DNA of 64,000 bases from Microbacterium immunditiarum (lineage in GTDB: Bacteria; Actinomycetota; Actinomycetes; Actinomycetales; Microbacteriaceae). Shown piece after piece: positions 1 to 64,000 of this stretch. Numbering within the stretch: position 1 is the first letter of the stretch; each line of letters opens with the position of its first letter. Made by a program: the position numbers and the translations under genes. The stretch is taken from NCBI RefSeq assembly GCF_013409785.1, contig NZ_JACCBV010000001.1, positions 744,001 to 808,000 on the forward strand. The letters run 5' to 3'. Below the pieces are notes generated by a model. It was not told where the DNA came from. It did not search any database and saw only the letters and a program-made list of their open reading frames with translations.

Positions 1-441
1 GCGCCGCGACCGGAGTTCGTCGCGCCCTTCGTGGAGGAGCCGGGTGCTGATGAGGCCGAGTCGGAGGTCGAGTCGGAATCGGCGTCCGAGTCCGATGCGG
101 AGTCCGATCCGGCGGTCGAGGTCGAGTCCGGGCCGCGGGTCGAGGACGAGTCCGAGGCGGAGCCCGCTGCCGGGGCCGAGTCCGAGGCGGAGGCGGAGGC
201 CGAGCCGGTGCTCGACTCCGATCCGGCGGCTGTGTCGGACCCGGAGCCCGACGGGGAGCCGCAGCCCGAAGACGAGGCGCAGACCGAGCACGAACCGCAG
301 CCGGATCCTGACGGGACGTCCGACTCGGACGCCGACGCGAACGAGCCTCAGGATGAGCAGCCCCACGCCGACACGGACGCGGACGCGGACGCCGGCGCCG
401 ACTCGGACGCGGACACCGACCCCGAGCACCCCGACCGCTGA
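1..441 (+). CDS. C-terminal acidic tail of a truncated protein
   Basis: The frame is open from the first base, so the gene starts before the window; an internal ATG at 31 is probably not the start. The visible 146 residues are almost wholly Glu, Asp, Ala, Pro and Ser, with repeated E-S-E, A-E-A-E and D-A-D-A-D runs, and the protein ends at a TGA at 439-441. Such tails are intrinsically disordered and occur on many actinobacterial proteins, so nothing here tells the function. The low-complexity repeats can expand or contract by slippage. The gene converges on the lipoprotein gene, leaving a 25-bp gap that contains a small hairpin. Confidence 0.6.
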   Translation, partial: APRPEFVAPFVEEPGADEAESEVESESASESDAESDPAVEVESGPRVEDESEAEPAAGAESEAEAEAEPVLDSDPAAVSDPEPDGEPQPEDEAQTEHEPQPDPDGTSDSDADANEPQDEQPHADTDADADAGADSDADTDPEHPDR

Positions 442-446
442 GCCCG

Positions 447-462
447 TGCCTCGGGCGAGGCA
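447..462. terminator. Short hairpin between convergent genes
   Basis: TGCCTC and GAGGCA form a 6-bp stem around a 4-base loop, in the 25-bp gap between two convergent genes. No T-run follows. A weak bidirectional terminator is possible. Confidence 0.3.
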
Positions 463-466
463 TCCG

Positions 467-1393
467 TCAGTTCAGAGCCGGCTCGAACTCGAGCGGTACG
501 TCGATGCCGTCCTCGTCGCCGGTGTACTCCGCCGTCGCGACGTGGGTCGCGCCGTCGACGACGAGCTCGACACGGTAGGTGAACGGGAAGTCGCCGAGCC
601 GCGCGGCGGCGAGAGCCTCGGAATCGGGCTCGTCGAAGAACAGCCATCCGGCGCCGGGGCAATGCTCGGCGGGGCGTGCCTCGAAGGTGCGCGACTTGCC
701 GTTCGCGGCCGTGACCGTGATGGTCGCGGAGTACTCGGCGGGCGTCTGCGCGAGATTCGCGACCGAGAGCTCGAGGCCGTACGAGTCGGGCTCCCCGTCG
801 TGGTTCACGACGAGCACGAGCGAGGCCTCGGGTTCGGGCAGCGGCGCGTCGGCGGTCGTCGTCCAGCGGAGCGACGCGAACATGTCTCCGGAACCGCCCG
901 GCGGAGCCAAGACGTCGCCGCCACCCTGGGATGCGAACAGGTCGACGGTGTAATCATCGGCCGGACCCTGCGGCGTCACCCGCCACCAGCCGCCGCCGAG
1001 GTCTTCGGTCTTCGCGTCGAGGGTGCGGCTGTCGCACGTGTATCGCTCGCCGCTCACCTGGACGGCGGTGAGGAGGTCGAAGTCCGGGATGAAGACGAGC
1101 ACGTCATCGGGCGACCCGATCGACGGCGGGTCGAGGTCGATGCCGTCGGCGCATCCGCTGTTCCAGCACCAGCCCGCGGCCGCTATGCGCAGTTCCGTCG
1201 AGTCGTAGCGCACGACGAACGGCGGCGGGCCCTGCTGCGAGAGCCGGCCGTGGTCGAGCGTCTCGGTCGGCGTGGGGAGCGGCACCGGCGGGTCGGTCGA
1301 GGGCTGCTGCCCCGCTGGGCCGCATCCGATGAGGGTGCCGCACAGCAGCGCGCTGCCCGTGAGCGCGAGGACCGCGGCGATGCGTCGGCGCAC
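467..1393 (-). CDS. Putative secreted lipoprotein, function unknown
   Basis: 308 residues from a GTG start with AGGGAGG just upstream. The N-terminus has two or three Arg, a hydrophobic stretch (residues 6-20) and a lipobox ending L-I-G-C near residue 24, so it should be exported and lipid-anchored. A Pro/Thr-rich spacer follows. The rest looks beta-rich, with no enzyme motif I recognise. Cys residues near the middle (the W-C-W-N-S-G-C stretch and a later one) could form disulfides outside the cell. It lies 52 bp downstream of the STAND NTPase gene on the same strand, so co-transcription is possible, but the two share no obvious function. The family is not recognised. Confidence 0.75.
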   Translation of the reverse strand: MRRRIAAVLALTGSALLCGTLIGCGPAGQQPSTDPPVPLPTPTETLDHGRLSQQGPPPFVVRYDSTELRIAAAGWCWNSGCADGIDLDPPSIGSPDDVLVFIPDFDLLTAVQVSGERYTCDSRTLDAKTEDLGGGWWRVTPQGPADDYTVDLFASQGGGDVLAPPGGSGDMFASLRWTTTADAPLPEPEASLVLVVNHDGEPDSYGLELSVANLAQTPAEYSATITVTAANGKSRTFEARPAEHCPGAGWLFFDEPDSEALAAARLGDFPFTYRVELVVDGATHVATAEYTGDEDGIDVPLEFEPALN

Positions 1394-1445
1394 GAGGACC
1401 TCCCTGCCCTGTCACCCGAGAGGTGTCGGGCGTGCGCCGATCGTC

Positions 1446-4106
1446 TCACGCGGGCGTCGACGACGCGCGCTCCTTCCACCGCGACCAGATCTTGATCCAG
1501 CGGCGAGCGACCTTCTCGCGCGGGATGAGCCACTCGGCCGGCGCAGTCGGCAGTTCGTAGCCCAACCACTCCATCAGGAAGTCCACGGGGATCCACGATT
1601 GACCCCGTGGCTGGCTGCGGCTGGAGATCTCCTGCTGAAGCGTCCTCAGTGCGGAGTCATCCGAAGACGCGAACGCGAGCGCACATCGAACCAGGGCTTC
1701 ACGAAACCCCAGATGACCGTCGTTTCGTGATCTGTCTACGCCGACAAGCCAGCGGAGGTCAGCGTCGCCCACGGCACCCTTCTTGAGCGCCTTGGCCACG
1801 ATCGCGTCTCGCTGGGCGATGTCGTGTCCGGCGCTGGCCGCCCGGAGATGAAGCGATTCGATCTGCGATTCGGATACATCGCCATCAACCAGCGCCGCCC
1901 AGCGCCACGCGAACCCCTCGTCCTCGAGCCTGTCCTTGATCCCAGCCGTCGTGTCTGGCCGGGTGGCCGCCTCTCTGAGGATGCGCACGCGCTCGGCGGG
2001 CTTGCCGTGTGCCGCGTCGATGCGCGCGCGCACGCCCCTGTGCCGTTTCGGTGACAACTCGGGAACTGCATCCAATGCCTGTCCAAACCGTCGCGCCACG
2101 ACAAGCCGCAGGGCGCGGTGGTGTCGGACGAACTCATTTTCGGGTTTCCGCGCGATCAACTCGTCGAATGTGCTCAGGGCGCGGTCCCAGTCGGCCGCGC
2201 TCGCATACGCGTACGCAAGGTGGCGGCCGGCGATCCATGACATGTGGGAACTCGAGTCGAACAGCGACCGGAGTATGGCCGTCCGAACGGAGTGTGGTGT
2301 CGAATCGGACTTCGCCTCGATGAAGCGGAGGATGTCGGAGCCTCGGGCTGTCTGTGCTCGCGCGGGCACGAAGGGCCGCAGTCCGGCGATCGACGGCCCC
2401 TTGATCACGGCTTCCGTGAGCCAGTCTGCATAGCCGGGCGCGGTCGCCTGTTCAACTCTTGCCTCGGTTGCGCAGAGCACGGTGATGGCCATTCCGACGA
2501 TCTGCAGCAGCTCGCCCGCGACGCCGGCTGCCTCCGCTCCGTTCTCCGCAGCGAAAGCGAGATCGTAGCGGCGGCGCGCATCGTCGAACTCCGTCTTCGA
2601 ATGTGAGATGGCGCGGGTCCCGGCGTCGACCCAATCAGCCTCCGCCCACCCGCCTCTGCTTCCGTGTCCCGCCCCGCGGATCGCGTCTCGCACCCGATCA
2701 TGCATCGTGAATCGTCCAGGATTCTCGATCACCGGGGTGAACAAGGGTCGAGCTAGTGCGCGCGCTGCCGCCCCGTGCGTAACGCTCGCGGTCGCCGCCA
2801 CGAGTGCCGGTGTGCATTCGGGGAAGAGCGCCGCTGCGCGGATGGCGGCCTGTTCGTCCTCGGCAGTGACATCTCGCAAGAGTCGGAGAACGAGGTCATC
2901 GAGGCTTCCGGTGACGGCCTCAGCGGTGATCTCGAGGCCGTTTCTGTTTCTTTCGATCGCTGATTCCTTCGCAAGCCGGATGTACTCCGGAAGCCCTCCG
3001 GATTGATCGGCGATCTCTTCCAGCACATCGTCGCTGACCGGGAGGTCGAGGCTTTCCCGAATGCGCTGCAGCAGCGATCGTCGGTCTCTCTCCGACAAAA
3101 GCTCGAGCGCGTGTTGCCGAGGTTCGTCCACGGCGCCCTGAACGAGGAGGGGCCAGGTGCGAGGCCCGCGGTGTGGAAGCCACCGGCCCGACAGGTCCCA
3201 CCATCGGAGCCGGTCGCGGCCGGTGATCACGAAGAGAACGTGCGGCATCGCGTACGCGACCTGGTTGAGAAGAGCCTCGCCCTCCGCGTTCCCGAGATCG
3301 CCGACTCGCTCGAACGTATCGATGAAGACCACGACGAGCGGAGTCGGTCCTTGCCAGCTGGCGATCTCATAGTCCAAGAGGGACGCAAGAAGCCCGAGCA
3401 GTTCAGGGCGAGGGTTGGACGGGCTCGGCTCGGTCGCGCATCGGATGAAGAGGTCGTCATAGCCGACTGGCGGATCGATCGCCAAGCGCCTGCGGAACCT
3501 CGACGAGATAGCATCGGCGAGCCACGTCGTCACGACCGCGCCGATGCTCGTTGCCGTGCTCGGGTTGTCGAAGTCCTCGGGGATGCGGTCCTCCGTAAGA
3601 GCGGAGAGTATGGCGATCGTCGGCGCCGCGAAGGCAACGCCGCTCTCGCTGCCGATCACCGGGAGCGGAGCAAGTGGGTGCGTCGCTGCCCAGTACGCGG
3701 CGAACGCAACATCGAAGAGAGGCCAGCGCTCCTTGAGCCGCCCGAGTTGGATCCGCATCTCGGCAAGCCGCTCCGCGCCGTCGATGTGCCCTTGGGCGTT
3801 GTGAAGGTCGATACGAACGGTGGCGTCGACTTTCGTCGCCGGCGGAGCCCCCCACCCGACGGATGGATTCAGGGAACGCCCGACCCACTCTTCGAGTCGC
3901 TGCGAGAGTGCCGACTTGCCGATTCCACCCATGCCGTGGAACACCAGGACGTTTCGGCCTCGCGGTGACTCGCCTGCCTCCTGATCGAGTCTGCGCCGAT
4001 GAGCAGCGAGCGATGCATCGAATGCCTCCGATTCCTCAACGCGATCCGTGAAGAGCGACGAGAGCTCGATGTTGCGCACTGAATCCGGCGCGTCGAACAG
4101 ATGCAT
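1446..4106 (-). CDS. Large STAND-type (NB-ARC-like) NTPase with TPR-like C-terminus
   Basis: 886 residues. A P-loop G-M-G-G-I-G-K-S lies at residues 58-65, a hydrophobic Walker B strand ending in Asp263 (V-V-V-F-I-D), a sensor-like T-G-R-D-R at 295-299, and a G-G-L-P motif at 370-373 that resembles the GLPL motif of NB-ARC proteins. After about residue 600 the sequence is helical and repeat-like (A-x-x-D-W-x-x-A-L-x-x-F), as in TPR arrays that sense ligands in STAND proteins. There is no recognisable effector domain before the P-loop, unlike many defence STANDs. By eye the gene is less GC-rich and less codon-biased than its neighbours, which suggests transfer. The role could be signalling or phage defence; this is inference. 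Confidence 0.7.
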   Translation of the reverse strand: MHLFDAPDSVRNIELSSLFTDRVEESEAFDASLAAHRRRLDQEAGESPRGRNVLVFHGMGGIGKSALSQRLEEWVGRSLNPSVGWGAPPATKVDATVRIDLHNAQGHIDGAERLAEMRIQLGRLKERWPLFDVAFAAYWAATHPLAPLPVIGSESGVAFAAPTIAILSALTEDRIPEDFDNPSTATSIGAVVTTWLADAISSRFRRRLAIDPPVGYDDLFIRCATEPSPSNPRPELLGLLASLLDYEIASWQGPTPLVVVFIDTFERVGDLGNAEGEALLNQVAYAMPHVLFVITGRDRLRWWDLSGRWLPHRGPRTWPLLVQGAVDEPRQHALELLSERDRRSLLQRIRESLDLPVSDDVLEEIADQSGGLPEYIRLAKESAIERNRNGLEITAEAVTGSLDDLVLRLLRDVTAEDEQAAIRAAALFPECTPALVAATASVTHGAAARALARPLFTPVIENPGRFTMHDRVRDAIRGAGHGSRGGWAEADWVDAGTRAISHSKTEFDDARRRYDLAFAAENGAEAAGVAGELLQIVGMAITVLCATEARVEQATAPGYADWLTEAVIKGPSIAGLRPFVPARAQTARGSDILRFIEAKSDSTPHSVRTAILRSLFDSSSHMSWIAGRHLAYAYASAADWDRALSTFDELIARKPENEFVRHHRALRLVVARRFGQALDAVPELSPKRHRGVRARIDAAHGKPAERVRILREAATRPDTTAGIKDRLEDEGFAWRWAALVDGDVSESQIESLHLRAASAGHDIAQRDAIVAKALKKGAVGDADLRWLVGVDRSRNDGHLGFREALVRCALAFASSDDSALRTLQQEISSRSQPRGQSWIPVDFLMEWLGYELPTAPAEWLIPREKVARRWIKIWSRWKERASSTPA

Positions 4107-4308
4107 AGATCAGCCCCCAGACGGATTGAGTCGGCATCCCCACGCCGACATCCATATGCTGTCGCATACAACGACTCCGCCGCCGCAACACGCGGAACGC
4201 CCCATTCGGCATGCTCTGCGCCGGGGCGTCTTCACAGGCGCGGCCGCTACGCTGGCACGGTCGGCTCTGGACACCGCGACGATCTCGCGGGTGGGTTTGT
4301 GAGTCCAA

Positions 4309-4416
4309 GGGGCCGATGGTGAGCGCCGCTCGGCGCACATGACCATCACATGAATGGCCCCGGCCGACGGATGTCCGGGATGCCCGCGCGCGGGCGCTGT
4401 TCTCGTGCGAGAGAAC
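4309..4416 (+). promoter_or_regulatory. Structured 5' leader of the DEAD-box helicase gene
   Basis: This lies in the 326-bp gap (4107-4432) between the divergent NTPase and helicase genes. A nested inverted repeat pairs GGGGCC (4309-4314) with GGCCCC (4356-4361), GATGGT (4315-4320) with ACCATC (4342-4347), and GCGCCG with CGGCGC (4331-4336). It is followed by the palindrome CCCGCGCGCGGG (4383-4394) and the hairpin GTTCTC/GAGAAC (4399-4416), ending just before an AAGGA ribosome binding site at 4421-4425. RNA helicase genes often autoregulate through a structured leader; that role here is inference. I see nothing else in the gap apart from a possible TACGCT -10 element at 4248. Confidence 0.45.
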
Positions 4417-4432
4417 CCAGAAGGACACTCCC

Positions 4433-6157
4433 ATGCCCAAGAGCAAGAAGCCCTCCGGCGGCCGCGCCGCGAAGAACTTCGACCCGCGCTACGGCGCGAA
4501 GACGAAGTACCAGGACCGCAAGCGCCGTCCGGGCGAGTCGTCGGCCGGCAAGCCCGGAAGCAAGAGCCCGTCGCACCGCGGGTACCGAGCCGAGACGGAT
4601 GCCGCGCCCAAGCGCCGCTGGACTGGGCAGGAGAAGGCGGGGCGTGACGCCGCCCGCGGCATCCGCACCCACGCACACGGCGACCGCCCCCGGTACTCGG
4701 GCGAGCGCACCGACCGCCCCCGGTACTCGGGCGAGCGCACCGACCGCCCCCGCTACTCGGGCGAGCGCACCGACCGCCCCCGCGAGGAGCGCTCCTCCCG
4801 GTCCCTGAGCGAGCGCAGCGAGGCGAAGGGTCGCACCGCTTCGTCTCGCGGCTACGCCGCTCGCTCGGCGTCCGGTGACTCTCGCGGCTACGCCGCTCGC
4901 TCGGCGTCCGACCAGCACGCCGACGTCGTGCACGAGCGCCTGCAGGCTCAGGCCGTGCAGGCGGAGGCCGTCGCCGATGTGACGTTCGCGAGCCTGGGTC
5001 TCGGCGACAACATCGTCGGCACGCTCGCCGACCTCGGCGCTGAGGCGCCGTTCCCGATCCAGGCCGCCACGATCACGCCGATCATCGAGGGCCGCGACGT
5101 CCTCGCGCGCGGTCGCACCGGCTCGGGCAAGACGATCGCGTTCGGCGCTCCGCTCGTCGAGTCGATCCTGCGCTCGCAGGCCGGCAAGAAGCGCGAGTTC
5201 GGTCGCGCGCCGAAGGCGCTCATCCTCGCACCGACGCGCGAGCTCGCGCTGCAGATCGATCGCACGATCCAGCCGATCGCACGCAGTGTGGGCCTGTTCA
5301 CGACGCAGATCTACGGCGGCGTCCCGCAGGGTCGCCAGGTCGGCGCGCTCAAGAAGGGCGTCGACATCGTGATCGGCACGCCCGGACGCATCGAGGACCT
5401 CGTGGAGCAGGGCAAGCTCGACCTTTCCGGCATCCGCATCGCCGTGCTCGACGAAGCCGACCACATGTGCGAGCTCGGGTTCCTCGAGCCCGTGCAGCGC
5501 ATCCTGCGCCTGACCGCCGACGACTCGCAGAAGCTCCTGTTCTCGGCGACCCTCGACCGCGAGGTCGCCGCGCTCGTGGACGAGTTCCTCGTCGAGCCGG
5601 CCGTGTTCGAGGTCGCCGGTGAGGACCAGGATTCCGGCACGATCGACCACCGCGTGCTCGTGATCGACCACCGCGACAAGCCCGAGATCCTCGCGTCGCT
5701 CGTGGATCGCGAGGGCAAGACGCTCGTCTTCACGCGCACGCGCGCCTACGCCGAGATGCTCGCCGAGCAGTTCGACGACGCCGGCATCCGCGCTCTCGCC
5801 CTCCACGGCGATCTCAACCAGGCCAAGCGCACGCGCAACCTCGAGCGCCTCACGTCGGGTCGCGTGCAGGTGCTCGTGGCGACGGATGTCGCGGCGCGCG
5901 GCATCCACGTCGACGACATCGACCTCGTCGTGCAGGCCGACGCCCCGGACGAGTACAAGACGTACCTGCACCGCTCCGGCCGCACCGGTCGTGCGGGCCG
6001 GGCGGGCACCGTCGTGACGCTCATCCCGCGTCAGCGCCGCCGCCGCATGGCCGAGCTGCTCGACCGTGCCGAGATCGACGCGCCGTTCGACGAGGTGCGT
6101 CCGGGTGACGACCTGCTCGAGGAGCTGTCCGGCCGTCAGGTGAACCCGGTCGCCTGA
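4433..6157 (+). CDS. DEAD-box ATP-dependent RNA helicase
   Basis: 574 residues with all core superfamily 2 motifs: a Q motif (F-P-I-Q), Walker A G-R-T-G-S-G-K-T at about residues 227-234, P-T-R-E-L-A, G-T-P-G-R, D-E-A-D near 338-341, S-A-T, and H-R-S-G-R-T-G-R near 513-522. The enzyme unwinds RNA duplexes using ATP, typically in ribosome assembly, RNA decay or cold adaptation. The first ~170 residues are basic, disordered and repetitive (three D-R-P-R-Y-S-G-E-R-T units, then two S-R-G-Y-A-A-R-S-A-S units), resembling an RNA-binding Arg-rich tail moved to the N-terminus. The start is set by AAGGA at 4421. The gene is monocistronic, with a hairpin terminator after it. Confidence 0.92.
   Translation: MPKSKKPSGGRAAKNFDPRYGAKTKYQDRKRRPGESSAGKPGSKSPSHRGYRAETDAAPKRRWTGQEKAGRDAARGIRTHAHGDRPRYSGERTDRPRYSGERTDRPRYSGERTDRPREERSSRSLSERSEAKGRTASSRGYAARSASGDSRGYAARSASDQHADVVHERLQAQAVQAEAVADVTFASLGLGDNIVGTLADLGAEAPFPIQAATITPIIEGRDVLARGRTGSGKTIAFGAPLVESILRSQAGKKREFGRAPKALILAPTRELALQIDRTIQPIARSVGLFTTQIYGGVPQGRQVGALKKGVDIVIGTPGRIEDLVEQGKLDLSGIRIAVLDEADHMCELGFLEPVQRILRLTADDSQKLLFSATLDREVAALVDEFLVEPAVFEVAGEDQDSGTIDHRVLVIDHRDKPEILASLVDREGKTLVFTRTRAYAEMLAEQFDDAGIRALALHGDLNQAKRTRNLERLTSGRVQVLVATDVAARGIHVDDIDLVVQADAPDEYKTYLHRSGRTGRAGRAGTVVTLIPRQRRRRMAELLDRAEIDAPFDEVRPGDDLLEELSGRQVNPVA
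4681..4783 (+). repeat. 30-bp tandem repeat in helicase N-terminus
   Basis: Three 30-bp copies (4681-4710, 4711-4740, 4741-4770) and a 13-bp partial fourth copy. Each encodes T-D-R-P-R-Y-S-G-E-R in frame. Copies differ by a single base, so the array is young and probably varies in length between strains. Confidence 0.95.
4799..4824 (+). repeat. Dispersed 26-bp repeat, copy 1 (inside helicase)
   Basis: A 26-bp stretch containing CTGAGCGAGCGCAGCGAG matches 24 of 26 bases of 15384-15359 on the minus strand, inside the ECF ATPase linker. It is translated as part of the disordered helicase N-terminus. This looks like a small dispersed repeat tolerated in low-complexity coding regions. Confidence 0.6.
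4844..4910 (+). repeat. Second direct repeat in helicase N-terminus
   Basis: Two identical 31-bp copies (4844-4874 and 4880-4910) separated by 5 bp encode S-R-G-Y-A-A-R-S-A-S twice. They extend the basic, probably RNA-binding tail. Confidence 0.9.
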
Positions 6158-6198
6158 CCCGCGCCCGCGCGCTTTCTCCCGCGAACGCACGGCTTGCC

Positions 6199-6242
6199 GC
6201 CGAGTGCACGGCTTTGCGGTGCGTCCACGCCGTGCACTCGGC
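6199..6242. terminator. Hairpin between convergent helicase and glycosyltransferase genes
   Basis: Perfect 14-bp arms (6199-6212 and 6229-6242, GCCGAGTGCACGGC) flank a 16-base loop in the 120-bp gap between convergent genes. There is no clear T-run. Position and symmetry suit a bidirectional terminator. Confidence 0.65.
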
Positions 6243-6277
6243 GCGAGGCCGTGCATACGACCTAGGTCGTACAGACC

Positions 6278-7555
6278 TCAGGAGCCGGATGCCGCTCCGG
6301 CCAGCGCTTCGAGGCGCTCGGCCGCGCGCCGCGCTCCGCCGCCAGCCTCGAGCTGAGCCGCGACGCGGGCCGCGGCATCCGCGAATTCTCGCTCGCGCAG
6401 CACGCGGTCGACCGCTTCGGCGATCGCGGCGGACGTCGGCGTGCCCGTCTTGAGGTTCACGCCCGCGCCGGACCAGGCGACACGGGCGGCGATCTCGGGC
6501 TTGTCGAGGTCGCCGCCGCCGATCACCAGCGGGATGCCGTGGGCGAGCGCGGCGAGCGTCCCTCCCCACCCGCCGTTGGTGACGATGGCGTCGACGTGCG
6601 ACAGCAGCGCGTCGTACGGCAGGAAGCCGGCGACGCGCACGTTCGACGGCACGGCGAACGGCAGCTCGTCGGCTCCGCGGCGACCGGTCGCGACGACGAC
6701 CAGCAGGTCACGGTCGGCGAGCGCCTCGATCGTGGGGCGGATGAGGTCGCTCGGGTCGATGTTCTGCGTCCCCTGCGTGACGTGCACGACGGTGCGATCA
6801 TGCAGGTCCTGCCACCATTCGGGCAGCGCGTCCTTGCGCGGCGTCGCCGCGAGCCGCCCGATGAAGTCGAGGTGCGCCGGCCGATCCGGACGCTCGTAAT
6901 CGAGGAGGGGAGCGCCGCTCGCGAGGATCAGGTGCGGCGAGAACATCACCTCGTCGAAGATCGCCTTCGACGGAGGCAGCGTCGCTTCGGCGCGGGCACG
7001 GGCGAGCGGTTTGCGCAGCGGGGTTGCCAGGAGGGGACGGATGCCGCGCAGCGCCGCATCCCGAGCCCGGCCGAGCAGCCCGCGACCGGGGGCGATCCCG
7101 AGGCCGCTCGGCGGCCCGTGGCGGCTCGGAAGGTTGAGGGGGAGGACCGCGACCGTCGCCCACGGGGCATCCGTCTTCTCTGCTGTGAACGCACCACCGC
7201 ACGATGTGTCGTCGATGACGAGGGCGTCCCACGGCTGTTCGTCCCATGCCTCGAGCAGATCCGTCACCTGCGCCGGCGCTGTCGCGATGAACCCGTCGGT
7301 GAGGTTCACCATCACCTGACGCACGCCCTTCTTGCCGATGAGCCGCGGAAAGGTCTTTGTGAGGTCGTTCTCGTCGAAGTCGGGCGCCTCGCGCCACGGA
7401 ACGAAGGCGGCGCCGGATGCCTCGACCCGCTCGCGGAACGCGGAGCCCGTGTAGAAGCGCACGTCGTGCCCGCGCTCGACGAGCGACTCGGCAACGGCCA
7501 GCATCGGGATCACGTGGCCGGTGAAGGGCATCGCGGCGAGCATGAAGCGGGCCAT
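6278..7555 (-). CDS. GT1-family glycosyltransferase (MGT/UGT type)
   Basis: 425 residues from the ATG at 7555; the frame stays open further upstream, but the family N-terminus M-A-R-F-M-L-A-A-M-P-F-T-G-H-V starts here. H15 in the G-H motif matches the catalytic base position of GT1 enzymes. The C-terminal half has the typical nucleotide-sugar site (G-F-L-P-Y-D-A-L-L, then T-N-G-G-W-G-G-T and a G-G-D-L-D-K loop). The enzyme moves a sugar from a nucleotide donor to a small hydrophobic acceptor, as in macrolide glycosyltransferases that detoxify antibiotics. It sits 41 bp downstream of a tetR gene on the same strand and is probably co-transcribed, so it may respond to the TetR ligand. The acceptor is unknown. 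Confidence 0.85.
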   Translation of the reverse strand: MARFMLAAMPFTGHVIPMLAVAESLVERGHDVRFYTGSAFRERVEASGAAFVPWREAPDFDENDLTKTFPRLIGKKGVRQVMVNLTDGFIATAPAQVTDLLEAWDEQPWDALVIDDTSCGGAFTAEKTDAPWATVAVLPLNLPSRHGPPSGLGIAPGRGLLGRARDAALRGIRPLLATPLRKPLARARAEATLPPSKAIFDEVMFSPHLILASGAPLLDYERPDRPAHLDFIGRLAATPRKDALPEWWQDLHDRTVVHVTQGTQNIDPSDLIRPTIEALADRDLLVVVATGRRGADELPFAVPSNVRVAGFLPYDALLSHVDAIVTNGGWGGTLAALAHGIPLVIGGGDLDKPEIAARVAWSGAGVNLKTGTPTSAAIAEAVDRVLREREFADAAARVAAQLEAGGGARRAAERLEALAGAASGS

Positions 7556-7596
7556 GCCGACATCGTCGCGTATCGGGGCGCTCGGCGGGAGGCCGC

Positions 7597-8271
7597 TCAG
7601 CTCGCGCTCGTCGACACGCCGATCGTCTCGACGAGGGCGGCGTCGCCCCCGAGGGCGATCAGTCGTGTGCGGGCCGCGCGCGCGGCGCGGTCGTAGGGCT
7701 CGACGCTCGAGTACATGAGGGAGCGCGTGTTGGCGGCCTCGAGGAACGACACGAGCTCGAACGTGAGCTGTCGAGCGTCGTCCAGCAGCGGGAGCTCGCC
7801 GGCGTCGATCGCGCGCTGGATCGAGATGGTGAGATAGTCCTCCCACTCGCTCGACGCCGCGACGACGGCGTCACGCACCGGTCCCGGCTTCGAGTCGAAC
7901 TCGACGGACGCAGCGGCGAAGAAGCATCCGCCCGTGAAGACGCGCTTGTCGGAGTAGTCGAGCCATTCGCAGATCAGTGCGCACACACGCGACAGTCCGC
8001 GCTCGGACTTCTCGCGCGCCGGTTCGACGACCTCGTCGATGAACACCTGGCGGGCGGCCTCGACAGTCGCCAGCTGCAGCTGCTCCTTCGACCCGAAAAG
8101 CGTGGCGACGCCGCTCTTGCTGTGGCGTGCCGCTTCGGCGAGCCGGCCGATCGTGAGTCCCTCGAGCCCTTCGACGGACGCCGTGTCGATCGCGTGCGCG
8201 AGGATCGCGCGTCGGGATTCGTCGCCGCGCGCCCTGCGTCCGTCGGGTCGCTGATCTCGCACTTGTGCCAC
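7597..8271 (-). CDS. TetR/AcrR-family transcriptional regulator
   Basis: 224 residues from a GTG start. An N-terminal helix-turn-helix (about residues 20-66) reads R-A-I-L-A-H-A-I-D..., then L-T-I-G-R-L-A-E-A-A-R-H-S-K-S-G-V, with the family L-F-G-S-K-E-Q-L end. The rest is the helical ligand-binding half. It is divergent from an alpha/beta hydrolase gene, and the 68-bp gap holds a perfect inverted repeat, the likely operator. A TAACCT -10 element 6 nt before the start predicts a leaderless mRNA, so the repressor probably represses itself. It likely controls the downstream glycosyltransferase and the divergent hydrolase. The inducer is unknown. Confidence 0.88.
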   Translation of the reverse strand: MAQVRDQRPDGRRARGDESRRAILAHAIDTASVEGLEGLTIGRLAEAARHSKSGVATLFGSKEQLQLATVEAARQVFIDEVVEPAREKSERGLSRVCALICEWLDYSDKRVFTGGCFFAAASVEFDSKPGPVRDAVVAASSEWEDYLTISIQRAIDAGELPLLDDARQLTFELVSFLEAANTRSLMYSSVEPYDRAARAARTRLIALGGDAALVETIGVSTSAS

Positions 8272-8277
8272 AGGTCC

Positions 8278-8283
8278 AGGTTA
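8278..8283 (-). promoter_or_regulatory. -10 element of tetR (leaderless)
   Basis: TAACCT on the minus strand lies 6 nt from the GTG start at 8271. It touches the left arm of the operator. Confidence 0.45.
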
Positions 8284-8284
8284 G

Positions 8285-8321
8285 CGTACGATCGTGCGTT
8301 ATTAGACCGAACGATCGTACG
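8285..8321. promoter_or_regulatory. TetR-type operator, perfect inverted repeat
   Basis: CGTACGATCGT (8285-8295) and ACGATCGTACG (8311-8321) are perfect 11-bp inverted repeats with a 15-bp spacer. They lie between the divergent tetR and hydrolase genes. Each arm is itself nearly palindromic around CGATCG, so two repressor dimers may bind. The arms sit next to both -10 regions (TAACCT on minus, TATAGAT on plus). Confidence 0.7.
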
Positions 8322-8339
8322 TATAGATAGGACGGACAC

Positions 8340-9221
8340 GTGACGACGATTCAGGAACGAGTGATCGGCGGCAGCATCCGCACCGTGGGTGCGTTCTCAC
8401 CGCGAGCGGGCGCGGCGCTCGCGCTGCCCGTGTTCATGTCCGTCGGTCGGGGTCAGCGCCTGGCCGAGGATGCGATCCCCACGATGGAGCTCGCCCGCAG
8501 GTCGACGGTCCGCATCGACGGCCTCGCCCGGAAGGGCATCGACGTGCGCGTGTACGAGTGGGGGAACGGGGCTGACGTCGTCGTGCTGGCACACGGGTGG
8601 CGCGGGCGGGCGTCGCAGTTCGCCACGCTCGTGCGCGACCTCGTGTTCGAGGGCTTCCGTGTCGTCGCGTTCGACGCGCCCGGTCATGGCGAGACGCCCG
8701 GTCGCGCGACCTATCTCTTCGACTGGACCGACACGCTCGTCGAGCTGCAGCGCAAGTACGGGCTGCTCCACGCCATCGTCGGGCACTCGTTCGGCGCGCT
8801 CGCGGCCCTCGTCGCCGTCTCGGGAGGCGTTGCGACCCGACGCGTCGTGACGGTCGCCGCGCCGGCGGACGCCGATACGCTGCTGTCGCAGTTCAGCGGG
8901 CTTGTCGGGTTCGGGCACACGACCGCCGCCGCGCTGCGGGCCCGGTTCGCCGCAAGGTTCTTCCCGGGCGAAGAGGACCCGTTCCCGCGGATCTCGGCGG
9001 CCGAGCAGCCTGTGCCCGAGTCGACGGAGCTGCTCGTGCTCCACGATCGTGCGGACCGCGTCGTGCCCATCTCCGACCTCGATCGCCTCGCGGCCGCCAA
9101 CCCGCACGCGCGCGTCGTGGTCACGGAGGGCCTCGGCCACAACCGGATCCTCGCCGCGGACCGGTTCCTCGACGAGACCGTCGATTTCCTGGTCAAGCCC
9201 TCGTCGGAGCACTTCGGGTAG
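8340..9221 (+). CDS. Alpha/beta hydrolase
   Basis: 293 residues from a GTG start. The nucleophile elbow G-H-S-F-G puts the catalytic Ser at about residue 150; the oxyanion segment is H-G-W-R-G-R near 85-90, an acid lies in the H-D-R-A-D-R-V-V-P motif, and the catalytic His is in E-G-L-G-H-N-R near the end. Proteins of this type hydrolyse esters, lactones or amides; the substrate cannot be read from sequence. The gene is divergent from tetR across a perfect operator, so it is probably a target of that regulator and may act in the same detoxification response as the glycosyltransferase. It ends 15 bp from the convergent radical SAM gene. Confidence 0.88.
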   Translation: MTTIQERVIGGSIRTVGAFSPRAGAALALPVFMSVGRGQRLAEDAIPTMELARRSTVRIDGLARKGIDVRVYEWGNGADVVVLAHGWRGRASQFATLVRDLVFEGFRVVAFDAPGHGETPGRATYLFDWTDTLVELQRKYGLLHAIVGHSFGALAALVAVSGGVATRRVVTVAAPADADTLLSQFSGLVGFGHTTAAALRARFAARFFPGEEDPFPRISAAEQPVPESTELLVLHDRADRVVPISDLDRLAAANPHARVVVTEGLGHNRILAADRFLDETVDFLVKPSSEHFG

Positions 9222-9236
9222 GGCGCCGCCGCCGGC

Positions 9237-11342
9237 TCAGAAGAGCCGCGACGCCGCGGCTTCCGCCCGCATTCCCCGCGAGGTCGTCACGACGGTCGAC
9301 CGCGCCGCGAGTCCGGAGACGGGCCCGCGGCGCGGACCGTCCTCTTCGCCCTCGCCGTCGAGCCCGTGCACCCGCATGAGCGGTCGCACGCGCTTCGCGA
9401 GCCACGAGCGGTATGCCTTCGAGGCGTACGCGGTCGCCCCCGGGTACAGCCCGCGGTACGACGAGACGAGCTCCGGATGCTCCCGCTCCAGCCACTGCAT
9501 GAACCACTGCTTCGCCCCGGGGCGCAGGTGGAGAGCGCCGTAGACGACGCGGTGCGCGCCCGCCTCCTTGATGCGCGTCAGCGCGTGGTCGATCGCTGGG
9601 ATCGAATCGGTCAGGTGAGGGATGATCGGCATGAGGAAGACCGTCACCCGGAAGCCGGCCTCGGCCGCCGCGCGCACTGTCTCGAGCCGCGCGGTCGCGG
9701 TGGGGGCGCCGGGCTCGATCGACTTCTGCAGGGCATCGTCGAACACCGCGATCGAGGTGGAGATCGTCACACGCACGGAGGACGCGGCATCCGTCAGCAG
9801 CGGAAGATCCCGCCGGATCATCGTCCCCTTCGTGAGGATCGAGAACGGGGTGCCCGACTCGGCGAGCGCTGAGATGATGCCGGGCATGAGGCGGTAGCGG
9901 CCCTCGGCGCGCTGGTAAGGGTCGGTGTTCGTGCCGAGTGCGACCGGCTCGTGCTCCCACGACCCGCGCGCGAGCTCCTTGCGCAGCACGTCGACGACGT
10001 TCACCTTCACGACGATCTGCGAGTCGAAGTCGTGCCCGGCGTCGAGCTCGAGGTACTCGTGCGTGCCGCGCGCGAAGCAGTTGTGGCTGACGACGCCGTT
10101 CGCGATGAAGTCGCCGGTGCCCGTAGTGATGTCGACCATGTCGATCTCGTGTCCGAGGTCTTCGATGCTCACGACGCGCAGGTCGGCGGCCGTCTTGACC
10201 GCTGTGCCGGCGATGGCGAGCTTTCGCGTGATCGCCGGCTCCGTCAGCCGGAAGAACCGCTGCCTCTCGGGAAGGCCGCCCGAGACGCGGATCGTGCGGA
10301 CGCCGTTCGATCGCGCGGGCTCGGTGACGTGTGGGATATGGTGCACGTCGAGCGCCTCGTGGATGAGCCGCAGCGTCTCGGAATCCTTGTTGCTGATGCG
10401 GAGCACACCGCCCGAGCAGGAGCCCTCGGCGTCGAAGACACCCGCGAGAAAGCCGGCGTGCCACTCCGACGTGCGGAGCACGGGGACCGAGGTGACTCGC
10501 GCGATCGCCTCGACGTCGGCGCGTCGAGCGGTGTGGATGGCAGTCATCGCGCGACGCGTCTCCGTCGCGCCGACGAAGGGGCGCGTGACGGTCGGAATCC
10601 CCTCAGCGTCGAGAAGCATGCGCGTGCGATCCAACGCCTCATCGTCCGCGAGAGCCAGCCGGAACCTGTGCACGCTCGTCGTTCGGTCGCCGTACGTGCA
10701 GGTGCCGTGGAAGAGCATGCCGTCGCCCCGAATCATGCCCGTGAGGTAACCGCGCCGATACTCACCCTGCATGAACGGGCCCAGCCGAGTCCGCCCGCCC
10801 AGACCGAAGCCCAGGAGCCGGTCGCTCGTCGTCAGGTATGGCCGTTGCTCGGGCCCGCTCATCGCTCCGCGCACGTGCTTCCAGCCGCGCTCCGTGAGGA
10901 ATCGGTGGTCGGCGCTGGCGACGAGCTGAGTGCCGTCGGCGAGCGTGACCCGGAACGCGCGCTTGCGCGTGGCCCACTTCGCCTTCACGCGCGTCGTGAC
11001 GTAGTGCCGGTAGTCACCCCGCTTCTCCGAGCCGACGATCTCCTGGCCGATCGAGAGCTCGTCTATGCGACGCTGACGGCCGTCGGCGCACAGTACGAGG
11101 GTGTCGGCGCTTACGCAGTATGTGCACGCATGAGAGCAGCCCCGGTAGGGGTTGATGGTCCAGTCGAACGGCACGGCCGATGAGCTCGGCACGTGGTTGA
11201 GCGCCGACTTGCACAGCACCTCGTGGAACGTCATGCCGGCGAACTCCGGCGTCGTGACCGACTGCACGAAGCCGCCCAGGCGTTCCATGCCGGGGAGGGC
11301 CGAGGCATCCGCCGTCGCCAATTGCTGCCCTTGCCACCGCAT
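9237..11342 (-). CDS. Intein-containing Rv2578c-type radical SAM protein
   Basis: 701 residues from the ATG at 11342, where M-R-W-Q-G-Q-Q begins and a promoter sits 7 nt upstream. The radical SAM cluster motif C-S-H-A-C-T-Y-C begins at residue 69. The third Cys position is split by a 346-residue intein (residues 76-421), after which the host sequence resumes as C-F-A-R-G-T-H-E-Y. Splicing would give a 355-residue protein of normal length for the spore-photoproduct-lyase-like Rv2578c family. These proteins use a 4Fe-4S cluster and SAM to make radicals; a DNA repair role is suspected from the family and from the LexA-like box in this promoter. The unspliced form cannot assemble a normal cluster, so activity depends on splicing. 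Confidence 0.9.
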   Translation of the reverse strand: MRWQGQQLATADASALPGMERLGGFVQSVTTPEFAGMTFHEVLCKSALNHVPSSSAVPFDWTINPYRGCSHACTYCVSADTLVLCADGRQRRIDELSIGQEIVGSEKRGDYRHYVTTRVKAKWATRKRAFRVTLADGTQLVASADHRFLTERGWKHVRGAMSGPEQRPYLTTSDRLLGFGLGGRTRLGPFMQGEYRRGYLTGMIRGDGMLFHGTCTYGDRTTSVHRFRLALADDEALDRTRMLLDAEGIPTVTRPFVGATETRRAMTAIHTARRADVEAIARVTSVPVLRTSEWHAGFLAGVFDAEGSCSGGVLRISNKDSETLRLIHEALDVHHIPHVTEPARSNGVRTIRVSGGLPERQRFFRLTEPAITRKLAIAGTAVKTAADLRVVSIEDLGHEIDMVDITTGTGDFIANGVVSHNCFARGTHEYLELDAGHDFDSQIVVKVNVVDVLRKELARGSWEHEPVALGTNTDPYQRAEGRYRLMPGIISALAESGTPFSILTKGTMIRRDLPLLTDAASSVRVTISTSIAVFDDALQKSIEPGAPTATARLETVRAAAEAGFRVTVFLMPIIPHLTDSIPAIDHALTRIKEAGAHRVVYGALHLRPGAKQWFMQWLEREHPELVSSYRGLYPGATAYASKAYRSWLAKRVRPLMRVHGLDGEGEEDGPRRGPVSGLAARSTVVTTSRGMRAEAAASRLF
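10080..11117 (-). other. Intein with LAGLIDADG homing endonuclease
   Basis: The insert begins with Cys1 (codon 11117-11115, C-V-S-A-D-T-L-V-L) and ends with the canonical V-V-S-H-N (Asn codon 10082-10080), followed by +1 Cys of the C-extein. A block B T-x-x-H motif is visible as A-S-A-D-H-R-F-L. Two dodecapeptide motifs, Y-L-T-G-M-I-R-G-D-G and F-L-A-G-V-F-D-A-E-G, mark a DOD endonuclease. The acidic residues of both are kept, so the endonuclease may be active. The insertion point is the third Cys of the Fe-S motif, a highly conserved site typical of intein targets. Confidence 0.93.
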
Positions 11343-11349
11343 GCGGACT

Positions 11350-11378
11350 ATTCGAACAGAGATTCGAGGTAGAGTCAA
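11350..11378 (-). promoter_or_regulatory. LexA-box promoter of the radical SAM gene
   Basis: On the minus strand TTGACT (11378-11373) and TCGAAT (11355-11350) are 17 bp apart, and the -10 lies 7 nt from the ATG, so the mRNA is probably leaderless. The plus-strand sequence TCGAAC-N4-ATTCGA at 11352-11367 matches the actinobacterial SOS box TCGAAC-N4-GTTCGA with one mismatch and overlaps the -10. Two more TCGAAC half-sites occur at 11408 and 11417. DNA-damage induction is the inference. Confidence 0.7.
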
Positions 11379-11553
11379 CCGACGCAGCGACGAATACCGA
11401 AGCGCATTCGAACGGATCGAACCTCTCCCGAGAATCATCGATGGAACTCGGTGCCATGATGTGCAAGACTCGATACCAGGCGCGCGCACACGCGAAGCCG
11501 TAGGACCTGGGCGTCCCACGAGGCCGCTCACTCGAAGACGAGAGGAGACGCGC

Positions 11554-12717
11554 ATGGAGCGCAACATCTACGACGAGGACCACGAGGCGTTCCGCGACGT
11601 CGTCAAGGAGTTCGTCAAGCGCTACGCGACCGACGACAAGCGTCGGCAATGGGACGCCGACGGCGAGGTCGACCGTGCCACCATGCTCGCGGCGGGAGAG
11701 GCCGGCATCATCGGGCTCTCGGTGCCGGAGGAGTTCGGCGGTGCGGGAATGCTGCAGGACTACCGCTTCCGCTCGATCGTCCTCGAAGAGACCATCGGTG
11801 CCGGCCTCGGCTCGCTCGCGGGCGCGCTGGGCATCCAGGACGACCTGGCCGTGCCGTACATCGCGCACATGGGCACGCAGGAGCAGAAGGAGAAGTGGCT
11901 CCCCGGCATGGCGACCGGTGAGATCCTCGGCGCTCTCGCGATGACCGAGCCCGGCGCGGGCAGCGACCTGCGCGGCATCAAGACCACCGCCAAGCGGGTC
12001 GAGGGCGGGTACGTCGTCAACGGCGCCAAGACGTTCATCTCGAGCGGCAAGACCGCCGACATGGTCGTCACCTTCGTCAAGACCGGCGAGGGCACGCGCC
12101 CCGACGCCTTCAGCCTGCTCATCGTCGAGAACGGCATGGAGGGCTTCGACCACGGCAAGAAGCTCGAGAAGATGGGCTTCCACGGCTGGGACACCGCCGA
12201 GCTGTCGTTCACAGACGTCTTCGTCCCCGAAGAGAACCTCATCGGCGGCAAGGAAGGCCTCGGCTTCATCCAGCTCATGATGAACCTGCCCCTCGAGCGC
12301 CTCTCGATCGGCGTCGCGGCCGCGGCCGCGGGCGAGGCCGCGTACGTCTGGACCCGCGACTACACCCTCAGCCGTGAGGCTTTCGGCGAGCGCATCGCCG
12401 ACTTCCAGAACACGCGCTTCAAGCTCGCCGACATGGCGACGACCGTCGACGTCATGTGGGCGTATGTGGACCGCGCGATGATGCTCTACAAAGACAAGAA
12501 GCTCACCGCCGAAGAGGCCGCCAAGGTCAAGTTCTGGGCGACCGATCGCGAATGGGAACTGCTCGACATCGGCGTGCAGCTGCACGGCGGCTACGGCTAC
12601 ATCACCGAGTACCCGATCGCTCGCGCGTTCCTCGACGCCCGCGTCCACCGCATCTACGGCGGCACGAACGAGATCATGCGCGACATCGTCAGCCGCGAGA
12701 TCGTCGGCAAGCGCTGA
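11554..12717 (+). CDS. Acyl-CoA dehydrogenase
   Basis: 387 residues, normal for the family. The start at 11554 has GAGGAG 7 nt upstream. The FAD-binding signature M-T-E-P-G-A-G-S-D and the C-terminal Y-G-G-T-N-E-I-M-R are present; the second is the region that contacts FAD and CoA in this family. It oxidises a fatty or branched-chain acyl-CoA to the enoyl-CoA, passing electrons to ETF. No ETF or other beta-oxidation gene is next to it, so the chain-length preference is open. It is preceded by a 211-bp region that also holds the divergent radical SAM promoter, and followed by a strong hairpin. Confidence 0.93.
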   Translation: MERNIYDEDHEAFRDVVKEFVKRYATDDKRRQWDADGEVDRATMLAAGEAGIIGLSVPEEFGGAGMLQDYRFRSIVLEETIGAGLGSLAGALGIQDDLAVPYIAHMGTQEQKEKWLPGMATGEILGALAMTEPGAGSDLRGIKTTAKRVEGGYVVNGAKTFISSGKTADMVVTFVKTGEGTRPDAFSLLIVENGMEGFDHGKKLEKMGFHGWDTAELSFTDVFVPEENLIGGKEGLGFIQLMMNLPLERLSIGVAAAAAGEAAYVWTRDYTLSREAFGERIADFQNTRFKLADMATTVDVMWAYVDRAMMLYKDKKLTAEEAAKVKFWATDREWELLDIGVQLHGGYGYITEYPIARAFLDARVHRIYGGTNEIMRDIVSREIVGKR

Positions 12718-12730
12718 GCTCACCGAGACC

Positions 12731-12789
12731 AGAGACGGATGCCGCGGCCACCCCTCGGGGGAGGGGGCGCGGGCGCGGCATCCGTCTCT
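12731..12789. terminator. Strong hairpin between acyl-CoA dehydrogenase and GNAT genes
   Basis: Perfect 16-bp arms (12731-12746 and 12774-12789, AGAGACGGATGCCGCG and its complement) surround a 27-base loop between convergent genes. The arms contain the GGATGCCGC word seen throughout the window. Confidence 0.7.
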
Positions 12790-12828
12790 ATCTCTCGAGG
12801 AGTGACCGCCGGACGGCGACCGATGCGA

Positions 12829-13503
12829 TCAGCCGTCGAGCACCGCGCGCAGCGCCTCGACGCCTTCGAGCTCGACCGGCGCACCGAGCAGCGAGGCGTT
12901 GCGGTCGCGCACCTCGAGCCAGCGCTCGCGCGTCATGAGGTAGTTGCGGTGGGCGACGGCCGCGCCCTCGCGGGCGACGGTCACCACGCCGTTGTGGAGA
13001 TACCCGACCCTGCGCGAGACGGCGCTCGACGCCGGGTTGTCGACGAACGCGCCCGACGTCGCCTCGAGCGCGCCGAGTCCGTCGAAGAGCAGCTCGAGCA
13101 TGAGCACGCGCATGCGGGTTCCGATGCCGTGGCCCTGATGCTCGCGGCCGAGCCACGATCCCGTCTGCACCTTCCGCAGCACGCGCCAGTCGCTGCCGCT
13201 CGCGCCCTGCATCCCCGCCGGTGCACCGTCGACGAGGACGGCGAGGTCGAGGTGGAGCTCCTCCGGGCCGACGCGGGGGCGGATGCTCCAGTGGTACGAG
13301 ACGACCGATCGCGCGACCTCGTCCGGCGTCCCGCGCGTCCACGGGACCGCGAAGGGCATCCGGTCCTCGTCGTGGATTCCGCGCGCGGCGACATCCGCGA
13401 GGGCGACGAGCAGCTCGTCGTCGGCCCAGCGGAGCTCGAGGTCGCCGGCTCGCGCTCGGACGCCCGTGGCGGGCCAGATGCGGGCGAGGTCGGCGGAGGT
13501 CAC
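12829..13503 (-). CDS. GNAT-family N-acetyltransferase
   Basis: 224 residues from a GTG start. The acetyl-CoA pyrophosphate loop is visible as R-E-H-Q-G-H-G-I-G-T-R near residues 119-129, matching Q/R-x-x-G-x-G/A. The pattern S-x-A-F-V-D-N-P-A-S-S-A-V-S-R-R-V-G-Y is typical of RimJ/RimL-like GNATs. It would transfer an acetyl group from acetyl-CoA to an amine on a protein or small molecule; the acceptor is unknown. It converges with the acyl-CoA dehydrogenase gene. Downstream of the ECF T gene on the same strand it is separated by a palindromic repeat, so it is probably a separate unit. Confidence 0.85.
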   Translation of the reverse strand: MTSADLARIWPATGVRARAGDLELRWADDELLVALADVAARGIHDEDRMPFAVPWTRGTPDEVARSVVSYHWSIRPRVGPEELHLDLAVLVDGAPAGMQGASGSDWRVLRKVQTGSWLGREHQGHGIGTRMRVLMLELLFDGLGALEATSGAFVDNPASSAVSRRVGYLHNGVVTVAREGAAVAHRNYLMTRERWLEVRDRNASLLGAPVELEGVEALRAVLDG

Positions 13504-13547
13504 GCGCGCAAGTATGGCGGATCGTCGCGGTCGTCGTGGTCGCAGGG

Positions 13548-13610
13548 GGTCGAGATTGCGCGGATGACGGCATCCGGATCATCTCGGCCGCGGTTCGCGC
13601 AATCTCGACC
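13548..13610. repeat. REP-like palindromic element, copy 1
   Basis: Perfect 15-bp arms GGTCGAGATTGCGCG (13548-13562) and its complement (13596-13610) flank a loop containing GGATGACGG and CATCCGGATC. It shares the CGAGATTGCGCG core with copies at 24923, 31112 and 31211. It lies downstream of the ECF T gene, where it could act as a terminator. Confidence 0.7.
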
Positions 13611-13655
13611 GGGGATGGGGCGGGGGTGGGGCGGGCCCGGGGCCGGGGGTGGCGG
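13611..13655. repeat. G-rich tract next to palindrome
   Basis: Repeated runs of four to five G on the plus strand follow directly after the palindrome right arm. They could form a G-quadruplex. Read on the minus strand it is a C-rich stretch between the ECF T stop codon and the hairpin. Confidence 0.5.
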
Positions 13656-14528
13656 TCACGCGAGCCCCCAGGGGAAGAAGATCCAGAGCACGATGGCGGA
13701 TGCCACCCAGAACGCGATGAGGAAGACCGTGTCACGCGCGCGGAACGGTACGAGGTGGCGCTCCGTGCGGTCGGGATAGGCGCCGAACGCGCGCGCGTCC
13801 ATCGCGAGGGCGACGCGCTCGGCGTGGCGGATCGCACCCGCGAGCAGCGGCACGATGTATCCCGCCCAGCGCGCGACGGCGGTGAACGGACCGCGGCCGC
13901 CGTGTGCTCCGCGCACGCGGTGCGCCTGCCGGATGATCTCGAGCTCATGCCGGAACCGCGGCACGAAGCGGAACGCCGCGAGCGCCGTGTACCCGATGCG
14001 GTACGGAACGCGCAGCTGCTGCACGGTCGCGCGCACGAGGTCGGGTCCGGTCGTGCTGAGTCCCGCGATGAACGCGAGCACGACGATCGCGGCGATGCGC
14101 AGTCCCGTCGCGACGCCGATCTCGAGGGCGCCGCGGTAGAGGGTCCACGCGCCGAGCTGCACGACCGGGGAGGTGTCGGCGACCAGCGCCGCGTCGGTCC
14201 ACAGCGCGAACCCGAGGGCGATGACGGCCCCGAACGCGGGCACGCCGAGGAGGAGCGCGGCGAGACCGCGCGTGAACCGCACGCCGATCAGCAGCACGAC
14301 GGCCGTCAGCGCGATGAACGCGAGCGGCGTCTGCACGTCGCGCACGAAGATCAGCATCACCATCGCGGGCAACGGCGCGAAGATCTTCGCGAGCGGGTTG
14401 AGGTCGTACAGGAAGCGGACGGGCGAGTGCGAAACGGGACCGGCGTACGGGTCGACCACGGGAGCGGTGGGCGGGTCGGATGCGGCGGCTGCGGCATCCG
14501 TCAGCTCGAGACGTGACCGGTTGCTCAT
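13656..14528 (-). CDS. ECF transporter transmembrane (T) component
   Basis: 290 residues with about five hydrophobic segments (roughly residues 50-68, 70-90, 92-112, 135-160 and 268-286). Two cytosolic Ala-Arg-Gly-like coupling motifs (A-H-R-V-R-G-A and M-D-A-R-A-F-G) are where EcfT helices dock on the ATPases. It is the membrane scaffold of an energy-coupling-factor importer. Its start overlaps the stop of the ATPase gene by 4 bp, so the two are translationally coupled. The order S, double-ATPase, T is the same as in ykoEDC-type vitamin transporters, but the cargo cannot be fixed from sequence. Confidence 0.88.
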   Translation of the reverse strand: MSNRSRLELTDAAAAASDPPTAPVVDPYAGPVSHSPVRFLYDLNPLAKIFAPLPAMVMLIFVRDVQTPLAFIALTAVVLLIGVRFTRGLAALLLGVPAFGAVIALGFALWTDAALVADTSPVVQLGAWTLYRGALEIGVATGLRIAAIVVLAFIAGLSTTGPDLVRATVQQLRVPYRIGYTALAAFRFVPRFRHELEIIRQAHRVRGAHGGRGPFTAVARWAGYIVPLLAGAIRHAERVALAMDARAFGAYPDRTERHLVPFRARDTVFLIAFWVASAIVLWIFFPWGLA

Positions 14529-16357
14529 GCCGTGCCGCCCGGGAGGTCGGCGAGGCGCGCGATGCCCGCGAGCTCGGGGTGCGAGGTCAGTGCGTCGAAC
14601 GCGCGGCGCAGGGGAGGGAGCCGAAGGCCCGCGCCGACGATCAGCTCGGAGTCGGCGAAGAGGTGCGCGGTGTCGCCCGCGGCCGCGACGCGACCCTCGC
14701 GCAGGATCACCGTGCGGTCGGCGTACTCGGTCACAAGCTGCATGTCGTGGGTGACGACGATGATCGTGGTGCCCTCGGCGTTGAGGTCGCGCAGGAGCGA
14801 GAGGAGCTCGTCGGCGCGAGCGCGGTCCTGTCCGAACGTCGGCTCGTCGAGCACGAGCAGCGGCGCACCGCCGTCAAGGGCGGCTCCGGCGAGGGCGGTC
14901 CCGACCGAGAGGCGGCGCTTCTGCCCGCCGGACAGGCGGAACGGATGCGTCGCCGCCTTGTCACGCAGGCCGAAGCGGTCGAGCAGTGCTTCCGTGCGGG
15001 CGCGCACCTCGTCGTCGGGGAGATGCCGCAGGCGGAGGCCGTGCGCGAGCTCGTCGAACACGGTGTGCGCGATGAACTGGTGCTCCGGGTTCTGGAACAC
15101 GAACCCGACGCGGGCGGAGAGCGTGCGGCTGTCGGCGCGGCCCACGTCGAGGTCGCCGATGCGGACGGTTCCGCGCGGCGGACGCACGACGCCCGCGATC
15201 GCCTGCACCAGGGTCGTCTTGCCCGCTCCGTTCGCGCCGATTACCGCGACGAAGTCCCCCTTGCGGATGTCGAGCTCGATGTCGTGGAGCACGATCGAGC
15301 GCCCGCGGCGCAGCGTGAGGCCGCGGACCTCGACGAGAGCGCGCCGGGCGGGCGGTGCGTCTCGCTGCGCTCGCTCAGCGACCGGGGAGGGGGACTGCGC
15401 TCGCTCAGCGACCGGGGAGGGGGACTGCGCTCGCTCGGCATCCGGTGTCACCGCTGGCTCCGCGTCGAGCGCCGCGCGCAGCTCGTCCGGCGTGAGCGGC
15501 AGCGGGTCGAGGCGCAGCCCCGAACGCCGCAGCCGCAGCGCCGCGCGCGCCGACGTCGGAAGCCACACGCCCATCGCGTGCAGCTCGTCGGCTCGGCGGC
15601 GCAGCACGTCGTCGACCGAGCCGTCGGCCACGAGGCGTCCGTCGTGGTCGAGCACGATGACGCGGCCGACGAACTCCACCGCGGCGTCGAGGTTGTGCTC
15701 GATGAGCACGATCGCGCGGTCGCCCGCGCCGGCGAGCTCGCCGAGCGCGGCGTAGAACTCCTCGATGCCGTTCGGGTCGAGGTTCGCCGTCGGCTCGTCG
15801 AGAACGAGCAGCGACGATCCCATCGCGAGGGCGCACGCGATCGCGAGCCGTTGGCGGCCGCCGCCGGAGAGGCGGTCGGGGTTCGTGAAGCGGCGGTGCC
15901 ACAGGCCGACGCGGCGCAGCGCCGACTCGGCACGTGCGAGCACCTCGTCGACGGGCAGCCGCAGGTTCTCCGGCCCGAATGCGACCTCGTCGAGCAGCGT
16001 CCCTGTGACCAGCTGCGTGTCGGGGTCCTGGAACACCATCGCGACGTGCGGGCTCAGGCGTGCGACGGGGTTCTCGACCGTGTCGAGCCCACCCACCTCG
16101 ACCGTCCCGGCGACATCGGCCGGCACATCGTGGGGGATGAGGCCGTTCAGCGCGAGCGCGAGCGTCGACTTGCCGGAGCCGCTCGGACCGAGCACGAGGA
16201 CGACCTCGCCCGCCGAGACCTCGAACGAGACGTGCGCCGGAGTGGGCTCGGGTGAGCCCTCGTACGTGACGGCCAGATCCTGCACGCGGAGGAGGGGCTG
16301 CGCCTTGTCGCGTCCGACCGCGCGCGCGGCGGACGCGTCGCGCTGGAGTGCGGTCAC
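14525..16357 (-). CDS. ECF transporter double ATPase (two ABC domains)
   Basis: 610 residues from a GTG start with GAGGGGA upstream; two ABC cassettes are fused in one chain. The first has Walker A G-P-S-G-S-G-K-S (57-64), signature L-S-G-G-G-R-Q-R and Walker B L-L-V-L-D-E-P-T. The second has G-A-N-G-A-G-K-T-T near 373-381, L-S-G-G-Q-K-R-R and L-V-L-D-E-P-T. Both D-E motifs are intact, so both sites should hydrolyse ATP. The linker (about residues 305-335) holds a duplicated A-E-R-A-Q-S-P-S-P-V unit. It energises the S/T complex encoded on either side. An operator-like palindrome and a hairpin separate it from the S gene, so it may also have its own promoter. Confidence 0.92.
   Translation of the reverse strand: MTALQRDASAARAVGRDKAQPLLRVQDLAVTYEGSPEPTPAHVSFEVSAGEVVLVLGPSGSGKSTLALALNGLIPHDVPADVAGTVEVGGLDTVENPVARLSPHVAMVFQDPDTQLVTGTLLDEVAFGPENLRLPVDEVLARAESALRRVGLWHRRFTNPDRLSGGGRQRLAIACALAMGSSLLVLDEPTANLDPNGIEEFYAALGELAGAGDRAIVLIEHNLDAAVEFVGRVIVLDHDGRLVADGSVDDVLRRRADELHAMGVWLPTSARAALRLRRSGLRLDPLPLTPDELRAALDAEPAVTPDAERAQSPSPVAERAQSPSPVAERAQRDAPPARRALVEVRGLTLRRGRSIVLHDIELDIRKGDFVAVIGANGAGKTTLVQAIAGVVRPPRGTVRIGDLDVGRADSRTLSARVGFVFQNPEHQFIAHTVFDELAHGLRLRHLPDDEVRARTEALLDRFGLRDKAATHPFRLSGGQKRRLSVGTALAGAALDGGAPLLVLDEPTFGQDRARADELLSLLRDLNAEGTTIIVVTHDMQLVTEYADRTVILREGRVAAAGDTAHLFADSELIVGAGLRLPPLRRAFDALTSHPELAGIARLADLPGGTA
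15359..15445 (-). repeat. 30-bp repeat in ECF ATPase linker, with dispersed-repeat copy 2
   Basis: Two identical 30-bp units (15366-15395, 15396-15425) and a third partial copy encode A-E-R-A-Q-S-P-S-P-V in the linker between the ABC domains. Bases 15359-15384 on the minus strand match 24 of 26 bases of the helicase insert at 4799-4824. Confidence 0.85.
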
Positions 16358-16390
16358 GGGTTCCCCTCAGGACGAGCCGGCAGAACCCAA

Positions 16391-16410
16391 CTTAGTCCGG
16401 CCTTACCTAG
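16391..16410. promoter_or_regulatory. Operator-like palindrome before the ECF ATPase gene
   Basis: CTTAGTCCGGCCTTACCTAG is an imperfect palindrome about 34 bp upstream of the GTG start. It agrees with the DtxR/IdeR iron-box consensus at about 12 of 19 positions, too few for a firm call. TAAGTT on the minus strand within it could be a -10 element. Confidence 0.3.
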
Positions 16411-16427
16411 CCCGCGACCGCGGTCGG

Positions 16428-16467
16428 GGCATCCGTCTCATCTCGTGAGCCGGCCGTGACGGATGCC
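16428..16467 (-). terminator. Hairpin between ECF S and ATPase genes
   Basis: GGCATCCGTC and GACGGATGCC pair over 10 bp with a 20-base loop in the 114-bp gap. It could terminate or attenuate transcripts from the S gene promoter. Confidence 0.4.
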
Positions 16468-16471
16468 GCGC

Positions 16472-17023
16472 TCAGCCGCGCACGCGAGGCGTGATGCCCG
16501 CGCGCCGCAGGCCCGCGCCGATCGCGAGACCGATCGCCGTCCAGACGACCGGACCGAGGACGGCGAGCACGAGGTACGTGATCTGCGCCCACAGCGGAAG
16601 CGTCGTCAGGTGCGCCGCGAACGCGACGACGACCGCGACGATCACGCCGATCACGAGCGCCGAGATGAAGTAGCGCCACGTCTTCCAGACGCGGTAGCGG
16701 GTGGCGGCGGCCACGAGCTCTTGAATGCCGCCGAACAGCACCGCCGTGCCGAGGAACCGGAAGGCCCACTGCGGCGCGATCGCGCTGGCGGCGAGGGCCG
16801 CGAGCACGTGCGTGATGAGCGCGACCCACGGCTGGCGGATGAGCGCCTGCGAGATGATCCCCGGGATGGCGTGCGCGCCGAGCACGAACCCGTAGACGAT
16901 CGGGGCGGTTGCGAGGACGATGGGGGTGATCCAGCCTGCGATGCCGCCGACCACACCGGTCGCCACTCCGATCGCCGCGCACGTGAGCAGAATGCTCGTC
17001 GTCAGGGGGGATCGGTTGGACAC
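16472..17023 (-). CDS. ECF transporter substrate-binding (S) component
   Basis: 183 residues, GTG start, with about five or six hydrophobic segments and short loops, a normal size for an ECF S subunit. The sequence resembles YkoE-type S components by length and by the position next to a fused double ATPase, but vitamin-specific residues are not evident to me. It captures the substrate in the membrane and associates with the T and A subunits. I looked for a thiamine riboswitch upstream and found no THI-box core. A TAAGAT -10 element lies 6 nt before the GTG, so the transcript is probably leaderless. Confidence 0.8.
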   Translation of the reverse strand: MSNRSPLTTSILLTCAAIGVATGVVGGIAGWITPIVLATAPIVYGFVLGAHAIPGIISQALIRQPWVALITHVLAALAASAIAPQWAFRFLGTAVLFGGIQELVAAATRYRVWKTWRYFISALVIGVIVAVVVAFAAHLTTLPLWAQITYLVLAVLGPVVWTAIGLAIGAGLRRAGITPRVRG

Positions 17024-17029
17024 TTGACG

Positions 17030-17035
17030 ATCTTA
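17030..17035 (-). promoter_or_regulatory. -10 element of ECF S gene (leaderless)
   Basis: TAAGAT on the minus strand with a 6-nt spacer to the GTG start at 17023. No clear -35. Confidence 0.4.
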
Positions 17036-17165
17036 GCGAGGCGGTCTCACAGGTTTTTCACTATCGGGGGTTCACTGGGATTCCGCTGTGAATTAGGTTG
17101 GGGCTGGCTGGAGCGTCGACGAAGACGTCTCAGCCCTACTGATCGAACGACGAATCGGGAGCACC

Positions 17166-20100
17166 ATGGGCCGGACCCCCTTCAGAGCAGTGACGGCGAT
17201 AACCCTCGCCGCGCTGTTCGCCGGTACTGCGACGACAGCCGCCTACGCGAGTCCAGAGGAGGTGCCCCCACTCGTGCCGGCGGAATCGCCGACCGGCACG
17301 TACATCGTGGTCCTCGCGGAGGATCCCGTCGCCTCGTACGACGGCGGGGAAGCAGGCCTCGCTCCGACCAAGCCCGACGAGGGCGAAGAGCTCGACACGC
17401 GCTCGAACGCCGCGAAGAAGTACGCGGCCTTCCTCGAGAAGCGCCAGGAGGAGGTTGCGTCCGAGGTCGGCGCCGACCCGAAGGCGACCTACCAGGTGGC
17501 CTTGAACGGCTTCAGCGCCAAGCTGTCGCCCGAGCAGGTCGGTCAGCTCACGGCGAGCAAGGACGTCGTGGGCGTCTATCCCGAGCAGATCTTCCACCCT
17601 GACGCCGTGTCGTCGACCGAGTTCCTGGGCCTTGAAGGACCCGGCGGTGTGTGGGAGGCCGTGGGCGGAACGGATGCCGCGGGCCAGGGCGTCGTCGTCG
17701 GCGTCGTCGACACCGGCATCGCACCCGAGAACCCCTCGTTCGCGGGCGACCCGCTCGGCACGATCCCGTCGGCCGACACCCCGTATCTCGCCGGCAACAA
17801 CGTCGTGTTCGAGAAGGCCGACGGCGGAACCTTCAGCAGCGCCCGAGTCACAGGTCAGCAGTGGTCGAACGACGCGTACTCGACGAAGCTCGTCGGCGGG
17901 AAGTACTTCTCGACCGGCGCCGCGGCCGCGGGCTTCGACTTCACGTACGACTACCTGTCGCCGCGTGACGGCGACGGCCATGGCTCGCACACCGCGAGCA
18001 CGGCCGCCGGCAACAACGGCGTCCCCGCCTCGATCGCGGGCGTCGACTTCGGTGCCATCTCGGGTGTCGCGCCGGCCGCCAAGGTCGCGATGTACAAGGC
18101 GTGCTTCGTCGGGCCCGACCCGCTCGTGACGACCGATGACATCTGCGCCGGCAGCGACCTGCTCAACGCGATCGACGCCGCGGTCGACGACGGCGTCGAC
18201 GTCATCAACTTCTCGATCGGCGGCGGCACGGCCGTCTCGTCGTGGGAGCCGATCGACCAGATGTTCTTCAACGCGGGTCTTGCGGGCGTCTTCGTGGCCG
18301 TGAGCGCCGGAAACGCCGGTCCCGCTCCGACGACGGCCGACCACGCGTCGCCGTGGTACACGACGGTCGCCGCGTCGACCATCCCGACGTACGAGGGCAC
18401 CGTCGAGCTCGGCGACGGCCAGCAGTTCGCGGGCGTCTCGGTGACGGTGCCGTTCGACGGGACGGTGACCGGCTCCGCGATCTACTCGGGCGACGCAGCG
18501 GCGACGGGTGTGCCGGTCGAGAACGCACGACTGTGCTTCCTCGACTCGCTCGACCCGGCCAAGGTCGCGGGCAAGATCGTGGTCTGCGACCGCGGCACCA
18601 ACGCCCGCGTCGAGAAGTCGCAGGAGGTCGCCGACAAGGGCGGCGTCGGCATGGTGCTCGTGAACGTCACGCCGGGCTCGCTCGACAACGACTTCCACTC
18701 GGTGCCGACCGTGCACATCGACGCGCAGTACCGCAACGCGGTCCTCTCGTACGTGACCGGCACGACCGACGCGGTCGTGACGCTGCACCCGAGCAACCTG
18801 ACCGACGTCGTCACGCCGACACCGCAGATCGCGGGCTTCTCGAGCCGCGGCCCGATGATCGCCGAGGACGGCGACATCATCAAGCCCGACATCGCGGCCC
18901 CGGGTGTCGCGATCCTCGCGGCAGCCCACAACGCGGAGGGCGCCGACCCGACGTTCGAGTTCAAGTCGGGTACGTCGATGGCATCGCCGCACATCGCGGG
19001 TCTCGCCGCGCTGTACCTCGGGGTGCACCCGAACGCGACGCCGGGCGAGATCAAGTCGGCGATGATGACCACCGCCTACGACACGGTCGACGCCGGCGGT
19101 GCCGACGTGACCGACCCGTTCGCGCAGGGCGCGGGCCACGTCGACCCGACGCGGTTCTTCGACCCGGGTCTGCTGTACCTCAACGGGCCGCTCGACTGGG
19201 CCGCGTACGTGGAGGGCATCGGCGGGTACGACTGGGCCGGCGTCGAGCCGATCGACCCGAGCGACCTGAACATCGCCTCGATCGGCATCGGCACGCTCGC
19301 CGGGCCGCAGACCGTGACGCGCACGCTCACCTCGACGCGTGCCGGCACCTACACGGCGGAGGTGGACTTCCCCGGATTCGACGTGACCGTCGAGCCGTCG
19401 ACGCTCACCTTCGGCGCGGCCGGCGAGTCGCAGGACGCCTCGATCACGATCGCCCGCAGCGACGCCCCCGTCGACGAGTGGTCGACCGGCTTCCTGACGT
19501 GGGTGGGCGCTGACGGCACCACCGTGCGGTCGCCGATGGCGGCGAAGCCGGCTTCGGTCGACGCGCCCGACGCGGCGAGCGGCACCGGCATCACCGGCAG
19601 CACCGACATCACGGTCGAGTCGTGGCTCGAGGGTGAAGTCCAGCTCGGCGTCGCGGGCCTCGCGCCGGTGCGTCTGCTGAAGGACCCCGACAACGACGTG
19701 CCCGGCCACTCGGGTGACGAGAACTCCGCACCGGTCGACGACCCGACCCAGGCTCGTCAGATCCTCTGGATCGAGACGATCGAGCCCGGTACGCGACTCG
19801 CCCAGTGGACGCTCGACTCGTCGGACGACGCGGGCAGCGACCTCGACCTGTACGTCTACCGCGTCGTGAGCCCGACCGACCTTCGCTACTACGAGCGATT
19901 CCTGTCGGCTTCGGCGTCGGCCGACGAGCAGGTGACGCTCGACAACCCGACCGCGGGAACGTACGCGATCGTGGCGGACCTGTACGCGACGCCGAACCCG
20001 ATGACGTGGGACCTCACCTCGGCGATCGTCGGCCCGAACGGCGAGGGGTCGTTCACCGCGACGCCCAACCCGCTCCCGCTGTCGTTCGGGCAGGAGGCGA

Positions 20101-20756
20101 CGTTCACGGTCTCGTGGACCGGCCTGCAGCCCGACACGACGTACCTCGGCGTCATCGGCTACGGCGCGTCGCCGGTGCGCACGCTCGTGACGGTCGAGTC
20201 GGGTGCGGCGGCTCCTGTCGCCAAGTCCGCGCCGACGATCACGGGTGCCGCGAAGGTCGGCAGCACGCTCAAGGCGAAGCCGGGCACGTGGGAACCGAAG
20301 GGCGTCACCTTCGAGTACCAGTGGCTGCGCAACGGCGAACCCATCGACGGCGCGACGGGCACGCAGTACAAGGTGACCTCGACGGACGTCGGCACGGCGC
20401 TCTCGGTGCGGGTCACCGCCACCGAGGCGGGCAACCCGAACGCCGGCACCGCCGTCAGCAAGGAAGTGTTCGTCAAGGACAAGTCCCGCACGACGGTCTC
20501 GATGAACCGCTATCTCGGCACCACGTCGCACAGCTACGCGGTGACGGTCGGTGTCACGGCGGGCGGCGCTTCGGCCGAGGGCACGGTGAACGTGTGGGTC
20601 GACACGAAGAAGTACACGGGCACCCTCGCGGACGGCTCGGTCACCTTCAACCTGCCGAAGCAGAAGAAGGGCGTCCACGTCGTCATTGCCGAGTACGTCG
20701 GCACTGACACCGTCGAGGCATCCGCGAGCGTCTCGGGCTTCATCGTCCTGAAGTAG
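17166..20756 (+). CDS. Secreted S8 (subtilisin-like) serine peptidase
   Basis: 1196 residues. A signal peptide (about 1-29, ending near A-Y-A-S) is followed by an I9-type propeptide (Y-I-V-V-L... to about residue 140) and the catalytic domain. The triad is visible: Asp182 in V-V-D-T-G-I, His272 in G-H-G-S-H-T, and Ser604 in G-T-S-M-A-S-P-H. The long spacing between His and Ser reflects a PA domain insert (about 400-540) as in plant-like and actinobacterial subtilases. Beyond the catalytic core are Ig-like beta domains, including one starting A-P-T-I-T-G-A-A-K-V-G-S near residue 1020. There is no sortase signal, so it is probably released. It digests extracellular protein. Confidence 0.93.
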   Translation: MGRTPFRAVTAITLAALFAGTATTAAYASPEEVPPLVPAESPTGTYIVVLAEDPVASYDGGEAGLAPTKPDEGEELDTRSNAAKKYAAFLEKRQEEVASEVGADPKATYQVALNGFSAKLSPEQVGQLTASKDVVGVYPEQIFHPDAVSSTEFLGLEGPGGVWEAVGGTDAAGQGVVVGVVDTGIAPENPSFAGDPLGTIPSADTPYLAGNNVVFEKADGGTFSSARVTGQQWSNDAYSTKLVGGKYFSTGAAAAGFDFTYDYLSPRDGDGHGSHTASTAAGNNGVPASIAGVDFGAISGVAPAAKVAMYKACFVGPDPLVTTDDICAGSDLLNAIDAAVDDGVDVINFSIGGGTAVSSWEPIDQMFFNAGLAGVFVAVSAGNAGPAPTTADHASPWYTTVAASTIPTYEGTVELGDGQQFAGVSVTVPFDGTVTGSAIYSGDAAATGVPVENARLCFLDSLDPAKVAGKIVVCDRGTNARVEKSQEVADKGGVGMVLVNVTPGSLDNDFHSVPTVHIDAQYRNAVLSYVTGTTDAVVTLHPSNLTDVVTPTPQIAGFSSRGPMIAEDGDIIKPDIAAPGVAILAAAHNAEGADPTFEFKSGTSMASPHIAGLAALYLGVHPNATPGEIKSAMMTTAYDTVDAGGADVTDPFAQGAGHVDPTRFFDPGLLYLNGPLDWAAYVEGIGGYDWAGVEPIDPSDLNIASIGIGTLAGPQTVTRTLTSTRAGTYTAEVDFPGFDVTVEPSTLTFGAAGESQDASITIARSDAPVDEWSTGFLTWVGADGTTVRSPMAAKPASVDAPDAASGTGITGSTDITVESWLEGEVQLGVAGLAPVRLLKDPDNDVPGHSGDENSAPVDDPTQARQILWIETIEPGTRLAQWTLDSSDDAGSDLDLYVYRVVSPTDLRYYERFLSASASADEQVTLDNPTAGTYAIVADLYATPNPMTWDLTSAIVGPNGEGSFTATPNPLPLSFGQEATFTVSWTGLQPDTTYLGVIGYGASPVRTLVTVESGAAAPVAKSAPTITGAAKVGSTLKAKPGTWEPKGVTFEYQWLRNGEPIDGATGTQYKVTSTDVGTALSVRVTATEAGNPNAGTAVSKEVFVKDKSRTTVSMNRYLGTTSHSYAVTVGVTAGGASAEGTVNVWVDTKKYTGTLADGSVTFNLPKQKKGVHVVIAEYVGTDTVEASASVSGFIVLK

Positions 20757-20772
20757 CCCGCAGCGCACGACG

Positions 20773-20809
20773 ACAGCGCCGCCCTCTCGATTCGAGGGGG
20801 CGGCGCTGT
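20773..20809. terminator. Hairpin between peptidase and pirin genes
   Basis: ACAGCGCCGCCC and GGGCGGCGCTGT form a long GC-rich stem, extended inward by CTCGA/TCGAG-type bases. It is followed on the plus strand by TTCTCGT. Bidirectional terminator between convergent genes. Confidence 0.75.
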
Positions 20810-20826
20810 TCTCGTACGGGCGGGAG

Positions 20827-21837
20827 TCAGACTCGCCGGCGCCGGCGAGTGAGCCGCACGGCGGGAAGGGGCGGAGCCGGAATCCGCTCGTCGCCGTGGT
20901 CGACGACGCGGCCGAAGCGGGCCGACCCGGCCTCCCAGGCCTCTCGGGCCTCGGCGATCTCCTCGTGGCTGCGGCCGACGAAGTTCCACCACATGACGAC
21001 GTCGTCCTCGAAGGGCTCGCCGCCGAGCACGAACATCGTGGCACCCGTCGCGCTGCTCACCTCGATGACGTCGCGGCCGGTTCCGAAGTAGAGCAGGTGT
21101 GAGTCGTCGAGGGGGGTCGTCGCGGATGCCTCGGCCGCGGCATCCGCGACGCCGTCGATGCCCACCAGGGCGTACTCCCAATCCGGCCGCAGGGGGATGC
21201 GCACACGTGAGCCCGCGGGCACGCGCACCTCGGCTCCGACGATCGGCGTGTGGACGGTGGCGGGCGAGCGGACCCCCGCGAGCTCGCCGAGCACGACGAT
21301 CGCCGAACCCGCGGCGCCCTCGAGCGCATCGAGGGTGAGCTCGGGGAGGTCCTCGTGCCGCTCGAAGTCCGGAGCGCCGTGACGGCGCGACTCGGGGAGG
21401 GCGACCCACAGCTGCAGCGCGTCCAGCGGAATCGGGCCCTCGCCGACGGAGTACTCCGAGTGCGCGATGCCCTCACCGCTCGTCATCAGGTTGAGCGCGC
21501 CGCGGCGGACGACGACGTCACTGCCGACCGAGTCCCGGTGGCGCACGTCGCCCGCGAACGGCCACGTCACCGTCTGCAGGCCGATGTGCGGATGCGGCTC
21601 GACGCGCATGCGCGTCGTCTGCGGCCCGAACCGGTCGAGGAAGCACCACGCGCCGACGAGCGGAAGGTCGCGCTGCGGAAGCGAGCGTCGCACGTGCATC
21701 GCGCGGACGCCGCCGAGCGGCACTTCGCGCGATTCGAGCAGGAGAGCGCGGGGACCGCCGGTGGCGGCATCCGGCTCATGGTGTCGAAGCGGGGCCTCCG
21801 CCTCGGCGACGGACGCGTCAGCGTCCAGCCTGGTCAT
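20827..21837 (-). CDS. Pirin-family cupin protein
   Basis: 336 residues, two cupin domains. The metal ligands of the N-terminal cupin are present in P-H-P-H-I-G-L and in G-E-G-I-A-H-S-E, matching the three His and one Glu of pirins. The C-terminal cupin lacks obvious metal ligands, as usual. Bacterial pirins are iron proteins; some show quercetinase activity or act on metabolic enzymes, so the role is not fixed. The start overlaps the end of the GNAT gene by 20 bp, so both probably form one transcript from a site near 22160. Confidence 0.9.
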   Translation of the reverse strand: MTRLDADASVAEAEAPLRHHEPDAATGGPRALLLESREVPLGGVRAMHVRRSLPQRDLPLVGAWCFLDRFGPQTTRMRVEPHPHIGLQTVTWPFAGDVRHRDSVGSDVVVRRGALNLMTSGEGIAHSEYSVGEGPIPLDALQLWVALPESRRHGAPDFERHEDLPELTLDALEGAAGSAIVVLGELAGVRSPATVHTPIVGAEVRVPAGSRVRIPLRPDWEYALVGIDGVADAAAEASATTPLDDSHLLYFGTGRDVIEVSSATGATMFVLGGEPFEDDVVMWWNFVGRSHEEIAEAREAWEAGSARFGRVVDHGDERIPAPPLPAVRLTRRRRRV

Positions 21838-22153
21838 CCCTGCCTCCGGCGACGGACCAGTCGACGTCGAGCCCCTCGACGTGGTTCTCGCGCAGATACC
21901 GGCGCACGAACGGGCACAGCGGGATGATCCGCTCGCCGCGACGTGCGACGTCGGCGAGCGCCTCCGACACGAGCACCTTTCCGAGTCCGCGGCCCGAGAA
22001 GGCCGGGTCGATCTCGGTGTGGGGGAAGATCAGCTCGCCGTTGGGGGTCGGCTGGAAGAGAGTGAAGCCGGCGAGCACGTCGCCGACGTGGATCTCGTAG
22101 CGGCCGGCCCCGTCGTCTCTTGTGACGGTGAGCTCATCAGTGGAGGTGGGCAT
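21818..22153 (-). CDS. Small GNAT acetyltransferase (YidJ/Gcn5-like)
   Basis: 111 residues, the size of minimal single-domain GNATs. The acetyl-CoA loop F-S-G-R-G-L-G-K-V-L is preceded by T-E-I-D-P-A, and followed by I-I-P-L-C-P-F-V-R-R-Y-L, all typical of the family. AAGGGA upstream supports the ATG at 22153. The acceptor is unknown. It overlaps the pirin gene downstream by 20 bp, so the two are translated together. Confidence 0.88.
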   Translation of the reverse strand: MPTSTDELTVTRDDGAGRYEIHVGDVLAGFTLFQPTPNGELIFPHTEIDPAFSGRGLGKVLVSEALADVARRGERIIPLCPFVRRYLRENHVEGLDVDWSVAGGRDDQAGR

Positions 22154-22347
22154 GTGTGCAATCCCTTCGTCGTCGTCTTCAACGTACGGGCGGGGGATCG
22201 TGTTCCGCCAGGGTGGGCACCTCGGCGCCTATCGCGTCTCCGGGGTAGGGGATGGCGCAGAGGAAGGATGCTTCGGCAGCATCCGGTCCTACGCCCGCGC
22301 CATCTCCTACGTCGGGGGACGGCGTCCGAGGCTGGCAGACTCGAGGG

Positions 22348-24882
22348 ATGGTCTCGACTCACCCCGGCGGGGATTCGGCCGCCGGGCTGCTCGACCTCGT
22401 GCCTGCCGGCGCGGATGAGGACACGGCGTACACGGGCTTCGTCGCGTGGGCGCAGTCGCGCGGCTTCACGCTGTACCCCGCGCAGGACGAGGCCGTCATC
22501 GAGATCGTCTCCGGGGCGAACGTCGTGCTCTCGACGCCGACCGGAACGGGCAAGTCGCTCGTCGCGATCGCGGCGCACGCGATGTGCCTCGCGCGCGGCG
22601 GCCGCACGTACTACACCGCCCCGATCAAGGCGCTCGTGAGCGAGAAGTTCTTCGCGCTCGTCGACATCTTCGGCGCGGCGAACGTGGGCATGGTCACAGG
22701 CGACTCGTCTGTGAACCCGGATGCTCCGATCGTGTGCTGCACGGCCGAGATCCTCGCGAATCTCGCGCTGCGGCAGGGGCCTGATGCGGGCGTGGACCAG
22801 GTCGTGATGGACGAGTTCCACTACTACGGCGACCCCGAGCGCGGATTGGCGTGGCAGGTGCCGTTGCTGCTCCTTCCGCGCGCGCAGTTCGTGCTCATGT
22901 CGGCGACCCTCGGTGACGTCACCGCGATCGCCGACGACCTCACGCGCCGCACCGGCCGCCCCACCGCGCGCATCAACGGCGTCGAGCGCCCGGTGCCGCT
23001 GCACTTCTCGTACGAGCGCACGCCCGTGCACGAGGTGCTCGAGCGGCTGCTCGAGCAGGGTGAGGCACCTGTCTACATCGTCCACTTCTCGCAGGCGGCG
23101 GCGGTCGAACGGGCGCAGGCGCTCGCGTCGGTGCGGGTCTCGACGCGCGAGCAGCGCGACGCGATCGCCGAGGCGATCGGCGGCTTCCGCTTCACGACCG
23201 GCTTCGGCAAGACGCTCTCGCGGCTCGTGCGCGCGGGGATCGGCGTGCACCACGCGGGCATGCTGCCGCGCTATCGGCGGCTCGTCGAGACGCTCGCGCA
23301 GCGCGGTCTCCTGCGCGTGATCTGCGGCACCGACACGCTCGGGGTCGGCATCAACGTGCCGATCCGCACGGTCGTGATCACGGCGCTGTCGAAGTACGAC
23401 GGAACACGGATGCGCCAGCTCACCGCGCGCGAGTTCCATCAGGTCGCGGGGCGGGCGGGTCGTGCGGGGTACGACCCCTACGGCAACGTCGTCGTGATGG
23501 CGCCCGAGTGGGAGATCGAGAACGCCGTCGCGCTCGCGAAGGCCGGTGACGACCCCGCCAAGCGCAAGAAGATCGTGCGCAAGAAGGCGCCGACGGGCGT
23601 CGTGAACTGGGGCGAGGGATCGTTCGAGCGCCTCGTCGAGGCGTCGCCGGAGCCGCTCGTGCCGCAGCTGCAGCTGACGGCGGCCATGCTCATCAACGTG
23701 ATCGCGCGCGGCGGCGACGCGTTCGCGAACGTGCGATCGCTCGTGTTCGACAACCACCAGACACGCTCGCAGCAGTACGCTCTCGCGCGGCGCGCGCTCG
23801 CGATCTTCCGCACGCTGAAGGCCGCAGGCGTCGTGGTGGCCGATGGCGGCGGCATCCGTCTCACCGTCGACCTGCAGCCCAACTTCGCGCTGAACCAGCC
23901 GCTGTCGCCGTTCGCGCTCGCCGCGATCGAGCTGCTGGACCCGACGGATGCCCCGGGCGCCGCCGGCACCGGACACTATGCCCTCGACGTCGTGAGCGTC
24001 ATCGAGGCGACCCTCGACGACCCGCGCGCGGTGCTCGCGCAGCAGGAGTTCAAGGCCCGCGGTGAGGCGGTGGCCGCGATGAAGCAGGAGGGGCTCGACT
24101 ACGACGAGCGCATGGCCCTGCTGGAAGACGTGACGTATCCGAAGCCGCTCGCGGAGCTGCTGCAGCAGGCGTTCGAGGTGTTCGCGTCGAGCCAGCCGTG
24201 GGTGCGCGACTTCGAGCTGTCGCCGAAGTCGGTCGTGCGCGACATGTTCGTGCGCGCGCTGTCGTTCGGGGAGTTCGTCTCGTTCTACCAGCTCGGCCGC
24301 AGCGAGGGCCTCGTGCTGCGGTACCTGAGCGACGCGTACCGCGCGATTCGACAGACCGTGCCCGTCGACGCGCAGACGCCCGAGCTCGTCGACGTGATCG
24401 AGTGGCTCGGCGAACTCGTGCGGCAGGTGGACTCGAGCCTCGTCGACGAGTGGTCGGCGCTCATCGCACCGCCTGACGACCCGGATGCCCCGATCGTCCC
24501 GCCCGCGCCGCCGTCGGTGCTCACCAACCGTCGTGCGTTCGTCGTGCTCGTGCGCAACGAGCTCTTCCGGCGCGTGCAGCTCGCCGCGCTGCAGCGCGAC
24601 GACGAGCTCGTCGAACTCGATCCCGACGTCGATTGGCCCGCCGCGCTCGACCGCTACTACGACGAGCACGACGAGATCCTCACGGGGGGACCGGCGCGCT
24701 CGCCGCGACTTGTCACGATCGACGACGCGGATGCCGCGGCATCCGGTGTCTGGCGCGTCGAGCAGACGATCGACGACCCCGACGGGAATCACGACTGGCG
24801 CATCCGCGCCGTCGTCGACCTCGGCGCGTCGGAAGAGGAGGGCACCGCGGTCGTGCGGGTCACCGAGGTCGCGCGGCTGTAG
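22348..24882 (+). CDS. DUF3516-type superfamily 2 (Ski2-like) helicase
   Basis: 844 residues from the ATG at 22348; an in-frame ATG at 22252 would add 32 low-complexity residues and is less likely, because CAGACT sits 6 nt before 22348 as in other leaderless genes here. Motif I is T-P-T-G-T-G-K-S (near residues 65-72), motif II is M-D-E-F-H-Y-Y in place of DExH, and motif VI is Q-V-A-G-R-A-G-R-A-G. The second half is a conserved actinobacterial extension. The protein should move along RNA or DNA using ATP, as Ski2/Mtr4 relatives do; its target in bacteria is not established. It converges on the LuxR regulator gene. Confidence 0.88.
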   Translation: MVSTHPGGDSAAGLLDLVPAGADEDTAYTGFVAWAQSRGFTLYPAQDEAVIEIVSGANVVLSTPTGTGKSLVAIAAHAMCLARGGRTYYTAPIKALVSEKFFALVDIFGAANVGMVTGDSSVNPDAPIVCCTAEILANLALRQGPDAGVDQVVMDEFHYYGDPERGLAWQVPLLLLPRAQFVLMSATLGDVTAIADDLTRRTGRPTARINGVERPVPLHFSYERTPVHEVLERLLEQGEAPVYIVHFSQAAAVERAQALASVRVSTREQRDAIAEAIGGFRFTTGFGKTLSRLVRAGIGVHHAGMLPRYRRLVETLAQRGLLRVICGTDTLGVGINVPIRTVVITALSKYDGTRMRQLTAREFHQVAGRAGRAGYDPYGNVVVMAPEWEIENAVALAKAGDDPAKRKKIVRKKAPTGVVNWGEGSFERLVEASPEPLVPQLQLTAAMLINVIARGGDAFANVRSLVFDNHQTRSQQYALARRALAIFRTLKAAGVVVADGGGIRLTVDLQPNFALNQPLSPFALAAIELLDPTDAPGAAGTGHYALDVVSVIEATLDDPRAVLAQQEFKARGEAVAAMKQEGLDYDERMALLEDVTYPKPLAELLQQAFEVFASSQPWVRDFELSPKSVVRDMFVRALSFGEFVSFYQLGRSEGLVLRYLSDAYRAIRQTVPVDAQTPELVDVIEWLGELVRQVDSSLVDEWSALIAPPDDPDAPIVPPAPPSVLTNRRAFVVLVRNELFRRVQLAALQRDDELVELDPDVDWPAALDRYYDEHDEILTGGPARSPRLVTIDDADAAASGVWRVEQTIDDPDGNHDWRIRAVVDLGASEEEGTAVVRVTEVARL

Positions 24883-24922
24883 ATCGGGGTCGGGCTTTCC
24901 CTTGCGGGCCAGATGCGTCCAG

Positions 24923-24975
24923 GTTGCGCGAACAACGGCCGGATGCCGCGCGCCGCGACGTCATTCGCGCGATGC
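24923..24975. repeat. REP-like palindromic element, copy 2 (degenerate)
   Basis: GTTGCGCGAACAACG and CGTCATTCGCGCGATGC form an imperfect inverted repeat around a GGATGCCGCG loop. The right arm runs into the last codons of the LuxR gene. It lies between convergent genes and belongs to the family seen at 13548, 31112 and 31211. Confidence 0.5.
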
Positions 24976-27726
24976 CGTCGGGGTCGGGATCGCCCCGGAC
25001 TCGGCGAGGAGGTCCGCGAGCTCGACCCGTGAGCCGATGCCGAGCTTCGTGTACACCTTGCGCAGGTGGTACTCCACGGTCTTCGGGCTGAGGAAGAGCG
25101 CGGCGGCCGTCTCGCGGGTCGTGCGCCCCTCCGTCAGCAGCACGCACACCTGCAGCTCCTGCGGCGTGAGGCTCTCGATCGGATTCGCACCCGGCGTGCG
25201 CACGTGCTCGCCTGTCGCCGTGAGCTCGGTCGCCGCACGCTCGGCCCATACGCGGGCGCCGAGCTCGGCGAAGGTGTCGAGGGCAGCGCGCAGCTGCACG
25301 CGCGCGTCGACCCGCCGGCCCTCGCGCCGCAGCCGCTCGCCGTATGCGAGGCGGGTGCGGGCGGTCTCGAACGCATCGAGGGTCTGCTCGTGTCGTGCGA
25401 GTGCCGAGTCGAAGTGCGCTTCGAACCCGTCTCCGGCGGTGGCGATCCCGACGGCGCGGTCGGCCCGGGCGAGCGCCCACGGCTGACCCTTGTCGGCCGC
25501 GCGCTCGTGATGCTCGACGGCGAGCTCCCGCGCGCGGTCGCGCTCGCCGAGCCGCACCAGCGCGTCCGCGAGCTCGGGCGCGGGGGAGAGGTCGACATCG
25601 TCGATGCCCAGGCGCTCGAGCAGCTCGGCGAGCTCGGTGAGCGCCTCGGCTGCCTTCCGCGCGTCGCCGAGCGAGAGCGCGAGGTCGCCGCGGGCGAGGC
25701 CAACCCACACCTCCCCGATGTGGATGTCGCGCGAGATGCACAGCTCTCGCGCCTCCGTCCCGTGGGCGAGACAGTCGTCCGCCCGCCCCGCGTGGGAGTC
25801 GAGCCAGCACAGCCCCGCGAGTGACATCGCCAGCTCGGTGGCCTGGCCGGTCTCCCGCGCGAGGCGGATCGACTCGGTGTAATCCGCTTCGGCCCTCGCC
25901 CACGACGCCCCGGACGTCGCCTCGTCGCGCGCCACGTGGAAGAGCACCGCCGGCAGCGCTCCGACACCCGCCTGGCCGCGCACCTCGTTCACGAGCGCGC
26001 GAAGCCGCGCGCCGCTGGTCGCGTCCCGCAGGAAGAGGGGCGCGAGCAGCAGCCACGAGAGCCGGCGCGGATCGTGACGCAGATCGGGGTCGGACTCGAG
26101 GAGGGGTACGGCCGCCCGGATCTCCTCGACGCCGCCGCCTCCCGCGAGGACTCGCGCCATTCCCGTCGCCATCAGCCCGAGCGCGCGAGCGCGAGGCTCC
26201 GTGAGGCTCGGCTGAAGTGCGGCAAGGCGATCGGCGAGTGACGAGGCGGTGTGCGCGTCGCCCAGATAGAACCCGGCGTGCACGGCATCCGCGAGGGCGA
26301 TCGAGACGTCGTCGGAGCGGTCGGCCTGGTCGGCGGCGAGGAGCAGGAAGTCGCGCGCCTCCCGGACCGACCCGCCGCGCGCGGCGATCGACGCCCGCAG
26401 CTCGATCTCGCGGATGTCGCGTCCGCCGCGAGCCTGCGCCCCTCGCTCGTTCAGCAGCGCGAGCGCGCGTTCGCCGTCGCCTGCCGACCACGCCGCGTCC
26501 GCCGCCCGCAGAAGTCGTGCCGCGCGATCGCCGGCGTCGGGCGACAGCCGCGCCGACCGCTCGAACGCGCCCGAGGCGATCGAATGCGCACCGCGGGCGA
26601 TCGCGAGGTCACCTGTCTCGGCGAGCAGAGCCGCGACAGCGGCATCCGGATGCCACACGGCCTCGGAAAGATGCCATGCCCTGCGATCCACGTCGTCGAC
26701 GGGGGTCGAGTCCGCGGCCGCGCGGTGCGCGGCGCGCCTTTCGCTCGCGGACGCGCCGGAGTACGCGGCGGCACGAAGAAGCGGATGCCGGAACTCCACA
26801 CGCTGGCCGTGCACGCCGATCAGCCCGAGGTCCGCTGCGTCGTCGAGCCGCCCCGCGTCGAGGCCCAGAGCTGCGCACGTCCGTGCGATGAGCGATCGGT
26901 CCGTTCCGCACACGGCGGCGGTGAGCAGCACGCCGCGGCACTCGTCGTCGAGCTGCGCGAGCCGCCGCCCGAACGCCTCGGTGAGTGCGCGCGGCACGCG
27001 GACCGGCAACCCCGCTTCGACGCCCTCCGCGACCTCGCGCTCCGCGCCGCGGAGCTCCAGCAGTGCGAGCGGGTTGCCGTCGGTGACGCGGTGCAGCAGC
27101 CGCACGCGCTCGTCCGACAGCGACGCGTTCGGCGTGTGTGCGAGCAGCTGGCGGGCGGCGTCGAGATCGAGGCCGGCGAGCGCAAGCGTCGGCAGACCCG
27201 CCACGAGCGCGTCGCCCTCAGGGCTGCGGGCGGCGAGCAGCACGAGCACGGGGTCGGCCGACAGCCGCCGCGCTGCGAAGAGGAGGGCGTTCACGGACGG
27301 GGCATCCGCCACGTGCAGGTCGTCGACGACCACCGCGACCGGAGCCTCCTCGGCGTATCGGCAGATGAGGCTCAGCACCGCCGCGCCGATCGTGAACCGG
27401 TCGACGGCGTCGCGCGGCGCGGACGCGCGCGGCAGCGCGAGGGCGGCGGCGAGCGCATCCGCCTGGACCGGCGGGATCTCGTCGAGGGAGTCGAGCGCGG
27501 GGCGCAGCAGCTGCAGCAGCATCGCGAACGGGATCTCACGCTCTGACTCGTAGCCGCTCGCGCGAAGCGTCCGCATGCCCTCGAAGGCCGATGCCGCGTG
27601 CTCGAGGAGCGCACTCTTGCCCGCTCCGGCCTCGCCCGTCACCGCGAGCACACCGCTCGCCCCGAGGCGGGCACCTGCCACGAGGCGATCGATCACGTGC
27701 TGCTCGGCCTTCCGACCCACGAGCAT
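24961..27726 (-). CDS. LuxR-family (LAL-type) ATP-binding transcriptional regulator
   Basis: 921 residues. The N-terminal ATPase has Walker A G-E-A-G-A-G-K-S (31-38) and a Walker B ending V-V-V-D-D-L-H near residue 135. A long helical middle resembles TPR arrays. The C-terminus is a LuxR helix-turn-helix (about 860-915) reading L-T-P-Q-E-L-Q-V-C..., T-T-R-E-T-A-A-A-L-F-L-S-P-K-T-V-E-Y-H-L. Such large LAL regulators act as ATP-dependent activators of neighbouring pathways. It is divergent from the methyltransferase-glycosyltransferase-hydrolase genes, its probable targets. TAGACT lies 6 nt before the ATG, predicting a leaderless mRNA. Confidence 0.92.
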   Translation of the reverse strand: MLVGRKAEQHVIDRLVAGARLGASGVLAVTGEAGAGKSALLEHAASAFEGMRTLRASGYESEREIPFAMLLQLLRPALDSLDEIPPVQADALAAALALPRASAPRDAVDRFTIGAAVLSLICRYAEEAPVAVVVDDLHVADAPSVNALLFAARRLSADPVLVLLAARSPEGDALVAGLPTLALAGLDLDAARQLLAHTPNASLSDERVRLLHRVTDGNPLALLELRGAEREVAEGVEAGLPVRVPRALTEAFGRRLAQLDDECRGVLLTAAVCGTDRSLIARTCAALGLDAGRLDDAADLGLIGVHGQRVEFRHPLLRAAAYSGASASERRAAHRAAADSTPVDDVDRRAWHLSEAVWHPDAAVAALLAETGDLAIARGAHSIASGAFERSARLSPDAGDRAARLLRAADAAWSAGDGERALALLNERGAQARGGRDIREIELRASIAARGGSVREARDFLLLAADQADRSDDVSIALADAVHAGFYLGDAHTASSLADRLAALQPSLTEPRARALGLMATGMARVLAGGGGVEEIRAAVPLLESDPDLRHDPRRLSWLLLAPLFLRDATSGARLRALVNEVRGQAGVGALPAVLFHVARDEATSGASWARAEADYTESIRLARETGQATELAMSLAGLCWLDSHAGRADDCLAHGTEARELCISRDIHIGEVWVGLARGDLALSLGDARKAAEALTELAELLERLGIDDVDLSPAPELADALVRLGERDRARELAVEHHERAADKGQPWALARADRAVGIATAGDGFEAHFDSALARHEQTLDAFETARTRLAYGERLRREGRRVDARVQLRAALDTFAELGARVWAERAATELTATGEHVRTPGANPIESLTPQELQVCVLLTEGRTTRETAAALFLSPKTVEYHLRKVYTKLGIGSRVELADLLAESGAIPTPTASRE

Positions 27727-27732
27727 GCCCCG

Positions 27733-27738
27733 AGTCTA
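27733..27738 (-). promoter_or_regulatory. -10 element of LuxR-type gene (leaderless)
   Basis: TAGACT on the minus strand with a 6-nt spacer to the ATG at 27726. Confidence 0.45.
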
Positions 27739-27840
27739 CGAACGCCGCCCACGACTAGGGGGGTGCCCGGATGCGGCGGCGGAACGCCGATTCCTACCGT
27801 CGAGACACCGAACACCGCACAGACGGCTGAGGAGGATCCC

Positions 27841-28920
27841 ATGACCATCATCGAGCAGCCCACCCGGATCGACCCCGACAAGCTCATGAGCTTCGTCTTC
27901 AGGGCGGTCGACGAAGTGGGCGCGACGCTGAACGCCGGACTTGTCGTCCTCGGCGACAAGCTCGGCTACTACCGCGACCTCGCCGAGCACGGGCCCAGCA
28001 CGCCCGCGCAGCTCGCCGAGCGCACGGAGACCGCCGAGCCGTACGCGCGCGAGTGGCTCAACGCGCAGGCCGCCGGCGGCTACGTCACGTACGACCCCGA
28101 GACCCGGCGGTACACGCTGCCGCCCGAGCACGCGGTCGCGATGACCGATCCGGACAGCCCCGCGTTCCTGCCCGGCTTCTTCCAGATCGCTCTCGGCACG
28201 GTGCACGACACGCAGCACATCGTCGAGGCGGCGCGCAGCGGTGCCGGGTTCGGCTGGCACCAGCACGACACCGACGTGCACGTGGGGTGCGAGCGGTTCT
28301 TCCGTCCGAGCTACCACGCGAACCTCGTCGGCTCGTGGATCCCCGCGCTCGAAGGCGTGCAGGAGAAGCTCGAGGCGGGCGCGCTCGTAGCCGACGTCGG
28401 CTGCGGCCACGGCGCCTCCACGATCCTGCTCGCGCAGGCGTTCCCGAACTCGCGGTTCGTCGGGTCGGACTACCACGCCGAGTCGATCGCGACCGCCCGC
28501 GCCCGCGCGGCGGAGGCCGGAGTCGAGGACCGAGTGCGGTTCGAGGTCGCGTCCGCGCAGGAGTTCACCGGCAGCGGCTACGACCTTGTCGCGATGTTCG
28601 ACTCGCTGCACGACATGGGCGACCCGGTCGGCGCGGCGCGACGCGTGCGCGAGGTCATCGCCGCCGACGGCACGTGGATGATCGTCGAGCCGATGGCCGG
28701 CGACCGCGTCGAGGACAACTTCAACCCCGTCGGACGGGCGTACTACGGCTTCTCGACGCTGCTGTGCACGCCGTCCTCGCTGTCGCAGGACGTGGGCCTC
28801 GCGCTCGGCACGCAGGCGGGGCCCGCCCGCATCCGCGACGTCACCGCCGCGGGAGGGTTCACGCGGTTCCGCAGCGTCGCCGAGACGCCGTTCAACCGCG
28901 TGCTCGAGGTGCGGCCCTGA
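27841..28920 (+). CDS. SAM-dependent methyltransferase with N-terminal winged helix
   Basis: 359 residues from the ATG at 27841, which has GAGGAGG 6 nt upstream. The N-terminal ~100 residues form a dimerisation/winged-helix domain of the Rv2258c-like type. The Rossmann core shows motif I V-A-D-V-G-C-G-H-G-A-S near residue 183, then an acidic S-D-Y-H for the SAM ribose. It would methylate an O, N or C atom of a small molecule; the substrate is unknown. It is the first gene of a plus-strand group with a glycosyltransferase (33 bp later) and a hydrolase, facing the LuxR regulator. Confidence 0.9.
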   Translation: MTIIEQPTRIDPDKLMSFVFRAVDEVGATLNAGLVVLGDKLGYYRDLAEHGPSTPAQLAERTETAEPYAREWLNAQAAGGYVTYDPETRRYTLPPEHAVAMTDPDSPAFLPGFFQIALGTVHDTQHIVEAARSGAGFGWHQHDTDVHVGCERFFRPSYHANLVGSWIPALEGVQEKLEAGALVADVGCGHGASTILLAQAFPNSRFVGSDYHAESIATARARAAEAGVEDRVRFEVASAQEFTGSGYDLVAMFDSLHDMGDPVGAARRVREVIAADGTWMIVEPMAGDRVEDNFNPVGRAYYGFSTLLCTPSSLSQDVGLALGTQAGPARIRDVTAAGGFTRFRSVAETPFNRVLEVRP

Positions 28921-28952
28921 CGTCCAGCGGATGAGGGGAGCACACTGGGGGA

Positions 28953-30203
28953 ATGGGCACCGTGCCGGGGCGCAGCACCACCTGGGTCCGCGCGCAGCAG
29001 CGTCCGCGGCGGGCCCTGTTCCTCTCGTCCCCGATCGGTCTCGGGCACGCGCGCCGCGACATCGCGATCGCGCAGGAGCTGCGCAGGCTCCACCCGGACC
29101 TCCAGATCGACTGGCTCGCCCAGCACCCGGTCACGCGAGTGCTCGCGGATGCCGGAGAACCTGTGCATCCGGCATCCGCCTCGCTCGCCAACGAGTCCGC
29201 GCACATCGAGGACGAGTCGGCCGATCACGACCTGCACGCGTTCCAGGCGATCCGCCGCATGGACGAGATCCTCGTGAACAACTTCATGGTCTTCAACGAC
29301 GTCGTCGACGAGACGTACTACGACCTCGTGATCGGCGACGAGGCGTGGGACGTCGACTACTTCCTGCACGAGAATCCCGAGCTCAAGCGCTTCGCGTTCG
29401 CGTGGCTCACGGACTTCGTCGGCTGGCTCCCCATGCCGGCCGGCGGCGACGCCGAGGCCGCGCTCACGGCCGATTACAACGCCGAGATGCTCGAGCAGCG
29501 CGCGCGGTATCGCCGGCTGCGGGACCGCTCGATCTTCGTCGGCAATCCGGATGACGTCGTCGACGAGTCGTTCGGACCGGGGCTGCCGCGCATCCGCGAG
29601 TGGACCGAGGCGAACTACGACTTCGCCGGTTACGTGACCGGCTTCGAACCGCTCGACGAGGCAGCACGTGCGGACGTGCGCGCCGACCTCGGGATCGTGC
29701 CCGACGAGCTGCTGTGTGTCGTCACGGTGGGCGGATCGGGGGTGGGCGAGGCGCTCCTGCGCCGAGTGATCGACGCGATCCCTCTCGCGCGGCAGCGGCA
29801 GCCCCGGCTGCGGTTCCTCGTGGTGACCGGCCCGCGCATCGACCCCGACGATCTGCCCCGGCCCGAGGGCGCGATGGTCCGCGGCTATGTGCCCGAGCTC
29901 TACCGACTGCTCGCGGCGTGCGACGTCGCCGTCGTGCAGGGCGGGCTCACGACGTGCATGGAGCTCACCGCCGCGCAGCGCCCGTTCGTGTACGTGCCGC
30001 TCGAGAACCACTTCGAGCAGAACATCCACGTGCGCCACCGGCTCGGGCGATACGGGTCGGGGTGCTGCATCCGCTATCACGAGACGGATGCCACCGTCCT
30101 CGCCGACGCGATCGTGAGCGAGGTCGGCACGAAGCCGCGCTATCGCCCGGTCGAGACCGACGGCGCCGCTCGCGCGGCCGCTCTGCTCGCGGAGCTGATC
30201 TGA
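28953..30203 (+). CDS. Glycosyltransferase (MurG/MGT-like fold)
   Basis: 416 residues. The N-terminal Rossmann half starts F-L-S-S-P-I-G-L-G-H-A-R-R-D, with the glycine-rich loop and conserved His of GT-B enzymes. The C-terminal half has V-T-V-G-G-S-G-V-G and V-V-Q-G-G-L-T-T-C-M-E-L, matching the donor-binding motif G-G-x-x-T. It transfers a sugar to an unknown acceptor. It lies 32 bp after the methyltransferase and its stop overlaps the hydrolase start by 1 bp (TGATG), so the three are likely an operon. CACACT 6 nt before the ATG could also allow its own leaderless start. Confidence 0.85.
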   Translation: MGTVPGRSTTWVRAQQRPRRALFLSSPIGLGHARRDIAIAQELRRLHPDLQIDWLAQHPVTRVLADAGEPVHPASASLANESAHIEDESADHDLHAFQAIRRMDEILVNNFMVFNDVVDETYYDLVIGDEAWDVDYFLHENPELKRFAFAWLTDFVGWLPMPAGGDAEAALTADYNAEMLEQRARYRRLRDRSIFVGNPDDVVDESFGPGLPRIREWTEANYDFAGYVTGFEPLDEAARADVRADLGIVPDELLCVVTVGGSGVGEALLRRVIDAIPLARQRQPRLRFLVVTGPRIDPDDLPRPEGAMVRGYVPELYRLLAACDVAVVQGGLTTCMELTAAQRPFVYVPLENHFEQNIHVRHRLGRYGSGCCIRYHETDATVLADAIVSEVGTKPRYRPVETDGAARAAALLAELI

Positions 30204-31129
30204 TGCGCGCGCGGCAGCCGGACGACAGCGGCACCGTCCGAGTCGACGGGGTCGGCATCCACTACGAGGTGTACGGCTCGGGTGAGCCGACGGTGTACCT
30301 GATGATGCCCGACACGATCGTCCCCAGCGAGGCGTGGAAGGCGCAGGTGCCCTTCCTCGCGCGCTCCTTCCGCGTGGTCGTGAGCGACCCGCCCGGCAAC
30401 GGCGGCAGTGATGCTCCAGAGGACGAGGACGCTTACTCGGGCCGCTCGCTGATGGACCAGCAGTGGGCCGTGCTCGACGCGATCGGCGCCGAGCGCGCGG
30501 TGCTCGTCGGGCTGTGCTCGGGGGCCGGGCACGCAGTGCTCATGGCCGCCGAGGCCCCCGACCGCGTGCTGGGCGTGTGCTCGATCAACCCGGGACTCAT
30601 GCTGAGCGAGCCGCTCGCGCACAAGGTGCGGTACGACTACGACGAGCCGCGGGAATCGTACGAGGGCTGGCAGAAGATGAACCGCCACTACTGGGTCGCC
30701 GACTGGCCGGGGTTCGCCGAGTTCTTCTTCACCGAGATGTTCCCCGAACCGCACTCGACCAAGCAGTTCGAGGACTGCGTCGAGTGGGCGCTGCAGACGA
30801 CTCCCGAGACGATGGTGCGGGCCGGGTACGGCCCCGCCTATCCGGGCAGCGAAGCGGCCACGGTCGCGGCCTGCGAAGCCGTGCGATGCCCCGTGCTCGT
30901 GATCGTGGGAACGCTCGACCGGTGCCAGCATCCGGCACGTGGCATCCGGCTCGCCGCCCTGACCGGGGGCGACCTCGTCGTGATCGAGGGGGCCGGGCAC
31001 CTCCCGCAGGCGCGCGACCCCGTGAAGGTGAACCTCCTGCTGCGGGATTTCGTGCGTCGCGTCGCGCCTGCGCCCGGGTCGGCGCGCCCGGGTGCGCTCG
31101 CCTCCAGTGCCCCGAGATCGCACGAATGA
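30203..31129 (+). CDS. Alpha/beta hydrolase with Cys at the nucleophile position
   Basis: 308 residues, starting at the ATG that overlaps the glycosyltransferase stop. The fold is clear: S-D-P-P-G-N-G-G before the elbow, the acid in V-G-T-L-D-R, and the catalytic His in E-G-A-G-H-L-P. The elbow reads V-G-L-C-S-G-A-G, aligning Cys105 (not Ser) with the nucleophile of G-x-S-x-G enzymes, as in dienelactone hydrolases. Ser106 is adjacent and could be used only with a shifted elbow. It may cut an ester or lactone of the same small molecule made or modified by the two upstream enzymes. The stop codon lies inside a palindromic repeat. Confidence 0.85.
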   Translation: MRARQPDDSGTVRVDGVGIHYEVYGSGEPTVYLMMPDTIVPSEAWKAQVPFLARSFRVVVSDPPGNGGSDAPEDEDAYSGRSLMDQQWAVLDAIGAERAVLVGLCSGAGHAVLMAAEAPDRVLGVCSINPGLMLSEPLAHKVRYDYDEPRESYEGWQKMNRHYWVADWPGFAEFFFTEMFPEPHSTKQFEDCVEWALQTTPETMVRAGYGPAYPGSEAATVAACEAVRCPVLVIVGTLDRCQHPARGIRLAALTGGDLVVIEGAGHLPQARDPVKVNLLLRDFVRRVAPAPGSARPGALASSAPRSHE

Positions 31130-31170
31130 CGATCGGATGCCGCGCCGCGTCGTGATTCGCGCGATCTCGG
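31112..31170. repeat. REP-like palindromic element, copy 3
   Basis: Arms 31112-31131 and 31151-31170 match at 18 of 20 positions, with CCGAGATCGC as the outer part and a CGGATGCC-containing loop. The left arm includes the hydrolase stop codon, so it may terminate that operon. Confidence 0.7.
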
Positions 31171-31210
31171 CGGGGCCCGCGGGCGTTTCTGCACCGCGCT
31201 GGAATGGCGT

Positions 31211-31267
31211 CGAGATTGCGCGAATGACGGGCGGATGCCGCCGTGCGACGTCATTCGCGCAATCTCG
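31211..31267. repeat. REP-like palindromic element, copy 4 (perfect)
   Basis: Perfect 19-bp arms (CGAGATTGCGCGAATGACG at 31211-31229, complement at 31249-31267) surround a 19-base loop with GCGGATGCCGC. It is 40 bp after copy 3, so the two form a doublet. The 303-bp gap 31130-31432 holds this doublet, the G-rich tract and the recQ promoter, and no gene. Confidence 0.8.
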
Positions 31268-31330
31268 GGCGGGTCGGGGCGGGCTGGGGGTGGGTTGCGG
31301 CGGGTCGGGGGCGGGTGCGAAGGCGGGGCG
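31268..31330. repeat. G-rich tract after palindrome copy 4
   Basis: Many runs of three to five G on the plus strand follow the palindrome, the same arrangement as at 13611-13655. It could form a G-quadruplex upstream of the RecQ helicase gene. Confidence 0.5.
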
Positions 31331-31419
31331 GCGGGAGCGACGGCTCCTCCCCAGGCCGGTGGTCCGCGGCGGATCGTGCGGGCGGCGGTGGTCGCGAGGG
31401 GCGAGTCGGATGCCGCGGC

Positions 31420-31425
31420 TACCCT
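31420..31425 (+). promoter_or_regulatory. -10 element of recQ (leaderless)
   Basis: TACCCT with a 7-nt spacer to the GTG start at 31433. Confidence 0.45.
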
Positions 31426-31432
31426 GGACCGC

Positions 31433-33415
31433 GTGACTGATCATCCGGGCGACCTGTACGCCGACCTCGACTGGGCCGACGTCGACGCGCCGCCCGACGA
31501 CTCGTGGGCGCCGCCCGAAGACGGGTGGACGCCTCCGCCCGACGAGTTCGCACCCCCGCCGTCGGCGGACCTGTTCGACGGCGCGCCGCGCCGCGAGCAC
31601 ACGGGATCCGACCCGCGCGATGTGCTGCGCGAGGTCTTCGGGTACGACGCGTTCCGCGGCGACCAGGCCGCGATCGTCGACCACGTGATCGACGGCGGCG
31701 ACGCGGTCGTGCTCATGCCGACCGGCGGCGGCAAGAGCATCACATACCAGGTGCCGGCGCTCGTGCGACCGGGCACCGGGCTCGTGATCAGTCCGCTCAT
31801 CGCGCTCATGCACGACCAGGTCGACGCGCTCATCGCCAACGGTGTGCGGGCGGCCTACCTCAACTCGACCCAGGCGCCGTTCGAGCGAGCCGCGGTCGAG
31901 CGCGCGTACCTCGCGGGTGAGCTCGATCTCGTCTACGTCGCACCAGAACGGCTGTCGGCGCCCGCGACGACGAAGCTTCTGCAGCGCGGTCGACTTAGCG
32001 TCATCGCGATCGACGAGGCGCACTGCGTGTCGCAGTGGGGTCACGACTTCCGGCCCGACTATCTCGCGCTCGGCGACCTCGCCGAGCGGTTCCCCGGTGT
32101 TCCTCGCATGGCGCTGACCGCGACGGCGACGCGCGCGACCCATCGCGAGCTGACCGAGCGCCTGCGCCTGCCCGAGGCGAAGCACTTCGTCGCGAGCTTC
32201 GACCGCCCGAACATCCAGTACCGCATCGAGCCGAAGGTCGATCCGCGGCGGCAGCTGCTCGGGTTCATCCGTTCGATGCCCGAGGCGTCCGCTGGAATCG
32301 TCTACGCACTGAGCCGCAAGTCCGTCGAGCAGACGGCCGAGTTCCTGCGCGGGCAGGGGATCGACGCGCTTCCGTATCACGCGGGGCTCGAGGCATCCGT
32401 CCGCTCCGCGAACCAAGCGCGGTTCCTGCGCGACGACGGCGTCGTCATGGTCGCGACGATCGCGTTCGGCATGGGCATCGACAAGCCGGACGTGCGCTTC
32501 GTCGCCCACATCGACCTGCCGAAGTCGGTCGAGGGCTACTACCAGGAGACGGGTCGCGCCGGCCGTGACGGCGAGCCGGCGATCGCGTGGATGGCGTACG
32601 GACTCGGTGACGTCGTGCAGCAACGGCGTCTCATCGACCAGAGCCCCGGAGATCGCGCGTACAAGATGCGCATGGGACAGCACCTCGACGCGATGCTTGC
32701 GCTGTGCGAGACCGTCGAGTGCCGACGCCAGAACCTCCTCGCGTACTTCGGCCAGGAGTCCGAGTCGTGCGGCAACTGCGACACATGCCTCGAGCCGCCC
32801 GAGACGTGGGACGGGCTCGTCGCCTCGCAGAAGCTCCTGTCGACCATCGTGCGGCTGCAACGCGAGCGCGGTCAGGCGTTCGGCGCGGGCCATCTGATCG
32901 ACATCCTGCGAGGCGCAGACACCGAGCGCATCCGTCAGCAGGGGCACGGCTCCCTCTCGACCTACGGACTCGGCGCCGACCTGAACGACCAGGACTGGCG
33001 CAGCGTCGTGCGCCAGCTGCTCGCTCGCGGCATCCTGGTGGCACGCGGCGAGTACGGGACGCTCGCGCTCGGCGAGTCGGCGGCCGGTGTGCTCAAGGGC
33101 GAGGTGCCCGTTCCGCTGCGCCGTGATGTGCTCGGTCGCGGCGGCTCGGCGGGGTCACGCGGGCGGAAGGCACCGGCTGCGGAGTCGCTCGCCGACGAGG
33201 ACCGTGAGCTCTTCGAAACCCTCCGCGCGTGGCGGGCGAGCGTCGCGCGCGAGCAGGGCGTGCCGGCCTACATCGTGTTCGGCGACGCGACGCTGCGCGC
33301 GCTCGCCGAGCACCGCCCCGCGACGCTCGCCGACCTCGACGGGATCTCGGGCATCGGGGCGAAGAAGCGCGAGGCCTACGGCGAGGCCGTGCTCGAGGTC
33401 ATTGCCGCCGCGTGA
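31433..33415 (+). CDS. recQ: ATP-dependent DNA helicase RecQ
   Basis: 660 residues from the GTG at 31433, fixed by the -10 element 7 nt upstream; the frame is open further back but is low-complexity. Walker A is P-T-G-G-G-K-S (96-102), motif II D-E-A-H (194-197) followed by the RecQ aromatic loop C-V-S-Q-W-G-H-D-F-R, and motif VI Q-E-T-G-R-A-G-R-D-G. Cys residues in C-R-R-Q... and C-G-N-C-D-T-C form the RQC zinc site. An HRDC domain closes the protein. It unwinds 3'-5' and acts in recombination and fork repair. The first ~60 residues are an acidic Pro-rich extension. Confidence 0.95.
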   Translation: MTDHPGDLYADLDWADVDAPPDDSWAPPEDGWTPPPDEFAPPPSADLFDGAPRREHTGSDPRDVLREVFGYDAFRGDQAAIVDHVIDGGDAVVLMPTGGGKSITYQVPALVRPGTGLVISPLIALMHDQVDALIANGVRAAYLNSTQAPFERAAVERAYLAGELDLVYVAPERLSAPATTKLLQRGRLSVIAIDEAHCVSQWGHDFRPDYLALGDLAERFPGVPRMALTATATRATHRELTERLRLPEAKHFVASFDRPNIQYRIEPKVDPRRQLLGFIRSMPEASAGIVYALSRKSVEQTAEFLRGQGIDALPYHAGLEASVRSANQARFLRDDGVVMVATIAFGMGIDKPDVRFVAHIDLPKSVEGYYQETGRAGRDGEPAIAWMAYGLGDVVQQRRLIDQSPGDRAYKMRMGQHLDAMLALCETVECRRQNLLAYFGQESESCGNCDTCLEPPETWDGLVASQKLLSTIVRLQRERGQAFGAGHLIDILRGADTERIRQQGHGSLSTYGLGADLNDQDWRSVVRQLLARGILVARGEYGTLALGESAAGVLKGEVPVPLRRDVLGRGGSAGSRGRKAPAAESLADEDRELFETLRAWRASVAREQGVPAYIVFGDATLRALAEHRPATLADLDGISGIGAKKREAYGEAVLEVIAAA

Positions 33416-33434
33416 TGCGGGGGCGGCGTTTGAG

Positions 33435-33440
33435 TAGCGT
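33435..33440 (+). promoter_or_regulatory. -10 element of RNA methyltransferase gene (leaderless)
   Basis: TAGCGT with a 7-nt spacer to the GTG at 33448. It supports that start over TTG 33430 or GTG 33439. Confidence 0.45.
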
Positions 33441-33447
33441 GGCAGCC

Positions 33448-34272
33448 GTGCGCATCACGACGAGGAATGCCCGGTTCCAGGTGTGGCAGTCGCTCCTCGC
33501 GAACCGGAAGACGCGGCAGCGCGAAGGCGAGTTCATCGTGCAGGGGGTGCGGCCGATCACGCTCGCCCTCGAGCACGGGTGGGACTTCCGCGCGGTGGTC
33601 TTCGACGAGAGCCGCACACTCTCGCGGTGGGCCGCCGGGATCCTCGAGCGCACGCCGTCCGCGCGGCACGTCGCGATGTCGCCCGAGCTCATCGCGGAGC
33701 TCGGCGAGAAGTCCGAGGGCGCGCCTGAGCTCGTCGCCGTGGTCGCGATGCGCCCCGACGCGCTCGACCGCATCGCCACGGGTGAACAGCAACTGACCGT
33801 CGTCTTCGATCGCCCCACCCAGCCGGGGAACATCGGATCGCTCGTCCGCTCGGCCGACGCATTCGGGGCGACGGGCGTCATCGTGACGGGCCACGCGGCC
33901 GACGTCTACGACCCCAAGTCCGTTCGCGCGAGCACGGGGTCGCTCTTCGCCGTCCCGACGATCCGCATCCCGTCGCCGCGCGGGGTGGTCGAGTGGGCGG
34001 ACCGGCTCGATTCGCGGCCACTGCTGGTCGGGACGGACGAGTCGGGCGACGTCGACATCGACGACCACGACTTCCGCGGGCCGCACGTCGTCCTGGTCGG
34101 CAACGAGACGTCGGGTCTCAGCACCGCCTGGCGCGAGGCCGCGGATCTGATGGTGTGCATACCGATGGTCGGGTCGGCGAGCTCGCTCAACGCGGCGAAC
34201 GCCGCGACGGCCGTGCTGTACGAGGCCGCCCGCCAGCGTCGCCGCCATGCGGGAGGCCCGCCCGCCGGGTGA
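33448..34272 (+). CDS. TrmH/SpoU-family RNA 2'-O-methyltransferase
   Basis: 274 residues. An N-terminal substrate-binding domain ([12 protein letters not shown]) precedes the SPOUT knot domain with motif 1 [14 protein letters not shown], motif 2 [10 protein letters not shown] and motif 3 [16 protein letters not shown]. These hold SAM and the catalytic Arg (in N-I-G-S-L-V-R). It methylates the 2'-OH of a ribose in rRNA or tRNA; the exact target is not readable. Family members sometimes give resistance to ribosome-targeting antibiotics, with no sign of that here. Confidence 0.92.
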
Positions 34273-34427
34273 CGTCCGAGGCGGCCGGCGCACCGGGCTC
34301 TCCGATCGGCGCAACACGCCTGCCGTTCGACGGGAGAGTTCCTCTGGCGGGGCCACGCCGCCCTCTAGGCTGTCGCGAGCGGGCGAAGGAGCCCGCGACC
34401 CGCGAAGGCGCGCATCGGGAGGGATAC

Positions 34428-36104
34428 GTGGCTCTCAGCAACATCGAGATCGCTCAGGCGGCACACCTCGAGCCCATCGGCACGATCGCAGCGAGCTTGG
34501 GCATTCCCGACGAGAGCATCGTGCCATACGGGCACTACAAGGCGAAGGTCGCCCTGTCGTATCTCGCATCCCTGCGCGACAGGCCGCAGGGAAAGCTGAT
34601 CCTCATGACGGCGGTCTCGCCGACGCCCGCCGGCGAGGGCAAGACCACCACCACGGTCGGCCTCGGCGACGCGCTCACGCGCCTCGGTGAGAAGGCGATG
34701 ATCTGCCTGCGCGAGCCCGCGCTCGGACCCGTGTTCGGCATGAAGGGCGGTGCCGCCGGGGGCGGCTACGCACAGGTCGTGCCTATGGAGGACATCAACC
34801 TCCACTTCACCGGCGACTTCTCCGCGATCGCGGTCGCCACGAACCTGCTCGCGGCGCTCATCGACAACCACATCCACCACGGCAACGCACTCGGCATCGA
34901 CGTGCGCCGCGTCACGTGGCGCCGCGTGCTCGACGTGAACGACCGTGCACTGCGCGACATCGTGTCCGGCCTCGGCGGTCCCGGCAACGGGTACCCGCGA
35001 GAATCCGGATTCGACATCGTCGTCGCGAGCGAGGTCATGGCGGTGTTCTGCCTCGCCCGCAGCCTCGCCGACCTCAAGGCGCGCCTCGGCGAGATCGTCG
35101 TCGGCTACACGCGAGACCGCAAGCCCGTCCGGGCGCGCGACCTCAAGGCGCACGGAGCCATGACCGCGGTGCTGCGCGACGCGCTCGCGCCGAACCTCGT
35201 GCAGACGATGGAGCACACGCCCGCGTTCGTGCACGGCGGCCCGTTCGCGAACATCGCGCACGGCTGCAACTCGCTCATCGCGACGGCGTCCGCGCTGCGC
35301 CTCGCCGACTACGTCGTGACTGAGGCGGGTTTCGGCGCCGACCTCGGGGCGGAGAAGTTCATCGACATCCTGTGCCGCTCGTCCGGGCTGCGCCCGTCGG
35401 CCGCGGTCATCGTCGCGACCGTGCGCGCGATGAAGTACCACGGCGGGGTCGAGGTCGCCGACCTGCCCCTCGAGAACGTCGAGGCGCTCCAGCGCGGCAC
35501 GGTCAACCTGGTCCGTCACGTCCGCACGGTGCGCGAGACGTGGGGCATCCCGGCGGTCGTCGCGATCAACCACAGGGCCGAGGACTCGGATGCCGAGGTG
35601 CGGGCGCTCATCGGGGCGGCCGAGGCCGCCGGGGCCAAGGCCGTGGTCGCCAAGCACTTCGCCGAAGGCGGCGCCGGCGCCGAGGAGCTCGCGCGCGAGG
35701 TCAGGCGCCTGTGCGACGGCGACGAGTCCGACCTGCGCTTCACCTACCCCGACGACGCGACGCTGTGGGAGAAGATGCGCGCGATCGCGACGCGCATCTA
35801 CGGGGCATCCGACATCACCGCCTCGACCGCGGTTCGAGCGCAGATCCGCCGCCTTCAGGACGACGGCTACGGCGACTACCCCGTGTGCGTGGCGAAGACG
35901 CAGTACTCGTTCTCGACCGACGCGAAGCTGCGCGGCGCTCCCGAGGGACACGTCGTCGACATCCGCGAGGTGAGGCTCGCGGCCGGGGCGCGGTTCATCG
36001 TGATGATCTGCGGTGACATCATGACGATGCCCGGCCTTCCGGCGGTGCCCGCGGCGGATTCGATCGACGTCGACGACGAGGGCCGCATCGTCGGCCTCTT
36101 CTGA
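34428..36104 (+). CDS. fhs: Formate-tetrahydrofolate ligase
   Basis: 558 residues from a GTG with GGGAGGGA about 4-11 nt upstream. The P-loop T-P-A-G-E-G-K-T-T (66-74), F-T-G-D-F motif and [12 protein letters not shown] are the hallmarks of this enzyme. It makes 10-formyl-tetrahydrofolate from formate, ATP and tetrahydrofolate, feeding purine and formyl-Met-tRNA synthesis. A TAGGCT -10 candidate lies at 34366-34371, giving a ~55-nt leader. The gene appears to be transcribed alone. Confidence 0.97.
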
Positions 36105-36130
36105 GCGGCCGGGTACCCGCGGCGCGGCAT

Positions 36131-36136
36131 TACGCT
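36131..36136 (+). promoter_or_regulatory. -10 element of glutathione peroxidase gene (leaderless)
   Basis: TACGCT with a 7-nt spacer to the ATG at 36144. Confidence 0.45.
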
Positions 36137-36143
36137 CGCTCCC

Positions 36144-36626
36144 ATGGCGCTCACCGACATCCCCTTCCAGACGATGGAGGGCGAGAGAAGGACTCTCGCC
36201 GACTTCGACGGCAAGGCCCTCCTGATCGTGAACGTCGCCTCTCGGTGCGGCCTCGCTCCGCAGTACGCCACGCTCGAGCGGCTGCAGCAGGAGTACGGCG
36301 ATCGCGGCCTGCAGGTGCTCGGCTTCCCGAGCAACCAGTTCCTGCAGGAGCTGCGCAGCAACGAGGCGATCAAGGAGTTCTGCTCGACCACCTACGGCAT
36401 CACCTTCCCGATCTTCGATCGCATCCGCGTGAACGGGCGGAACGAGCATCCGCTCTACACCGAACTGAAGAAGACACCGGATGCCTCCGGCAAAGCCGGC
36501 CGGGTCACCTGGAACTTCGAGAAGTTCCTCGTCGCACCCGACGGCACGATGAGGCGCTTCCGCCCGCACACCGAGCCGGACGACCCGTCGGTGATCGCGG
36601 CGATCGAAGAGGCGCTGCCGGGCTGA
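36144..36626 (+). CDS. Glutathione-peroxidase-family peroxidase
   Basis: 160 residues. The peroxidatic Cys35 is in V-A-S-R-C-G, with the conserved Gln65 in F-P-S-N-Q-F and Trp in V-T-W-N-F. A second Cys in E-F-C-S-T-T-Y could be the resolving residue, so the enzyme probably uses thioredoxin or mycoredoxin, as actinobacteria lack glutathione. It reduces lipid or organic hydroperoxides. The gene stops 3 bp from the convergent GH16-like gene. Confidence 0.93.
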   Translation: MALTDIPFQTMEGERRTLADFDGKALLIVNVASRCGLAPQYATLERLQQEYGDRGLQVLGFPSNQFLQELRSNEAIKEFCSTTYGITFPIFDRIRVNGRNEHPLYTELKKTPDASGKAGRVTWNFEKFLVAPDGTMRRFRPHTEPDDPSVIAAIEEALPG

Positions 36627-36629
36627 CGC

Positions 36630-37430
36630 TCACCCGGCGTACGGGAAGGTGCGCACGCGCTCGACCCGGAGCCGGTGGGGGAGCGCGTCGAGGTCGCGCC
36701 GCCCGTCCCCGCGCGGGAACTCGAAGACGTCGAGCATGAGCTGCACCGGATAGTCGATACGCTGCGCGACCGTCTTCACCCAGCGATGGTCGATGTAGAA
36801 CCGCAGCTCGTCGGGGGTCCACGCGACGGCATAGTCGTGGAAGTCGGTGAGGTCGCCCTCGACGCGCACCTTCTCGAACTCGGTCGAAAGGCGCGGGTCG
36901 TTCTGGGCCTTGACGCCGACGCCGACCAGGCCGCCCCCGTCGTCGATCTCGGACCCGGAGATCTCGGCGATGCAGATCTCGCCGGAGCGCTCCGGCTCGT
37001 CCTCGAAGCCGATCGGCCAGAACGCGACCATCACGTCGGGGTGCCGGATGGCCGCCATGCGCACCTCGATCACGCCGTGGCGCACGAGGTGCAGTCGGCG
37101 TTCGGGCTGCGCCTCGCGCACGACGAGGTCGGGCCGGAAGCGGTGCTGCCCGACGGTCGATCCGACGGGACCGGACAGCTCGCCGGTCTGCAGGTGGGAG
37201 ACGCGGATGCCCCCGTCGAACTCCGGCGACCACGGAGTGGTCTCGGCGTCGATGAGCAGCTCGAGTCCCTCCGGCGCGACCGAGTACCGTGCTTCGCTGC
37301 GCTCTCGCGACGACCAGTGCGGCAGGTAGTACGGCCACCAGACGGTCTCGTCGAGCACGCCCTCGTCGAACCGCTCGTCGAGGTCGGGGGCGCTGCCGTC
37401 GAGGTCGAGCGGCGTCTCGGGGTTGCCCAT
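36630..37430 (-). CDS. GH16-like (concanavalin A-like fold) protein
   Basis: 266 residues from the ATG at 37430. The sequence has the feel of a GH16/laminarinase beta-jelly roll: W-W-P-Y-Y-L-P-H-W-S near the start, G-x-I-E-V-R-M in the middle, and D-F-H-D-Y-A-V-A-W-T-P-D-E-L-R-F-Y-I-D, which matches the GH16 hallmark H-x-Y-x-x-x-W-x-P-x-x-I. The catalytic motif E-I-D-I-x-E appears as E-I-C-I-A-E (E151, C153, E156): both Glu are kept but the assisting Asp is Cys. No signal peptide is seen, unusual for a polysaccharide lyase or hydrolase. It may act inside the cell or only bind sugars. Confidence 0.75.
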   Translation of the reverse strand: MGNPETPLDLDGSAPDLDERFDEGVLDETVWWPYYLPHWSSRERSEARYSVAPEGLELLIDAETTPWSPEFDGGIRVSHLQTGELSGPVGSTVGQHRFRPDLVVREAQPERRLHLVRHGVIEVRMAAIRHPDVMVAFWPIGFEDEPERSGEICIAEISGSEIDDGGGLVGVGVKAQNDPRLSTEFEKVRVEGDLTDFHDYAVAWTPDELRFYIDHRWVKTVAQRIDYPVQLMLDVFEFPRGDGRRDLDALPHRLRVERVRTFPYAG

Positions 37431-37514
37431 GCCGTCATTGTGCTCCCCGCGGGCGACATCCGCACTCGCCGCGGCAAGGGACCAAAGGCCCCCGACCCGG
37501 CATCTGCCGGGGCA

Positions 37515-37520
37515 TACCGT
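37515..37520 (+). promoter_or_regulatory. -10 element of alcohol dehydrogenase gene (leaderless)
   Basis: TACCGT with a 7-nt spacer to the ATG at 37528. Confidence 0.45.
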
Positions 37521-37527
37521 CGGCCGC

Positions 37528-38589
37528 ATGGAAACCATGAAAGCGCTCGTGTTCCACGGACCCGGCCTGAAGTCGTGGGACGACGTGCCCAAGCCGACGA
37601 TCCAGCGGCCCACGGACGTCATCGTGAAGATCGAGACGACGACGATCTGCGGAACCGATCTGCACATCCTCAAGGGCGACGTCCCTGCTGTGACCGACGG
37701 TCGCATTCTCGGTCACGAGGGCATCGGCACTGTCGTCGAGACGGGCGACGCGGTCGAGACCCTGAGTGTCGGCGACCGCGTGCTCATCTCGTGCATCTCG
37801 GCGTGCGGTCGCTGCGAGTTCTGCAAGAAAGGCATCTACTCGCACTGCCTCGGCGACGAGGGCGCATCCGGCATCGGCTGGATCTTCGGGCACCTCATCG
37901 ACGGAACGCAGGCGGAGTTCGTCCGTGTGCCGTACGCCGAGACATCCGTCTACAGACTGCCGGACTCGGTGTCGGACCGCGACGCCGTGATGCTCAGCGA
38001 CATCCTGCCCACCGGCCATGAGATCGGGGTCAAGTACGGCCACGTGAAGCCGGGTGATGTCGTCGCGGTCATCGGCGCCGGTCCGGTGGGTCTCGCGGCC
38101 ATGATGACGGCGCAGCTCTATGGGCCCTCCCGCGTCATCGCGGTCGACCTCGACGAGAACCGGCTGCAGCAGTCACTGCAGTTCGGTGCGACCCACACGG
38201 TCGTGTCGGGCGAGGGGGCGAAGGAGCGCGTCCTCGCCCTCACGGATGGCCTGGGCGTCGACGTCGCGATCGAGGCGGTGGGAGTTCCGCCGACGCTCGG
38301 TCTCGCACTCCAGCTCGCGAGGCCGGGTGGCGTCATCGCGAACGTGGGCGTGCACGGCAAGCCGGTCGAGCTTCCGATCCAGGATCTGTGGATTCAGAAC
38401 ATCACGCTCACGACGGGGCTCGTCAACACCGACACGACCGACATGCTCTTGAAGATGGTGGAGTCCGGCAAGCTCGCGGCCGCGAAGTTCGCCAGCCACG
38501 AATTCGCGCTGGGAGAAATCCTCGAGGCGTACGACGTGTTCAGCCGCGCGGCAGAGACCAAGGCCCTCAAGGTCGTCATGCAGGCGTGA
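37528..38589 (+). CDS. Zinc-dependent alcohol dehydrogenase (MDR family)
   Basis: 353 residues from the ATG at 37528, chosen for the -10 element; an alternative ATG lies 9 bp later. The catalytic zinc ligand Cys is in I-C-G-T-D-L-H, with G-H-E-G-I-G-T-V-V-E following. The structural zinc site has four Cys in C-G-R-C-E-F-C-K-K-G-I-Y-S-H-C. The NAD-binding G-A-G-P-V-G-L lies near residue 180, followed by an acidic D-L-D-E that favours NAD over NADP. It oxidises an alcohol or reduces an aldehyde or ketone; the substrate is unknown. Confidence 0.93.
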   Translation: METMKALVFHGPGLKSWDDVPKPTIQRPTDVIVKIETTTICGTDLHILKGDVPAVTDGRILGHEGIGTVVETGDAVETLSVGDRVLISCISACGRCEFCKKGIYSHCLGDEGASGIGWIFGHLIDGTQAEFVRVPYAETSVYRLPDSVSDRDAVMLSDILPTGHEIGVKYGHVKPGDVVAVIGAGPVGLAAMMTAQLYGPSRVIAVDLDENRLQQSLQFGATHTVVSGEGAKERVLALTDGLGVDVAIEAVGVPPTLGLALQLARPGGVIANVGVHGKPVELPIQDLWIQNITLTTGLVNTDTTDMLLKMVESGKLAAAKFASHEFALGEILEAYDVFSRAAETKALKVVMQA

Positions 38590-38804
38590 TCGGAACGGAT
38601 GCGGCGGAGCCGGCATCCGGCCCGCCCCGCTCCGCGCACCCGGCATGCGTCACCGGGCGCGAGACCGGCTGTCGGGTCCGCACAACGAGCGCCGTCGACG
38701 GTCGCTCATCGTGTTGTAGAACACCTTCAGCCGACTTGGAGTGAAGTTGTGGGAGTCCTACGGTCAGAGTGACTTGCTCTGTCGATGTCGAAAGGTGATC
38801 ATCC

Positions 38805-40910
38805 ATGGCTGACGCCGCCGTCCGCACCAAGAAGCCCGCCACCAGCAAGCGCACGCCCGCCGGGGGCGCGCCGACCGCCGCGCACAGCGCCGCCGAGGCA
38901 TCCGAGCCCCGCATCGACGTCGCGTCGGTGACCGACCTCCTGCTCGGAACGTGGGCGCAGACCCGCCGCGATGCGCGCGAGATGATCAAGGACTCCGCGT
39001 TCTGGCGCATCGACGGACAGCCGATGTCCGACCACCGCGAGCGCGTGCTCAGCCAGCTGCACCTGCTCGTCGAGCACGGCGGCTCGAGTCGCGCGTTCCC
39101 GAAGGAGTACGGCGGCCTCGAGGACAACGGCGCGAACCTCGCGGGCTTCGAGGAGCTCGTTCTCGCCGACCCGAGCCTGCAGATCAAGTCGGGCGTTCAG
39201 TGGGGTCTCTTCGGCTCGGCCATCTACCAGCTCGGCACGAAGAAGCACTGGGACGCGTGGCTGCCCGGCGTCATCGACGTGAGCCTGCCGGGTGCGTTCG
39301 CGATGACCGAGACCGGACACGGATCGGATGTCGCGGCCATCGGCACCACGGCCACGTACGACCCCGAGACCGAGGAGTTCGAGATCCACACGCCGTTCCG
39401 CGGCGCGTACAAGGACTATCTCGGCAACGCCGCCCTGCACGGCAGAGCGGCGACCGTGTTCGCGCAGCTCATCACGAACGGCGTGAACTACGGCGTGCAC
39501 TGCTTCTTCGTGCCGATCCGCGACGACGCGGGCGACATGCTGCCCGGCATCAAGAGCGAGGACGACGGCGTCAAGGGCGGCCTCAACGGCATCGACAACG
39601 GACGCCTCGCGTTCGACCAGGTGCGCGTGCCGCGCTTCAACCTGCTCGACCGGTACGGCCAGGTCGCGCCCGACGGCACCTACACGAGCGACATCCCCTC
39701 GCCCGGCCGTCGCTTCTTCACGATGCTCGGCGCGCTCGTGCAGGGCCGCGTGTCGCTCGACGGCGCCGCGACGGTCGGCACCGCGCTCGCGCTCCATATC
39801 GCGCTCACGTATGCGAACCAGCGCCGTCAGTTCGATTCGGGCACCGGCACCGAAGAAGTCGTGCTGCTCGACTACGGCAAGCACCAGCGGCGCCTGCTGC
39901 CGCTGCTCGCCCAGAACTACGCGCAGTTCTTCGCCCACGACGAGCTGCTCAAGAAGTTCGACGGCGTGTTCTCAGGTCGCACAGACACCCCTGACGAGCG
40001 CGAGGATCTCGAGACGCTCGCCGCCGCGCTGAAGCCCCTCAGCACGTGGAACGCGCTCGCGACGATCCAGGAGGCGCGCGAGGCCTGCGGCGGCGCGGGC
40101 TTCCTCGCCGAGAACCGCTTCGTCGGACTGCACCAGGACCTCGACGTGTACGTCACGTTCGAGGGCGACAACAACGTCCTCCTGCAACTGGTCGGCAAGC
40201 GTCTGCTGAGCGACTTCGCGAAGCAGTTCAAGGGCGCGGATGCCGCGAAGCTCGCGCGCTACGCGGTCGGACAGACCGCCGGCAAGGTGTTCCACGGCGC
40301 CGGACTCCGGCAGCTCGGACAGGCCGTCGCCGACTTCGGCTCGACCGCCCGCTCGGTCGAGCTCGGCCTGCGGGAGGAGCAGCAGCACGAGCTGCTCGCG
40401 GGCCGTGTGCAGCAGATGGTGGCCGACCTCGCCGCCGCGTTGCGCCCCGCGTCGAAGCTCTCGCAGGCAGAGGCGGCAGAGCTGTTCAACGTGCACCAGG
40501 CCGAGCTCATCGAGGCGGCCCGTGCGCACGCCGAGCTGCTCCAGTGGGAGGCGTTCACCGACGGCGTGAACCGCATCGCAGACGAGGGCACGAAGCGCGT
40601 GCTCACGTGGCTGCGCGACCTGTTCGGCCTGCACCTGATCGAGAAGCACCTCGCGTGGTATCTCATCAACGGACGACTGTCGACGCAGCGCGCGGCATCC
40701 GTCTCGCGCTACATCGACCGCCTCTCCGCCCGCCTCCGCCCGCACGCCCAGGACCTCGTCGACGCGTACGGCTTCGAGCCCGAGCACGTGCGCGCTCCCA
40801 TCGCGTCGGGTGCCGAGCAGCAGCGGCAGGACGAGGCGCGCGAGTACTACCGCGGGCTCAAGGCGTCGGGCGAGATGCCCCTGTCGGAGAAGTCGCTCAA
40901 GAAGAAGTAG
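38805..40910 (+). CDS. Acyl-CoA oxidase / acyl-CoA dehydrogenase-like flavoprotein
   Basis: 701 residues, about twice the size of an acyl-CoA dehydrogenase and right for peroxisomal-type oxidases. M-T-E-T-G-H-G-S-D-V is the FAD signature, and T-F-E-G-D-N-N-V-L-L-Q contains the Glu that acts as the base. The first ~35 residues are Ala/Pro/Lys-rich and not conserved. It would oxidise acyl-CoA to trans-2-enoyl-CoA with FAD, giving electrons to oxygen and so making hydrogen peroxide, though ETF use is not excluded. RBS AAAGGTG lies upstream. The 215-bp region before it (38590-38804) holds only GGATGC/GCATCC palindromes and a GAGCG-type hairpin near 38688. Confidence 0.92.
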   Translation: MADAAVRTKKPATSKRTPAGGAPTAAHSAAEASEPRIDVASVTDLLLGTWAQTRRDAREMIKDSAFWRIDGQPMSDHRERVLSQLHLLVEHGGSSRAFPKEYGGLEDNGANLAGFEELVLADPSLQIKSGVQWGLFGSAIYQLGTKKHWDAWLPGVIDVSLPGAFAMTETGHGSDVAAIGTTATYDPETEEFEIHTPFRGAYKDYLGNAALHGRAATVFAQLITNGVNYGVHCFFVPIRDDAGDMLPGIKSEDDGVKGGLNGIDNGRLAFDQVRVPRFNLLDRYGQVAPDGTYTSDIPSPGRRFFTMLGALVQGRVSLDGAATVGTALALHIALTYANQRRQFDSGTGTEEVVLLDYGKHQRRLLPLLAQNYAQFFAHDELLKKFDGVFSGRTDTPDEREDLETLAAALKPLSTWNALATIQEAREACGGAGFLAENRFVGLHQDLDVYVTFEGDNNVLLQLVGKRLLSDFAKQFKGADAAKLARYAVGQTAGKVFHGAGLRQLGQAVADFGSTARSVELGLREEQQHELLAGRVQQMVADLAAALRPASKLSQAEAAELFNVHQAELIEAARAHAELLQWEAFTDGVNRIADEGTKRVLTWLRDLFGLHLIEKHLAWYLINGRLSTQRAASVSRYIDRLSARLRPHAQDLVDAYGFEPEHVRAPIASGAEQQRQDEAREYYRGLKASGEMPLSEKSLKKK

Positions 40911-40944
40911 CGGCGCGCGCCGGGTCCGGGTGCGGCGCGGCCGG

Positions 40945-41340
40945 TCACTCCGACCAGCCGCACATCCCGCAGTCGCCGCTCGCCGACACCTCGACGAAGC
41001 AGTTCGGGCACATCGCCCGTGTGACGTCGCGGGTGCTCGGCGTGCGGCGGGAAGGCGCTCGCTCGGCGGGCGGTCGCGACTTCGCCCGCGGCGCCGCGGC
41101 CGCCGGAGCCTCGCGCCGCACGACGACGGGACGGTGCTCGGCGCAGTAGAACCGCACGAACCCGTCGTGGTTCTTCGGATGCCGGTGCTTGACCGCCCAC
41201 AGCTCGGTGCGCGGCCGCGGCTCGGAGTCGGCGCCGCACGTGAAGCAGCGCGTCGGGTCTCCGGGAACGACGTCGGCCACCAGCACGGGGCTCTCGAACG
41301 GGATGGCGTCCCGCCAGTCGGATGACGCGACGATCCTCAT
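40945..41340 (-). CDS. Small protein with two zinc-ribbon motifs
   Basis: 131 residues. R-C-F-T-C-G-A with a later F-Y-C-A-E-H may form a first zinc site; the C-terminal M-C-P-N-C ... C-G-M-C-G-W is a second. A Pro/Ala/Arg-rich linker (about residues 72-105) separates them. GAGAGGA upstream supports the ATG at 41340. Similar actinobacterial proteins are sometimes mislabelled as glucose-6-phosphate dehydrogenase, for which there is no support. The function is unknown; nucleic acid or protein binding is possible. The divergent gap 41341-41630 holds GATAACGGAACGGTAACG near 41428, a possible regulatory site, and a TACGAT -10 element at 41597. Confidence 0.75.
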   Translation of the reverse strand: MRIVASSDWRDAIPFESPVLVADVVPGDPTRCFTCGADSEPRPRTELWAVKHRHPKNHDGFVRFYCAEHRPVVVRREAPAAAAPRAKSRPPAERAPSRRTPSTRDVTRAMCPNCFVEVSASGDCGMCGWSE

Positions 41341-41596
41341 GACATTCCTCTCGTGCGGTGCCGGGGGAGGCGCACCTGCACTTCAACGGTAAGCGACTCG
41401 CGGGCGTGTCGTCGCCCCGGCGCATTGATAACGGAACGGTAACGATGCGAGAGCGCGATGACACGATTCGCCCGGTCCGGACATTTCCCTGGTGAGGCGC
41501 ACCGCGGCGCACGGCTTCGCGCTCGCATCGCCTCGTGAGGGGATCGCGTTTCGGGGCGTGATCCCCTCGATCGCGTTCTGCGTCGTCGCGTCCCGA

Positions 41597-41602
41597 TACG
41601 AT
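41597..41602 (+). promoter_or_regulatory. -10 element of AAA ATPase gene
   Basis: TACGAT with AAGGGA at 41617-41622 and ATG at 41631. The in-frame ATG at 41601 overlaps this element, so it is unlikely to be used. Confidence 0.4.
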
Positions 41603-41630
41603 GCGACCTTCCGACGAAGGGAACCGACGG

Positions 41631-43076
41631 ATGCTCCGCGACGACGACCGAGACCTCATGCGCGCCGTCGGGCGTTACCTCGGGCACGTGAACTCCCTCC
41701 GCGATCAGGAGCGTCGCGCCGAGCGCACCCCGCTCGGCGACCGGATCTCGGAGCATCTCGGAACGGATGCCGCGGCGCTCCCCGTCGTGCAGGAGGCGAT
41801 CGCCGACCACCGTCTCGTCGACGCCGACATCGCCCTCGAGCTCATCGCGGCTGAGAGCGGGGGCGAGCTTCTCGGCGTGGGCGGAGGGGAGCAGCGGCTG
41901 CACAGCGGCATGGCCGAGCTCGTGAACAGCCCGCACGTGCCCTTCCCGATCGGGCCGGTCGACTACTCGGAGCGCGCGACCGGCCCCGCCGGCAGCCGAC
42001 GTGTCGTCGCGATGGGCGTCCGCCTGCTCGCGCACGAGGGCCGCCCGATCGCGCTCGTCCAGCGCGCGGCGGCTCCGCACATGGGCCGGCCGACCGGGCT
42101 GGTGGAGGTCATGGGCGAAGACCCCGACGTCGTGTCGTCGTTCCTCGACCGCGTGCGCGCGCTCATGATCGAGCACAGCGTGCTGCGCGGTCAGGTGCTC
42201 TCGTTCGTGCCGACGGAGTACGGGCGCGACGCGGGCGCGACCTTCCTCTCGCGCCCGGACGTCGCGGCCGAGCAGGTCATCCTCCCCGAGGGGCTGCTCG
42301 ACGAGGTCGTGCAGCACGTCGTCGGCATCGGCGACCACCGCGAGCTGCTCCGGGCGGCGAACCAGCACCTCAAGCGCGGCGTGCTGCTGTACGGGCCTCC
42401 CGGCACCGGCAAGACCCTCACCGTGCGTCACCTGCTCTCGCGCACGCCCGACATCACCGCCGTGCTGCTCATGGGCTCCAGCATCCGGTTCATCAGCGCC
42501 GCGGCCGAGATCGCGCGCACGTTCCAGCCCTCGCTCGTCGTGCTCGAAGACATCGACCTGGTTGCGATGGAGCGCCACGGCTCGCCGCAGCCGCTCCTGT
42601 TCGAGGTGCTCGAGGCGCTCGACGGACTCGACGGAGACGCCGACGTCGCGTTCGTCATGACGACGAACCGCGTCGACGTGCTCGAGCGTGCGCTCGCCGA
42701 GCGACCCGGCCGTGTGGACCTCGCGGTGGAGGTTCCCCTTCCCGCGCTCGCGGAGCGGGAGCGCCTGTACCGTCACTACGCCGACCGGCTGTCGTTCTCG
42801 GACGAGGCGCTCCGCGCCGCCGCGGAGACGACCGAGGGCGTCACCGGATCGTTCGCGAAGGAGCTCATCCGTCGCAGCGTGCTGCTGGCGGCGACCCGCG
42901 GCGAGGAGGTCGCGGACGAGCACCTGGCCGAGGCGCTCGAAGAGCTCGCGAGCGAGCGGCAGAAGCTCACGCGCCGCCTGCTGGGCACGGACCCGCCCGA
43001 GGAGGGCGGTGATGACGCGCGGCCCGGAGCGTGGGCGACGAGCGTCGGCGCGTTCGCCTTTCGGCCGCTCGGCTGA
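41631..43076 (+). CDS. AAA-family ATPase
   Basis: 481 residues. Walker A G-P-P-G-T-G-K-T lies near residue 252, the Walker B is V-V-L-E-D-I-D (Glu and Asp swapped relative to the usual D-E), and sensor 1 is T-T-N-R. The second region of homology reads A-L-A-E-R-P-G-R-V-D, with the Arg fingers of the classic AAA group. The first ~220 residues are a mixed alpha/beta adaptor of unknown fold. It would use ATP to remodel a protein or complex; the substrate is unknown. No protease or proteasome gene is adjacent. Start chosen from the promoter and RBS. Confidence 0.88.
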   Translation: MLRDDDRDLMRAVGRYLGHVNSLRDQERRAERTPLGDRISEHLGTDAAALPVVQEAIADHRLVDADIALELIAAESGGELLGVGGGEQRLHSGMAELVNSPHVPFPIGPVDYSERATGPAGSRRVVAMGVRLLAHEGRPIALVQRAAAPHMGRPTGLVEVMGEDPDVVSSFLDRVRALMIEHSVLRGQVLSFVPTEYGRDAGATFLSRPDVAAEQVILPEGLLDEVVQHVVGIGDHRELLRAANQHLKRGVLLYGPPGTGKTLTVRHLLSRTPDITAVLLMGSSIRFISAAAEIARTFQPSLVVLEDIDLVAMERHGSPQPLLFEVLEALDGLDGDADVAFVMTTNRVDVLERALAERPGRVDLAVEVPLPALAERERLYRHYADRLSFSDEALRAAAETTEGVTGSFAKELIRRSVLLAATRGEEVADEHLAEALEELASERQKLTRRLLGTDPPEEGGDDARPGAWATSVGAFAFRPLG

Positions 43077-43113
43077 GTCGAGCGACGCCGGCGCCCGTGT
43101 CGGCGCACGACGC

Positions 43114-43119
43114 TAGCGT
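43114..43119 (+). promoter_or_regulatory. -10 element of tag (leaderless)
   Basis: TAGCGT with a 7-nt spacer to the ATG at 43127. Confidence 0.45.
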
Positions 43120-43126
43120 GGGCGGA

Positions 43127-43768
43127 ATGAGCCTCGATGTCGCCGTCGACGAGACCGGAGTCGCGCGCTGCGCATGGGCGGACTCCGATTCCGAGTACCG
43201 CCGCTACCACGACGAGGAGTGGGGCACCCCGCTGCACGGGGACCGCGCGCTGTTCGAGAAGATGAGCCTCGAGGGCTTCCAGGCGGGGCTGTCGTGGATC
43301 ACGATCCTGCGCAAGCGCCCACGGTTCCGCGAGGCGTTCGCGGGGTTCGAGCCCGAGGCGATCGCGCAGTTCGGCGACGACGACATCGAACGGCTCATGG
43401 CCGACGCGGGCATCGTGCGCAATCGGGCGAAGATCCTCGCGACGATCTCGAACGCCCGGGTGGTGGCCGAAATGGCGGAGGGCGAGCTCGACGAGCTCAT
43501 GTGGTCGTTCGCGCCGCCCGCGGATGCCCGGCCGCGGCCGCGATCGTTCGCCGAGATCCCCGCGACGACACCCGAGTCGAAGGCCATGAGCAAGGTGCTG
43601 CTCGCGCGCGGGTTCCGCTTCGTCGGGCCCACGACGATGTACGCCCTCATGCAGTCGGCGGGCATGGTCGACGACCACGTCGAGGGGTGCTGGCGCGCGG
43701 CATCCGGCTCGTCTGCTGCGGCACGTGGGGATTTGTCCCCATCGAGTCGCCGCCCCGCCGGCGCGTAG
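43127..43768 (+). CDS. tag: DNA-3-methyladenine glycosylase I
   Basis: 213 residues. Zinc ligands are Cys15 (A-R-C-A-W) and His28 (R-Y-H-D-E-E-W-G) at the N-terminus, with the C-terminal pair in V-D-D-H-V-E-G-C. The base-recognition segment L-E-G-F-Q-A-G-L-S-W-I-T-I-L is intact. It removes 3-methyladenine from alkylated DNA, starting base excision repair. It is probably transcribed from its own leaderless promoter. A 182-bp region separates it from the giant operon. Confidence 0.95.
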   Translation: MSLDVAVDETGVARCAWADSDSEYRRYHDEEWGTPLHGDRALFEKMSLEGFQAGLSWITILRKRPRFREAFAGFEPEAIAQFGDDDIERLMADAGIVRNRAKILATISNARVVAEMAEGELDELMWSFAPPADARPRPRSFAEIPATTPESKAMSKVLLARGFRFVGPTTMYALMQSAGMVDDHVEGCWRAASGSSAAARGDLSPSSRRPAGA

Positions 43769-43845
43769 CCTGACGAGGCGTTCGGGACGGCGGCCCGGGA
43801 TCACCGCCGTGTGGAAAGGGCTCGTCACATCGACCGGCCCGGGGT

Positions 43846-43939
43846 TAGGCTGGGGCTCCCCCGCCCATTTCCCCCCTTCGTCGTGAGCCGAATCATCTCG
43901 CCCGTCGCCACGCACGTCGTCGATCCCGCCCGGAGGAGG
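43846..43939 (+). promoter_or_regulatory. Likely promoter and RBS of the nine-gene operon
   Basis: TAGGCT (43846-43851) is a plausible -10, with GTCACA 16 bp upstream as a weak -35. GGAGGAGG at 43932-43939 is a strong ribosome binding site 11 nt before the GTG start. No operator symmetry is evident. Confidence 0.4.
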
Positions 43940-43950
43940 CAGAGGACCCC

Positions 43951-46900
43951 GTGAAAGCGTCGTCGTGGCTTCGCGCGCGCCCGCGCACCCTCGCGTCCGC
44001 GGGGATCGTCACGGCGGGCGCGGTGGCGATCAGCACGATGGCGTTCCTCTACGAGGGATTCCCGACGACCGAGGTCGACCTGCACGACGGGGGAGTGTGG
44101 GTCACGAAACAGTCGAGCCTGCTCGTCGGCCACTTCAACCACGAGTCGCGCGTGCTCGACTCCGGGTTGCGCACGGTCAGCGACGAGTACGACATCCTGC
44201 AGTCCGGCGACAACGTGCTCGTCGTCGACAAGGCGGGCTCCTCCGTGACGGCGATCGACCCCGCGATGGTGGTTCTCGGCGACAACGCGCAGGTGCCGGG
44301 CGGCGCCGACGTCGCGCTCGGCGGCTCGACCCTCGCGATCCTCGACCCGAGCGCCGGCTCGCTGTGGGTCCTGCCTGCGAAGGCGGTCGCGAGCTTCGAG
44401 GTCGCGGGCGCCGAGCCGTCGGCCGAGCTCGGCGAGGGCGCCGACGTCGCGGTCGGCCTCGACGGCACGGTCTACGCCGTCGCGCCCGCGACGGGCGAGG
44501 TCGTCACGATCCGCATGGGGGCCGACGGTGATCCGGCCGAGCCCGAGCGCGCGACGATCGACGGGCTCGGCGAGGACGCGGCCGCCTCGATCACGGTCGT
44601 CGGCGATATTCCGGTCGTGCTCGACAACGAGAGCCACACGATCTGGAGCACGCGCGGCCTGCGCGCCGAGCTCGGCGCGGGGGCGGCATCCGTGCTTCAG
44701 GCCCCGTCCGAGCCCAACGACGCTGTCATGGTCGCGGCGCCCGGAGCCCTGCTGCGGGTTCCGCTCGACGGCTCCGAGATCACCGAGACCAAGGCCGAGG
44801 GCGACGGGGCGCCGTCCGAGCCGGTGTACCTCGAAGGCTGCGCGTACGGCGTGTGGTCGGGGTCTGCCGCGTTCGTGCGCGACTGCGTCGGCGACGCCGA
44901 CGACCAGTCGACGACGGTGCCGGGGGCCTCGCCGGATGCCGCGCTCAGGTTCCGTGTGAACCGTGACGTCATCGTGCTCAACGACGTCATCGGCGGCGCC
45001 GCGTGGATGGCCAGCGAAGACCTGCAGAAGGTCGACAACTGGGAGGACATCACTCCGCCCGAGGGCGAGACCGAGGAGAACGACGACGAGACGACCGACG
45101 AGACGGTCGAGACGACTCTCCCCGAGCGGTCGGCGATCAACACGCCGCCCGTCGCGGTGGACGACGAGTTCGGCGTCCGTCCCGGTCGCACGACGATGCT
45201 CCCGGTGCTCGACAACGACTCCGACGCCGACGGCGACGTGCTCACCGTCACGATTCCCGACGACGGGCCGTCGTTCGGAGAGGTGCAGTCGATCAACAGC
45301 GGTTCGGGCCTGCAGATCGCCGTGCCGGAGGACGCGACCGGCACGACGACGTTCCAGTACGAGGCCGACGACGGTCGCACCGGACGGGCGCGCGCGAACG
45401 TGCAGCTCACCGTGCACGACTGGAGCATCAACGGCGCGCCGAAGCAGAACCGCATCACGGCGATCGCGGTCGAGTCCGGCGGGGTCGTGTCCTACAACGT
45501 GCTGCCCGACTGGATCGACCCCGACGGCGACGACGTGTTCCTGAGATCGGTCACTCCGGCGGAGGGCGATGAGGTCGACTTCACGGCCGACGGCCGGATC
45601 ACGTATCGCGCGCTCGGGCCGACGCAGGGTCGCAAGGAGGTGGTCATCTCCGTGTCGGACGGGTCCGAGGTCACGGAGGGCGTCGTGCGCTTCGACGTGC
45701 GCCCGCCCGGCTCGACGGTTCCCGTCGCGAACGCCGACCACGTCGTCGTGCGTGCCGGCAAGTCGGTCACGGTCTCGCCGCTCGCGAACGACACGAACCC
45801 GAGCCGCGAGCCGCTGCGCCTCACGCGCGTCGACGAGACGGCGGGGGCGTCGCTGTCTCCCGACTACGCCAACGGGCGGTTCGCGTTCTCCTCGAAGCAG
45901 CCCGGCGTGTACTACGTGCAGTACCTCGTGTCGGCCGGGTCGCTCTCGGCACCCGGCGTCGTGCGCGTCGACGTCCTGGAGGACTCCGACACGGACCTGC
46001 CTCCCGTCGCGGTGCGCGACGTCGCGCTGCTGCCGAGTGGCCGCGAGGTGCTCGTCGACGTGCTCGCGAACGACTCCGACCCCGCAGGCGGCATCCTCGT
46101 CGTACAGTCGGTGACCGTCGAGCCGTCGAGCGGCATCTCGGTGTCGGTGCTCGGGCACGAGACGCTCCGCATCACCGACCAGGGCGCGCTCGCCGAGCAG
46201 GTCACGGTCAAGTACACGATCTCCAACGGCAAGCACAGCGCCGACGGAGAGGTCGTCGTCATCCCGATCCCCGCGCCGTCGAAGCTGCGGCCCCCCGTCG
46301 CGAACGACGACCGCGTGGTCGTGCGCGCGGGCGACGTCGTCACGATCCCCGTGCTCGACAACGACTACCACCCGAACGACGACACGATCCACGTCGCTCC
46401 GGAGCTCGTCGAGCCGCTGCCCGCACCCGAGGACGGCGAGATCTTCGTCACGCAGGACACGGTGCGCTTCCGCGCGAGCGATGAGCCCGGCACCGTGTAC
46501 GCGACGTACGAGGTCGTCGACAGCACGGGTCAGAAGGACGCCGGGTACCTCACGATCCAGGTGCTCCCGGTGAGCCCCGAGACGAACCAGGCGCCGCGGC
46601 CCGAGGAGCTCACGGCGCGCGTCGTCGGCGGCGCGACGGTGCGCATCGCGATCCCGCTCGACGGCATCGACCCCGACGGCGACTCCGTCGACCTCCTGGG
46701 CATCGCGTCCGCGCCCGAGAAGGGCCTCATCTCGGCGATCGGCCCGGACTGGCTGGAGTACCAGGCGGTCGGCGACTCGGTCGGCGTCGACGAGTTCTCC
46801 TACCGCGTGCGCGACCGGCTCGGCGCCCAGGCGACGGCCACGATCCGCGTCGGCATCGCTCCCGCGGGTTCGGTCAACCAGGCGCCCTACGCCGTGAAGG

Positions 46901-49900
46901 ACGCGATCGTCATGCGCCCCGGCCGGTCGGTGGCCGTGCCCGTGCTCGAGAACGACTCCGACCCCGATGGCGATCAGATCACGCTCGTGCGCAACGGCGT
47001 CGAGACGGCCGACGTCCCGGGCCTGGCGGCAGAGGTCCTCGGCGATCGCGTCGTGGTCACGTCCCCCGGACGCGAGGTCGTCACGTCGCTGCAGTACCGC
47101 ATCCGCGACGTGCGGGGCGCCGAGGCGATCGGCGTTCTTCAGATCACGGTCTCCGACGACGTGCCGCTCATGAAGCCGATCGCCCGCGACGACCGCATCG
47201 TCCCGCAGGATGTGGAGGACGCATCCGTCGATCTCGAGGTCCTCGCGAACGACGAGGATCCCGACGGCGTCGTCGCCGACCTCAAGGTCACGGCGGAGGG
47301 CACCGGGGTGCGCGTACTGCCGGACGGCCGCCTGCGCATCGAGATCGGCGACGAGGAGCGGCTCGTCCAGTACCGCATCACCGACCGCGACGGCCTCGAG
47401 GCGACCGCGTTCGTGCGCGTGCCGTCGCTGACCTCGCTGCCGCCGACGCTCGCGACGACCGAGGGCGTCGAGGTGAAGAGCGGCGAGACGATCGAGATCC
47501 CGCTCGCCGACCACGTGCGCACATCGCGCGGCACGCGAGCGGTGATCACCGAGGCGGCGAAGGTCTCCGCGGTGCACGGCGACGGCTCGGGGCTCGTCAA
47601 GGACCAGACGACCCTCGTCTACACCTCCGAGCAGGGCTACTTCGGTCAGGACGCGATCACGTTCGAGGTCACCGACGGAACCGGGCCCGACGACCCGGAG
47701 GGGCTCAAGGCCACCCTCACGCTTCCGGTCACGGTGCTGCCGCCCGACAACCAGCAGCCGGAGTTCCTCGACGGGCAACTCGACGTCGCGCCGGGCGAGG
47801 ACGCGAGCCGGCTCGACCTGCGCGCCCTCACGACCGACCCCGACCCCGGCGACGTCGCGCGCGCCTCCTACACCCTCGTGGGCGGTGCGCCGAGCGGGCT
47901 GAGCGCGTCGATCTCGGACGGCACGCTGAACGTGAGTGCGGATGCCGCGACACCCAAGGGCACGCGGGCGACGCTCCGCGTGCGCATCGCCGACGGCGAG
48001 ACGGAACCGATCGAGGGGAACGTCGTCGTGACCGTGACGGCCTCGACGCGCACGCTCCCGACCGCGAACGACGATGTGGTCGACGAGGCGCACCAGGGCA
48101 CGACCGTCACGGTGCCCGTGCTGGCGAACGACTTCAACCCGTTCCCCGACCGGCCGCTCAAGGTCGTCGCCGCGGCGGTCGAGACGGGGAACGGCACCGC
48201 CGAGGTGAGCGGCGACCAGGTCGCGGTCAGCCCGAACAGCACCTTCGTCGGCACGATGGTCGTGCGCTACCGCATCCAGGACGCGACGGCCGACGTCGAC
48301 CGCGAGGTCGAGGGCCGCATCCTCGTGACGGTGCAGGGTCGTCCCGAAGCTCCGGGAACGCCGACGGTGTCGAGCGTGCAGGACCGCACGGTCGTGCTGT
48401 CGTGGACGCCGCCCGCCGACAACGGCGCCGCGATCACCACCTACGTCGTGTCGTCGACGCGGGGCGACTACTCGAAGGACTGCACCGCGACGACGTGCAC
48501 GCTCGATGGGCTCACGAACAACGTCGAGTACAACTTCACCGTCGTGGCGGTCAACCGCGTCGGCCCATCCGACCCGTCGCCCGCGTCCGAGACGGCGCGC
48601 CCCGACGCCCGCCCCGACACTCCGCAGGCGCCCTCGTTCACGGGCTTCGGCGACCGGAGTCTCTCGATCGCGTGGATCACGCCGACGACGCCCGGCTCGC
48701 CCGTGGAGTCGTTCACACTCGAGATCTCGCCCGCCCCGCCCTCGGGCGTCGCCCAGAAGACCGGCGTGACGGGCAACACGTACGTGTGGGAGGGCCTCGA
48801 GAACGGCACCGCGTACCAGGTCCGCGTCCAGGCGCACAACCGTGCGCCGGAGCCGTCGAGCTGGAGCGCGTGGTCGGCGACCGAGATCCCCGCGCGTGCC
48901 CCCGAGCCCGTCGCGGCTCCGGCGACGCAGCGCCTCGAGCCGGTCGGCGCGCAGGCGCAGCTCCAGGTGGCGTGGGCCGCGCCCGCCAACAACGGAGCCC
49001 CCATCGCCGGCTACGAGCTGCAGGTGATGCGCGGCGGGTCGGTCGTGAGCACGATCCCGGGCATTCCCGCCACTCAGACGAGCCAGGCCGTCGTCGTCGA
49101 CACGTCGACCACGGACTACACGTTCCGGCTCCGCGCGAGCAACAAGGCGGGCTGGGGCGAGTGGGGAGCGCAATCCGCACCCCGGCGCGCGTTCACCGCA
49201 CCCGGCGCGCCGACGATCACGAGCGTCACCCCCGGTGACCGCCGCCTCACCGTGACCTACACGCCCGGCGCGGGCAACGGCGCCACCGCGAGCGAGCTGC
49301 GCTACGAGTACTCGCTCAACGGCGGCGGCTGGCAGGCGTTCAACGGCTCGACGATCACCGGCCTCAACAACGGCACGACGTACCAGGTGCGCCTGCGCGC
49401 GTACACGTCGATGGACGGCGTGCGCTATGACGGAGCAGCCTCGGCCTCGTCGGCGGGCCAGATCCCCTACGGCCCCGTCAACACACCCGGTGCGACCGCG
49501 AACGCGAGCGGTACGAGCATCACTTACGGCTGGAGCGCGCCGGCGCCCAACGGCCGCCCGATCCAGCGCGTGCAGATCAACATCAACGGCAACGGGTGGG
49601 AGAACGTCTCACTCAATGGAAGCCGCACGGTCAACCACGGCTACGACTTCCGGGGCACGATCCAGGTGCGCGCGTACGACAGCGAAGGCCAGGTGTCCGC
49701 CGTGCGGTCGGCGTCCGACACGACGGCGCAGCAGCCGCAGGCGACGGCGCAGGCGGGCAAGGGCAGCCGCACGAACAGCCCGACCTGTACGAGCTCGCAG
49801 TGCGCGTACCTCACACTCACCACCTCGAATTTCCCGGCGGGCAGCTACCGCGTCTACTGCAACGCGACCGGCCCCTACGGAGGCACCCCGTTCGCGGGCG

Positions 49901-50022
49901 GCGCCTGGCGCGACATCCCGGCCAACGGCACGATCCAGCTCGGCTGCTACTTCGGCGACAGCGGCCAGCAGGCGTGGGTGACGATCGAGGGCTGGGGCGA
50001 CTCCAGACGCACGACCTGGTAG
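43951..50022 (+). CDS. Giant membrane-anchored cadherin-like/FN3 surface protein
   Basis: 2023 residues from a GTG. One hydrophobic segment (about 14-34) without a clear cleavage site suggests a signal anchor with the bulk outside. Residues ~40-380 look like a beta-propeller (repeated V-x-D-x-A-G/S-x-x-V-x-x-I-D). From residue 397 there are about eleven tandem cadherin-like repeats of type P-P-V-A-x-D-D-x-x-V-x-x-G with L-x-N-D-x-D-P-D-G-D, a calcium-binding style, ending near 1465. About five FN3 domains follow to ~1925, then a Cys-rich cap (four Cys in ~1943-2010). There is no LPXTG. An acidic Thr/Glu-rich linker lies near 370-390. It starts the operon and is probably the structure the downstream genes build or control. 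Confidence 0.85.
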   Translation: MKASSWLRARPRTLASAGIVTAGAVAISTMAFLYEGFPTTEVDLHDGGVWVTKQSSLLVGHFNHESRVLDSGLRTVSDEYDILQSGDNVLVVDKAGSSVTAIDPAMVVLGDNAQVPGGADVALGGSTLAILDPSAGSLWVLPAKAVASFEVAGAEPSAELGEGADVAVGLDGTVYAVAPATGEVVTIRMGADGDPAEPERATIDGLGEDAAASITVVGDIPVVLDNESHTIWSTRGLRAELGAGAASVLQAPSEPNDAVMVAAPGALLRVPLDGSEITETKAEGDGAPSEPVYLEGCAYGVWSGSAAFVRDCVGDADDQSTTVPGASPDAALRFRVNRDVIVLNDVIGGAAWMASEDLQKVDNWEDITPPEGETEENDDETTDETVETTLPERSAINTPPVAVDDEFGVRPGRTTMLPVLDNDSDADGDVLTVTIPDDGPSFGEVQSINSGSGLQIAVPEDATGTTTFQYEADDGRTGRARANVQLTVHDWSINGAPKQNRITAIAVESGGVVSYNVLPDWIDPDGDDVFLRSVTPAEGDEVDFTADGRITYRALGPTQGRKEVVISVSDGSEVTEGVVRFDVRPPGSTVPVANADHVVVRAGKSVTVSPLANDTNPSREPLRLTRVDETAGASLSPDYANGRFAFSSKQPGVYYVQYLVSAGSLSAPGVVRVDVLEDSDTDLPPVAVRDVALLPSGREVLVDVLANDSDPAGGILVVQSVTVEPSSGISVSVLGHETLRITDQGALAEQVTVKYTISNGKHSADGEVVVIPIPAPSKLRPPVANDDRVVVRAGDVVTIPVLDNDYHPNDDTIHVAPELVEPLPAPEDGEIFVTQDTVRFRASDEPGTVYATYEVVDSTGQKDAGYLTIQVLPVSPETNQAPRPEELTARVVGGATVRIAIPLDGIDPDGDSVDLLGIASAPEKGLISAIGPDWLEYQAVGDSVGVDEFSYRVRDRLGAQATATIRVGIAPAGSVNQAPYAVKDAIVMRPGRSVAVPVLENDSDPDGDQITLVRNGVETADVPGLAAEVLGDRVVVTSPGREVVTSLQYRIRDVRGAEAIGVLQITVSDDVPLMKPIARDDRIVPQDVEDASVDLEVLANDEDPDGVVADLKVTAEGTGVRVLPDGRLRIEIGDEERLVQYRITDRDGLEATAFVRVPSLTSLPPTLATTEGVEVKSGETIEIPLADHVRTSRGTRAVITEAAKVSAVHGDGSGLVKDQTTLVYTSEQGYFGQDAITFEVTDGTGPDDPEGLKATLTLPVTVLPPDNQQPEFLDGQLDVAPGEDASRLDLRALTTDPDPGDVARASYTLVGGAPSGLSASISDGTLNVSADAATPKGTRATLRVRIADGETEPIEGNVVVTVTASTRTLPTANDDVVDEAHQGTTVTVPVLANDFNPFPDRPLKVVAAAVETGNGTAEVSGDQVAVSPNSTFVGTMVVRYRIQDATADVDREVEGRILVTVQGRPEAPGTPTVSSVQDRTVVLSWTPPADNGAAITTYVVSSTRGDYSKDCTATTCTLDGLTNNVEYNFTVVAVNRVGPSDPSPASETARPDARPDTPQAPSFTGFGDRSLSIAWITPTTPGSPVESFTLEISPAPPSGVAQKTGVTGNTYVWEGLENGTAYQVRVQAHNRAPEPSSWSAWSATEIPARAPEPVAAPATQRLEPVGAQAQLQVAWAAPANNGAPIAGYELQVMRGGSVVSTIPGIPATQTSQAVVVDTSTTDYTFRLRASNKAGWGEWGAQSAPRRAFTAPGAPTITSVTPGDRRLTVTYTPGAGNGATASELRYEYSLNGGGWQAFNGSTITGLNNGTTYQVRLRAYTSMDGVRYDGAASASSAGQIPYGPVNTPGATANASGTSITYGWSAPAPNGRPIQRVQININGNGWENVSLNGSRTVNHGYDFRGTIQVRAYDSEGQVSAVRSASDTTAQQPQATAQAGKGSRTNSPTCTSSQCAYLTLTTSNFPAGSYRVYCNATGPYGGTPFAGGAWRDIPANGTIQLGCYFGDSGQQAWVTIEGWGDSRRTTW

Positions 50023-50075
50023 CGCCGGCACCGCATACCGACGAAGACACACACAGCGACACGAGAGAGATCACC

Positions 50076-51047
50076 ATGACGATGACACCGGAGCAGGCCT
50101 CCTGGTTCGAGGGGACGTTCACGCGCCTCGTCGACAACGTCGACCGCGCCCTCATGGGCAAGCGCGAGGTCGTCGGCCTCGTGCTCGCGGCGATGCTCGC
50201 CGAGGGACACGTGCTGCTCGAGGACGCCCCCGGCACGGGCAAGACCAGCCTCGCGAAAGCACTCGCCGCGACCGTGCAGGGCACGAGCTCGCGCATCCAG
50301 TTCACGCCCGACCTGCTGCCGTCGGATGTCACGGGCGTCACCATCTACGACCAGCAGGCGCACCGCTTCGAGTTCCACCGCGGCCCGGTCTTCGCGTCGA
50401 TCGTGCTCGCCGACGAGATCAACCGCGCATCGCCGAAGACGCAGTCGGCGCTCCTGGAGGTCATGGAGGAGTCGCGCGTCACCGTCGACGGCGTGCCGCA
50501 CGAGGTCGGCCGTCCGTTCCTCGTCATCGCGACGCAGAACCCCATCGAGCAGGCCGGCACGTACAAGCTCCCCGAGGCGCAGCTCGACCGGTTCCTCGTG
50601 AAGACGAGCATCGGCTACCCCGACCTCGCCGTCGCCGAGCGCATCCTCGCGGGCGCCGCCGACCGCAACCCGTCGGCCCACCTCCCCGCGATCATCACGA
50701 CGGGAGCCGTCGCCGACATGGCCGATCTGGCCGCGACCGTGCACGTCGAGCCCGCGGTGCTGCGCTACACGGCGCAGCTGGCCGAGGCGACGCGTGCGGA
50801 TGCCTCGGTGAACCTCGGCGTCTCGGTGCGCGGCTCGCTCGCGCTCATCCGCATCGCGAAGGTGTGGGCCGCCGCGCAGGGCCGCCACTTCGTGACGCCC
50901 GACGACATCAAGGCGCTCGTGCGCCCGGTGTGGACGCACCGCATCGTGCTCGACCCCGAGGCGGAATTCTCCGGCACGACCGCCGAGGCCGTCATCGCCC
51001 GCACGCTCGAGAGCGTCGCCGCACCGCAGGCGAGGGCCGCCGCCTGA
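50076..51047 (+). CDS. MoxR-family AAA ATPase
   Basis: 323 residues from the ATG at 50076, with GAGAGAGA 6 nt upstream. Walker A A-P-G-T-G-K-T-S (51-58), Walker B with D-E-I-N (113-116) and the insert Q-N-P-I-E-Q-A-G-T-Y-K-L-P-E-A-Q-L-D-R-F are typical of MoxR chaperones. MoxR proteins fold or activate complexes, often with a DUF58 or VWA partner; the next gene is DUF58, so they likely act together. It follows the giant protein by 53 bp, and its stop overlaps the DUF58 start by 1 bp. Confidence 0.95.
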   Translation: MTMTPEQASWFEGTFTRLVDNVDRALMGKREVVGLVLAAMLAEGHVLLEDAPGTGKTSLAKALAATVQGTSSRIQFTPDLLPSDVTGVTIYDQQAHRFEFHRGPVFASIVLADEINRASPKTQSALLEVMEESRVTVDGVPHEVGRPFLVIATQNPIEQAGTYKLPEAQLDRFLVKTSIGYPDLAVAERILAGAADRNPSAHLPAIITTGAVADMADLAATVHVEPAVLRYTAQLAEATRADASVNLGVSVRGSLALIRIAKVWAAAQGRHFVTPDDIKALVRPVWTHRIVLDPEAEFSGTTAEAVIARTLESVAAPQARAAA

Positions 51048-52366
51048 TGACCTCCGCGACCCTCGCGTCGGCCGACCCCACGCAGAACGAGTCCTCCCGC
51101 AGCGCGTCAGCGGTGCGCGAGGGCGGCGTGGGCGCGCCTGCGGGGGAGCGCAGGCAACGGTGGGCGGATGCCGCGGCTCCCGCGGCCGCGGCTGCGCTGC
51201 GCCATGTGCGGGCGGTCGCGGGCGTCATCCGCCCGATCGCGTGGGTGCTCATCGTCGCGGCCATCGCCCTGTGGATCGCGGGCAGCGTCCTCGGCTGGTG
51301 GGAGCTCACCGTGGCGGCGGTCGTCATCACGTCCGCGCTCGCGCTGTGCGCGCTGTTCCTCATCGGACGCACCGCCTACGACGTCTCGCTCGACCTCAAC
51401 CGCACGCACGTCATCGTCGGCGAGCGCGCGGTCGGTGCGCTCACGCTCTCGAACCCCGGCGGGCGGGCGATCCTGCCATCCCGCGTCGTGCTCCCCGTCG
51501 GCGCGGGCCGAGGCGTGTTCGACGTGGGGCGCCTCGCTGCGGGCGAGTCGATCGAGGAGCTCTTCGCGATCCCGACGTCGCGTCGCACGGTGCTGCCGGT
51601 CGGCCCGGTGAGCGTCGTGCGCGGCGATCCGCTCGGCCTGTTCGAACGCGTCCACCGTCGCGACGAGCCGGTCGACCTGTACGTGCACCCGCGCACCGTG
51701 CGCTTCGACGGGCAGTCGCTCGGTTTCGTGCGCGACCTCGAGGGGCTCACCGCGCGCGACCTGTCACGCGACGACGTGTCGTTCCACGCGCTGCGCGAGT
51801 ACCAGCCGGGCGACGACCTGCGGCATGTGCACTGGCGCTCGTCTGCCCGTACCGGGGACGTCATGGTGCGTCAGTACGAGGAGACGCGACGGTCCCACTT
51901 CGTCATCGGCCTGTCGTGCAACCCGTCCGACTATCGCGACACCGACGAGTTCGAGCTCGCGATCTCGGCCGCGGGCTCCCTCGGGCTCCGTGCCGTGCGT
52001 GACTCGCGCCGCGTCGACCTGCGGGTCCAGGGTCGCTCGGTGCCCGCCACGACGGGCAAGCGCCTGCTCGACGCGCTGTCGGCCCTCGAGCCGTCGAAGC
52101 CGCGCGACGGCGACATCCTCGACCTCACGACTGCGCTCGTGTCGACGGTCGAGCTCGCGAGCATCGTCGTGCTCGTGTGCGGCTCGGGCGTGAACCCCGC
52201 GAAGCTGCGTGCCGCGTGCGGCCGGGTTCCGTTCGGGGCGCGCGTGCTCGCGATCGTCGCCCACACGGGAGCAACTCCGTCGCTGCGCCGCGTCGGCGAG
52301 GCCGACGTCGTCACGATCGGCGAGTTGGAGCAGCTCCCGGCCGCGCTCCGGAAAGTGCTCGCATGA
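51047..52366 (+). CDS. DUF58-domain membrane protein
   Basis: 439 residues. Two membrane segments lie near 63-83 and 86-106, after a Gln/Ala/Arg-rich N-terminus. The DUF58 signature E-Y-Q-P-G-D-D-L-R-H-V-H-W-R-S-S-A-R-T-G is at residues 251-270. DUF58 proteins are VWA-like partners of MoxR ATPases. Its start overlaps the moxR stop, and its stop overlaps the next start by 4 bp (ATGA), so translation is coupled. It probably docks MoxR at the membrane. Confidence 0.93.
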   Translation: MTSATLASADPTQNESSRSASAVREGGVGAPAGERRQRWADAAAPAAAAALRHVRAVAGVIRPIAWVLIVAAIALWIAGSVLGWWELTVAAVVITSALALCALFLIGRTAYDVSLDLNRTHVIVGERAVGALTLSNPGGRAILPSRVVLPVGAGRGVFDVGRLAAGESIEELFAIPTSRRTVLPVGPVSVVRGDPLGLFERVHRRDEPVDLYVHPRTVRFDGQSLGFVRDLEGLTARDLSRDDVSFHALREYQPGDDLRHVHWRSSARTGDVMVRQYEETRRSHFVIGLSCNPSDYRDTDEFELAISAAGSLGLRAVRDSRRVDLRVQGRSVPATTGKRLLDALSALEPSKPRDGDILDLTTALVSTVELASIVVLVCGSGVNPAKLRAACGRVPFGARVLAIVAHTGATPSLRRVGEADVVTIGELEQLPAALRKVLA

Positions 52367-54861
52367 GCGCGCCGAGTGGAGCGACTCCCGTCGTCGAGCG
52401 GGCCAAGCGCGAGGAGGCCCGCGCCGAGGCCGCGCGGCGGCGCGAGCAGCGCGCCCGCCGCACGGCCGAGCGTCGCGCGACCGCGACGACGACCACGCGC
52501 CGCTGGGTGCTCGACCTCACCGCCGCCGCGCTGCTCATCGCGGTGCCGATCGCCGGGTTCTGGCCCACCTTCGGCGGACCGGCGTACCTTCCCGCGGCCG
52601 TGGGTGGAGCGCTCGTGGGCCTCGGCATCGCCGCGCTCGCCGCGCGCCTGCGCTGGGGCATGCTCGAGCAGGCGGGCCTCGTCGTGCTCGCATACTTCCT
52701 GCTCGGTCCCGCGCTCGCCGTCCCGCACACGACGATCGCCGGGGTGATCCCGACGCTCGAGTCGTGGATCCAGCTCGGCACGGGGATCGTCACGTCGTGG
52801 AAGCAGCTGCTCACGACCGTCGCGCCGGTCCCGGCATCCGAGCAGTTCCTCATCGTCCCGTTCATGCTGTCGCTCGTCGCCGCGACGCTCACAGCCGGCT
52901 TCGGACTCCGCCTGCGCCACGCCGCGTGGGCGCTGCTCCCCGCCGCCGCGTACCTCGCCACGCAGATCGCGCTCGGCACGTCGCAGCCTGCGATCCCGGT
53001 CGTCGAGGGCATCGTCTTCGCGGTCGTCGCCGTCGCGTGGCTCGCGCTCCGCGAGGCGTGGGCGCCGTCGGCCGCCGCGGTGTCGCTCGGGAGCGCGGGC
53101 GGGGGTGCGGATGCCGCGAAGAGCGGTTCGGCCCGTCGCGCGCTGCTCGGGTCGGGCATGATCGCGATCGCGGTCGTCGCGGGCGTCGTCACGAGCGGGT
53201 TCGCCGCACCGGCCGCCCCGCGGTACGTGCTTCGCGACATCGTCATCCCGCCGTTCGACGTCCGGGAGTACCCGAGCCCGCTGCAGTCCTTCCGCTCGCT
53301 CGTGCGCGACCACGCCGACGGCACGCTCTTCACCGTGACGGGCCTGCCGCAGGGGGCGCGCGTGCGCCTGGCCACGATGGACGCCTACTCGGGCACGGTC
53401 TACAACGTCTCGGATGAGGGCGCCGGCTCGTCGAGCGCGTTCGTGCCGATGCGCGACACGATGTCGCCGACCGTCGAGGGCGTCGAGGCGTCGGTGCGCG
53501 TCGAGATCGGCGAGCTGGACGGCGTGTGGATGCCCGAGGTCGGATCCATGGCATCCGTGCGGTTCGACGGCGACCGCGCGGACGACCTGCGCCGCTCGGC
53601 CCACTACAACGCCGCGACCCAAACGGCTGTCGTGACGGCCCGCCTGCAGGAGGGCGACGCGTACGACCTCGACGTCGTCGTGCCGTCGGTGCCGAGCGAC
53701 AGGGCGCTCGAGGGCGTGAGCTTCGCTCCCGTGCGGCTTCCGAAGCAGAAGGGCGTCCCGAAGGAGTTCGCCGAGATCGCATCGGATGCCGCGGCCGACG
53801 CGTCATCGCCGATCGAGCAGGTCCGCGCGCTGCAGGAGACGCTGTCGACCGAGGGCTTCTTCAGCCACGGGCTCGAGGGCCAGCCGCTCTCCCGCGCCGG
53901 GCACGGCGCTGAGCGGATCACGACGCTGCTCGGCTCGGAGCAGATGGTCGGCGACGACGAGCAGTACGCCGTCGCGATGGCGCTGCTCGCGCGCGAGCTC
54001 GGCATCCCGGCACGCGTCGTCCTCGGGTTCTACCCCGACGAGGACCGCGCCGACGAGCCCGTGTTCGAGGCGAACGGCGAGAGCGTGCACGCGTGGGTCG
54101 AGGTCGCGTTCGACGGCGCCGGGTGGGTGCCGTTCGACCCGACGCCGCCCGAGGACCAGGTGCCGAGCGACCAGCAGACCAAGCCGCGCGCCGACCCGAA
54201 GCCGCAGGTGCTCCAGCCCCCGCCGCCGCAGCAGGAGCCCGTCGACCTGCCCCCGTCGATCCCCGACGAGCGCGAGCCTGAGGATGGCGACGACAGCATC
54301 GGCGCCGTGATCTGGGCGATCGTGTCGATCACGGCCGCGAGCCTCGGCGTGCTCGCGCTGCTCGCGTCGCCGTTCATCGTGATCGGCGTTCTCAAGTCGG
54401 CGCGCCGCCGCAAGCGCCGCAACGCCGAGCGCGCGGCCGACCGCATCAGCGGCGGCTGGGACGAGCTCGTCGATCGCGCCGTCGACTACGGGACTCCGGT
54501 CCGCGTCGGCGCCACGCGCCAGGAGGACGCGCAGACCGTCCGGACCGCGCTCGAGGAGCCGGCCGTGACGACTCTCGCCGTCCGGGCCGACGCGCAGGTG
54601 TTCGGCCCGTCCGAGCCCACGCAGCAGGACGTCGACGAGTTCTGGAGTCAGGTCGAGGAGATCGTGGGCACGATGGGCAGCCGTGCGACGTTCTGGCGTC
54701 GTGTGCGTGCGCGCCTGTCGCTGCGCTCGCTGCTGGCCGGCACGCGCTTCGCCCTCGCCCTGCCGTTCGCCTCCGCGCGCTCGTCCGTTCCCCCGTCGTC
54801 GCGCCGGTCCCGCACCGCCGCCGAACCCCGCACGCCTTCCGAACCCGCGGAGACCGCATGA
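52363..54861 (+). CDS. Transglutaminase-like membrane protein with degenerate active site
   Basis: 832 residues. An N-terminal coiled-coil-like Glu/Arg-rich stretch (about 10-40) precedes five or six membrane segments (about 48-68, 75-95, 100-120, 165-185, 190-225, 262-282), as in TgpA proteins. The transglutaminase-core domain lies outside, ending before a last membrane segment (~643-673). The active Cys of G-D-C-E-Q-Y-A is Asp532 (G-D-D-E-Q-Y-A), while His576 (S-V-H-A-W-V-E) and Asp592 (P-F-D-P-T-P-P) remain. So it may have lost protein cross-linking activity and serve as a scaffold. TgpA-like genes usually follow moxR-DUF58. Confidence 0.88.
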   Translation: MSAPSGATPVVERAKREEARAEAARRREQRARRTAERRATATTTTRRWVLDLTAAALLIAVPIAGFWPTFGGPAYLPAAVGGALVGLGIAALAARLRWGMLEQAGLVVLAYFLLGPALAVPHTTIAGVIPTLESWIQLGTGIVTSWKQLLTTVAPVPASEQFLIVPFMLSLVAATLTAGFGLRLRHAAWALLPAAAYLATQIALGTSQPAIPVVEGIVFAVVAVAWLALREAWAPSAAAVSLGSAGGGADAAKSGSARRALLGSGMIAIAVVAGVVTSGFAAPAAPRYVLRDIVIPPFDVREYPSPLQSFRSLVRDHADGTLFTVTGLPQGARVRLATMDAYSGTVYNVSDEGAGSSSAFVPMRDTMSPTVEGVEASVRVEIGELDGVWMPEVGSMASVRFDGDRADDLRRSAHYNAATQTAVVTARLQEGDAYDLDVVVPSVPSDRALEGVSFAPVRLPKQKGVPKEFAEIASDAAADASSPIEQVRALQETLSTEGFFSHGLEGQPLSRAGHGAERITTLLGSEQMVGDDEQYAVAMALLARELGIPARVVLGFYPDEDRADEPVFEANGESVHAWVEVAFDGAGWVPFDPTPPEDQVPSDQQTKPRADPKPQVLQPPPPQQEPVDLPPSIPDEREPEDGDDSIGAVIWAIVSITAASLGVLALLASPFIVIGVLKSARRRKRRNAERAADRISGGWDELVDRAVDYGTPVRVGATRQEDAQTVRTALEEPAVTTLAVRADAQVFGPSEPTQQDVDEFWSQVEEIVGTMGSRATFWRRVRARLSLRSLLAGTRFALALPFASARSSVPPSSRRSRTAAEPRTPSEPAETA

Positions 54862-56099
54862 CCAACCCGCCCCCCGCAGCCACCGCCGCAGTGCCCGCCA
54901 CGATCGGGCGCCGCGTCGGCGCCTATGTGATCGACGTCGCGATCGCGTGCGGCATCGCGCTCGTGTTCATCGGCGTGTGCGCCGCGATCATCTTCGCGGT
55001 CGGTCCCGCCTGGACGCAGAGCTCGCTCGCGCTGGCGATCCTCCTCATGTACACCGGCCTCGGGTTCGCCTCGCTCGCGTGGGCGCTCGTGTACACGGCG
55101 ATGCAGGGCGTGCGCGGATCGATCGGCCAGCGCATGGTCGGAATCAGGCTGGCGGATGCCGCAACCGGCGGTCCCATCGGCTTCTGGCGCGCGCTCCTGC
55201 GCAACATCGTCTTCGGCCTCGCCGGCTCGATCGTCGTCGGGTACTTCTCGCCGCTCTTCGACTCGAGCGGCCGGCGCCAGGGGTGGCACGACAAGGTCGC
55301 ATCCGCCCTTGTCGTCGACCGCACCGCCGCCGAGGCCCCCGCCGCGGCGCCGGCGCCCGCACCTGCCGACCGGGTCCCCCACCCGCACCTTCCGCAGCCC
55401 GCCGGCGCTCTGGCCACGCCCGCGGGCGGATTCACCGGCGCCGGCCGGCCCCCCGCCTTCGGCGCGCCGGGAACCCCGTCGGTCTCGGCCCCGACCGGAC
55501 CGGTCCTCACTGGTGCCGCAGCGGCGCCCGCGACGGCTCCGGCCTACGCGGGAGCGGCCATTCCGCCGCGCCCGCCGCTGCCGTCGGCGCAGGCCGCGCC
55601 CGCGGTCGTCGTGCCGTCGACCGGCATGATCGCGCATGTCCCCGGGATCACCGGGGACCGTCCGGCGTGGGGTGGGACATCCGTCTCGTCCGTCGTCGAC
55701 GACGACCTCGACTCGACACTCGTCGCCCCGTCGCGGTCGGTCGCCGCGGCCGGGCGTGCTGCGCTCGACCCCGACGCCCGGGCGATCGCGGTGCTCACGT
55801 GGGACGACGGCGGCCGCATGGCCGTGTACGGGCGCACGCTGTACGGCCGCAACCCCGCCGCCGAAGAGGGCGCGGTGAGCGTCGCCGTGCGCGACGAGAC
55901 GCTGTCGCTGTCGAAGACGCACTTCGAGATCGGATGCGACGACTCGGGCGCGTGGATCGTGGACCGCCACTCGACGAACGGCACGATCCTCGTGCGCGAC
56001 GGCATGCGGCATCCGCTTCTTCCCGGTCGGCAGACGAGCGTGCGCCCCGGCGACCGTCTCGAGTTCGGCGACCGCAGCGCGACGGTGAGCGGGCCATGA
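54858..56099 (+). CDS. RDD-domain membrane protein with C-terminal FHA domain
   Basis: 413 residues. An RDD domain (about residues 15-155) has I-G-R-R-V-G-A-Y-V-I-D and three or four hydrophobic segments. A long Pro/Ala linker (~155-280) holds D-S-T-L-V at T287. The FHA domain (~325-413) keeps its phospho-threonine contacts in L-S-K-T-H (S-x-x-H) and T-N-G-T. It binds phosphothreonine peptides, likely in the kinase or its partners. The start overlaps the previous gene by 4 bp, and its stop overlaps the phosphatase start by 4 bp. Confidence 0.9.
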   Translation: MTNPPPAATAAVPATIGRRVGAYVIDVAIACGIALVFIGVCAAIIFAVGPAWTQSSLALAILLMYTGLGFASLAWALVYTAMQGVRGSIGQRMVGIRLADAATGGPIGFWRALLRNIVFGLAGSIVVGYFSPLFDSSGRRQGWHDKVASALVVDRTAAEAPAAAPAPAPADRVPHPHLPQPAGALATPAGGFTGAGRPPAFGAPGTPSVSAPTGPVLTGAAAAPATAPAYAGAAIPPRPPLPSAQAAPAVVVPSTGMIAHVPGITGDRPAWGGTSVSSVVDDDLDSTLVAPSRSVAAAGRAALDPDARAIAVLTWDDGGRMAVYGRTLYGRNPAAEEGAVSVAVRDETLSLSKTHFEIGCDDSGAWIVDRHSTNGTILVRDGMRHPLLPGRQTSVRPGDRLEFGDRSATVSGP

Positions 56100-56935
56100 C
56101 GAGCGGGACACCGGTGACGGTCGTGCACGGGTCGGCGACCGACCCGGGCCTGCGCCGCCGTGTCAACGAGGACTCGTTCATCGCGTCGTCGCCGCTGTTC
56201 CTCGTGGCGGACGGCATGGGCGGGCACTCGGCCGGCGAGATCGCGAGCGCGGCCGTCGTCGACGAGTTCTCGAAGCTCGCCGGGCGCGCAAGCCTCACGG
56301 TCGACGAGGTGCATGCGACGTTCGCGGCCGCCCGCCGTCGCGTCGAGGCGCTGCCGCCGGGCAGCGGCGCGGGCGCGGGCACGACGCTCACCGGCGTCGT
56401 CATCGCCGACATCGACGGCGAGGGCTACTGGCTCACGATCAACCTCGGCGACTCGCGCACGTACCGATTGAGCGAGGGCGAGTTCGAGCAGATCAGCGTC
56501 GACCACTCGATCGTGCAGGAGCTCATCGACAGCGGCGAGCTCGACGCCGCTGCCGCGACGCGCGACGCCCGCCGAAACGTCATCACGCGCGCGATCGGCG
56601 CGGGCAGCGAGTCGGAGCCGGACTACTGGCTCATCCCGGCGGAGGAGGGCGATCGCATCCTCGTGTGCTCCGACGGGCTGTCGGGCGAGCTCGACAGCGA
56701 CGCGATCCGCGCGGTGCTCGTCGCGGAGCGCGACCCGCAGGCCGCCGCGACGCGGCTCGTGCACGAGGCGATGCTGCGCGGCGGCCGTGACAACATCACG
56801 GCGCTCGTCGTCGACGCCGTCGGTGTGCGCTCGCGCGCGCGCCGCGCAGGACACGACACCCTGCCCGGAGAGCCCGCCGACGACCACGTCGACGGCGACA
56901 CGCTTCCGCGCGCGGTCGTAGGAGGAGGCTTCTGA
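56096..56935 (+). CDS. PP2C-family Ser/Thr phosphatase
   Basis: 279 residues. The metal-binding residues are present: N-E-D-S (D26), A-D-G-M-G-G (D39), S-D-G-L (D193) and G-G-R-D-N (D232). It is a metal-dependent phosphatase that removes phosphate from Ser/Thr, and by position reverses the action of the kinase two genes later. The C-terminal tail carries two D-T-L-P motifs (T255 and T269) that could be phosphorylation or FHA-docking sites. No membrane segment, so cytoplasmic. Confidence 0.94.
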   Translation: MTSGTPVTVVHGSATDPGLRRRVNEDSFIASSPLFLVADGMGGHSAGEIASAAVVDEFSKLAGRASLTVDEVHATFAAARRRVEALPPGSGAGAGTTLTGVVIADIDGEGYWLTINLGDSRTYRLSEGEFEQISVDHSIVQELIDSGELDAAAATRDARRNVITRAIGAGSESEPDYWLIPAEEGDRILVCSDGLSGELDSDAIRAVLVAERDPQAAATRLVHEAMLRGGRDNITALVVDAVGVRSRARRAGHDTLPGEPADDHVDGDTLPRAVVGGGF

Positions 56936-58152
56936 TGTCGGTGCACTATCGACCCGGCGGGATCCCGGTCGCCGTCACCCGCCGCGGGGCGGTCGCGCTG
57001 TCGGCCGACACCCCGCCCGTCCTCGCGGTGCGCATCTGGACCGAGGTCGCCGAGGGCCGCGGGTTCGCCGCCGTGCTCGAGACCCTGACGGGCGCGTTCG
57101 GCACATCGCTCGCGGCGCTCCCGCCGTTCGCGGTCGCGCTCGCCGAGGGTCCTTCGGTGCGCGTCGCGGTGCGCGGCTCGCTCGTTCTCGATGTCGAGAC
57201 CGGCTCCGGTCCAGAGACGATCTCGGGTGCCGGGGTCACGACGTGGACCGAGCGCGTGCTCGAGGGCGTCACCAGCGTGACCGTCCGCGCCTCGGCGACC
57301 GTTGAGCGCGAGGGCGATCCCGGACTCCCGATCGCCGACGGAGTCGTGCTCGCGTCGACGGTGGAGTGGGTGCCGGATGTCGCCGAGCCGGTGGCGCGTC
57401 CGAGCGACCCCGCTCCCGTCGCCGAACCGGCGGCGGATGCCGGCGAGACCGTTCGCGCCGAGGCCCCGCCGACCCCCGTCATCGCGGCCGTCCCGCTCGA
57501 CGGCTCGATGGTCGAGACGCTGCTGCCTTCCGAGTCGACGATCGTCCCTGCATCCGCCGATTCTGCAGGCGACGCCGAAGCGACCACCGGATACGACGAG
57601 CTGTGGGGTGCGACCGTCGCCCGCTCGACCCTCGACGCGGCCGTCCACGACGAGGGCGAGAGCCCCGGCGAAGCCGCATCCGCTCCGGCCGGCCACGCGA
57701 TGGCGGGCGACCACGACGGCGAGACGATCTCGGTCGCGCAGGCCCGCGCGATGCGCACCGCAGGGATCGTGGACTCCGTGCCGCCGCCGCTCGCCGGCCC
57801 GCGGCCGAACGCGCCGGGCCGCATCCGGCTTTCCACAGGGCAGACCCTGCTGCTCGACCGCACGGTCGTCATCGGACGACGGCCTCGCGCGACGCGGGTG
57901 ACCGGCACCGACCTGCCGCACCTCGTCGCGGTCGACAGCCCGCAGCAGGACATCTCGCGCAGCCACATCGAGCTGCGGGTCGAGGGCGACAGCATCGTCG
58001 CGACCGACCTGCGCACGACGAACGGCACGACGCTCGTCCGCCAGGGCGGCGACCCCGTGCGGCTGCATCCGGGTGAGCCGACCGTCGTCGTCCCCGGCGA
58101 CGTCATCGACCTCGGCGACGGCGTCACGGTCACGGTCGAGGGGATCTCGTGA
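56935..58152 (+). CDS. FHA-domain protein
   Basis: 405 residues, start overlapping the phosphatase stop by 1 bp (TGATG). The N-terminal ~150 residues are beta-rich and not recognised; a low-complexity Ala/Pro/Asp/Glu linker follows (~155-280). The C-terminal FHA domain (~295-405) has intact contacts: G-R-R-P, I-S-R-S-H and T-N-G-T. E-T-L-L-P at T195 in the linker resembles motifs in the kinase and phosphatase. It is probably the phosphothreonine reader of the kinase. Confidence 0.9.
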   Translation: MSVHYRPGGIPVAVTRRGAVALSADTPPVLAVRIWTEVAEGRGFAAVLETLTGAFGTSLAALPPFAVALAEGPSVRVAVRGSLVLDVETGSGPETISGAGVTTWTERVLEGVTSVTVRASATVEREGDPGLPIADGVVLASTVEWVPDVAEPVARPSDPAPVAEPAADAGETVRAEAPPTPVIAAVPLDGSMVETLLPSESTIVPASADSAGDAEATTGYDELWGATVARSTLDAAVHDEGESPGEAASAPAGHAMAGDHDGETISVAQARAMRTAGIVDSVPPPLAGPRPNAPGRIRLSTGQTLLLDRTVVIGRRPRATRVTGTDLPHLVAVDSPQQDISRSHIELRVEGDSIVATDLRTTNGTTLVRQGGDPVRLHPGEPTVVVPGDVIDLGDGVTVTVEGIS

Positions 58153-59807
58153 ACGCGAAGCGCACGCCGCAGACACCTCCCGACCTGCCCGGCTTCACAT
58201 ACGTCGACGTGCTCGGGTCGGGTGGCTTCGCCGACGTCTACCTGTACGAGCAGCAGCTGCCCAAGCGTCGCGTCGCCGTCAAGGTGCTCCTCACCGAGCG
58301 CATGTCGAGCGGGTCGGTCGCCGAGTTCACCGCCGAGGCGAACGTCATGGCGATGCTGTCGACGCATCCGGCGATCGTCACGATCTACCAGGCGGGGGTC
58401 GCCGGCGACGGGCGGCCGTACCTCGTCATGGAGTACTGCCCCAAGCCGAACCTCCAGGTGCGCTACCGTCGCGAGCCGTTCTCGATCGCCGAGTCGCTTC
58501 GAGTGGGCGTGCAGGTCGCGGCCGCCGTCGAGACGGCGCACCGCGCGGGCGTCCTCCACCGCGACATCAAGCCCGCGAACATCCTCGTCACGGAATACAA
58601 CCGCCCGGCGCTGACCGACTTCGGCATCGCGTCGACGACGAGCGCGGCCGCCGAGTCGGCGGGACTGTCGATCCCGTGGTCTCCGCCCGAGTCGTTCGCC
58701 GACTCGCCGCGCAGCGAGGTGCGCTCCGACGTGTACGCGCTCGGCGCGACCGTCTATACGCTGCTCGCGGGCCGTTCGCCGTTCGAACAGGCGGGGCGCC
58801 GCAACACCGCGGCCGAGCTCATCGAGCGGATCGAGACCGCGCCGCTGCCGCCGCTCGACCGCGCCGACGTGCCCGCGTCGCTGCACGCGGTGCTCGCGCG
58901 CGCGATGGCGAAGTCGGTGACCGACCGCTATGAGAATGCGCTCGCCTTCGCCCGCGCGCTGCAGAAGGTGCAGATCGAGCTGTCGCACTCGGTGACGCCG
59001 ATCGACATCCTCGACGACGGTGCGACCGACGAGATCGTCGAGGACGAGGACGACGGCCTCACGCGCGTGCGCGGCGTCGTCAGCATCCACCCCGAGACGA
59101 ATCCCGCGGCCGGCCTCACGCGTCCGTCTGCCACCACGGCGCCGTCGCGGCGCGAGCCGTACGTCGAGCCGGATGTCGAGGCGCCCGACGACACCGTGCT
59201 GCGCGCCGACGCGACGGCTGCGGTCGGCGACACGGTCCTGCGGCCGGCATCCGGTCCCGCCGCGCCGCCCGTGCCGTCCTCCATCCCGGGTGTCGCGACC
59301 CCCGCGCAGGGTCGGTTCGACGCGATCGACGAGACGGTCCTGCGCGCGCCGACCACCGCGCCCGTCCCACGGCCCGAGCCGCCCGCGCCGTCGCGCAAGG
59401 GCCTGGTCATCGGCCTCGTCGCCGCCGCAGCCGTCGTGGTGGTCGCGGTCGTGCTGGCGGTGTCGCTTCCGGCGCTGCTGGGCGGAACGCCGGATGCCGC
59501 GCCTACCCCACCCGCGACCTCGGCGCCCAAGGACCCGGTCTCGGCCGTCGTGGCACCGCCCGCCGACCTCGCGGGTGCCCCGGCGGCGAACGGCGTCGAG
59601 TTCACGTGGACGAACCCCGACCCGCAGGAGGGCGACAAGTACCTCGTTGGGGTCGTGACGCGCGCCGACCAGGACCCCGAGCTCGAGGCGGTGACCGAGT
59701 CGTCCGTGACCGTGCCCGCCGATGCGTCCGGCACGACGTGCATCGAGGTGATGGTCGTGCGCACGAACGGGCAGTCGTCCGATCCGGCGAAGGGATGCGT
59801 GCCGTGA
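58149..59807 (+). CDS. Membrane Ser/Thr protein kinase
   Basis: 552 residues from a GTG that overlaps the FHA stop by 4 bp. Kinase motifs: G-loop G-S-G-G-F-A (23-28), Lys45 (V-A-V-K), H-R-D-I-K-P-A-N with D139, and D-F-G with D157. The activation segment ends L-S-I-P-W-S-P-P-E rather than G-T-x-x-Y-M-x-P-E. The juxtamembrane region (~285-417) has three copies of D/G-D/E-T-V-L-R (T349, T362, T396). A membrane segment (418-440) precedes an FN3-like outer domain of about 110 residues with two Cys. It would phosphorylate the FHA partners. Confidence 0.94.
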   Translation: MNAKRTPQTPPDLPGFTYVDVLGSGGFADVYLYEQQLPKRRVAVKVLLTERMSSGSVAEFTAEANVMAMLSTHPAIVTIYQAGVAGDGRPYLVMEYCPKPNLQVRYRREPFSIAESLRVGVQVAAAVETAHRAGVLHRDIKPANILVTEYNRPALTDFGIASTTSAAAESAGLSIPWSPPESFADSPRSEVRSDVYALGATVYTLLAGRSPFEQAGRRNTAAELIERIETAPLPPLDRADVPASLHAVLARAMAKSVTDRYENALAFARALQKVQIELSHSVTPIDILDDGATDEIVEDEDDGLTRVRGVVSIHPETNPAAGLTRPSATTAPSRREPYVEPDVEAPDDTVLRADATAAVGDTVLRPASGPAAPPVPSSIPGVATPAQGRFDAIDETVLRAPTTAPVPRPEPPAPSRKGLVIGLVAAAAVVVVAVVLAVSLPALLGGTPDAAPTPPATSAPKDPVSAVVAPPADLAGAPAANGVEFTWTNPDPQEGDKYLVGVVTRADQDPELEAVTESSVTVPADASGTTCIEVMVVRTNGQSSDPAKGCVP

Positions 59808-60556
59808 GCGGTGTGGAGCCCCGCGTGGTCGAATCGCGGCCCGACCGCCTGACCGTCGAGTTCGCCGGCGAGATCTTCGACGTCGAGCCGTCGCAGACCT
59901 TCACGGTGGGGCGCGAGGGCGATCTCGCGATCGATGACAACCTGTTCCTGCACCGCCAGTTCCTCACGATCGAGCGGGTCGGCGGGCTGTGGATCCTCTC
60001 CAACGTCGGCAGCCGGCTGTCGGCGACCGTGACCGACTCGGGCAGTCGCGTGCAGGCGTGGCTCGCACCGGGGGCGCGCCTTCCGCTCGTGTTCGCCGCG
60101 ACGACCGTGATCTTCAGTGCGGGCCCGACGACCTACGAGCTGACGATCCACGCGGCCGAGCCCACCTTCCGCGAGACGCAGACGATCGACGACGAGTCCG
60201 ACGGCCTCTCGACGATCGGCGAGGTGCCCCTCACGGCGAGCCAGAAGCTCATGATCCTCGCGCTCGCCGAACCTATGCTGCGGCGCGAGGGGACAGGCAT
60301 GAGCGAGCTGCCGACGTCGGCGCAGGCCGCCCAGCGACTGGGCTGGACGCTCACGCGCTTCAACCGCAAGCTCGACAACGTCTGCGACAAGCTCGACCGC
60401 ATCGGCGTGCCCGGGCTCCGCGGCGGCGTCCGCTCCTTCGCGACGAACCGCCGCGTGCGACTCGTCGAGCATGCGATCGCCGCGCGTCTCGTGACGCGCG
60501 AGGACCTCCCGCTCCTCGACGAGGAGCGCGACGCGAACGGCGACGAGGACGCCTGA
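59804..60556 (+). CDS. Degenerate FHA protein with helical C-terminus
   Basis: 250 residues from a GTG overlapping the kinase stop by 4 bp; an ATG at 59795 would add three residues. FHA-like residues ~15-110 contain V-G-R-E-G-D and a normal beta pattern, but the conserved Ser/His of S-R-x-H is replaced by L-H-R-Q-F and the N-G motif by N-V-G, so phosphothreonine binding is doubtful. Residues ~142-208 look like a helix-turn-helix or four-helix segment (Q-A-A-Q-R-L-G-W-T-L-T-R-F-N-R-K-L). It could be an adaptor or a DNA-binding output. It is the last gene of the operon. Confidence 0.8.
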   Translation: MSGVEPRVVESRPDRLTVEFAGEIFDVEPSQTFTVGREGDLAIDDNLFLHRQFLTIERVGGLWILSNVGSRLSATVTDSGSRVQAWLAPGARLPLVFAATTVIFSAGPTTYELTIHAAEPTFRETQTIDDESDGLSTIGEVPLTASQKLMILALAEPMLRREGTGMSELPTSAQAAQRLGWTLTRFNRKLDNVCDKLDRIGVPGLRGGVRSFATNRRVRLVEHAIAARLVTREDLPLLDEERDANGDEDA

Positions 60557-60564
60557 ACGCACGC

Positions 60565-60580
60565 GCCGGCTGACGCCGGC
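60565..60580. terminator. Small hairpin after the operon
   Basis: GCCGGC-TGAC-GCCGGC is a 6-bp stem in the 42-bp gap between convergent genes. GC-rich without a T-run. Confidence 0.35.
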
Positions 60581-60598
60581 CCTCGCGGGTGCGCCGCC

Positions 60599-61096
60599 TC
60601 AGCGGCCGCTGTCGGCCAGGTGGCGCGCGCCGTGCGTCAGCACCTTCACGACGACGCCGCGGCGGTGCAGCTCGGCGACCGTGCGCGTCTCCTCGTCGAT
60701 GTCGCGACCGAGCGCGTGCACGTTCGCGACGACGAGCACGTCCCCGCGGCTGAGGCGCCCGAACAGGCGGACGAGCCGCTCCTCCCACGTCTCGAGCGTC
60801 TCGGGCGCCGGGTGACGGAAGCCCTCGATCGGCACCCCGAAGTGGGTCAGCAGCTCGCGCTGCTCGACGACCGACGGCATGTCCTCGCGCGCGACGACGA
60901 GGCCGACGAGCCGCGAGCCTGCGGGGCGGGCCTGCCACCAGTTGCGGTCGCGCTGCAGCTCGGTGAAGCACTTGGGGCACTCCGCCGCCTCGTGCGGCAG
61001 GTGCAGTGGGCTCGTGTCGGCCCTCACGTCCGGGGCATCGCCGCTCGCGCCCGCCCGCAGCGTCGCGGAGGGGTCGTGTGTGCCGATGTCGCTCAT
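60599..61096 (-). CDS. Degenerate resolvase-like protein with CxxC
   Basis: 165 residues from the ATG at 61096, which has AGGGAAGG 6-13 nt upstream; longer starts at 61120 and 61177 are possible. A short C-P-K-C element precedes a serine-recombinase-like domain. In that domain the active Ser is missing (G-L-V-V-A-R-E where resolvases have G-Y-A-R-V-S-T), and the L-D-R-L-G-R motif reads V-H-A-L-G-R-D. There is no DNA-binding tail. So it has probably lost recombination and may act as a regulator. Not linked to a mobile element. Confidence 0.7.
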   Translation of the reverse strand: MSDIGTHDPSATLRAGASGDAPDVRADTSPLHLPHEAAECPKCFTELQRDRNWWQARPAGSRLVGLVVAREDMPSVVEQRELLTHFGVPIEGFRHPAPETLETWEERLVRLFGRLSRGDVLVVANVHALGRDIDEETRTVAELHRRGVVVKVLTHGARHLADSGR

Positions 61097-61163
61097 ATGG
61101 CCGCCTTCCCTGACGTCCATTGTGCCCTCTCGCGGCAAGTCGTCCGAAAGATAAGGCCCCCGG

Positions 61164-62915
61164 TCACTCCTCCCCACGGAGCCGTAGTTGGAGGCTCACT
61201 TGATCGGCGTCGAGCTCGGCGAGCGCGTGACGCAGGATCTGCGAGCTGAACTCGCCGCCGGAGCTGAGCTCGACGAGCCGTGCGCGCATCGCCTCGATCA
61301 TCGCGATCCGCAGCTCGAGGAGGTCGCGCGTCAGCCCGGTCTCCTCGTCTTCGGGCGGCCGGATGAGGCGCTTCCCGACGCGGTCCGTGAGCTCGGTCGG
61401 GTACGGGGTGCCGTCGCGTCTGCGGGTCGTCTCCGACAGGGCGGATGCCGCGGCCTCCCGCAGCTCGTCGTCGAGGCGCTTCTGCTGCGCGCGGTCCAGG
61501 GACTCGTCGGGCGGGTCGATGCGCAGCATCCGCACCAGTGCGGGAAGGGTGAAACCCTGCAGCATGAGGCTCCCGACCGCGACGAGGAACGCCACGAACA
61601 CGAGCAGCGCGCGCTCAGGCGTGTCGTGCGGAAGGGTCTGCGCCGCGGCGAGCGTCACGACTCCGCGCATGCCCGCCCACACGATGACCGTGCCGTGCTT
61701 CCACCCGAGCGGCGACGCGTTGTAGTAGTCGATGTCGGCGAGCGCGGTGCGCACGCGGCGTCGCAGGAGGTCCATGCGCCGCTCGACGTGCTCGGGGCTG
61801 CGCGGGCCGCGCGCGGAGGCCGGCGGCGTCTCGGCCGCGACGTGGTTCAGCCGCTTCGTGTACTCGTCGAGCCTGCGCTGCCGGACGCGGGCGCGCCTCG
61901 CCTGCAGCCACACGATGAACGCGACGTATGCGGTGCGCACGACGAGCACGATCGCGAGGGCGACCGCGGCGAGCCACACGCCGTGCCAGATGCCCTCTTC
62001 GCTCTCGCCGTTCGCGCGCGCGATCTCCTTCAGCTCGAGGCCCATCACGAGGAAGACCGCGCCCTCGAGCACGAGTTCGACCGTGCGCCAGTTGACCCGG
62101 TCGGACAAGCGCTGCTCGGGCGTGAACCACCGCGCGGATCCTTGGCCCGTGACGATGCCGGCGACGACCGCGGCGACCAGGCCCGATCCGCCGAGGTGCT
62201 CGGTCGGAAGATACGCCGCGAACGGCACGACGAACCCGATCGCGGTGTTGGCGGCGGGGTTGGAGATGAGCGCGCGCACGCGCAGGTTGACATATCCGAT
62301 GATCCCGCCGACGATGAGCGCCGCGACCACGCCCCACACGAAGGCGCCGAAGAACCCGGGTCGCGCGACCTCCTCGACCTCCTGCACCACGGTCGAGGCG
62401 CCGACAGCGGATGCCGCGACCGCCGTGCGCAGCAGCACGAGGGACGTCGCATCGTTGAGCAGGCTCTCGCCCTCGAGCAGCGTCACCACGCGACTCGACA
62501 TGCCCAGGCGCTTGACGATCGACGTCGCGACGGCGTCGGTCGGACTGAGGATCGCCCCCAGCGCGAGCGCCAGCATGAAGTCGAGGTCGGGCAGCACCGC
62601 CTGGAAGAAGAACGCGAGCGCGACGGCGCTCATCACGACCAGCAGCGCCGACAGCCCCACGACCGGGCCGAAGTCGCGGCGGAACTCGATCGCGGGGAGG
62701 TTGACCGCCGCCGAGTAGAGCAGGGGCGGCAGCACGCCCACGATGATGAACTCGGGGTCGACCTGGACGGCCGGCACGAAGGGCAGCAGGCTCACGACGA
62801 GACCGATCATCACGAGGATGAGGGGTCCGGCGATGCGGACCTTGGGGGCGATGGCGGTCGCGACCGCGATGACGACGATGGCGAGGATGGCGAGGGCGAG
62901 GGGGTCTTCGATCAC
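61164..62915 (-). CDS. CPA1-family Na+/H+ antiporter
   Basis: 583 residues from a GTG at 62915. About twelve hydrophobic segments in the first ~420 residues; [10 protein letters not shown] and [12 protein letters not shown] contain the ion-binding Asp residues of NhaP-type CPA1 antiporters. The C-terminal ~120 residues are a soluble regulatory tail rich in Arg, Glu and Leu. It exchanges sodium for protons to hold pH and salt balance. The GTG overlaps the malate dehydrogenase stop by 4 bp, so the two are translationally coupled. Confidence 0.92.
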
Positions 62916-63907
62916 ACGACCCCCCACGCCGCCACGGCATCGCGTTCGGTCATGAGCTCGGCCACCGACCGGTCGAGGCGCTCGCGAGCGCGCTCGTCGA
63001 GGGGAAGGCCCTCGATCACGCGGTAGCCCGAGCCGTCCGACGAGACGGGGAACGAGCACACGAGCCCCTCCGGGACGCCGTACTCGCCGCGCGAGACGAC
63101 GGCAGCCGAGGTCCACTCCGTGCCGAAGTGCTCGTCACGCACGTGCTGGAGGGTCGCGTTGGCGGCGGATGCCACCGACGAAGATCCTCGCACGTCGATG
63201 ATCTCCTGCCCGCGCTTGGCCACGCGCGGCACGAACTCGTCGTCGAGCCAGCGCGTCGCCGCATCCGCGCCGCCGAATCGCTCCGCGAGCAGCTCGGGAA
63301 CCGGGCGCCCCGCAGCTGTCGCGTAGGTCACGTCGGGGAACTGCGTCGCGGAGTGGTTCCCCCACACCGCGACGCGGTCGATCTCGCCCGCCCTCATCCC
63401 GAGTGCCTCGGAGAGCTGCCCGACCGCACGGTCGTGGTCGAGGCGCGTGAGCGCGGTGATCCGGTCGCGCGGGATGTCGGGGGCGGATGCCGCGAGCACG
63501 AGCGCGTTGGTGTTGGCGGGGTTGCCCACCACGACGATCCGCACATCGTCAGCGGCGACGGCGCCCAGGGCTTCGCCCTGGGGTCCGAAGATCCCGGCGT
63601 TCGCCGCGAGCAGGTCGGCCCGCTCCATGCCCGGGCCTCGGGGGCGCGCCCCGACGAGCAGGGCGACCTGGCAGCCGTCGAACGCGACACGGGGGTCGTC
63701 GGTGAGTTCGACGTCGTCGAGCAGCGGGAAGGCGCAGTCCTGCAGTTCGAGCACGGCGCCCTCGGCGCTGCGCAGGCCCTGCGGGATCTCGAGGAGTCGG
63801 AGCCGCACGGGCCGATCGCCGAGCATGTCGCCCGCCGCGATGCGGAAGAGGAGTGCGTATCCGATCTGGCCTCCTGCACCCGTGAGCGTCACGGTCAAGG
63901 GGTCCAT
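62912..63907 (-). CDS. mdh: Malate dehydrogenase
   Basis: 331 residues. The NAD-binding G-A-G-G-Q-I-G-Y lies at residues 10-17, the active loop Arg residues are in [10 protein letters not shown], and the catalytic His is in V-W-G-N-H-S-A-T-Q. It oxidises malate to oxaloacetate in the TCA cycle. TAGGCT 6 nt before the ATG points to a leaderless mRNA. Its stop overlaps the antiporter start. Confidence 0.95.
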
Positions 63908-63913
63908 GTGCAG

Positions 63914-63919
63914 AGCCTA
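63914..63919 (-). promoter_or_regulatory. -10 element of mdh (leaderless)
   Basis: TAGGCT on the minus strand with a 6-nt spacer to the ATG at 63907. Confidence 0.45.
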
Positions 63920-63926
63920 TGCCCGG

Positions 63927-63932
63927 TACCGT
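63927..63932 (+). promoter_or_regulatory. -10 element of the divergent gene (leaderless)
   Basis: TACCGT with a 6-nt spacer to the ATG at 63939. Confidence 0.45.
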
Positions 63933-63938
63933 GGCGCC

Positions 63939-64000
63939 ATGACGTTCAACGACAACGCGAGCGTGGGCGGCAACCGGGCCCGGCGCCGCGGCGGCGCCAT
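63939..64000 (+). CDS. N-terminus of an unidentified protein, cut by window edge
   Basis: Twenty codons are visible, starting M-T-F-N-D-N-A-S and then Gly/Arg-rich. The start is supported by TACCGT 6 nt upstream. The beginning resembles actinobacterial YpfJ-type neutral zinc metallopeptidases, but twenty residues cannot settle it. Confidence 0.35.
   Translation, partial: MTFNDNASVGGNRARRRGGA

Follow-up and report, generated by a model that had tools for sequence, protein, structure and literature searches.

A circularly permuted relative of the bifidobacterial PFNA operon, widespread among actinobacteria, as a candidate phospho-regulated envelope machine

The window analysed here is a 64,000-nt stretch of the Microbacterium immunditiarum genome, and it contains the nine-gene plus-strand block described in the original prediction. 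The only gap larger than zero is the 53 nt (50023-50075) from the giant gene to moxR, and the junctions downstream each overlap by 1 or 4 nt. The domain content proposed earlier for genes 2-8 was borne out by Pfam (AAA_3, DUF58, Transglut_core/TgpA_N, RDD/FHA, PP2C_2, FHA, and Pkinase). The features are as follows, with the letters used for them below.

43951..50022, plus strand: G, giant surface protein of 2023 aa, homologue of PFNA fn3, GTG start (Pfam, AF2, Foldseek)
50076..51047, plus strand: M, MoxR AAA+ ATPase, PFNA aaa-atp (AAA_3, 3.3e-62; Walker A/B)
51047..52366, plus strand: D, DUF58 protein (PF01882, 9.2e-16; column counts)
52363..54861, plus strand: T, TgpA-like membrane protein, putative pseudo-transglutaminase, PFNA tgm (PF01841, PF11992, PDB 6g49 alignment, column counts)
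53950..53970, plus strand: pseudo-active-site motif GDDEQYA inside T (column counts, PDB 6g49 alignment)
54858..56099, plus strand: RF, RDD membrane domain and FHA domain (Pfam; FHA core residues kept)
56096..56935, plus strand: P, PP2C-type phosphatase (Pfam; motifs conserved where aligned)
56935..58152, plus strand: F, protein with a C-terminal FHA domain (Pfam, FHA residue counts)
58149..59807, plus strand: K, Ser/Thr kinase with TM helix and FN3-like ectodomain, PFNA pkb2, GTG start (Pfam; VAVK, HRD, and DFG conserved)
59804..60556 from a GTG, or 59795..60556 from an in-frame ATG, plus strand: H (gene 9), degenerate FHA and predicted C-terminal HTH-like helical domain

Four of these features, namely the propeller of G, the absence of Cys from T, the FN3-like ectodomain of K, and the HTH-like tail of H, go beyond the original description. 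RNA signals at the Rfam gathering score numbered zero, as did promoter-like and terminator-like sequences in a simple sigma-70 scan, which is poorly suited to a high-GC genome.

Chance does not account for the arrangement, since blocks of this gene set also occur in further families and in at least one further class. We examined 100 loci, comprising the window and 99 hand-picked from homologue matches; the selection excludes short matches, matches at contig edges, and the majority of extra copies. G, M, D, and T were contiguous in 90 of the 100 (16 families, 39 genera), and the kinase gene lay on the same strand as that of the giant in 73, on the opposite strand in 9, and outside the fetched stretch in 18. 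The giant is thus co-conserved both with the MoxR-DUF58-transglutaminase genes and with the kinase, as the gene-content test of the original prediction required. Among the best 80 of at least 524 named loci, the block was carried by Ruania, Occultella, Cryobacterium, Agromyces, Paenarthrobacter, Georgenia, Serinibacter, and others. These seven genera are mostly free-living. Full-length giants accompanied by the block were found beyond the class as well.

While co-conservation stood, the suggestion of a possibly undescribed system did not, as the block corresponds to the published PFNA operon of Bifidobacterium. The accessible parts of the reports on this operon describe it as pkb2-fn3-aaa-atp-duf58-tgm, in some cases with prpC-hyp-fha, and as unique to bifidobacteria (PMC8430577, PMC10688814); in B. 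longum GT15, according to the part available of PMC8430577, it is co-transcribed and its MoxR is a substrate of Pkb2. The claim of uniqueness is wrong, and the operon is widespread among actinobacteria. Bifidobacterial PFNA and the window share a homologous giant, a kinase, MoxR, DUF58, and a T protein without Cys. The five PFNA-type genes of the window all lie on the plus strand and retain the order fn3-aaa-atp-duf58-tgm, whereas the kinase is eighth instead of first, and the block additionally includes H (FHA-HTH) and an RDD-FHA gene. The position of the kinase makes the block a permuted relative of PFNA and not a canonical member. Two gene orders are known among the loci, circular permutations of one another, and the genome of the window holds a second, divergent copy (L046) in the pkb2-first order. 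Five loci of family f4 have the order K-G-M-D-T, two of them with P, and H was not found in them by profiles. The N-terminal part of the window giant is 24-30% identical to the giants of these five loci, and the alignment (A1) spans the entire propeller with 11 invariant columns, which establishes homology to the bifidobacterial FN3 protein; an f4 giant used as query matches named Bifidobacterium proteins.

Nine second copies in Microbacteriaceae (type B) group as a clade whichever of the five genes is used. In the trees for M, D, and T the clade holds these nine and nothing else, and in those for G and K it also takes in L149, a tenth B copy cut by a contig end. In one genome (L059, L279) the giant gene is located about 0.5 Mb away from the remaining eight genes, and three loci that keep G, D, and T (L058, L083, and L115) yielded no MoxR.

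The membrane-anchored giant has the cadherin-like and FN3 content noted before, with ten Big_9 stretches, Cadherin_4/5, and three fn3 stretches in Pfam. An N-terminal TM helix is followed by a predicted beta-propeller, Ig-like (Big_9) repeats, FN3 domains, and a C-terminal domain. The propeller strands span approximately residues 48-353 in an AF2 model of residues 1-390 (mean pLDDT 87.4), for which Foldseek finds propellers. Direct phospho-switching of G was considered and rejected as unlikely, since the short, largely basic tail on the cytoplasmic side has no conserved Ser/Thr in a 23-row alignment.

T shares its fold and TgpA_N with TgpA of P. aeruginosa and of actinobacteria. Its catalytic Cys, however, was present in none of the 94 readable copies among the 100 loci and in none of 120 bifidobacterial relatives listed out of 491. 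In canonical TgpA from the same order, Cys is retained in 29/29 and His in 30/30 rows; this control set is non-random, being the 30 best-scoring loci found with a Cys-bearing TgpA, and one row is cut before the Cys. In the window the triad reads D-H-D instead of Cys-His-Asp, and the second D of GDDEQYA occupies the catalytic-Cys position in the alignment with PDB 6g49. The catalytic His is kept in only 26 rows. Despite the loss of the Cys, conservation of the motif G[DN]xEQ[YF]A is strong (E in 93 and Q in 94 of 94) and speaks for selection on a binding role of T. This loss in the PFNA-type "transglutaminase", as judged from the sequences, is new here.

Walker A and B of M are conserved across the aligned homologues, as are VAVK, HRD, and DFG of K. 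The profile of the K ectodomain matched the FN3 domains of the giant (best probability 94.9, E 4.4e-8), versus a probability of at most 13.5 for its Ig domains and 0.2 for its propeller. The ectodomain was absent from 10/10 type-B kinases. The TM helices of the kinases were predicted by a hydropathy scan, and the general ectodomain count excludes eight kinases in which no TM helix was predicted. Phosphopeptides are bound by FHA domains through the residues GR, SxxH, and NG. These are kept in the operon's FHA domains other than that of H, in counts restricted to rows above a score and coverage threshold, which favours intact domains; all profile alignments include the window twice. In agreement with the earlier reading of gene 9 as a degenerate FHA protein, H has the FHA fold with its binding residues partly replaced: GR is kept in 29/29 aligned rows (window counted twice), and SxxH and NG are replaced by LHR and NVG in all of them. 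The structure comparison covers residues 11-119 of H, which matched no Pfam family, and its C-terminal tail appears HTH-like on predicted helices. The M. tuberculosis FHA transcription factor EmbR differs from H, which is FHA-first with an HTH-like tail and has SxxH and NG replaced. H stands alone in 9 of the best 80 of at least 524 named loci.

Partial correlations of gene-tree distances over 74 loci were 0.70 for G-T, 0.55 for M-D, 0.45 for D-T, and 0.42 for M-K, and ranged from -0.06 to 0.15 for the remaining pairs. They form a chain from the giant through the dead transglutaminase, DUF58, and MoxR to the kinase, which departs from gene order and in which the kinase goes with MoxR/DUF58 rather than with the giant. 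Operon adjacency cannot explain the G-T and M-K correlations, as neither pair are neighbours. When T was split, its transglutaminase domain went with G (0.66, versus 0.15 with D) and its membrane part with D (0.45, versus 0.38 with G). Towards the kinase the chain loses sharpness: M-K drops to 0.31 on 73 loci, and D-K compares with M-K as 0.28 to 0.34 in bootstrap medians and as 0.37 to 0.25 in ranks. Furthermore, G-M rises to 0.21 without family f1, and splitting T brings G-D up to 0.19. The correlations might stem from rate changes common to extracellular proteins.

We tentatively propose, at a probability of roughly 0.4, that the block encodes one trans-envelope machine, an actinobacterial PFNA system in which a phospho-regulated AAA+ ATPase works on a giant surface fibre by way of a pseudo-transglutaminase. 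G would be anchored by its single N-terminal helix, with the propeller close to the membrane and the Ig and FN3 domains beyond it. The extracellular, catalytically dead fold of T would serve as a binding adaptor gripping G near the propeller, and DUF58 would couple T to the MoxR ring on the inside, which might spend ATP on remodelling the T-G complex so that the fibre is assembled, released, or extended. The motor-adaptor role of DUF58 is suggested by analogy with MoxR-vWA pairs; its MIDAS-like Asp/Ser positions are variable in column counts. K, with an ectodomain akin to the FN3 domains of G, could sense the condition of the surface layer and phosphorylate MoxR and other partners, and PP2C would undo the phosphorylation. 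Phosphorylated partners would be recruited by the intact FHA proteins (F and the membrane-bound RF), and H may relay the surface condition to transcription. All physical contacts, the direction in which the machine acts, its remodelling step, and the role of H are inferred. We counted in favour of the machine the G-M-D-T contiguity, the block inheritance of type-B copies, the dead T, the correlation chain, the ectodomain match, and the data in the accessible part of PMC8430577, and against it the possible common rate changes, the less distinct kinase end of the chain, the variable MIDAS-like positions of DUF58, the MoxR-less loci, the distant giant, the type-B kinases without ectodomain, and the solitary H.

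The same wiring would also fit a sensor working from outside in, with the giant or a bound layer as receptor, T, DUF58, and MoxR signalling inward, and the kinase and H passing, for example, wall stress to transcription. The FN3-like ectodomain, the HTH-like tail on an FHA protein, and a membrane FHA protein point in this direction, but an AAA+ motor suggests work on a target rather than mere signalling and type-B kinases lack the ectodomain; we regard this as possible though rather doubtful. An operon for host communication, specific to bifidobacteria, with FN3 as cytokine receptor or adhesin and a kinase sensing host immune signals, draws on binding of TNF-alpha by FN3 fragments in vitro and on raised PFNA expression in B. 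longum with TNF-alpha (accessible parts of PMC8430577, PMC10688814, and PMC12607495). It is improbable as the general function, with the same operon in Ruania, Occultella, Cryobacterium, Agromyces, and other genera and giants with the block outside the class; this mostly free-living distribution leaves a host role as at most a later use.

Active cross-linking or processing of the giant by T, as a transglutaminase or cysteine protease with MoxR-DUF58 as activator, would agree with the Transglut_core match (1.1e-19) and with the transglutaminase activity reported for P. aeruginosa TgpA (PMC3507681, available part), but it was set aside on the Cys counts (0/94; 0/120 listed) and the sparse His, and seems barely credible. 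Equally remote is membership of the MoxR-vWA-beta-propeller ternary conflict systems. A MoxR, a DUF58 protein, and a propeller are all present, and M matches bpMoxR at 3.7e-10; its fit to AAA_3 is far better, however, the propeller is part of a giant fibre and follows a TM helix, Pfam showed no effector domain in any of the nine proteins, and DUF58 is unmentioned in the main text of PMC7159879, which reports a subset of vWAs without MIDAS aspartates in FtsH and propeller systems.

Known MoxR loci resemble parts of the block. According to the available part of PMC6803598, moxR is often followed by genes for DUF58 proteins and transglutaminases. MoxR also adjoins DUF58 in the mycobacterial moxR1 operon, where a separate vWA protein is named, whereas the giant and T go unmentioned in the accessible part of PMC12067865; the paper notes only a resemblance to PFNA, and a title cited there links MoxR1 to RipA export. 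Our results contradict two published claims, the restriction of PFNA to bifidobacteria and the identity of TGM as a transglutaminase or cysteine protease. They redirect attention away from host immunity and towards an envelope function general to actinobacteria, which tractable strains make accessible to study. With comparable tentativeness, we picture a phylum-wide envelope machine in which a dead transglutaminase adaptor would link a phosphorylation-gated MoxR-DUF58 motor to a 200-kDa propeller/Ig/FN3 fibre, with a paralogous second copy without the outside sensor and the bifidobacterial operon as one branch. MoxR-DUF58 modules gain a candidate target, and the model predicts pairing of G with the T ectodomain, the T membrane part with DUF58, DUF58 with MoxR, and the kinase with MoxR/DUF58. 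As a minor observation, 3 of the 120 listed bifidobacterial T proteins (of 491) are DUF58-T fusions (P0269, P0271, and P0277); they are mutually alike and may go back to one event or to a frameshift where the genes overlap.

The block under study lies within the window (744001-808000 of the 3.9-Mb genome) and is flanked on both sides by genes of which none, on inspection, was related to it.

41601-43076, upstream of the block: AAA ATPase gene, judged unrelated to it
43951-60556, plus strand: nine genes, head to tail, encoding the giant surface protein (G), MoxR (M), DUF58 (D), a TgpA-like protein with a transglutaminase domain (T), RDD-FHA (RF), PP2C (P), FHA (F), the kinase (K) and a degenerate FHA protein with an HTH-like tail (H)
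60599-61177, minus strand: gene with a resolvase N-terminal domain (PF00239, 9.4e-6), pointing towards the end of the operon and judged unrelated
62912-63907, downstream of the block: malate/lactate dehydrogenase gene, judged unrelated

A gap of 53 nt separates G from M, and each later junction is a 1- or 4-nt overlap. A search with the window giant returned Microbacterium proteins as the nearest named giants. Judged from its predicted products, this set of genes corresponds to the bifidobacterial PFNA operon, pkb2-fn3-aaa-atp-duf58-tgm, to which some species add prpC, a hypothetical gene and fha, according to the source papers (PMC8430577, PMC10688814, PMC6803598, PMC12607495, PMC12067865). 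The same papers report that the PFNA genes are co-transcribed in B. longum GT15 and that MoxR is a Pkb2 substrate in B. longum (PMC8430577), that bifidobacterial FN3 has 1994 aa and its fragments bind TNF-alpha (PMC8430577, PMC10688814, PMC12607495), and that FN3 and the operon exist in bifidobacteria only (PMC10688814). No description of the operon outside Bifidobacterium was found in the open-licence PMC literature. The original prediction tied both the MoxR-DUF58 and the kinase-phosphatase modules to the giant, which holds in kind; its suggestion of an undescribed system does not, given the match to PFNA.

Residues 1-390 of G, searched as a single sequence, had matches in 34 of the order's 72 genera (91/198 genomes); some of the 107 genomes with no match lack one because their giant is divergent (family f10). 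With an alignment of 23 giant N-terminal regions, 69/394 genomes of the class and 19/198 of the phylum were matched, many of the weaker matches being partial and in shorter proteins. Outside the class, two families contributed three genomes (L144, L145 and L146) in which the block accompanies a full-length giant. A search with the giant of family f4 hit named proteins of B. cuniculi, B. gallicum and B. saguini, among others, identifying f4 as that of Bifidobacterium. A profile of the T transglutaminase region matched 177/198 genomes of the order, since it also detects canonical TgpA. When its listed high-scoring rows were compared by eye with the single-sequence G search, G was found for all but two groups, f10 and genome G168. 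Four fetched f10 loci from genomes with no G match (L275-L278) carry a divergent G, seven further such genomes falling outside the fetched set; G168 is a 77-percent-complete genome whose T sits on a 4.2-kb contig (L280).

We fetched 99 neighbourhoods, which with the window gave 100 loci from 16 families and 39 genera, and classified them by iterated profiles. G-M-D-T was contiguous in 90. Among the exceptions, M was not found by profile classification at L058, L083 and L115, which keep the giant, DUF58 and the dead T; MoxR is only a fragment at the upstream edge of L099; M-D-T (L125) or T at the stretch edge (L060) precedes tandem giants; T and RF are swapped, by midpoint, at L095; a contig end breaks off L149; and the giant stands alone at L059 and L085. 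The L059 genome (genus g14) carries the other eight genes about 0.5 Mb away (L279), a natural split of the block. K lay on the giant's strand in 73 loci, before G in 54 and after it in 19, and there are therefore two gene orders, circular permutations of each other: [G-M-D-T-RF][P-F-K-H], as in the window, and [P-F-K-H][G-M-D-T-RF]. It was on the opposite strand in nine loci and outside the fetched stretch in 18, several of which stop short of its usual place. Many loci are without at least one of the genes RF, P, F and H; H was seen in 29/100.

The window genome also bears a second, divergent block at ~3.61-3.62 Mb (L046, 3607000-3626900), ordered K-G-M-D-T-F with the kinase first, as in PFNA. 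Nine such copies across Microbacteriaceae formed one clade in all five gene trees (supports 0.99-1.0), and a tenth, cut by a contig end (L149), joined it in the G and K trees. The block is thus inherited as a unit. The kinase lacks an ectodomain in all ten second copies, L046 included.

The transglutaminase domain of T is predicted to be catalytically dead. Against TgpA (PDB 6g49), VGDDEQYA of the window aligns with SGFCAHYA, and none of the 94 readable T frames has the catalytic Cys (D 49, E 15, A 14, G 7, S 7, Q 2; three of 97 cut by the stretch end); the catalytic His is retained in 26 rows and lost as well in five f4 loci. As a control, the window genome's third TgpA, which has the Cys, served as query, and its 30 top-scoring loci showed Cys in 29/29 readable rows and His in 30/30. 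Bifidobacterium relatives of T read GDSEQYA in all 120 listed of 491, and 54 T frames from named loci (best 80 of 524) had E 19, D 15, Q 6, A 1 and gap 13, with no Cys. The neighbouring E and Q are nearly invariant (93/94 and 94/94), which argues that the pocket is probably selected for something other than catalysis. Inactive transglutaminase-like domains are described elsewhere, in menin (a scaffold), EPB42 and Rad4 (PMC10318531).

Partial correlations of tree distances for G, M, D, T and K (74 loci, 15 families) were highest for G-T (0.70; 0.62-0.74 on leaving out one family; family bootstrap 5-95%, 0.54-0.77), M-D (0.55; 0.36-0.60; 0.10-0.62), D-T (0.45; 0.37-0.55; 0.27-0.70) and M-K (0.42; 0.33-0.52; 0.15-0.57; 0.31 with 73 loci). 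Remaining pairs gave -0.06 to 0.15, with leave-one-out ranges of -0.12 to 0.21 for G-M and -0.20 to 0.00 for G-K; the bootstrap range was 0.17-0.48 for D-K and included zero for the other five pairs. These correlations are indirect evidence of wiring, and the kinase link is distributed over M and D. None of 300 permutations of the T labels inside families gave a G-T correlation as high as the observed one, to which shared rate shifts among surface proteins could add. When T was split, its extracellular and transglutaminase parts correlated with G at 0.64 and 0.66 and with D at 0.17 and 0.15, G-D rising to 0.19, and its membrane part correlated with D at 0.45 and G at 0.38; this agrees with the topology expected of TgpA.

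We tentatively favour, at a probability of roughly 40%, an inside-out machine in which MoxR-DUF58 would act on the giant through T, and the kinase and phosphatase would gate that action. Its main rival, an outside-in sensor, we consider somewhat less likely. Phospho-control of the giant itself, as originally proposed, finds no support in this analysis.

One f4 genome has giant and MoxR in a single 2175-aa open frame (L055:10816-17340; Pfam AAA_3 at 1899-2029), a topologically odd arrangement that may stem from loss of the stop codon or from an error in sequencing. Tandem giants, two per block, occur at L047, L048, L049, L050, L060, L086, L088 and L125 (families f1, f6 and f18). The best 80 of 524 loci matched by H in named genomes come from Ruania, Occultella, Georgenia, Brachybacterium, Agromyces, Cryobacterium, Paenarthrobacter, Herbiconiux, Serinibacter, Salinibacterium, Microbacterium and others. 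In those 80, K immediately precedes H in 66, G is within reach in 37, the 10-kb flanks often stopping short of it, and H occurs with no other operon gene in nine. H is solitary at L193, L208 and L234, where no other operon profile matched in the fetched stretch; at L193 it stands two genes after what we take to be a dnaB-like gene.
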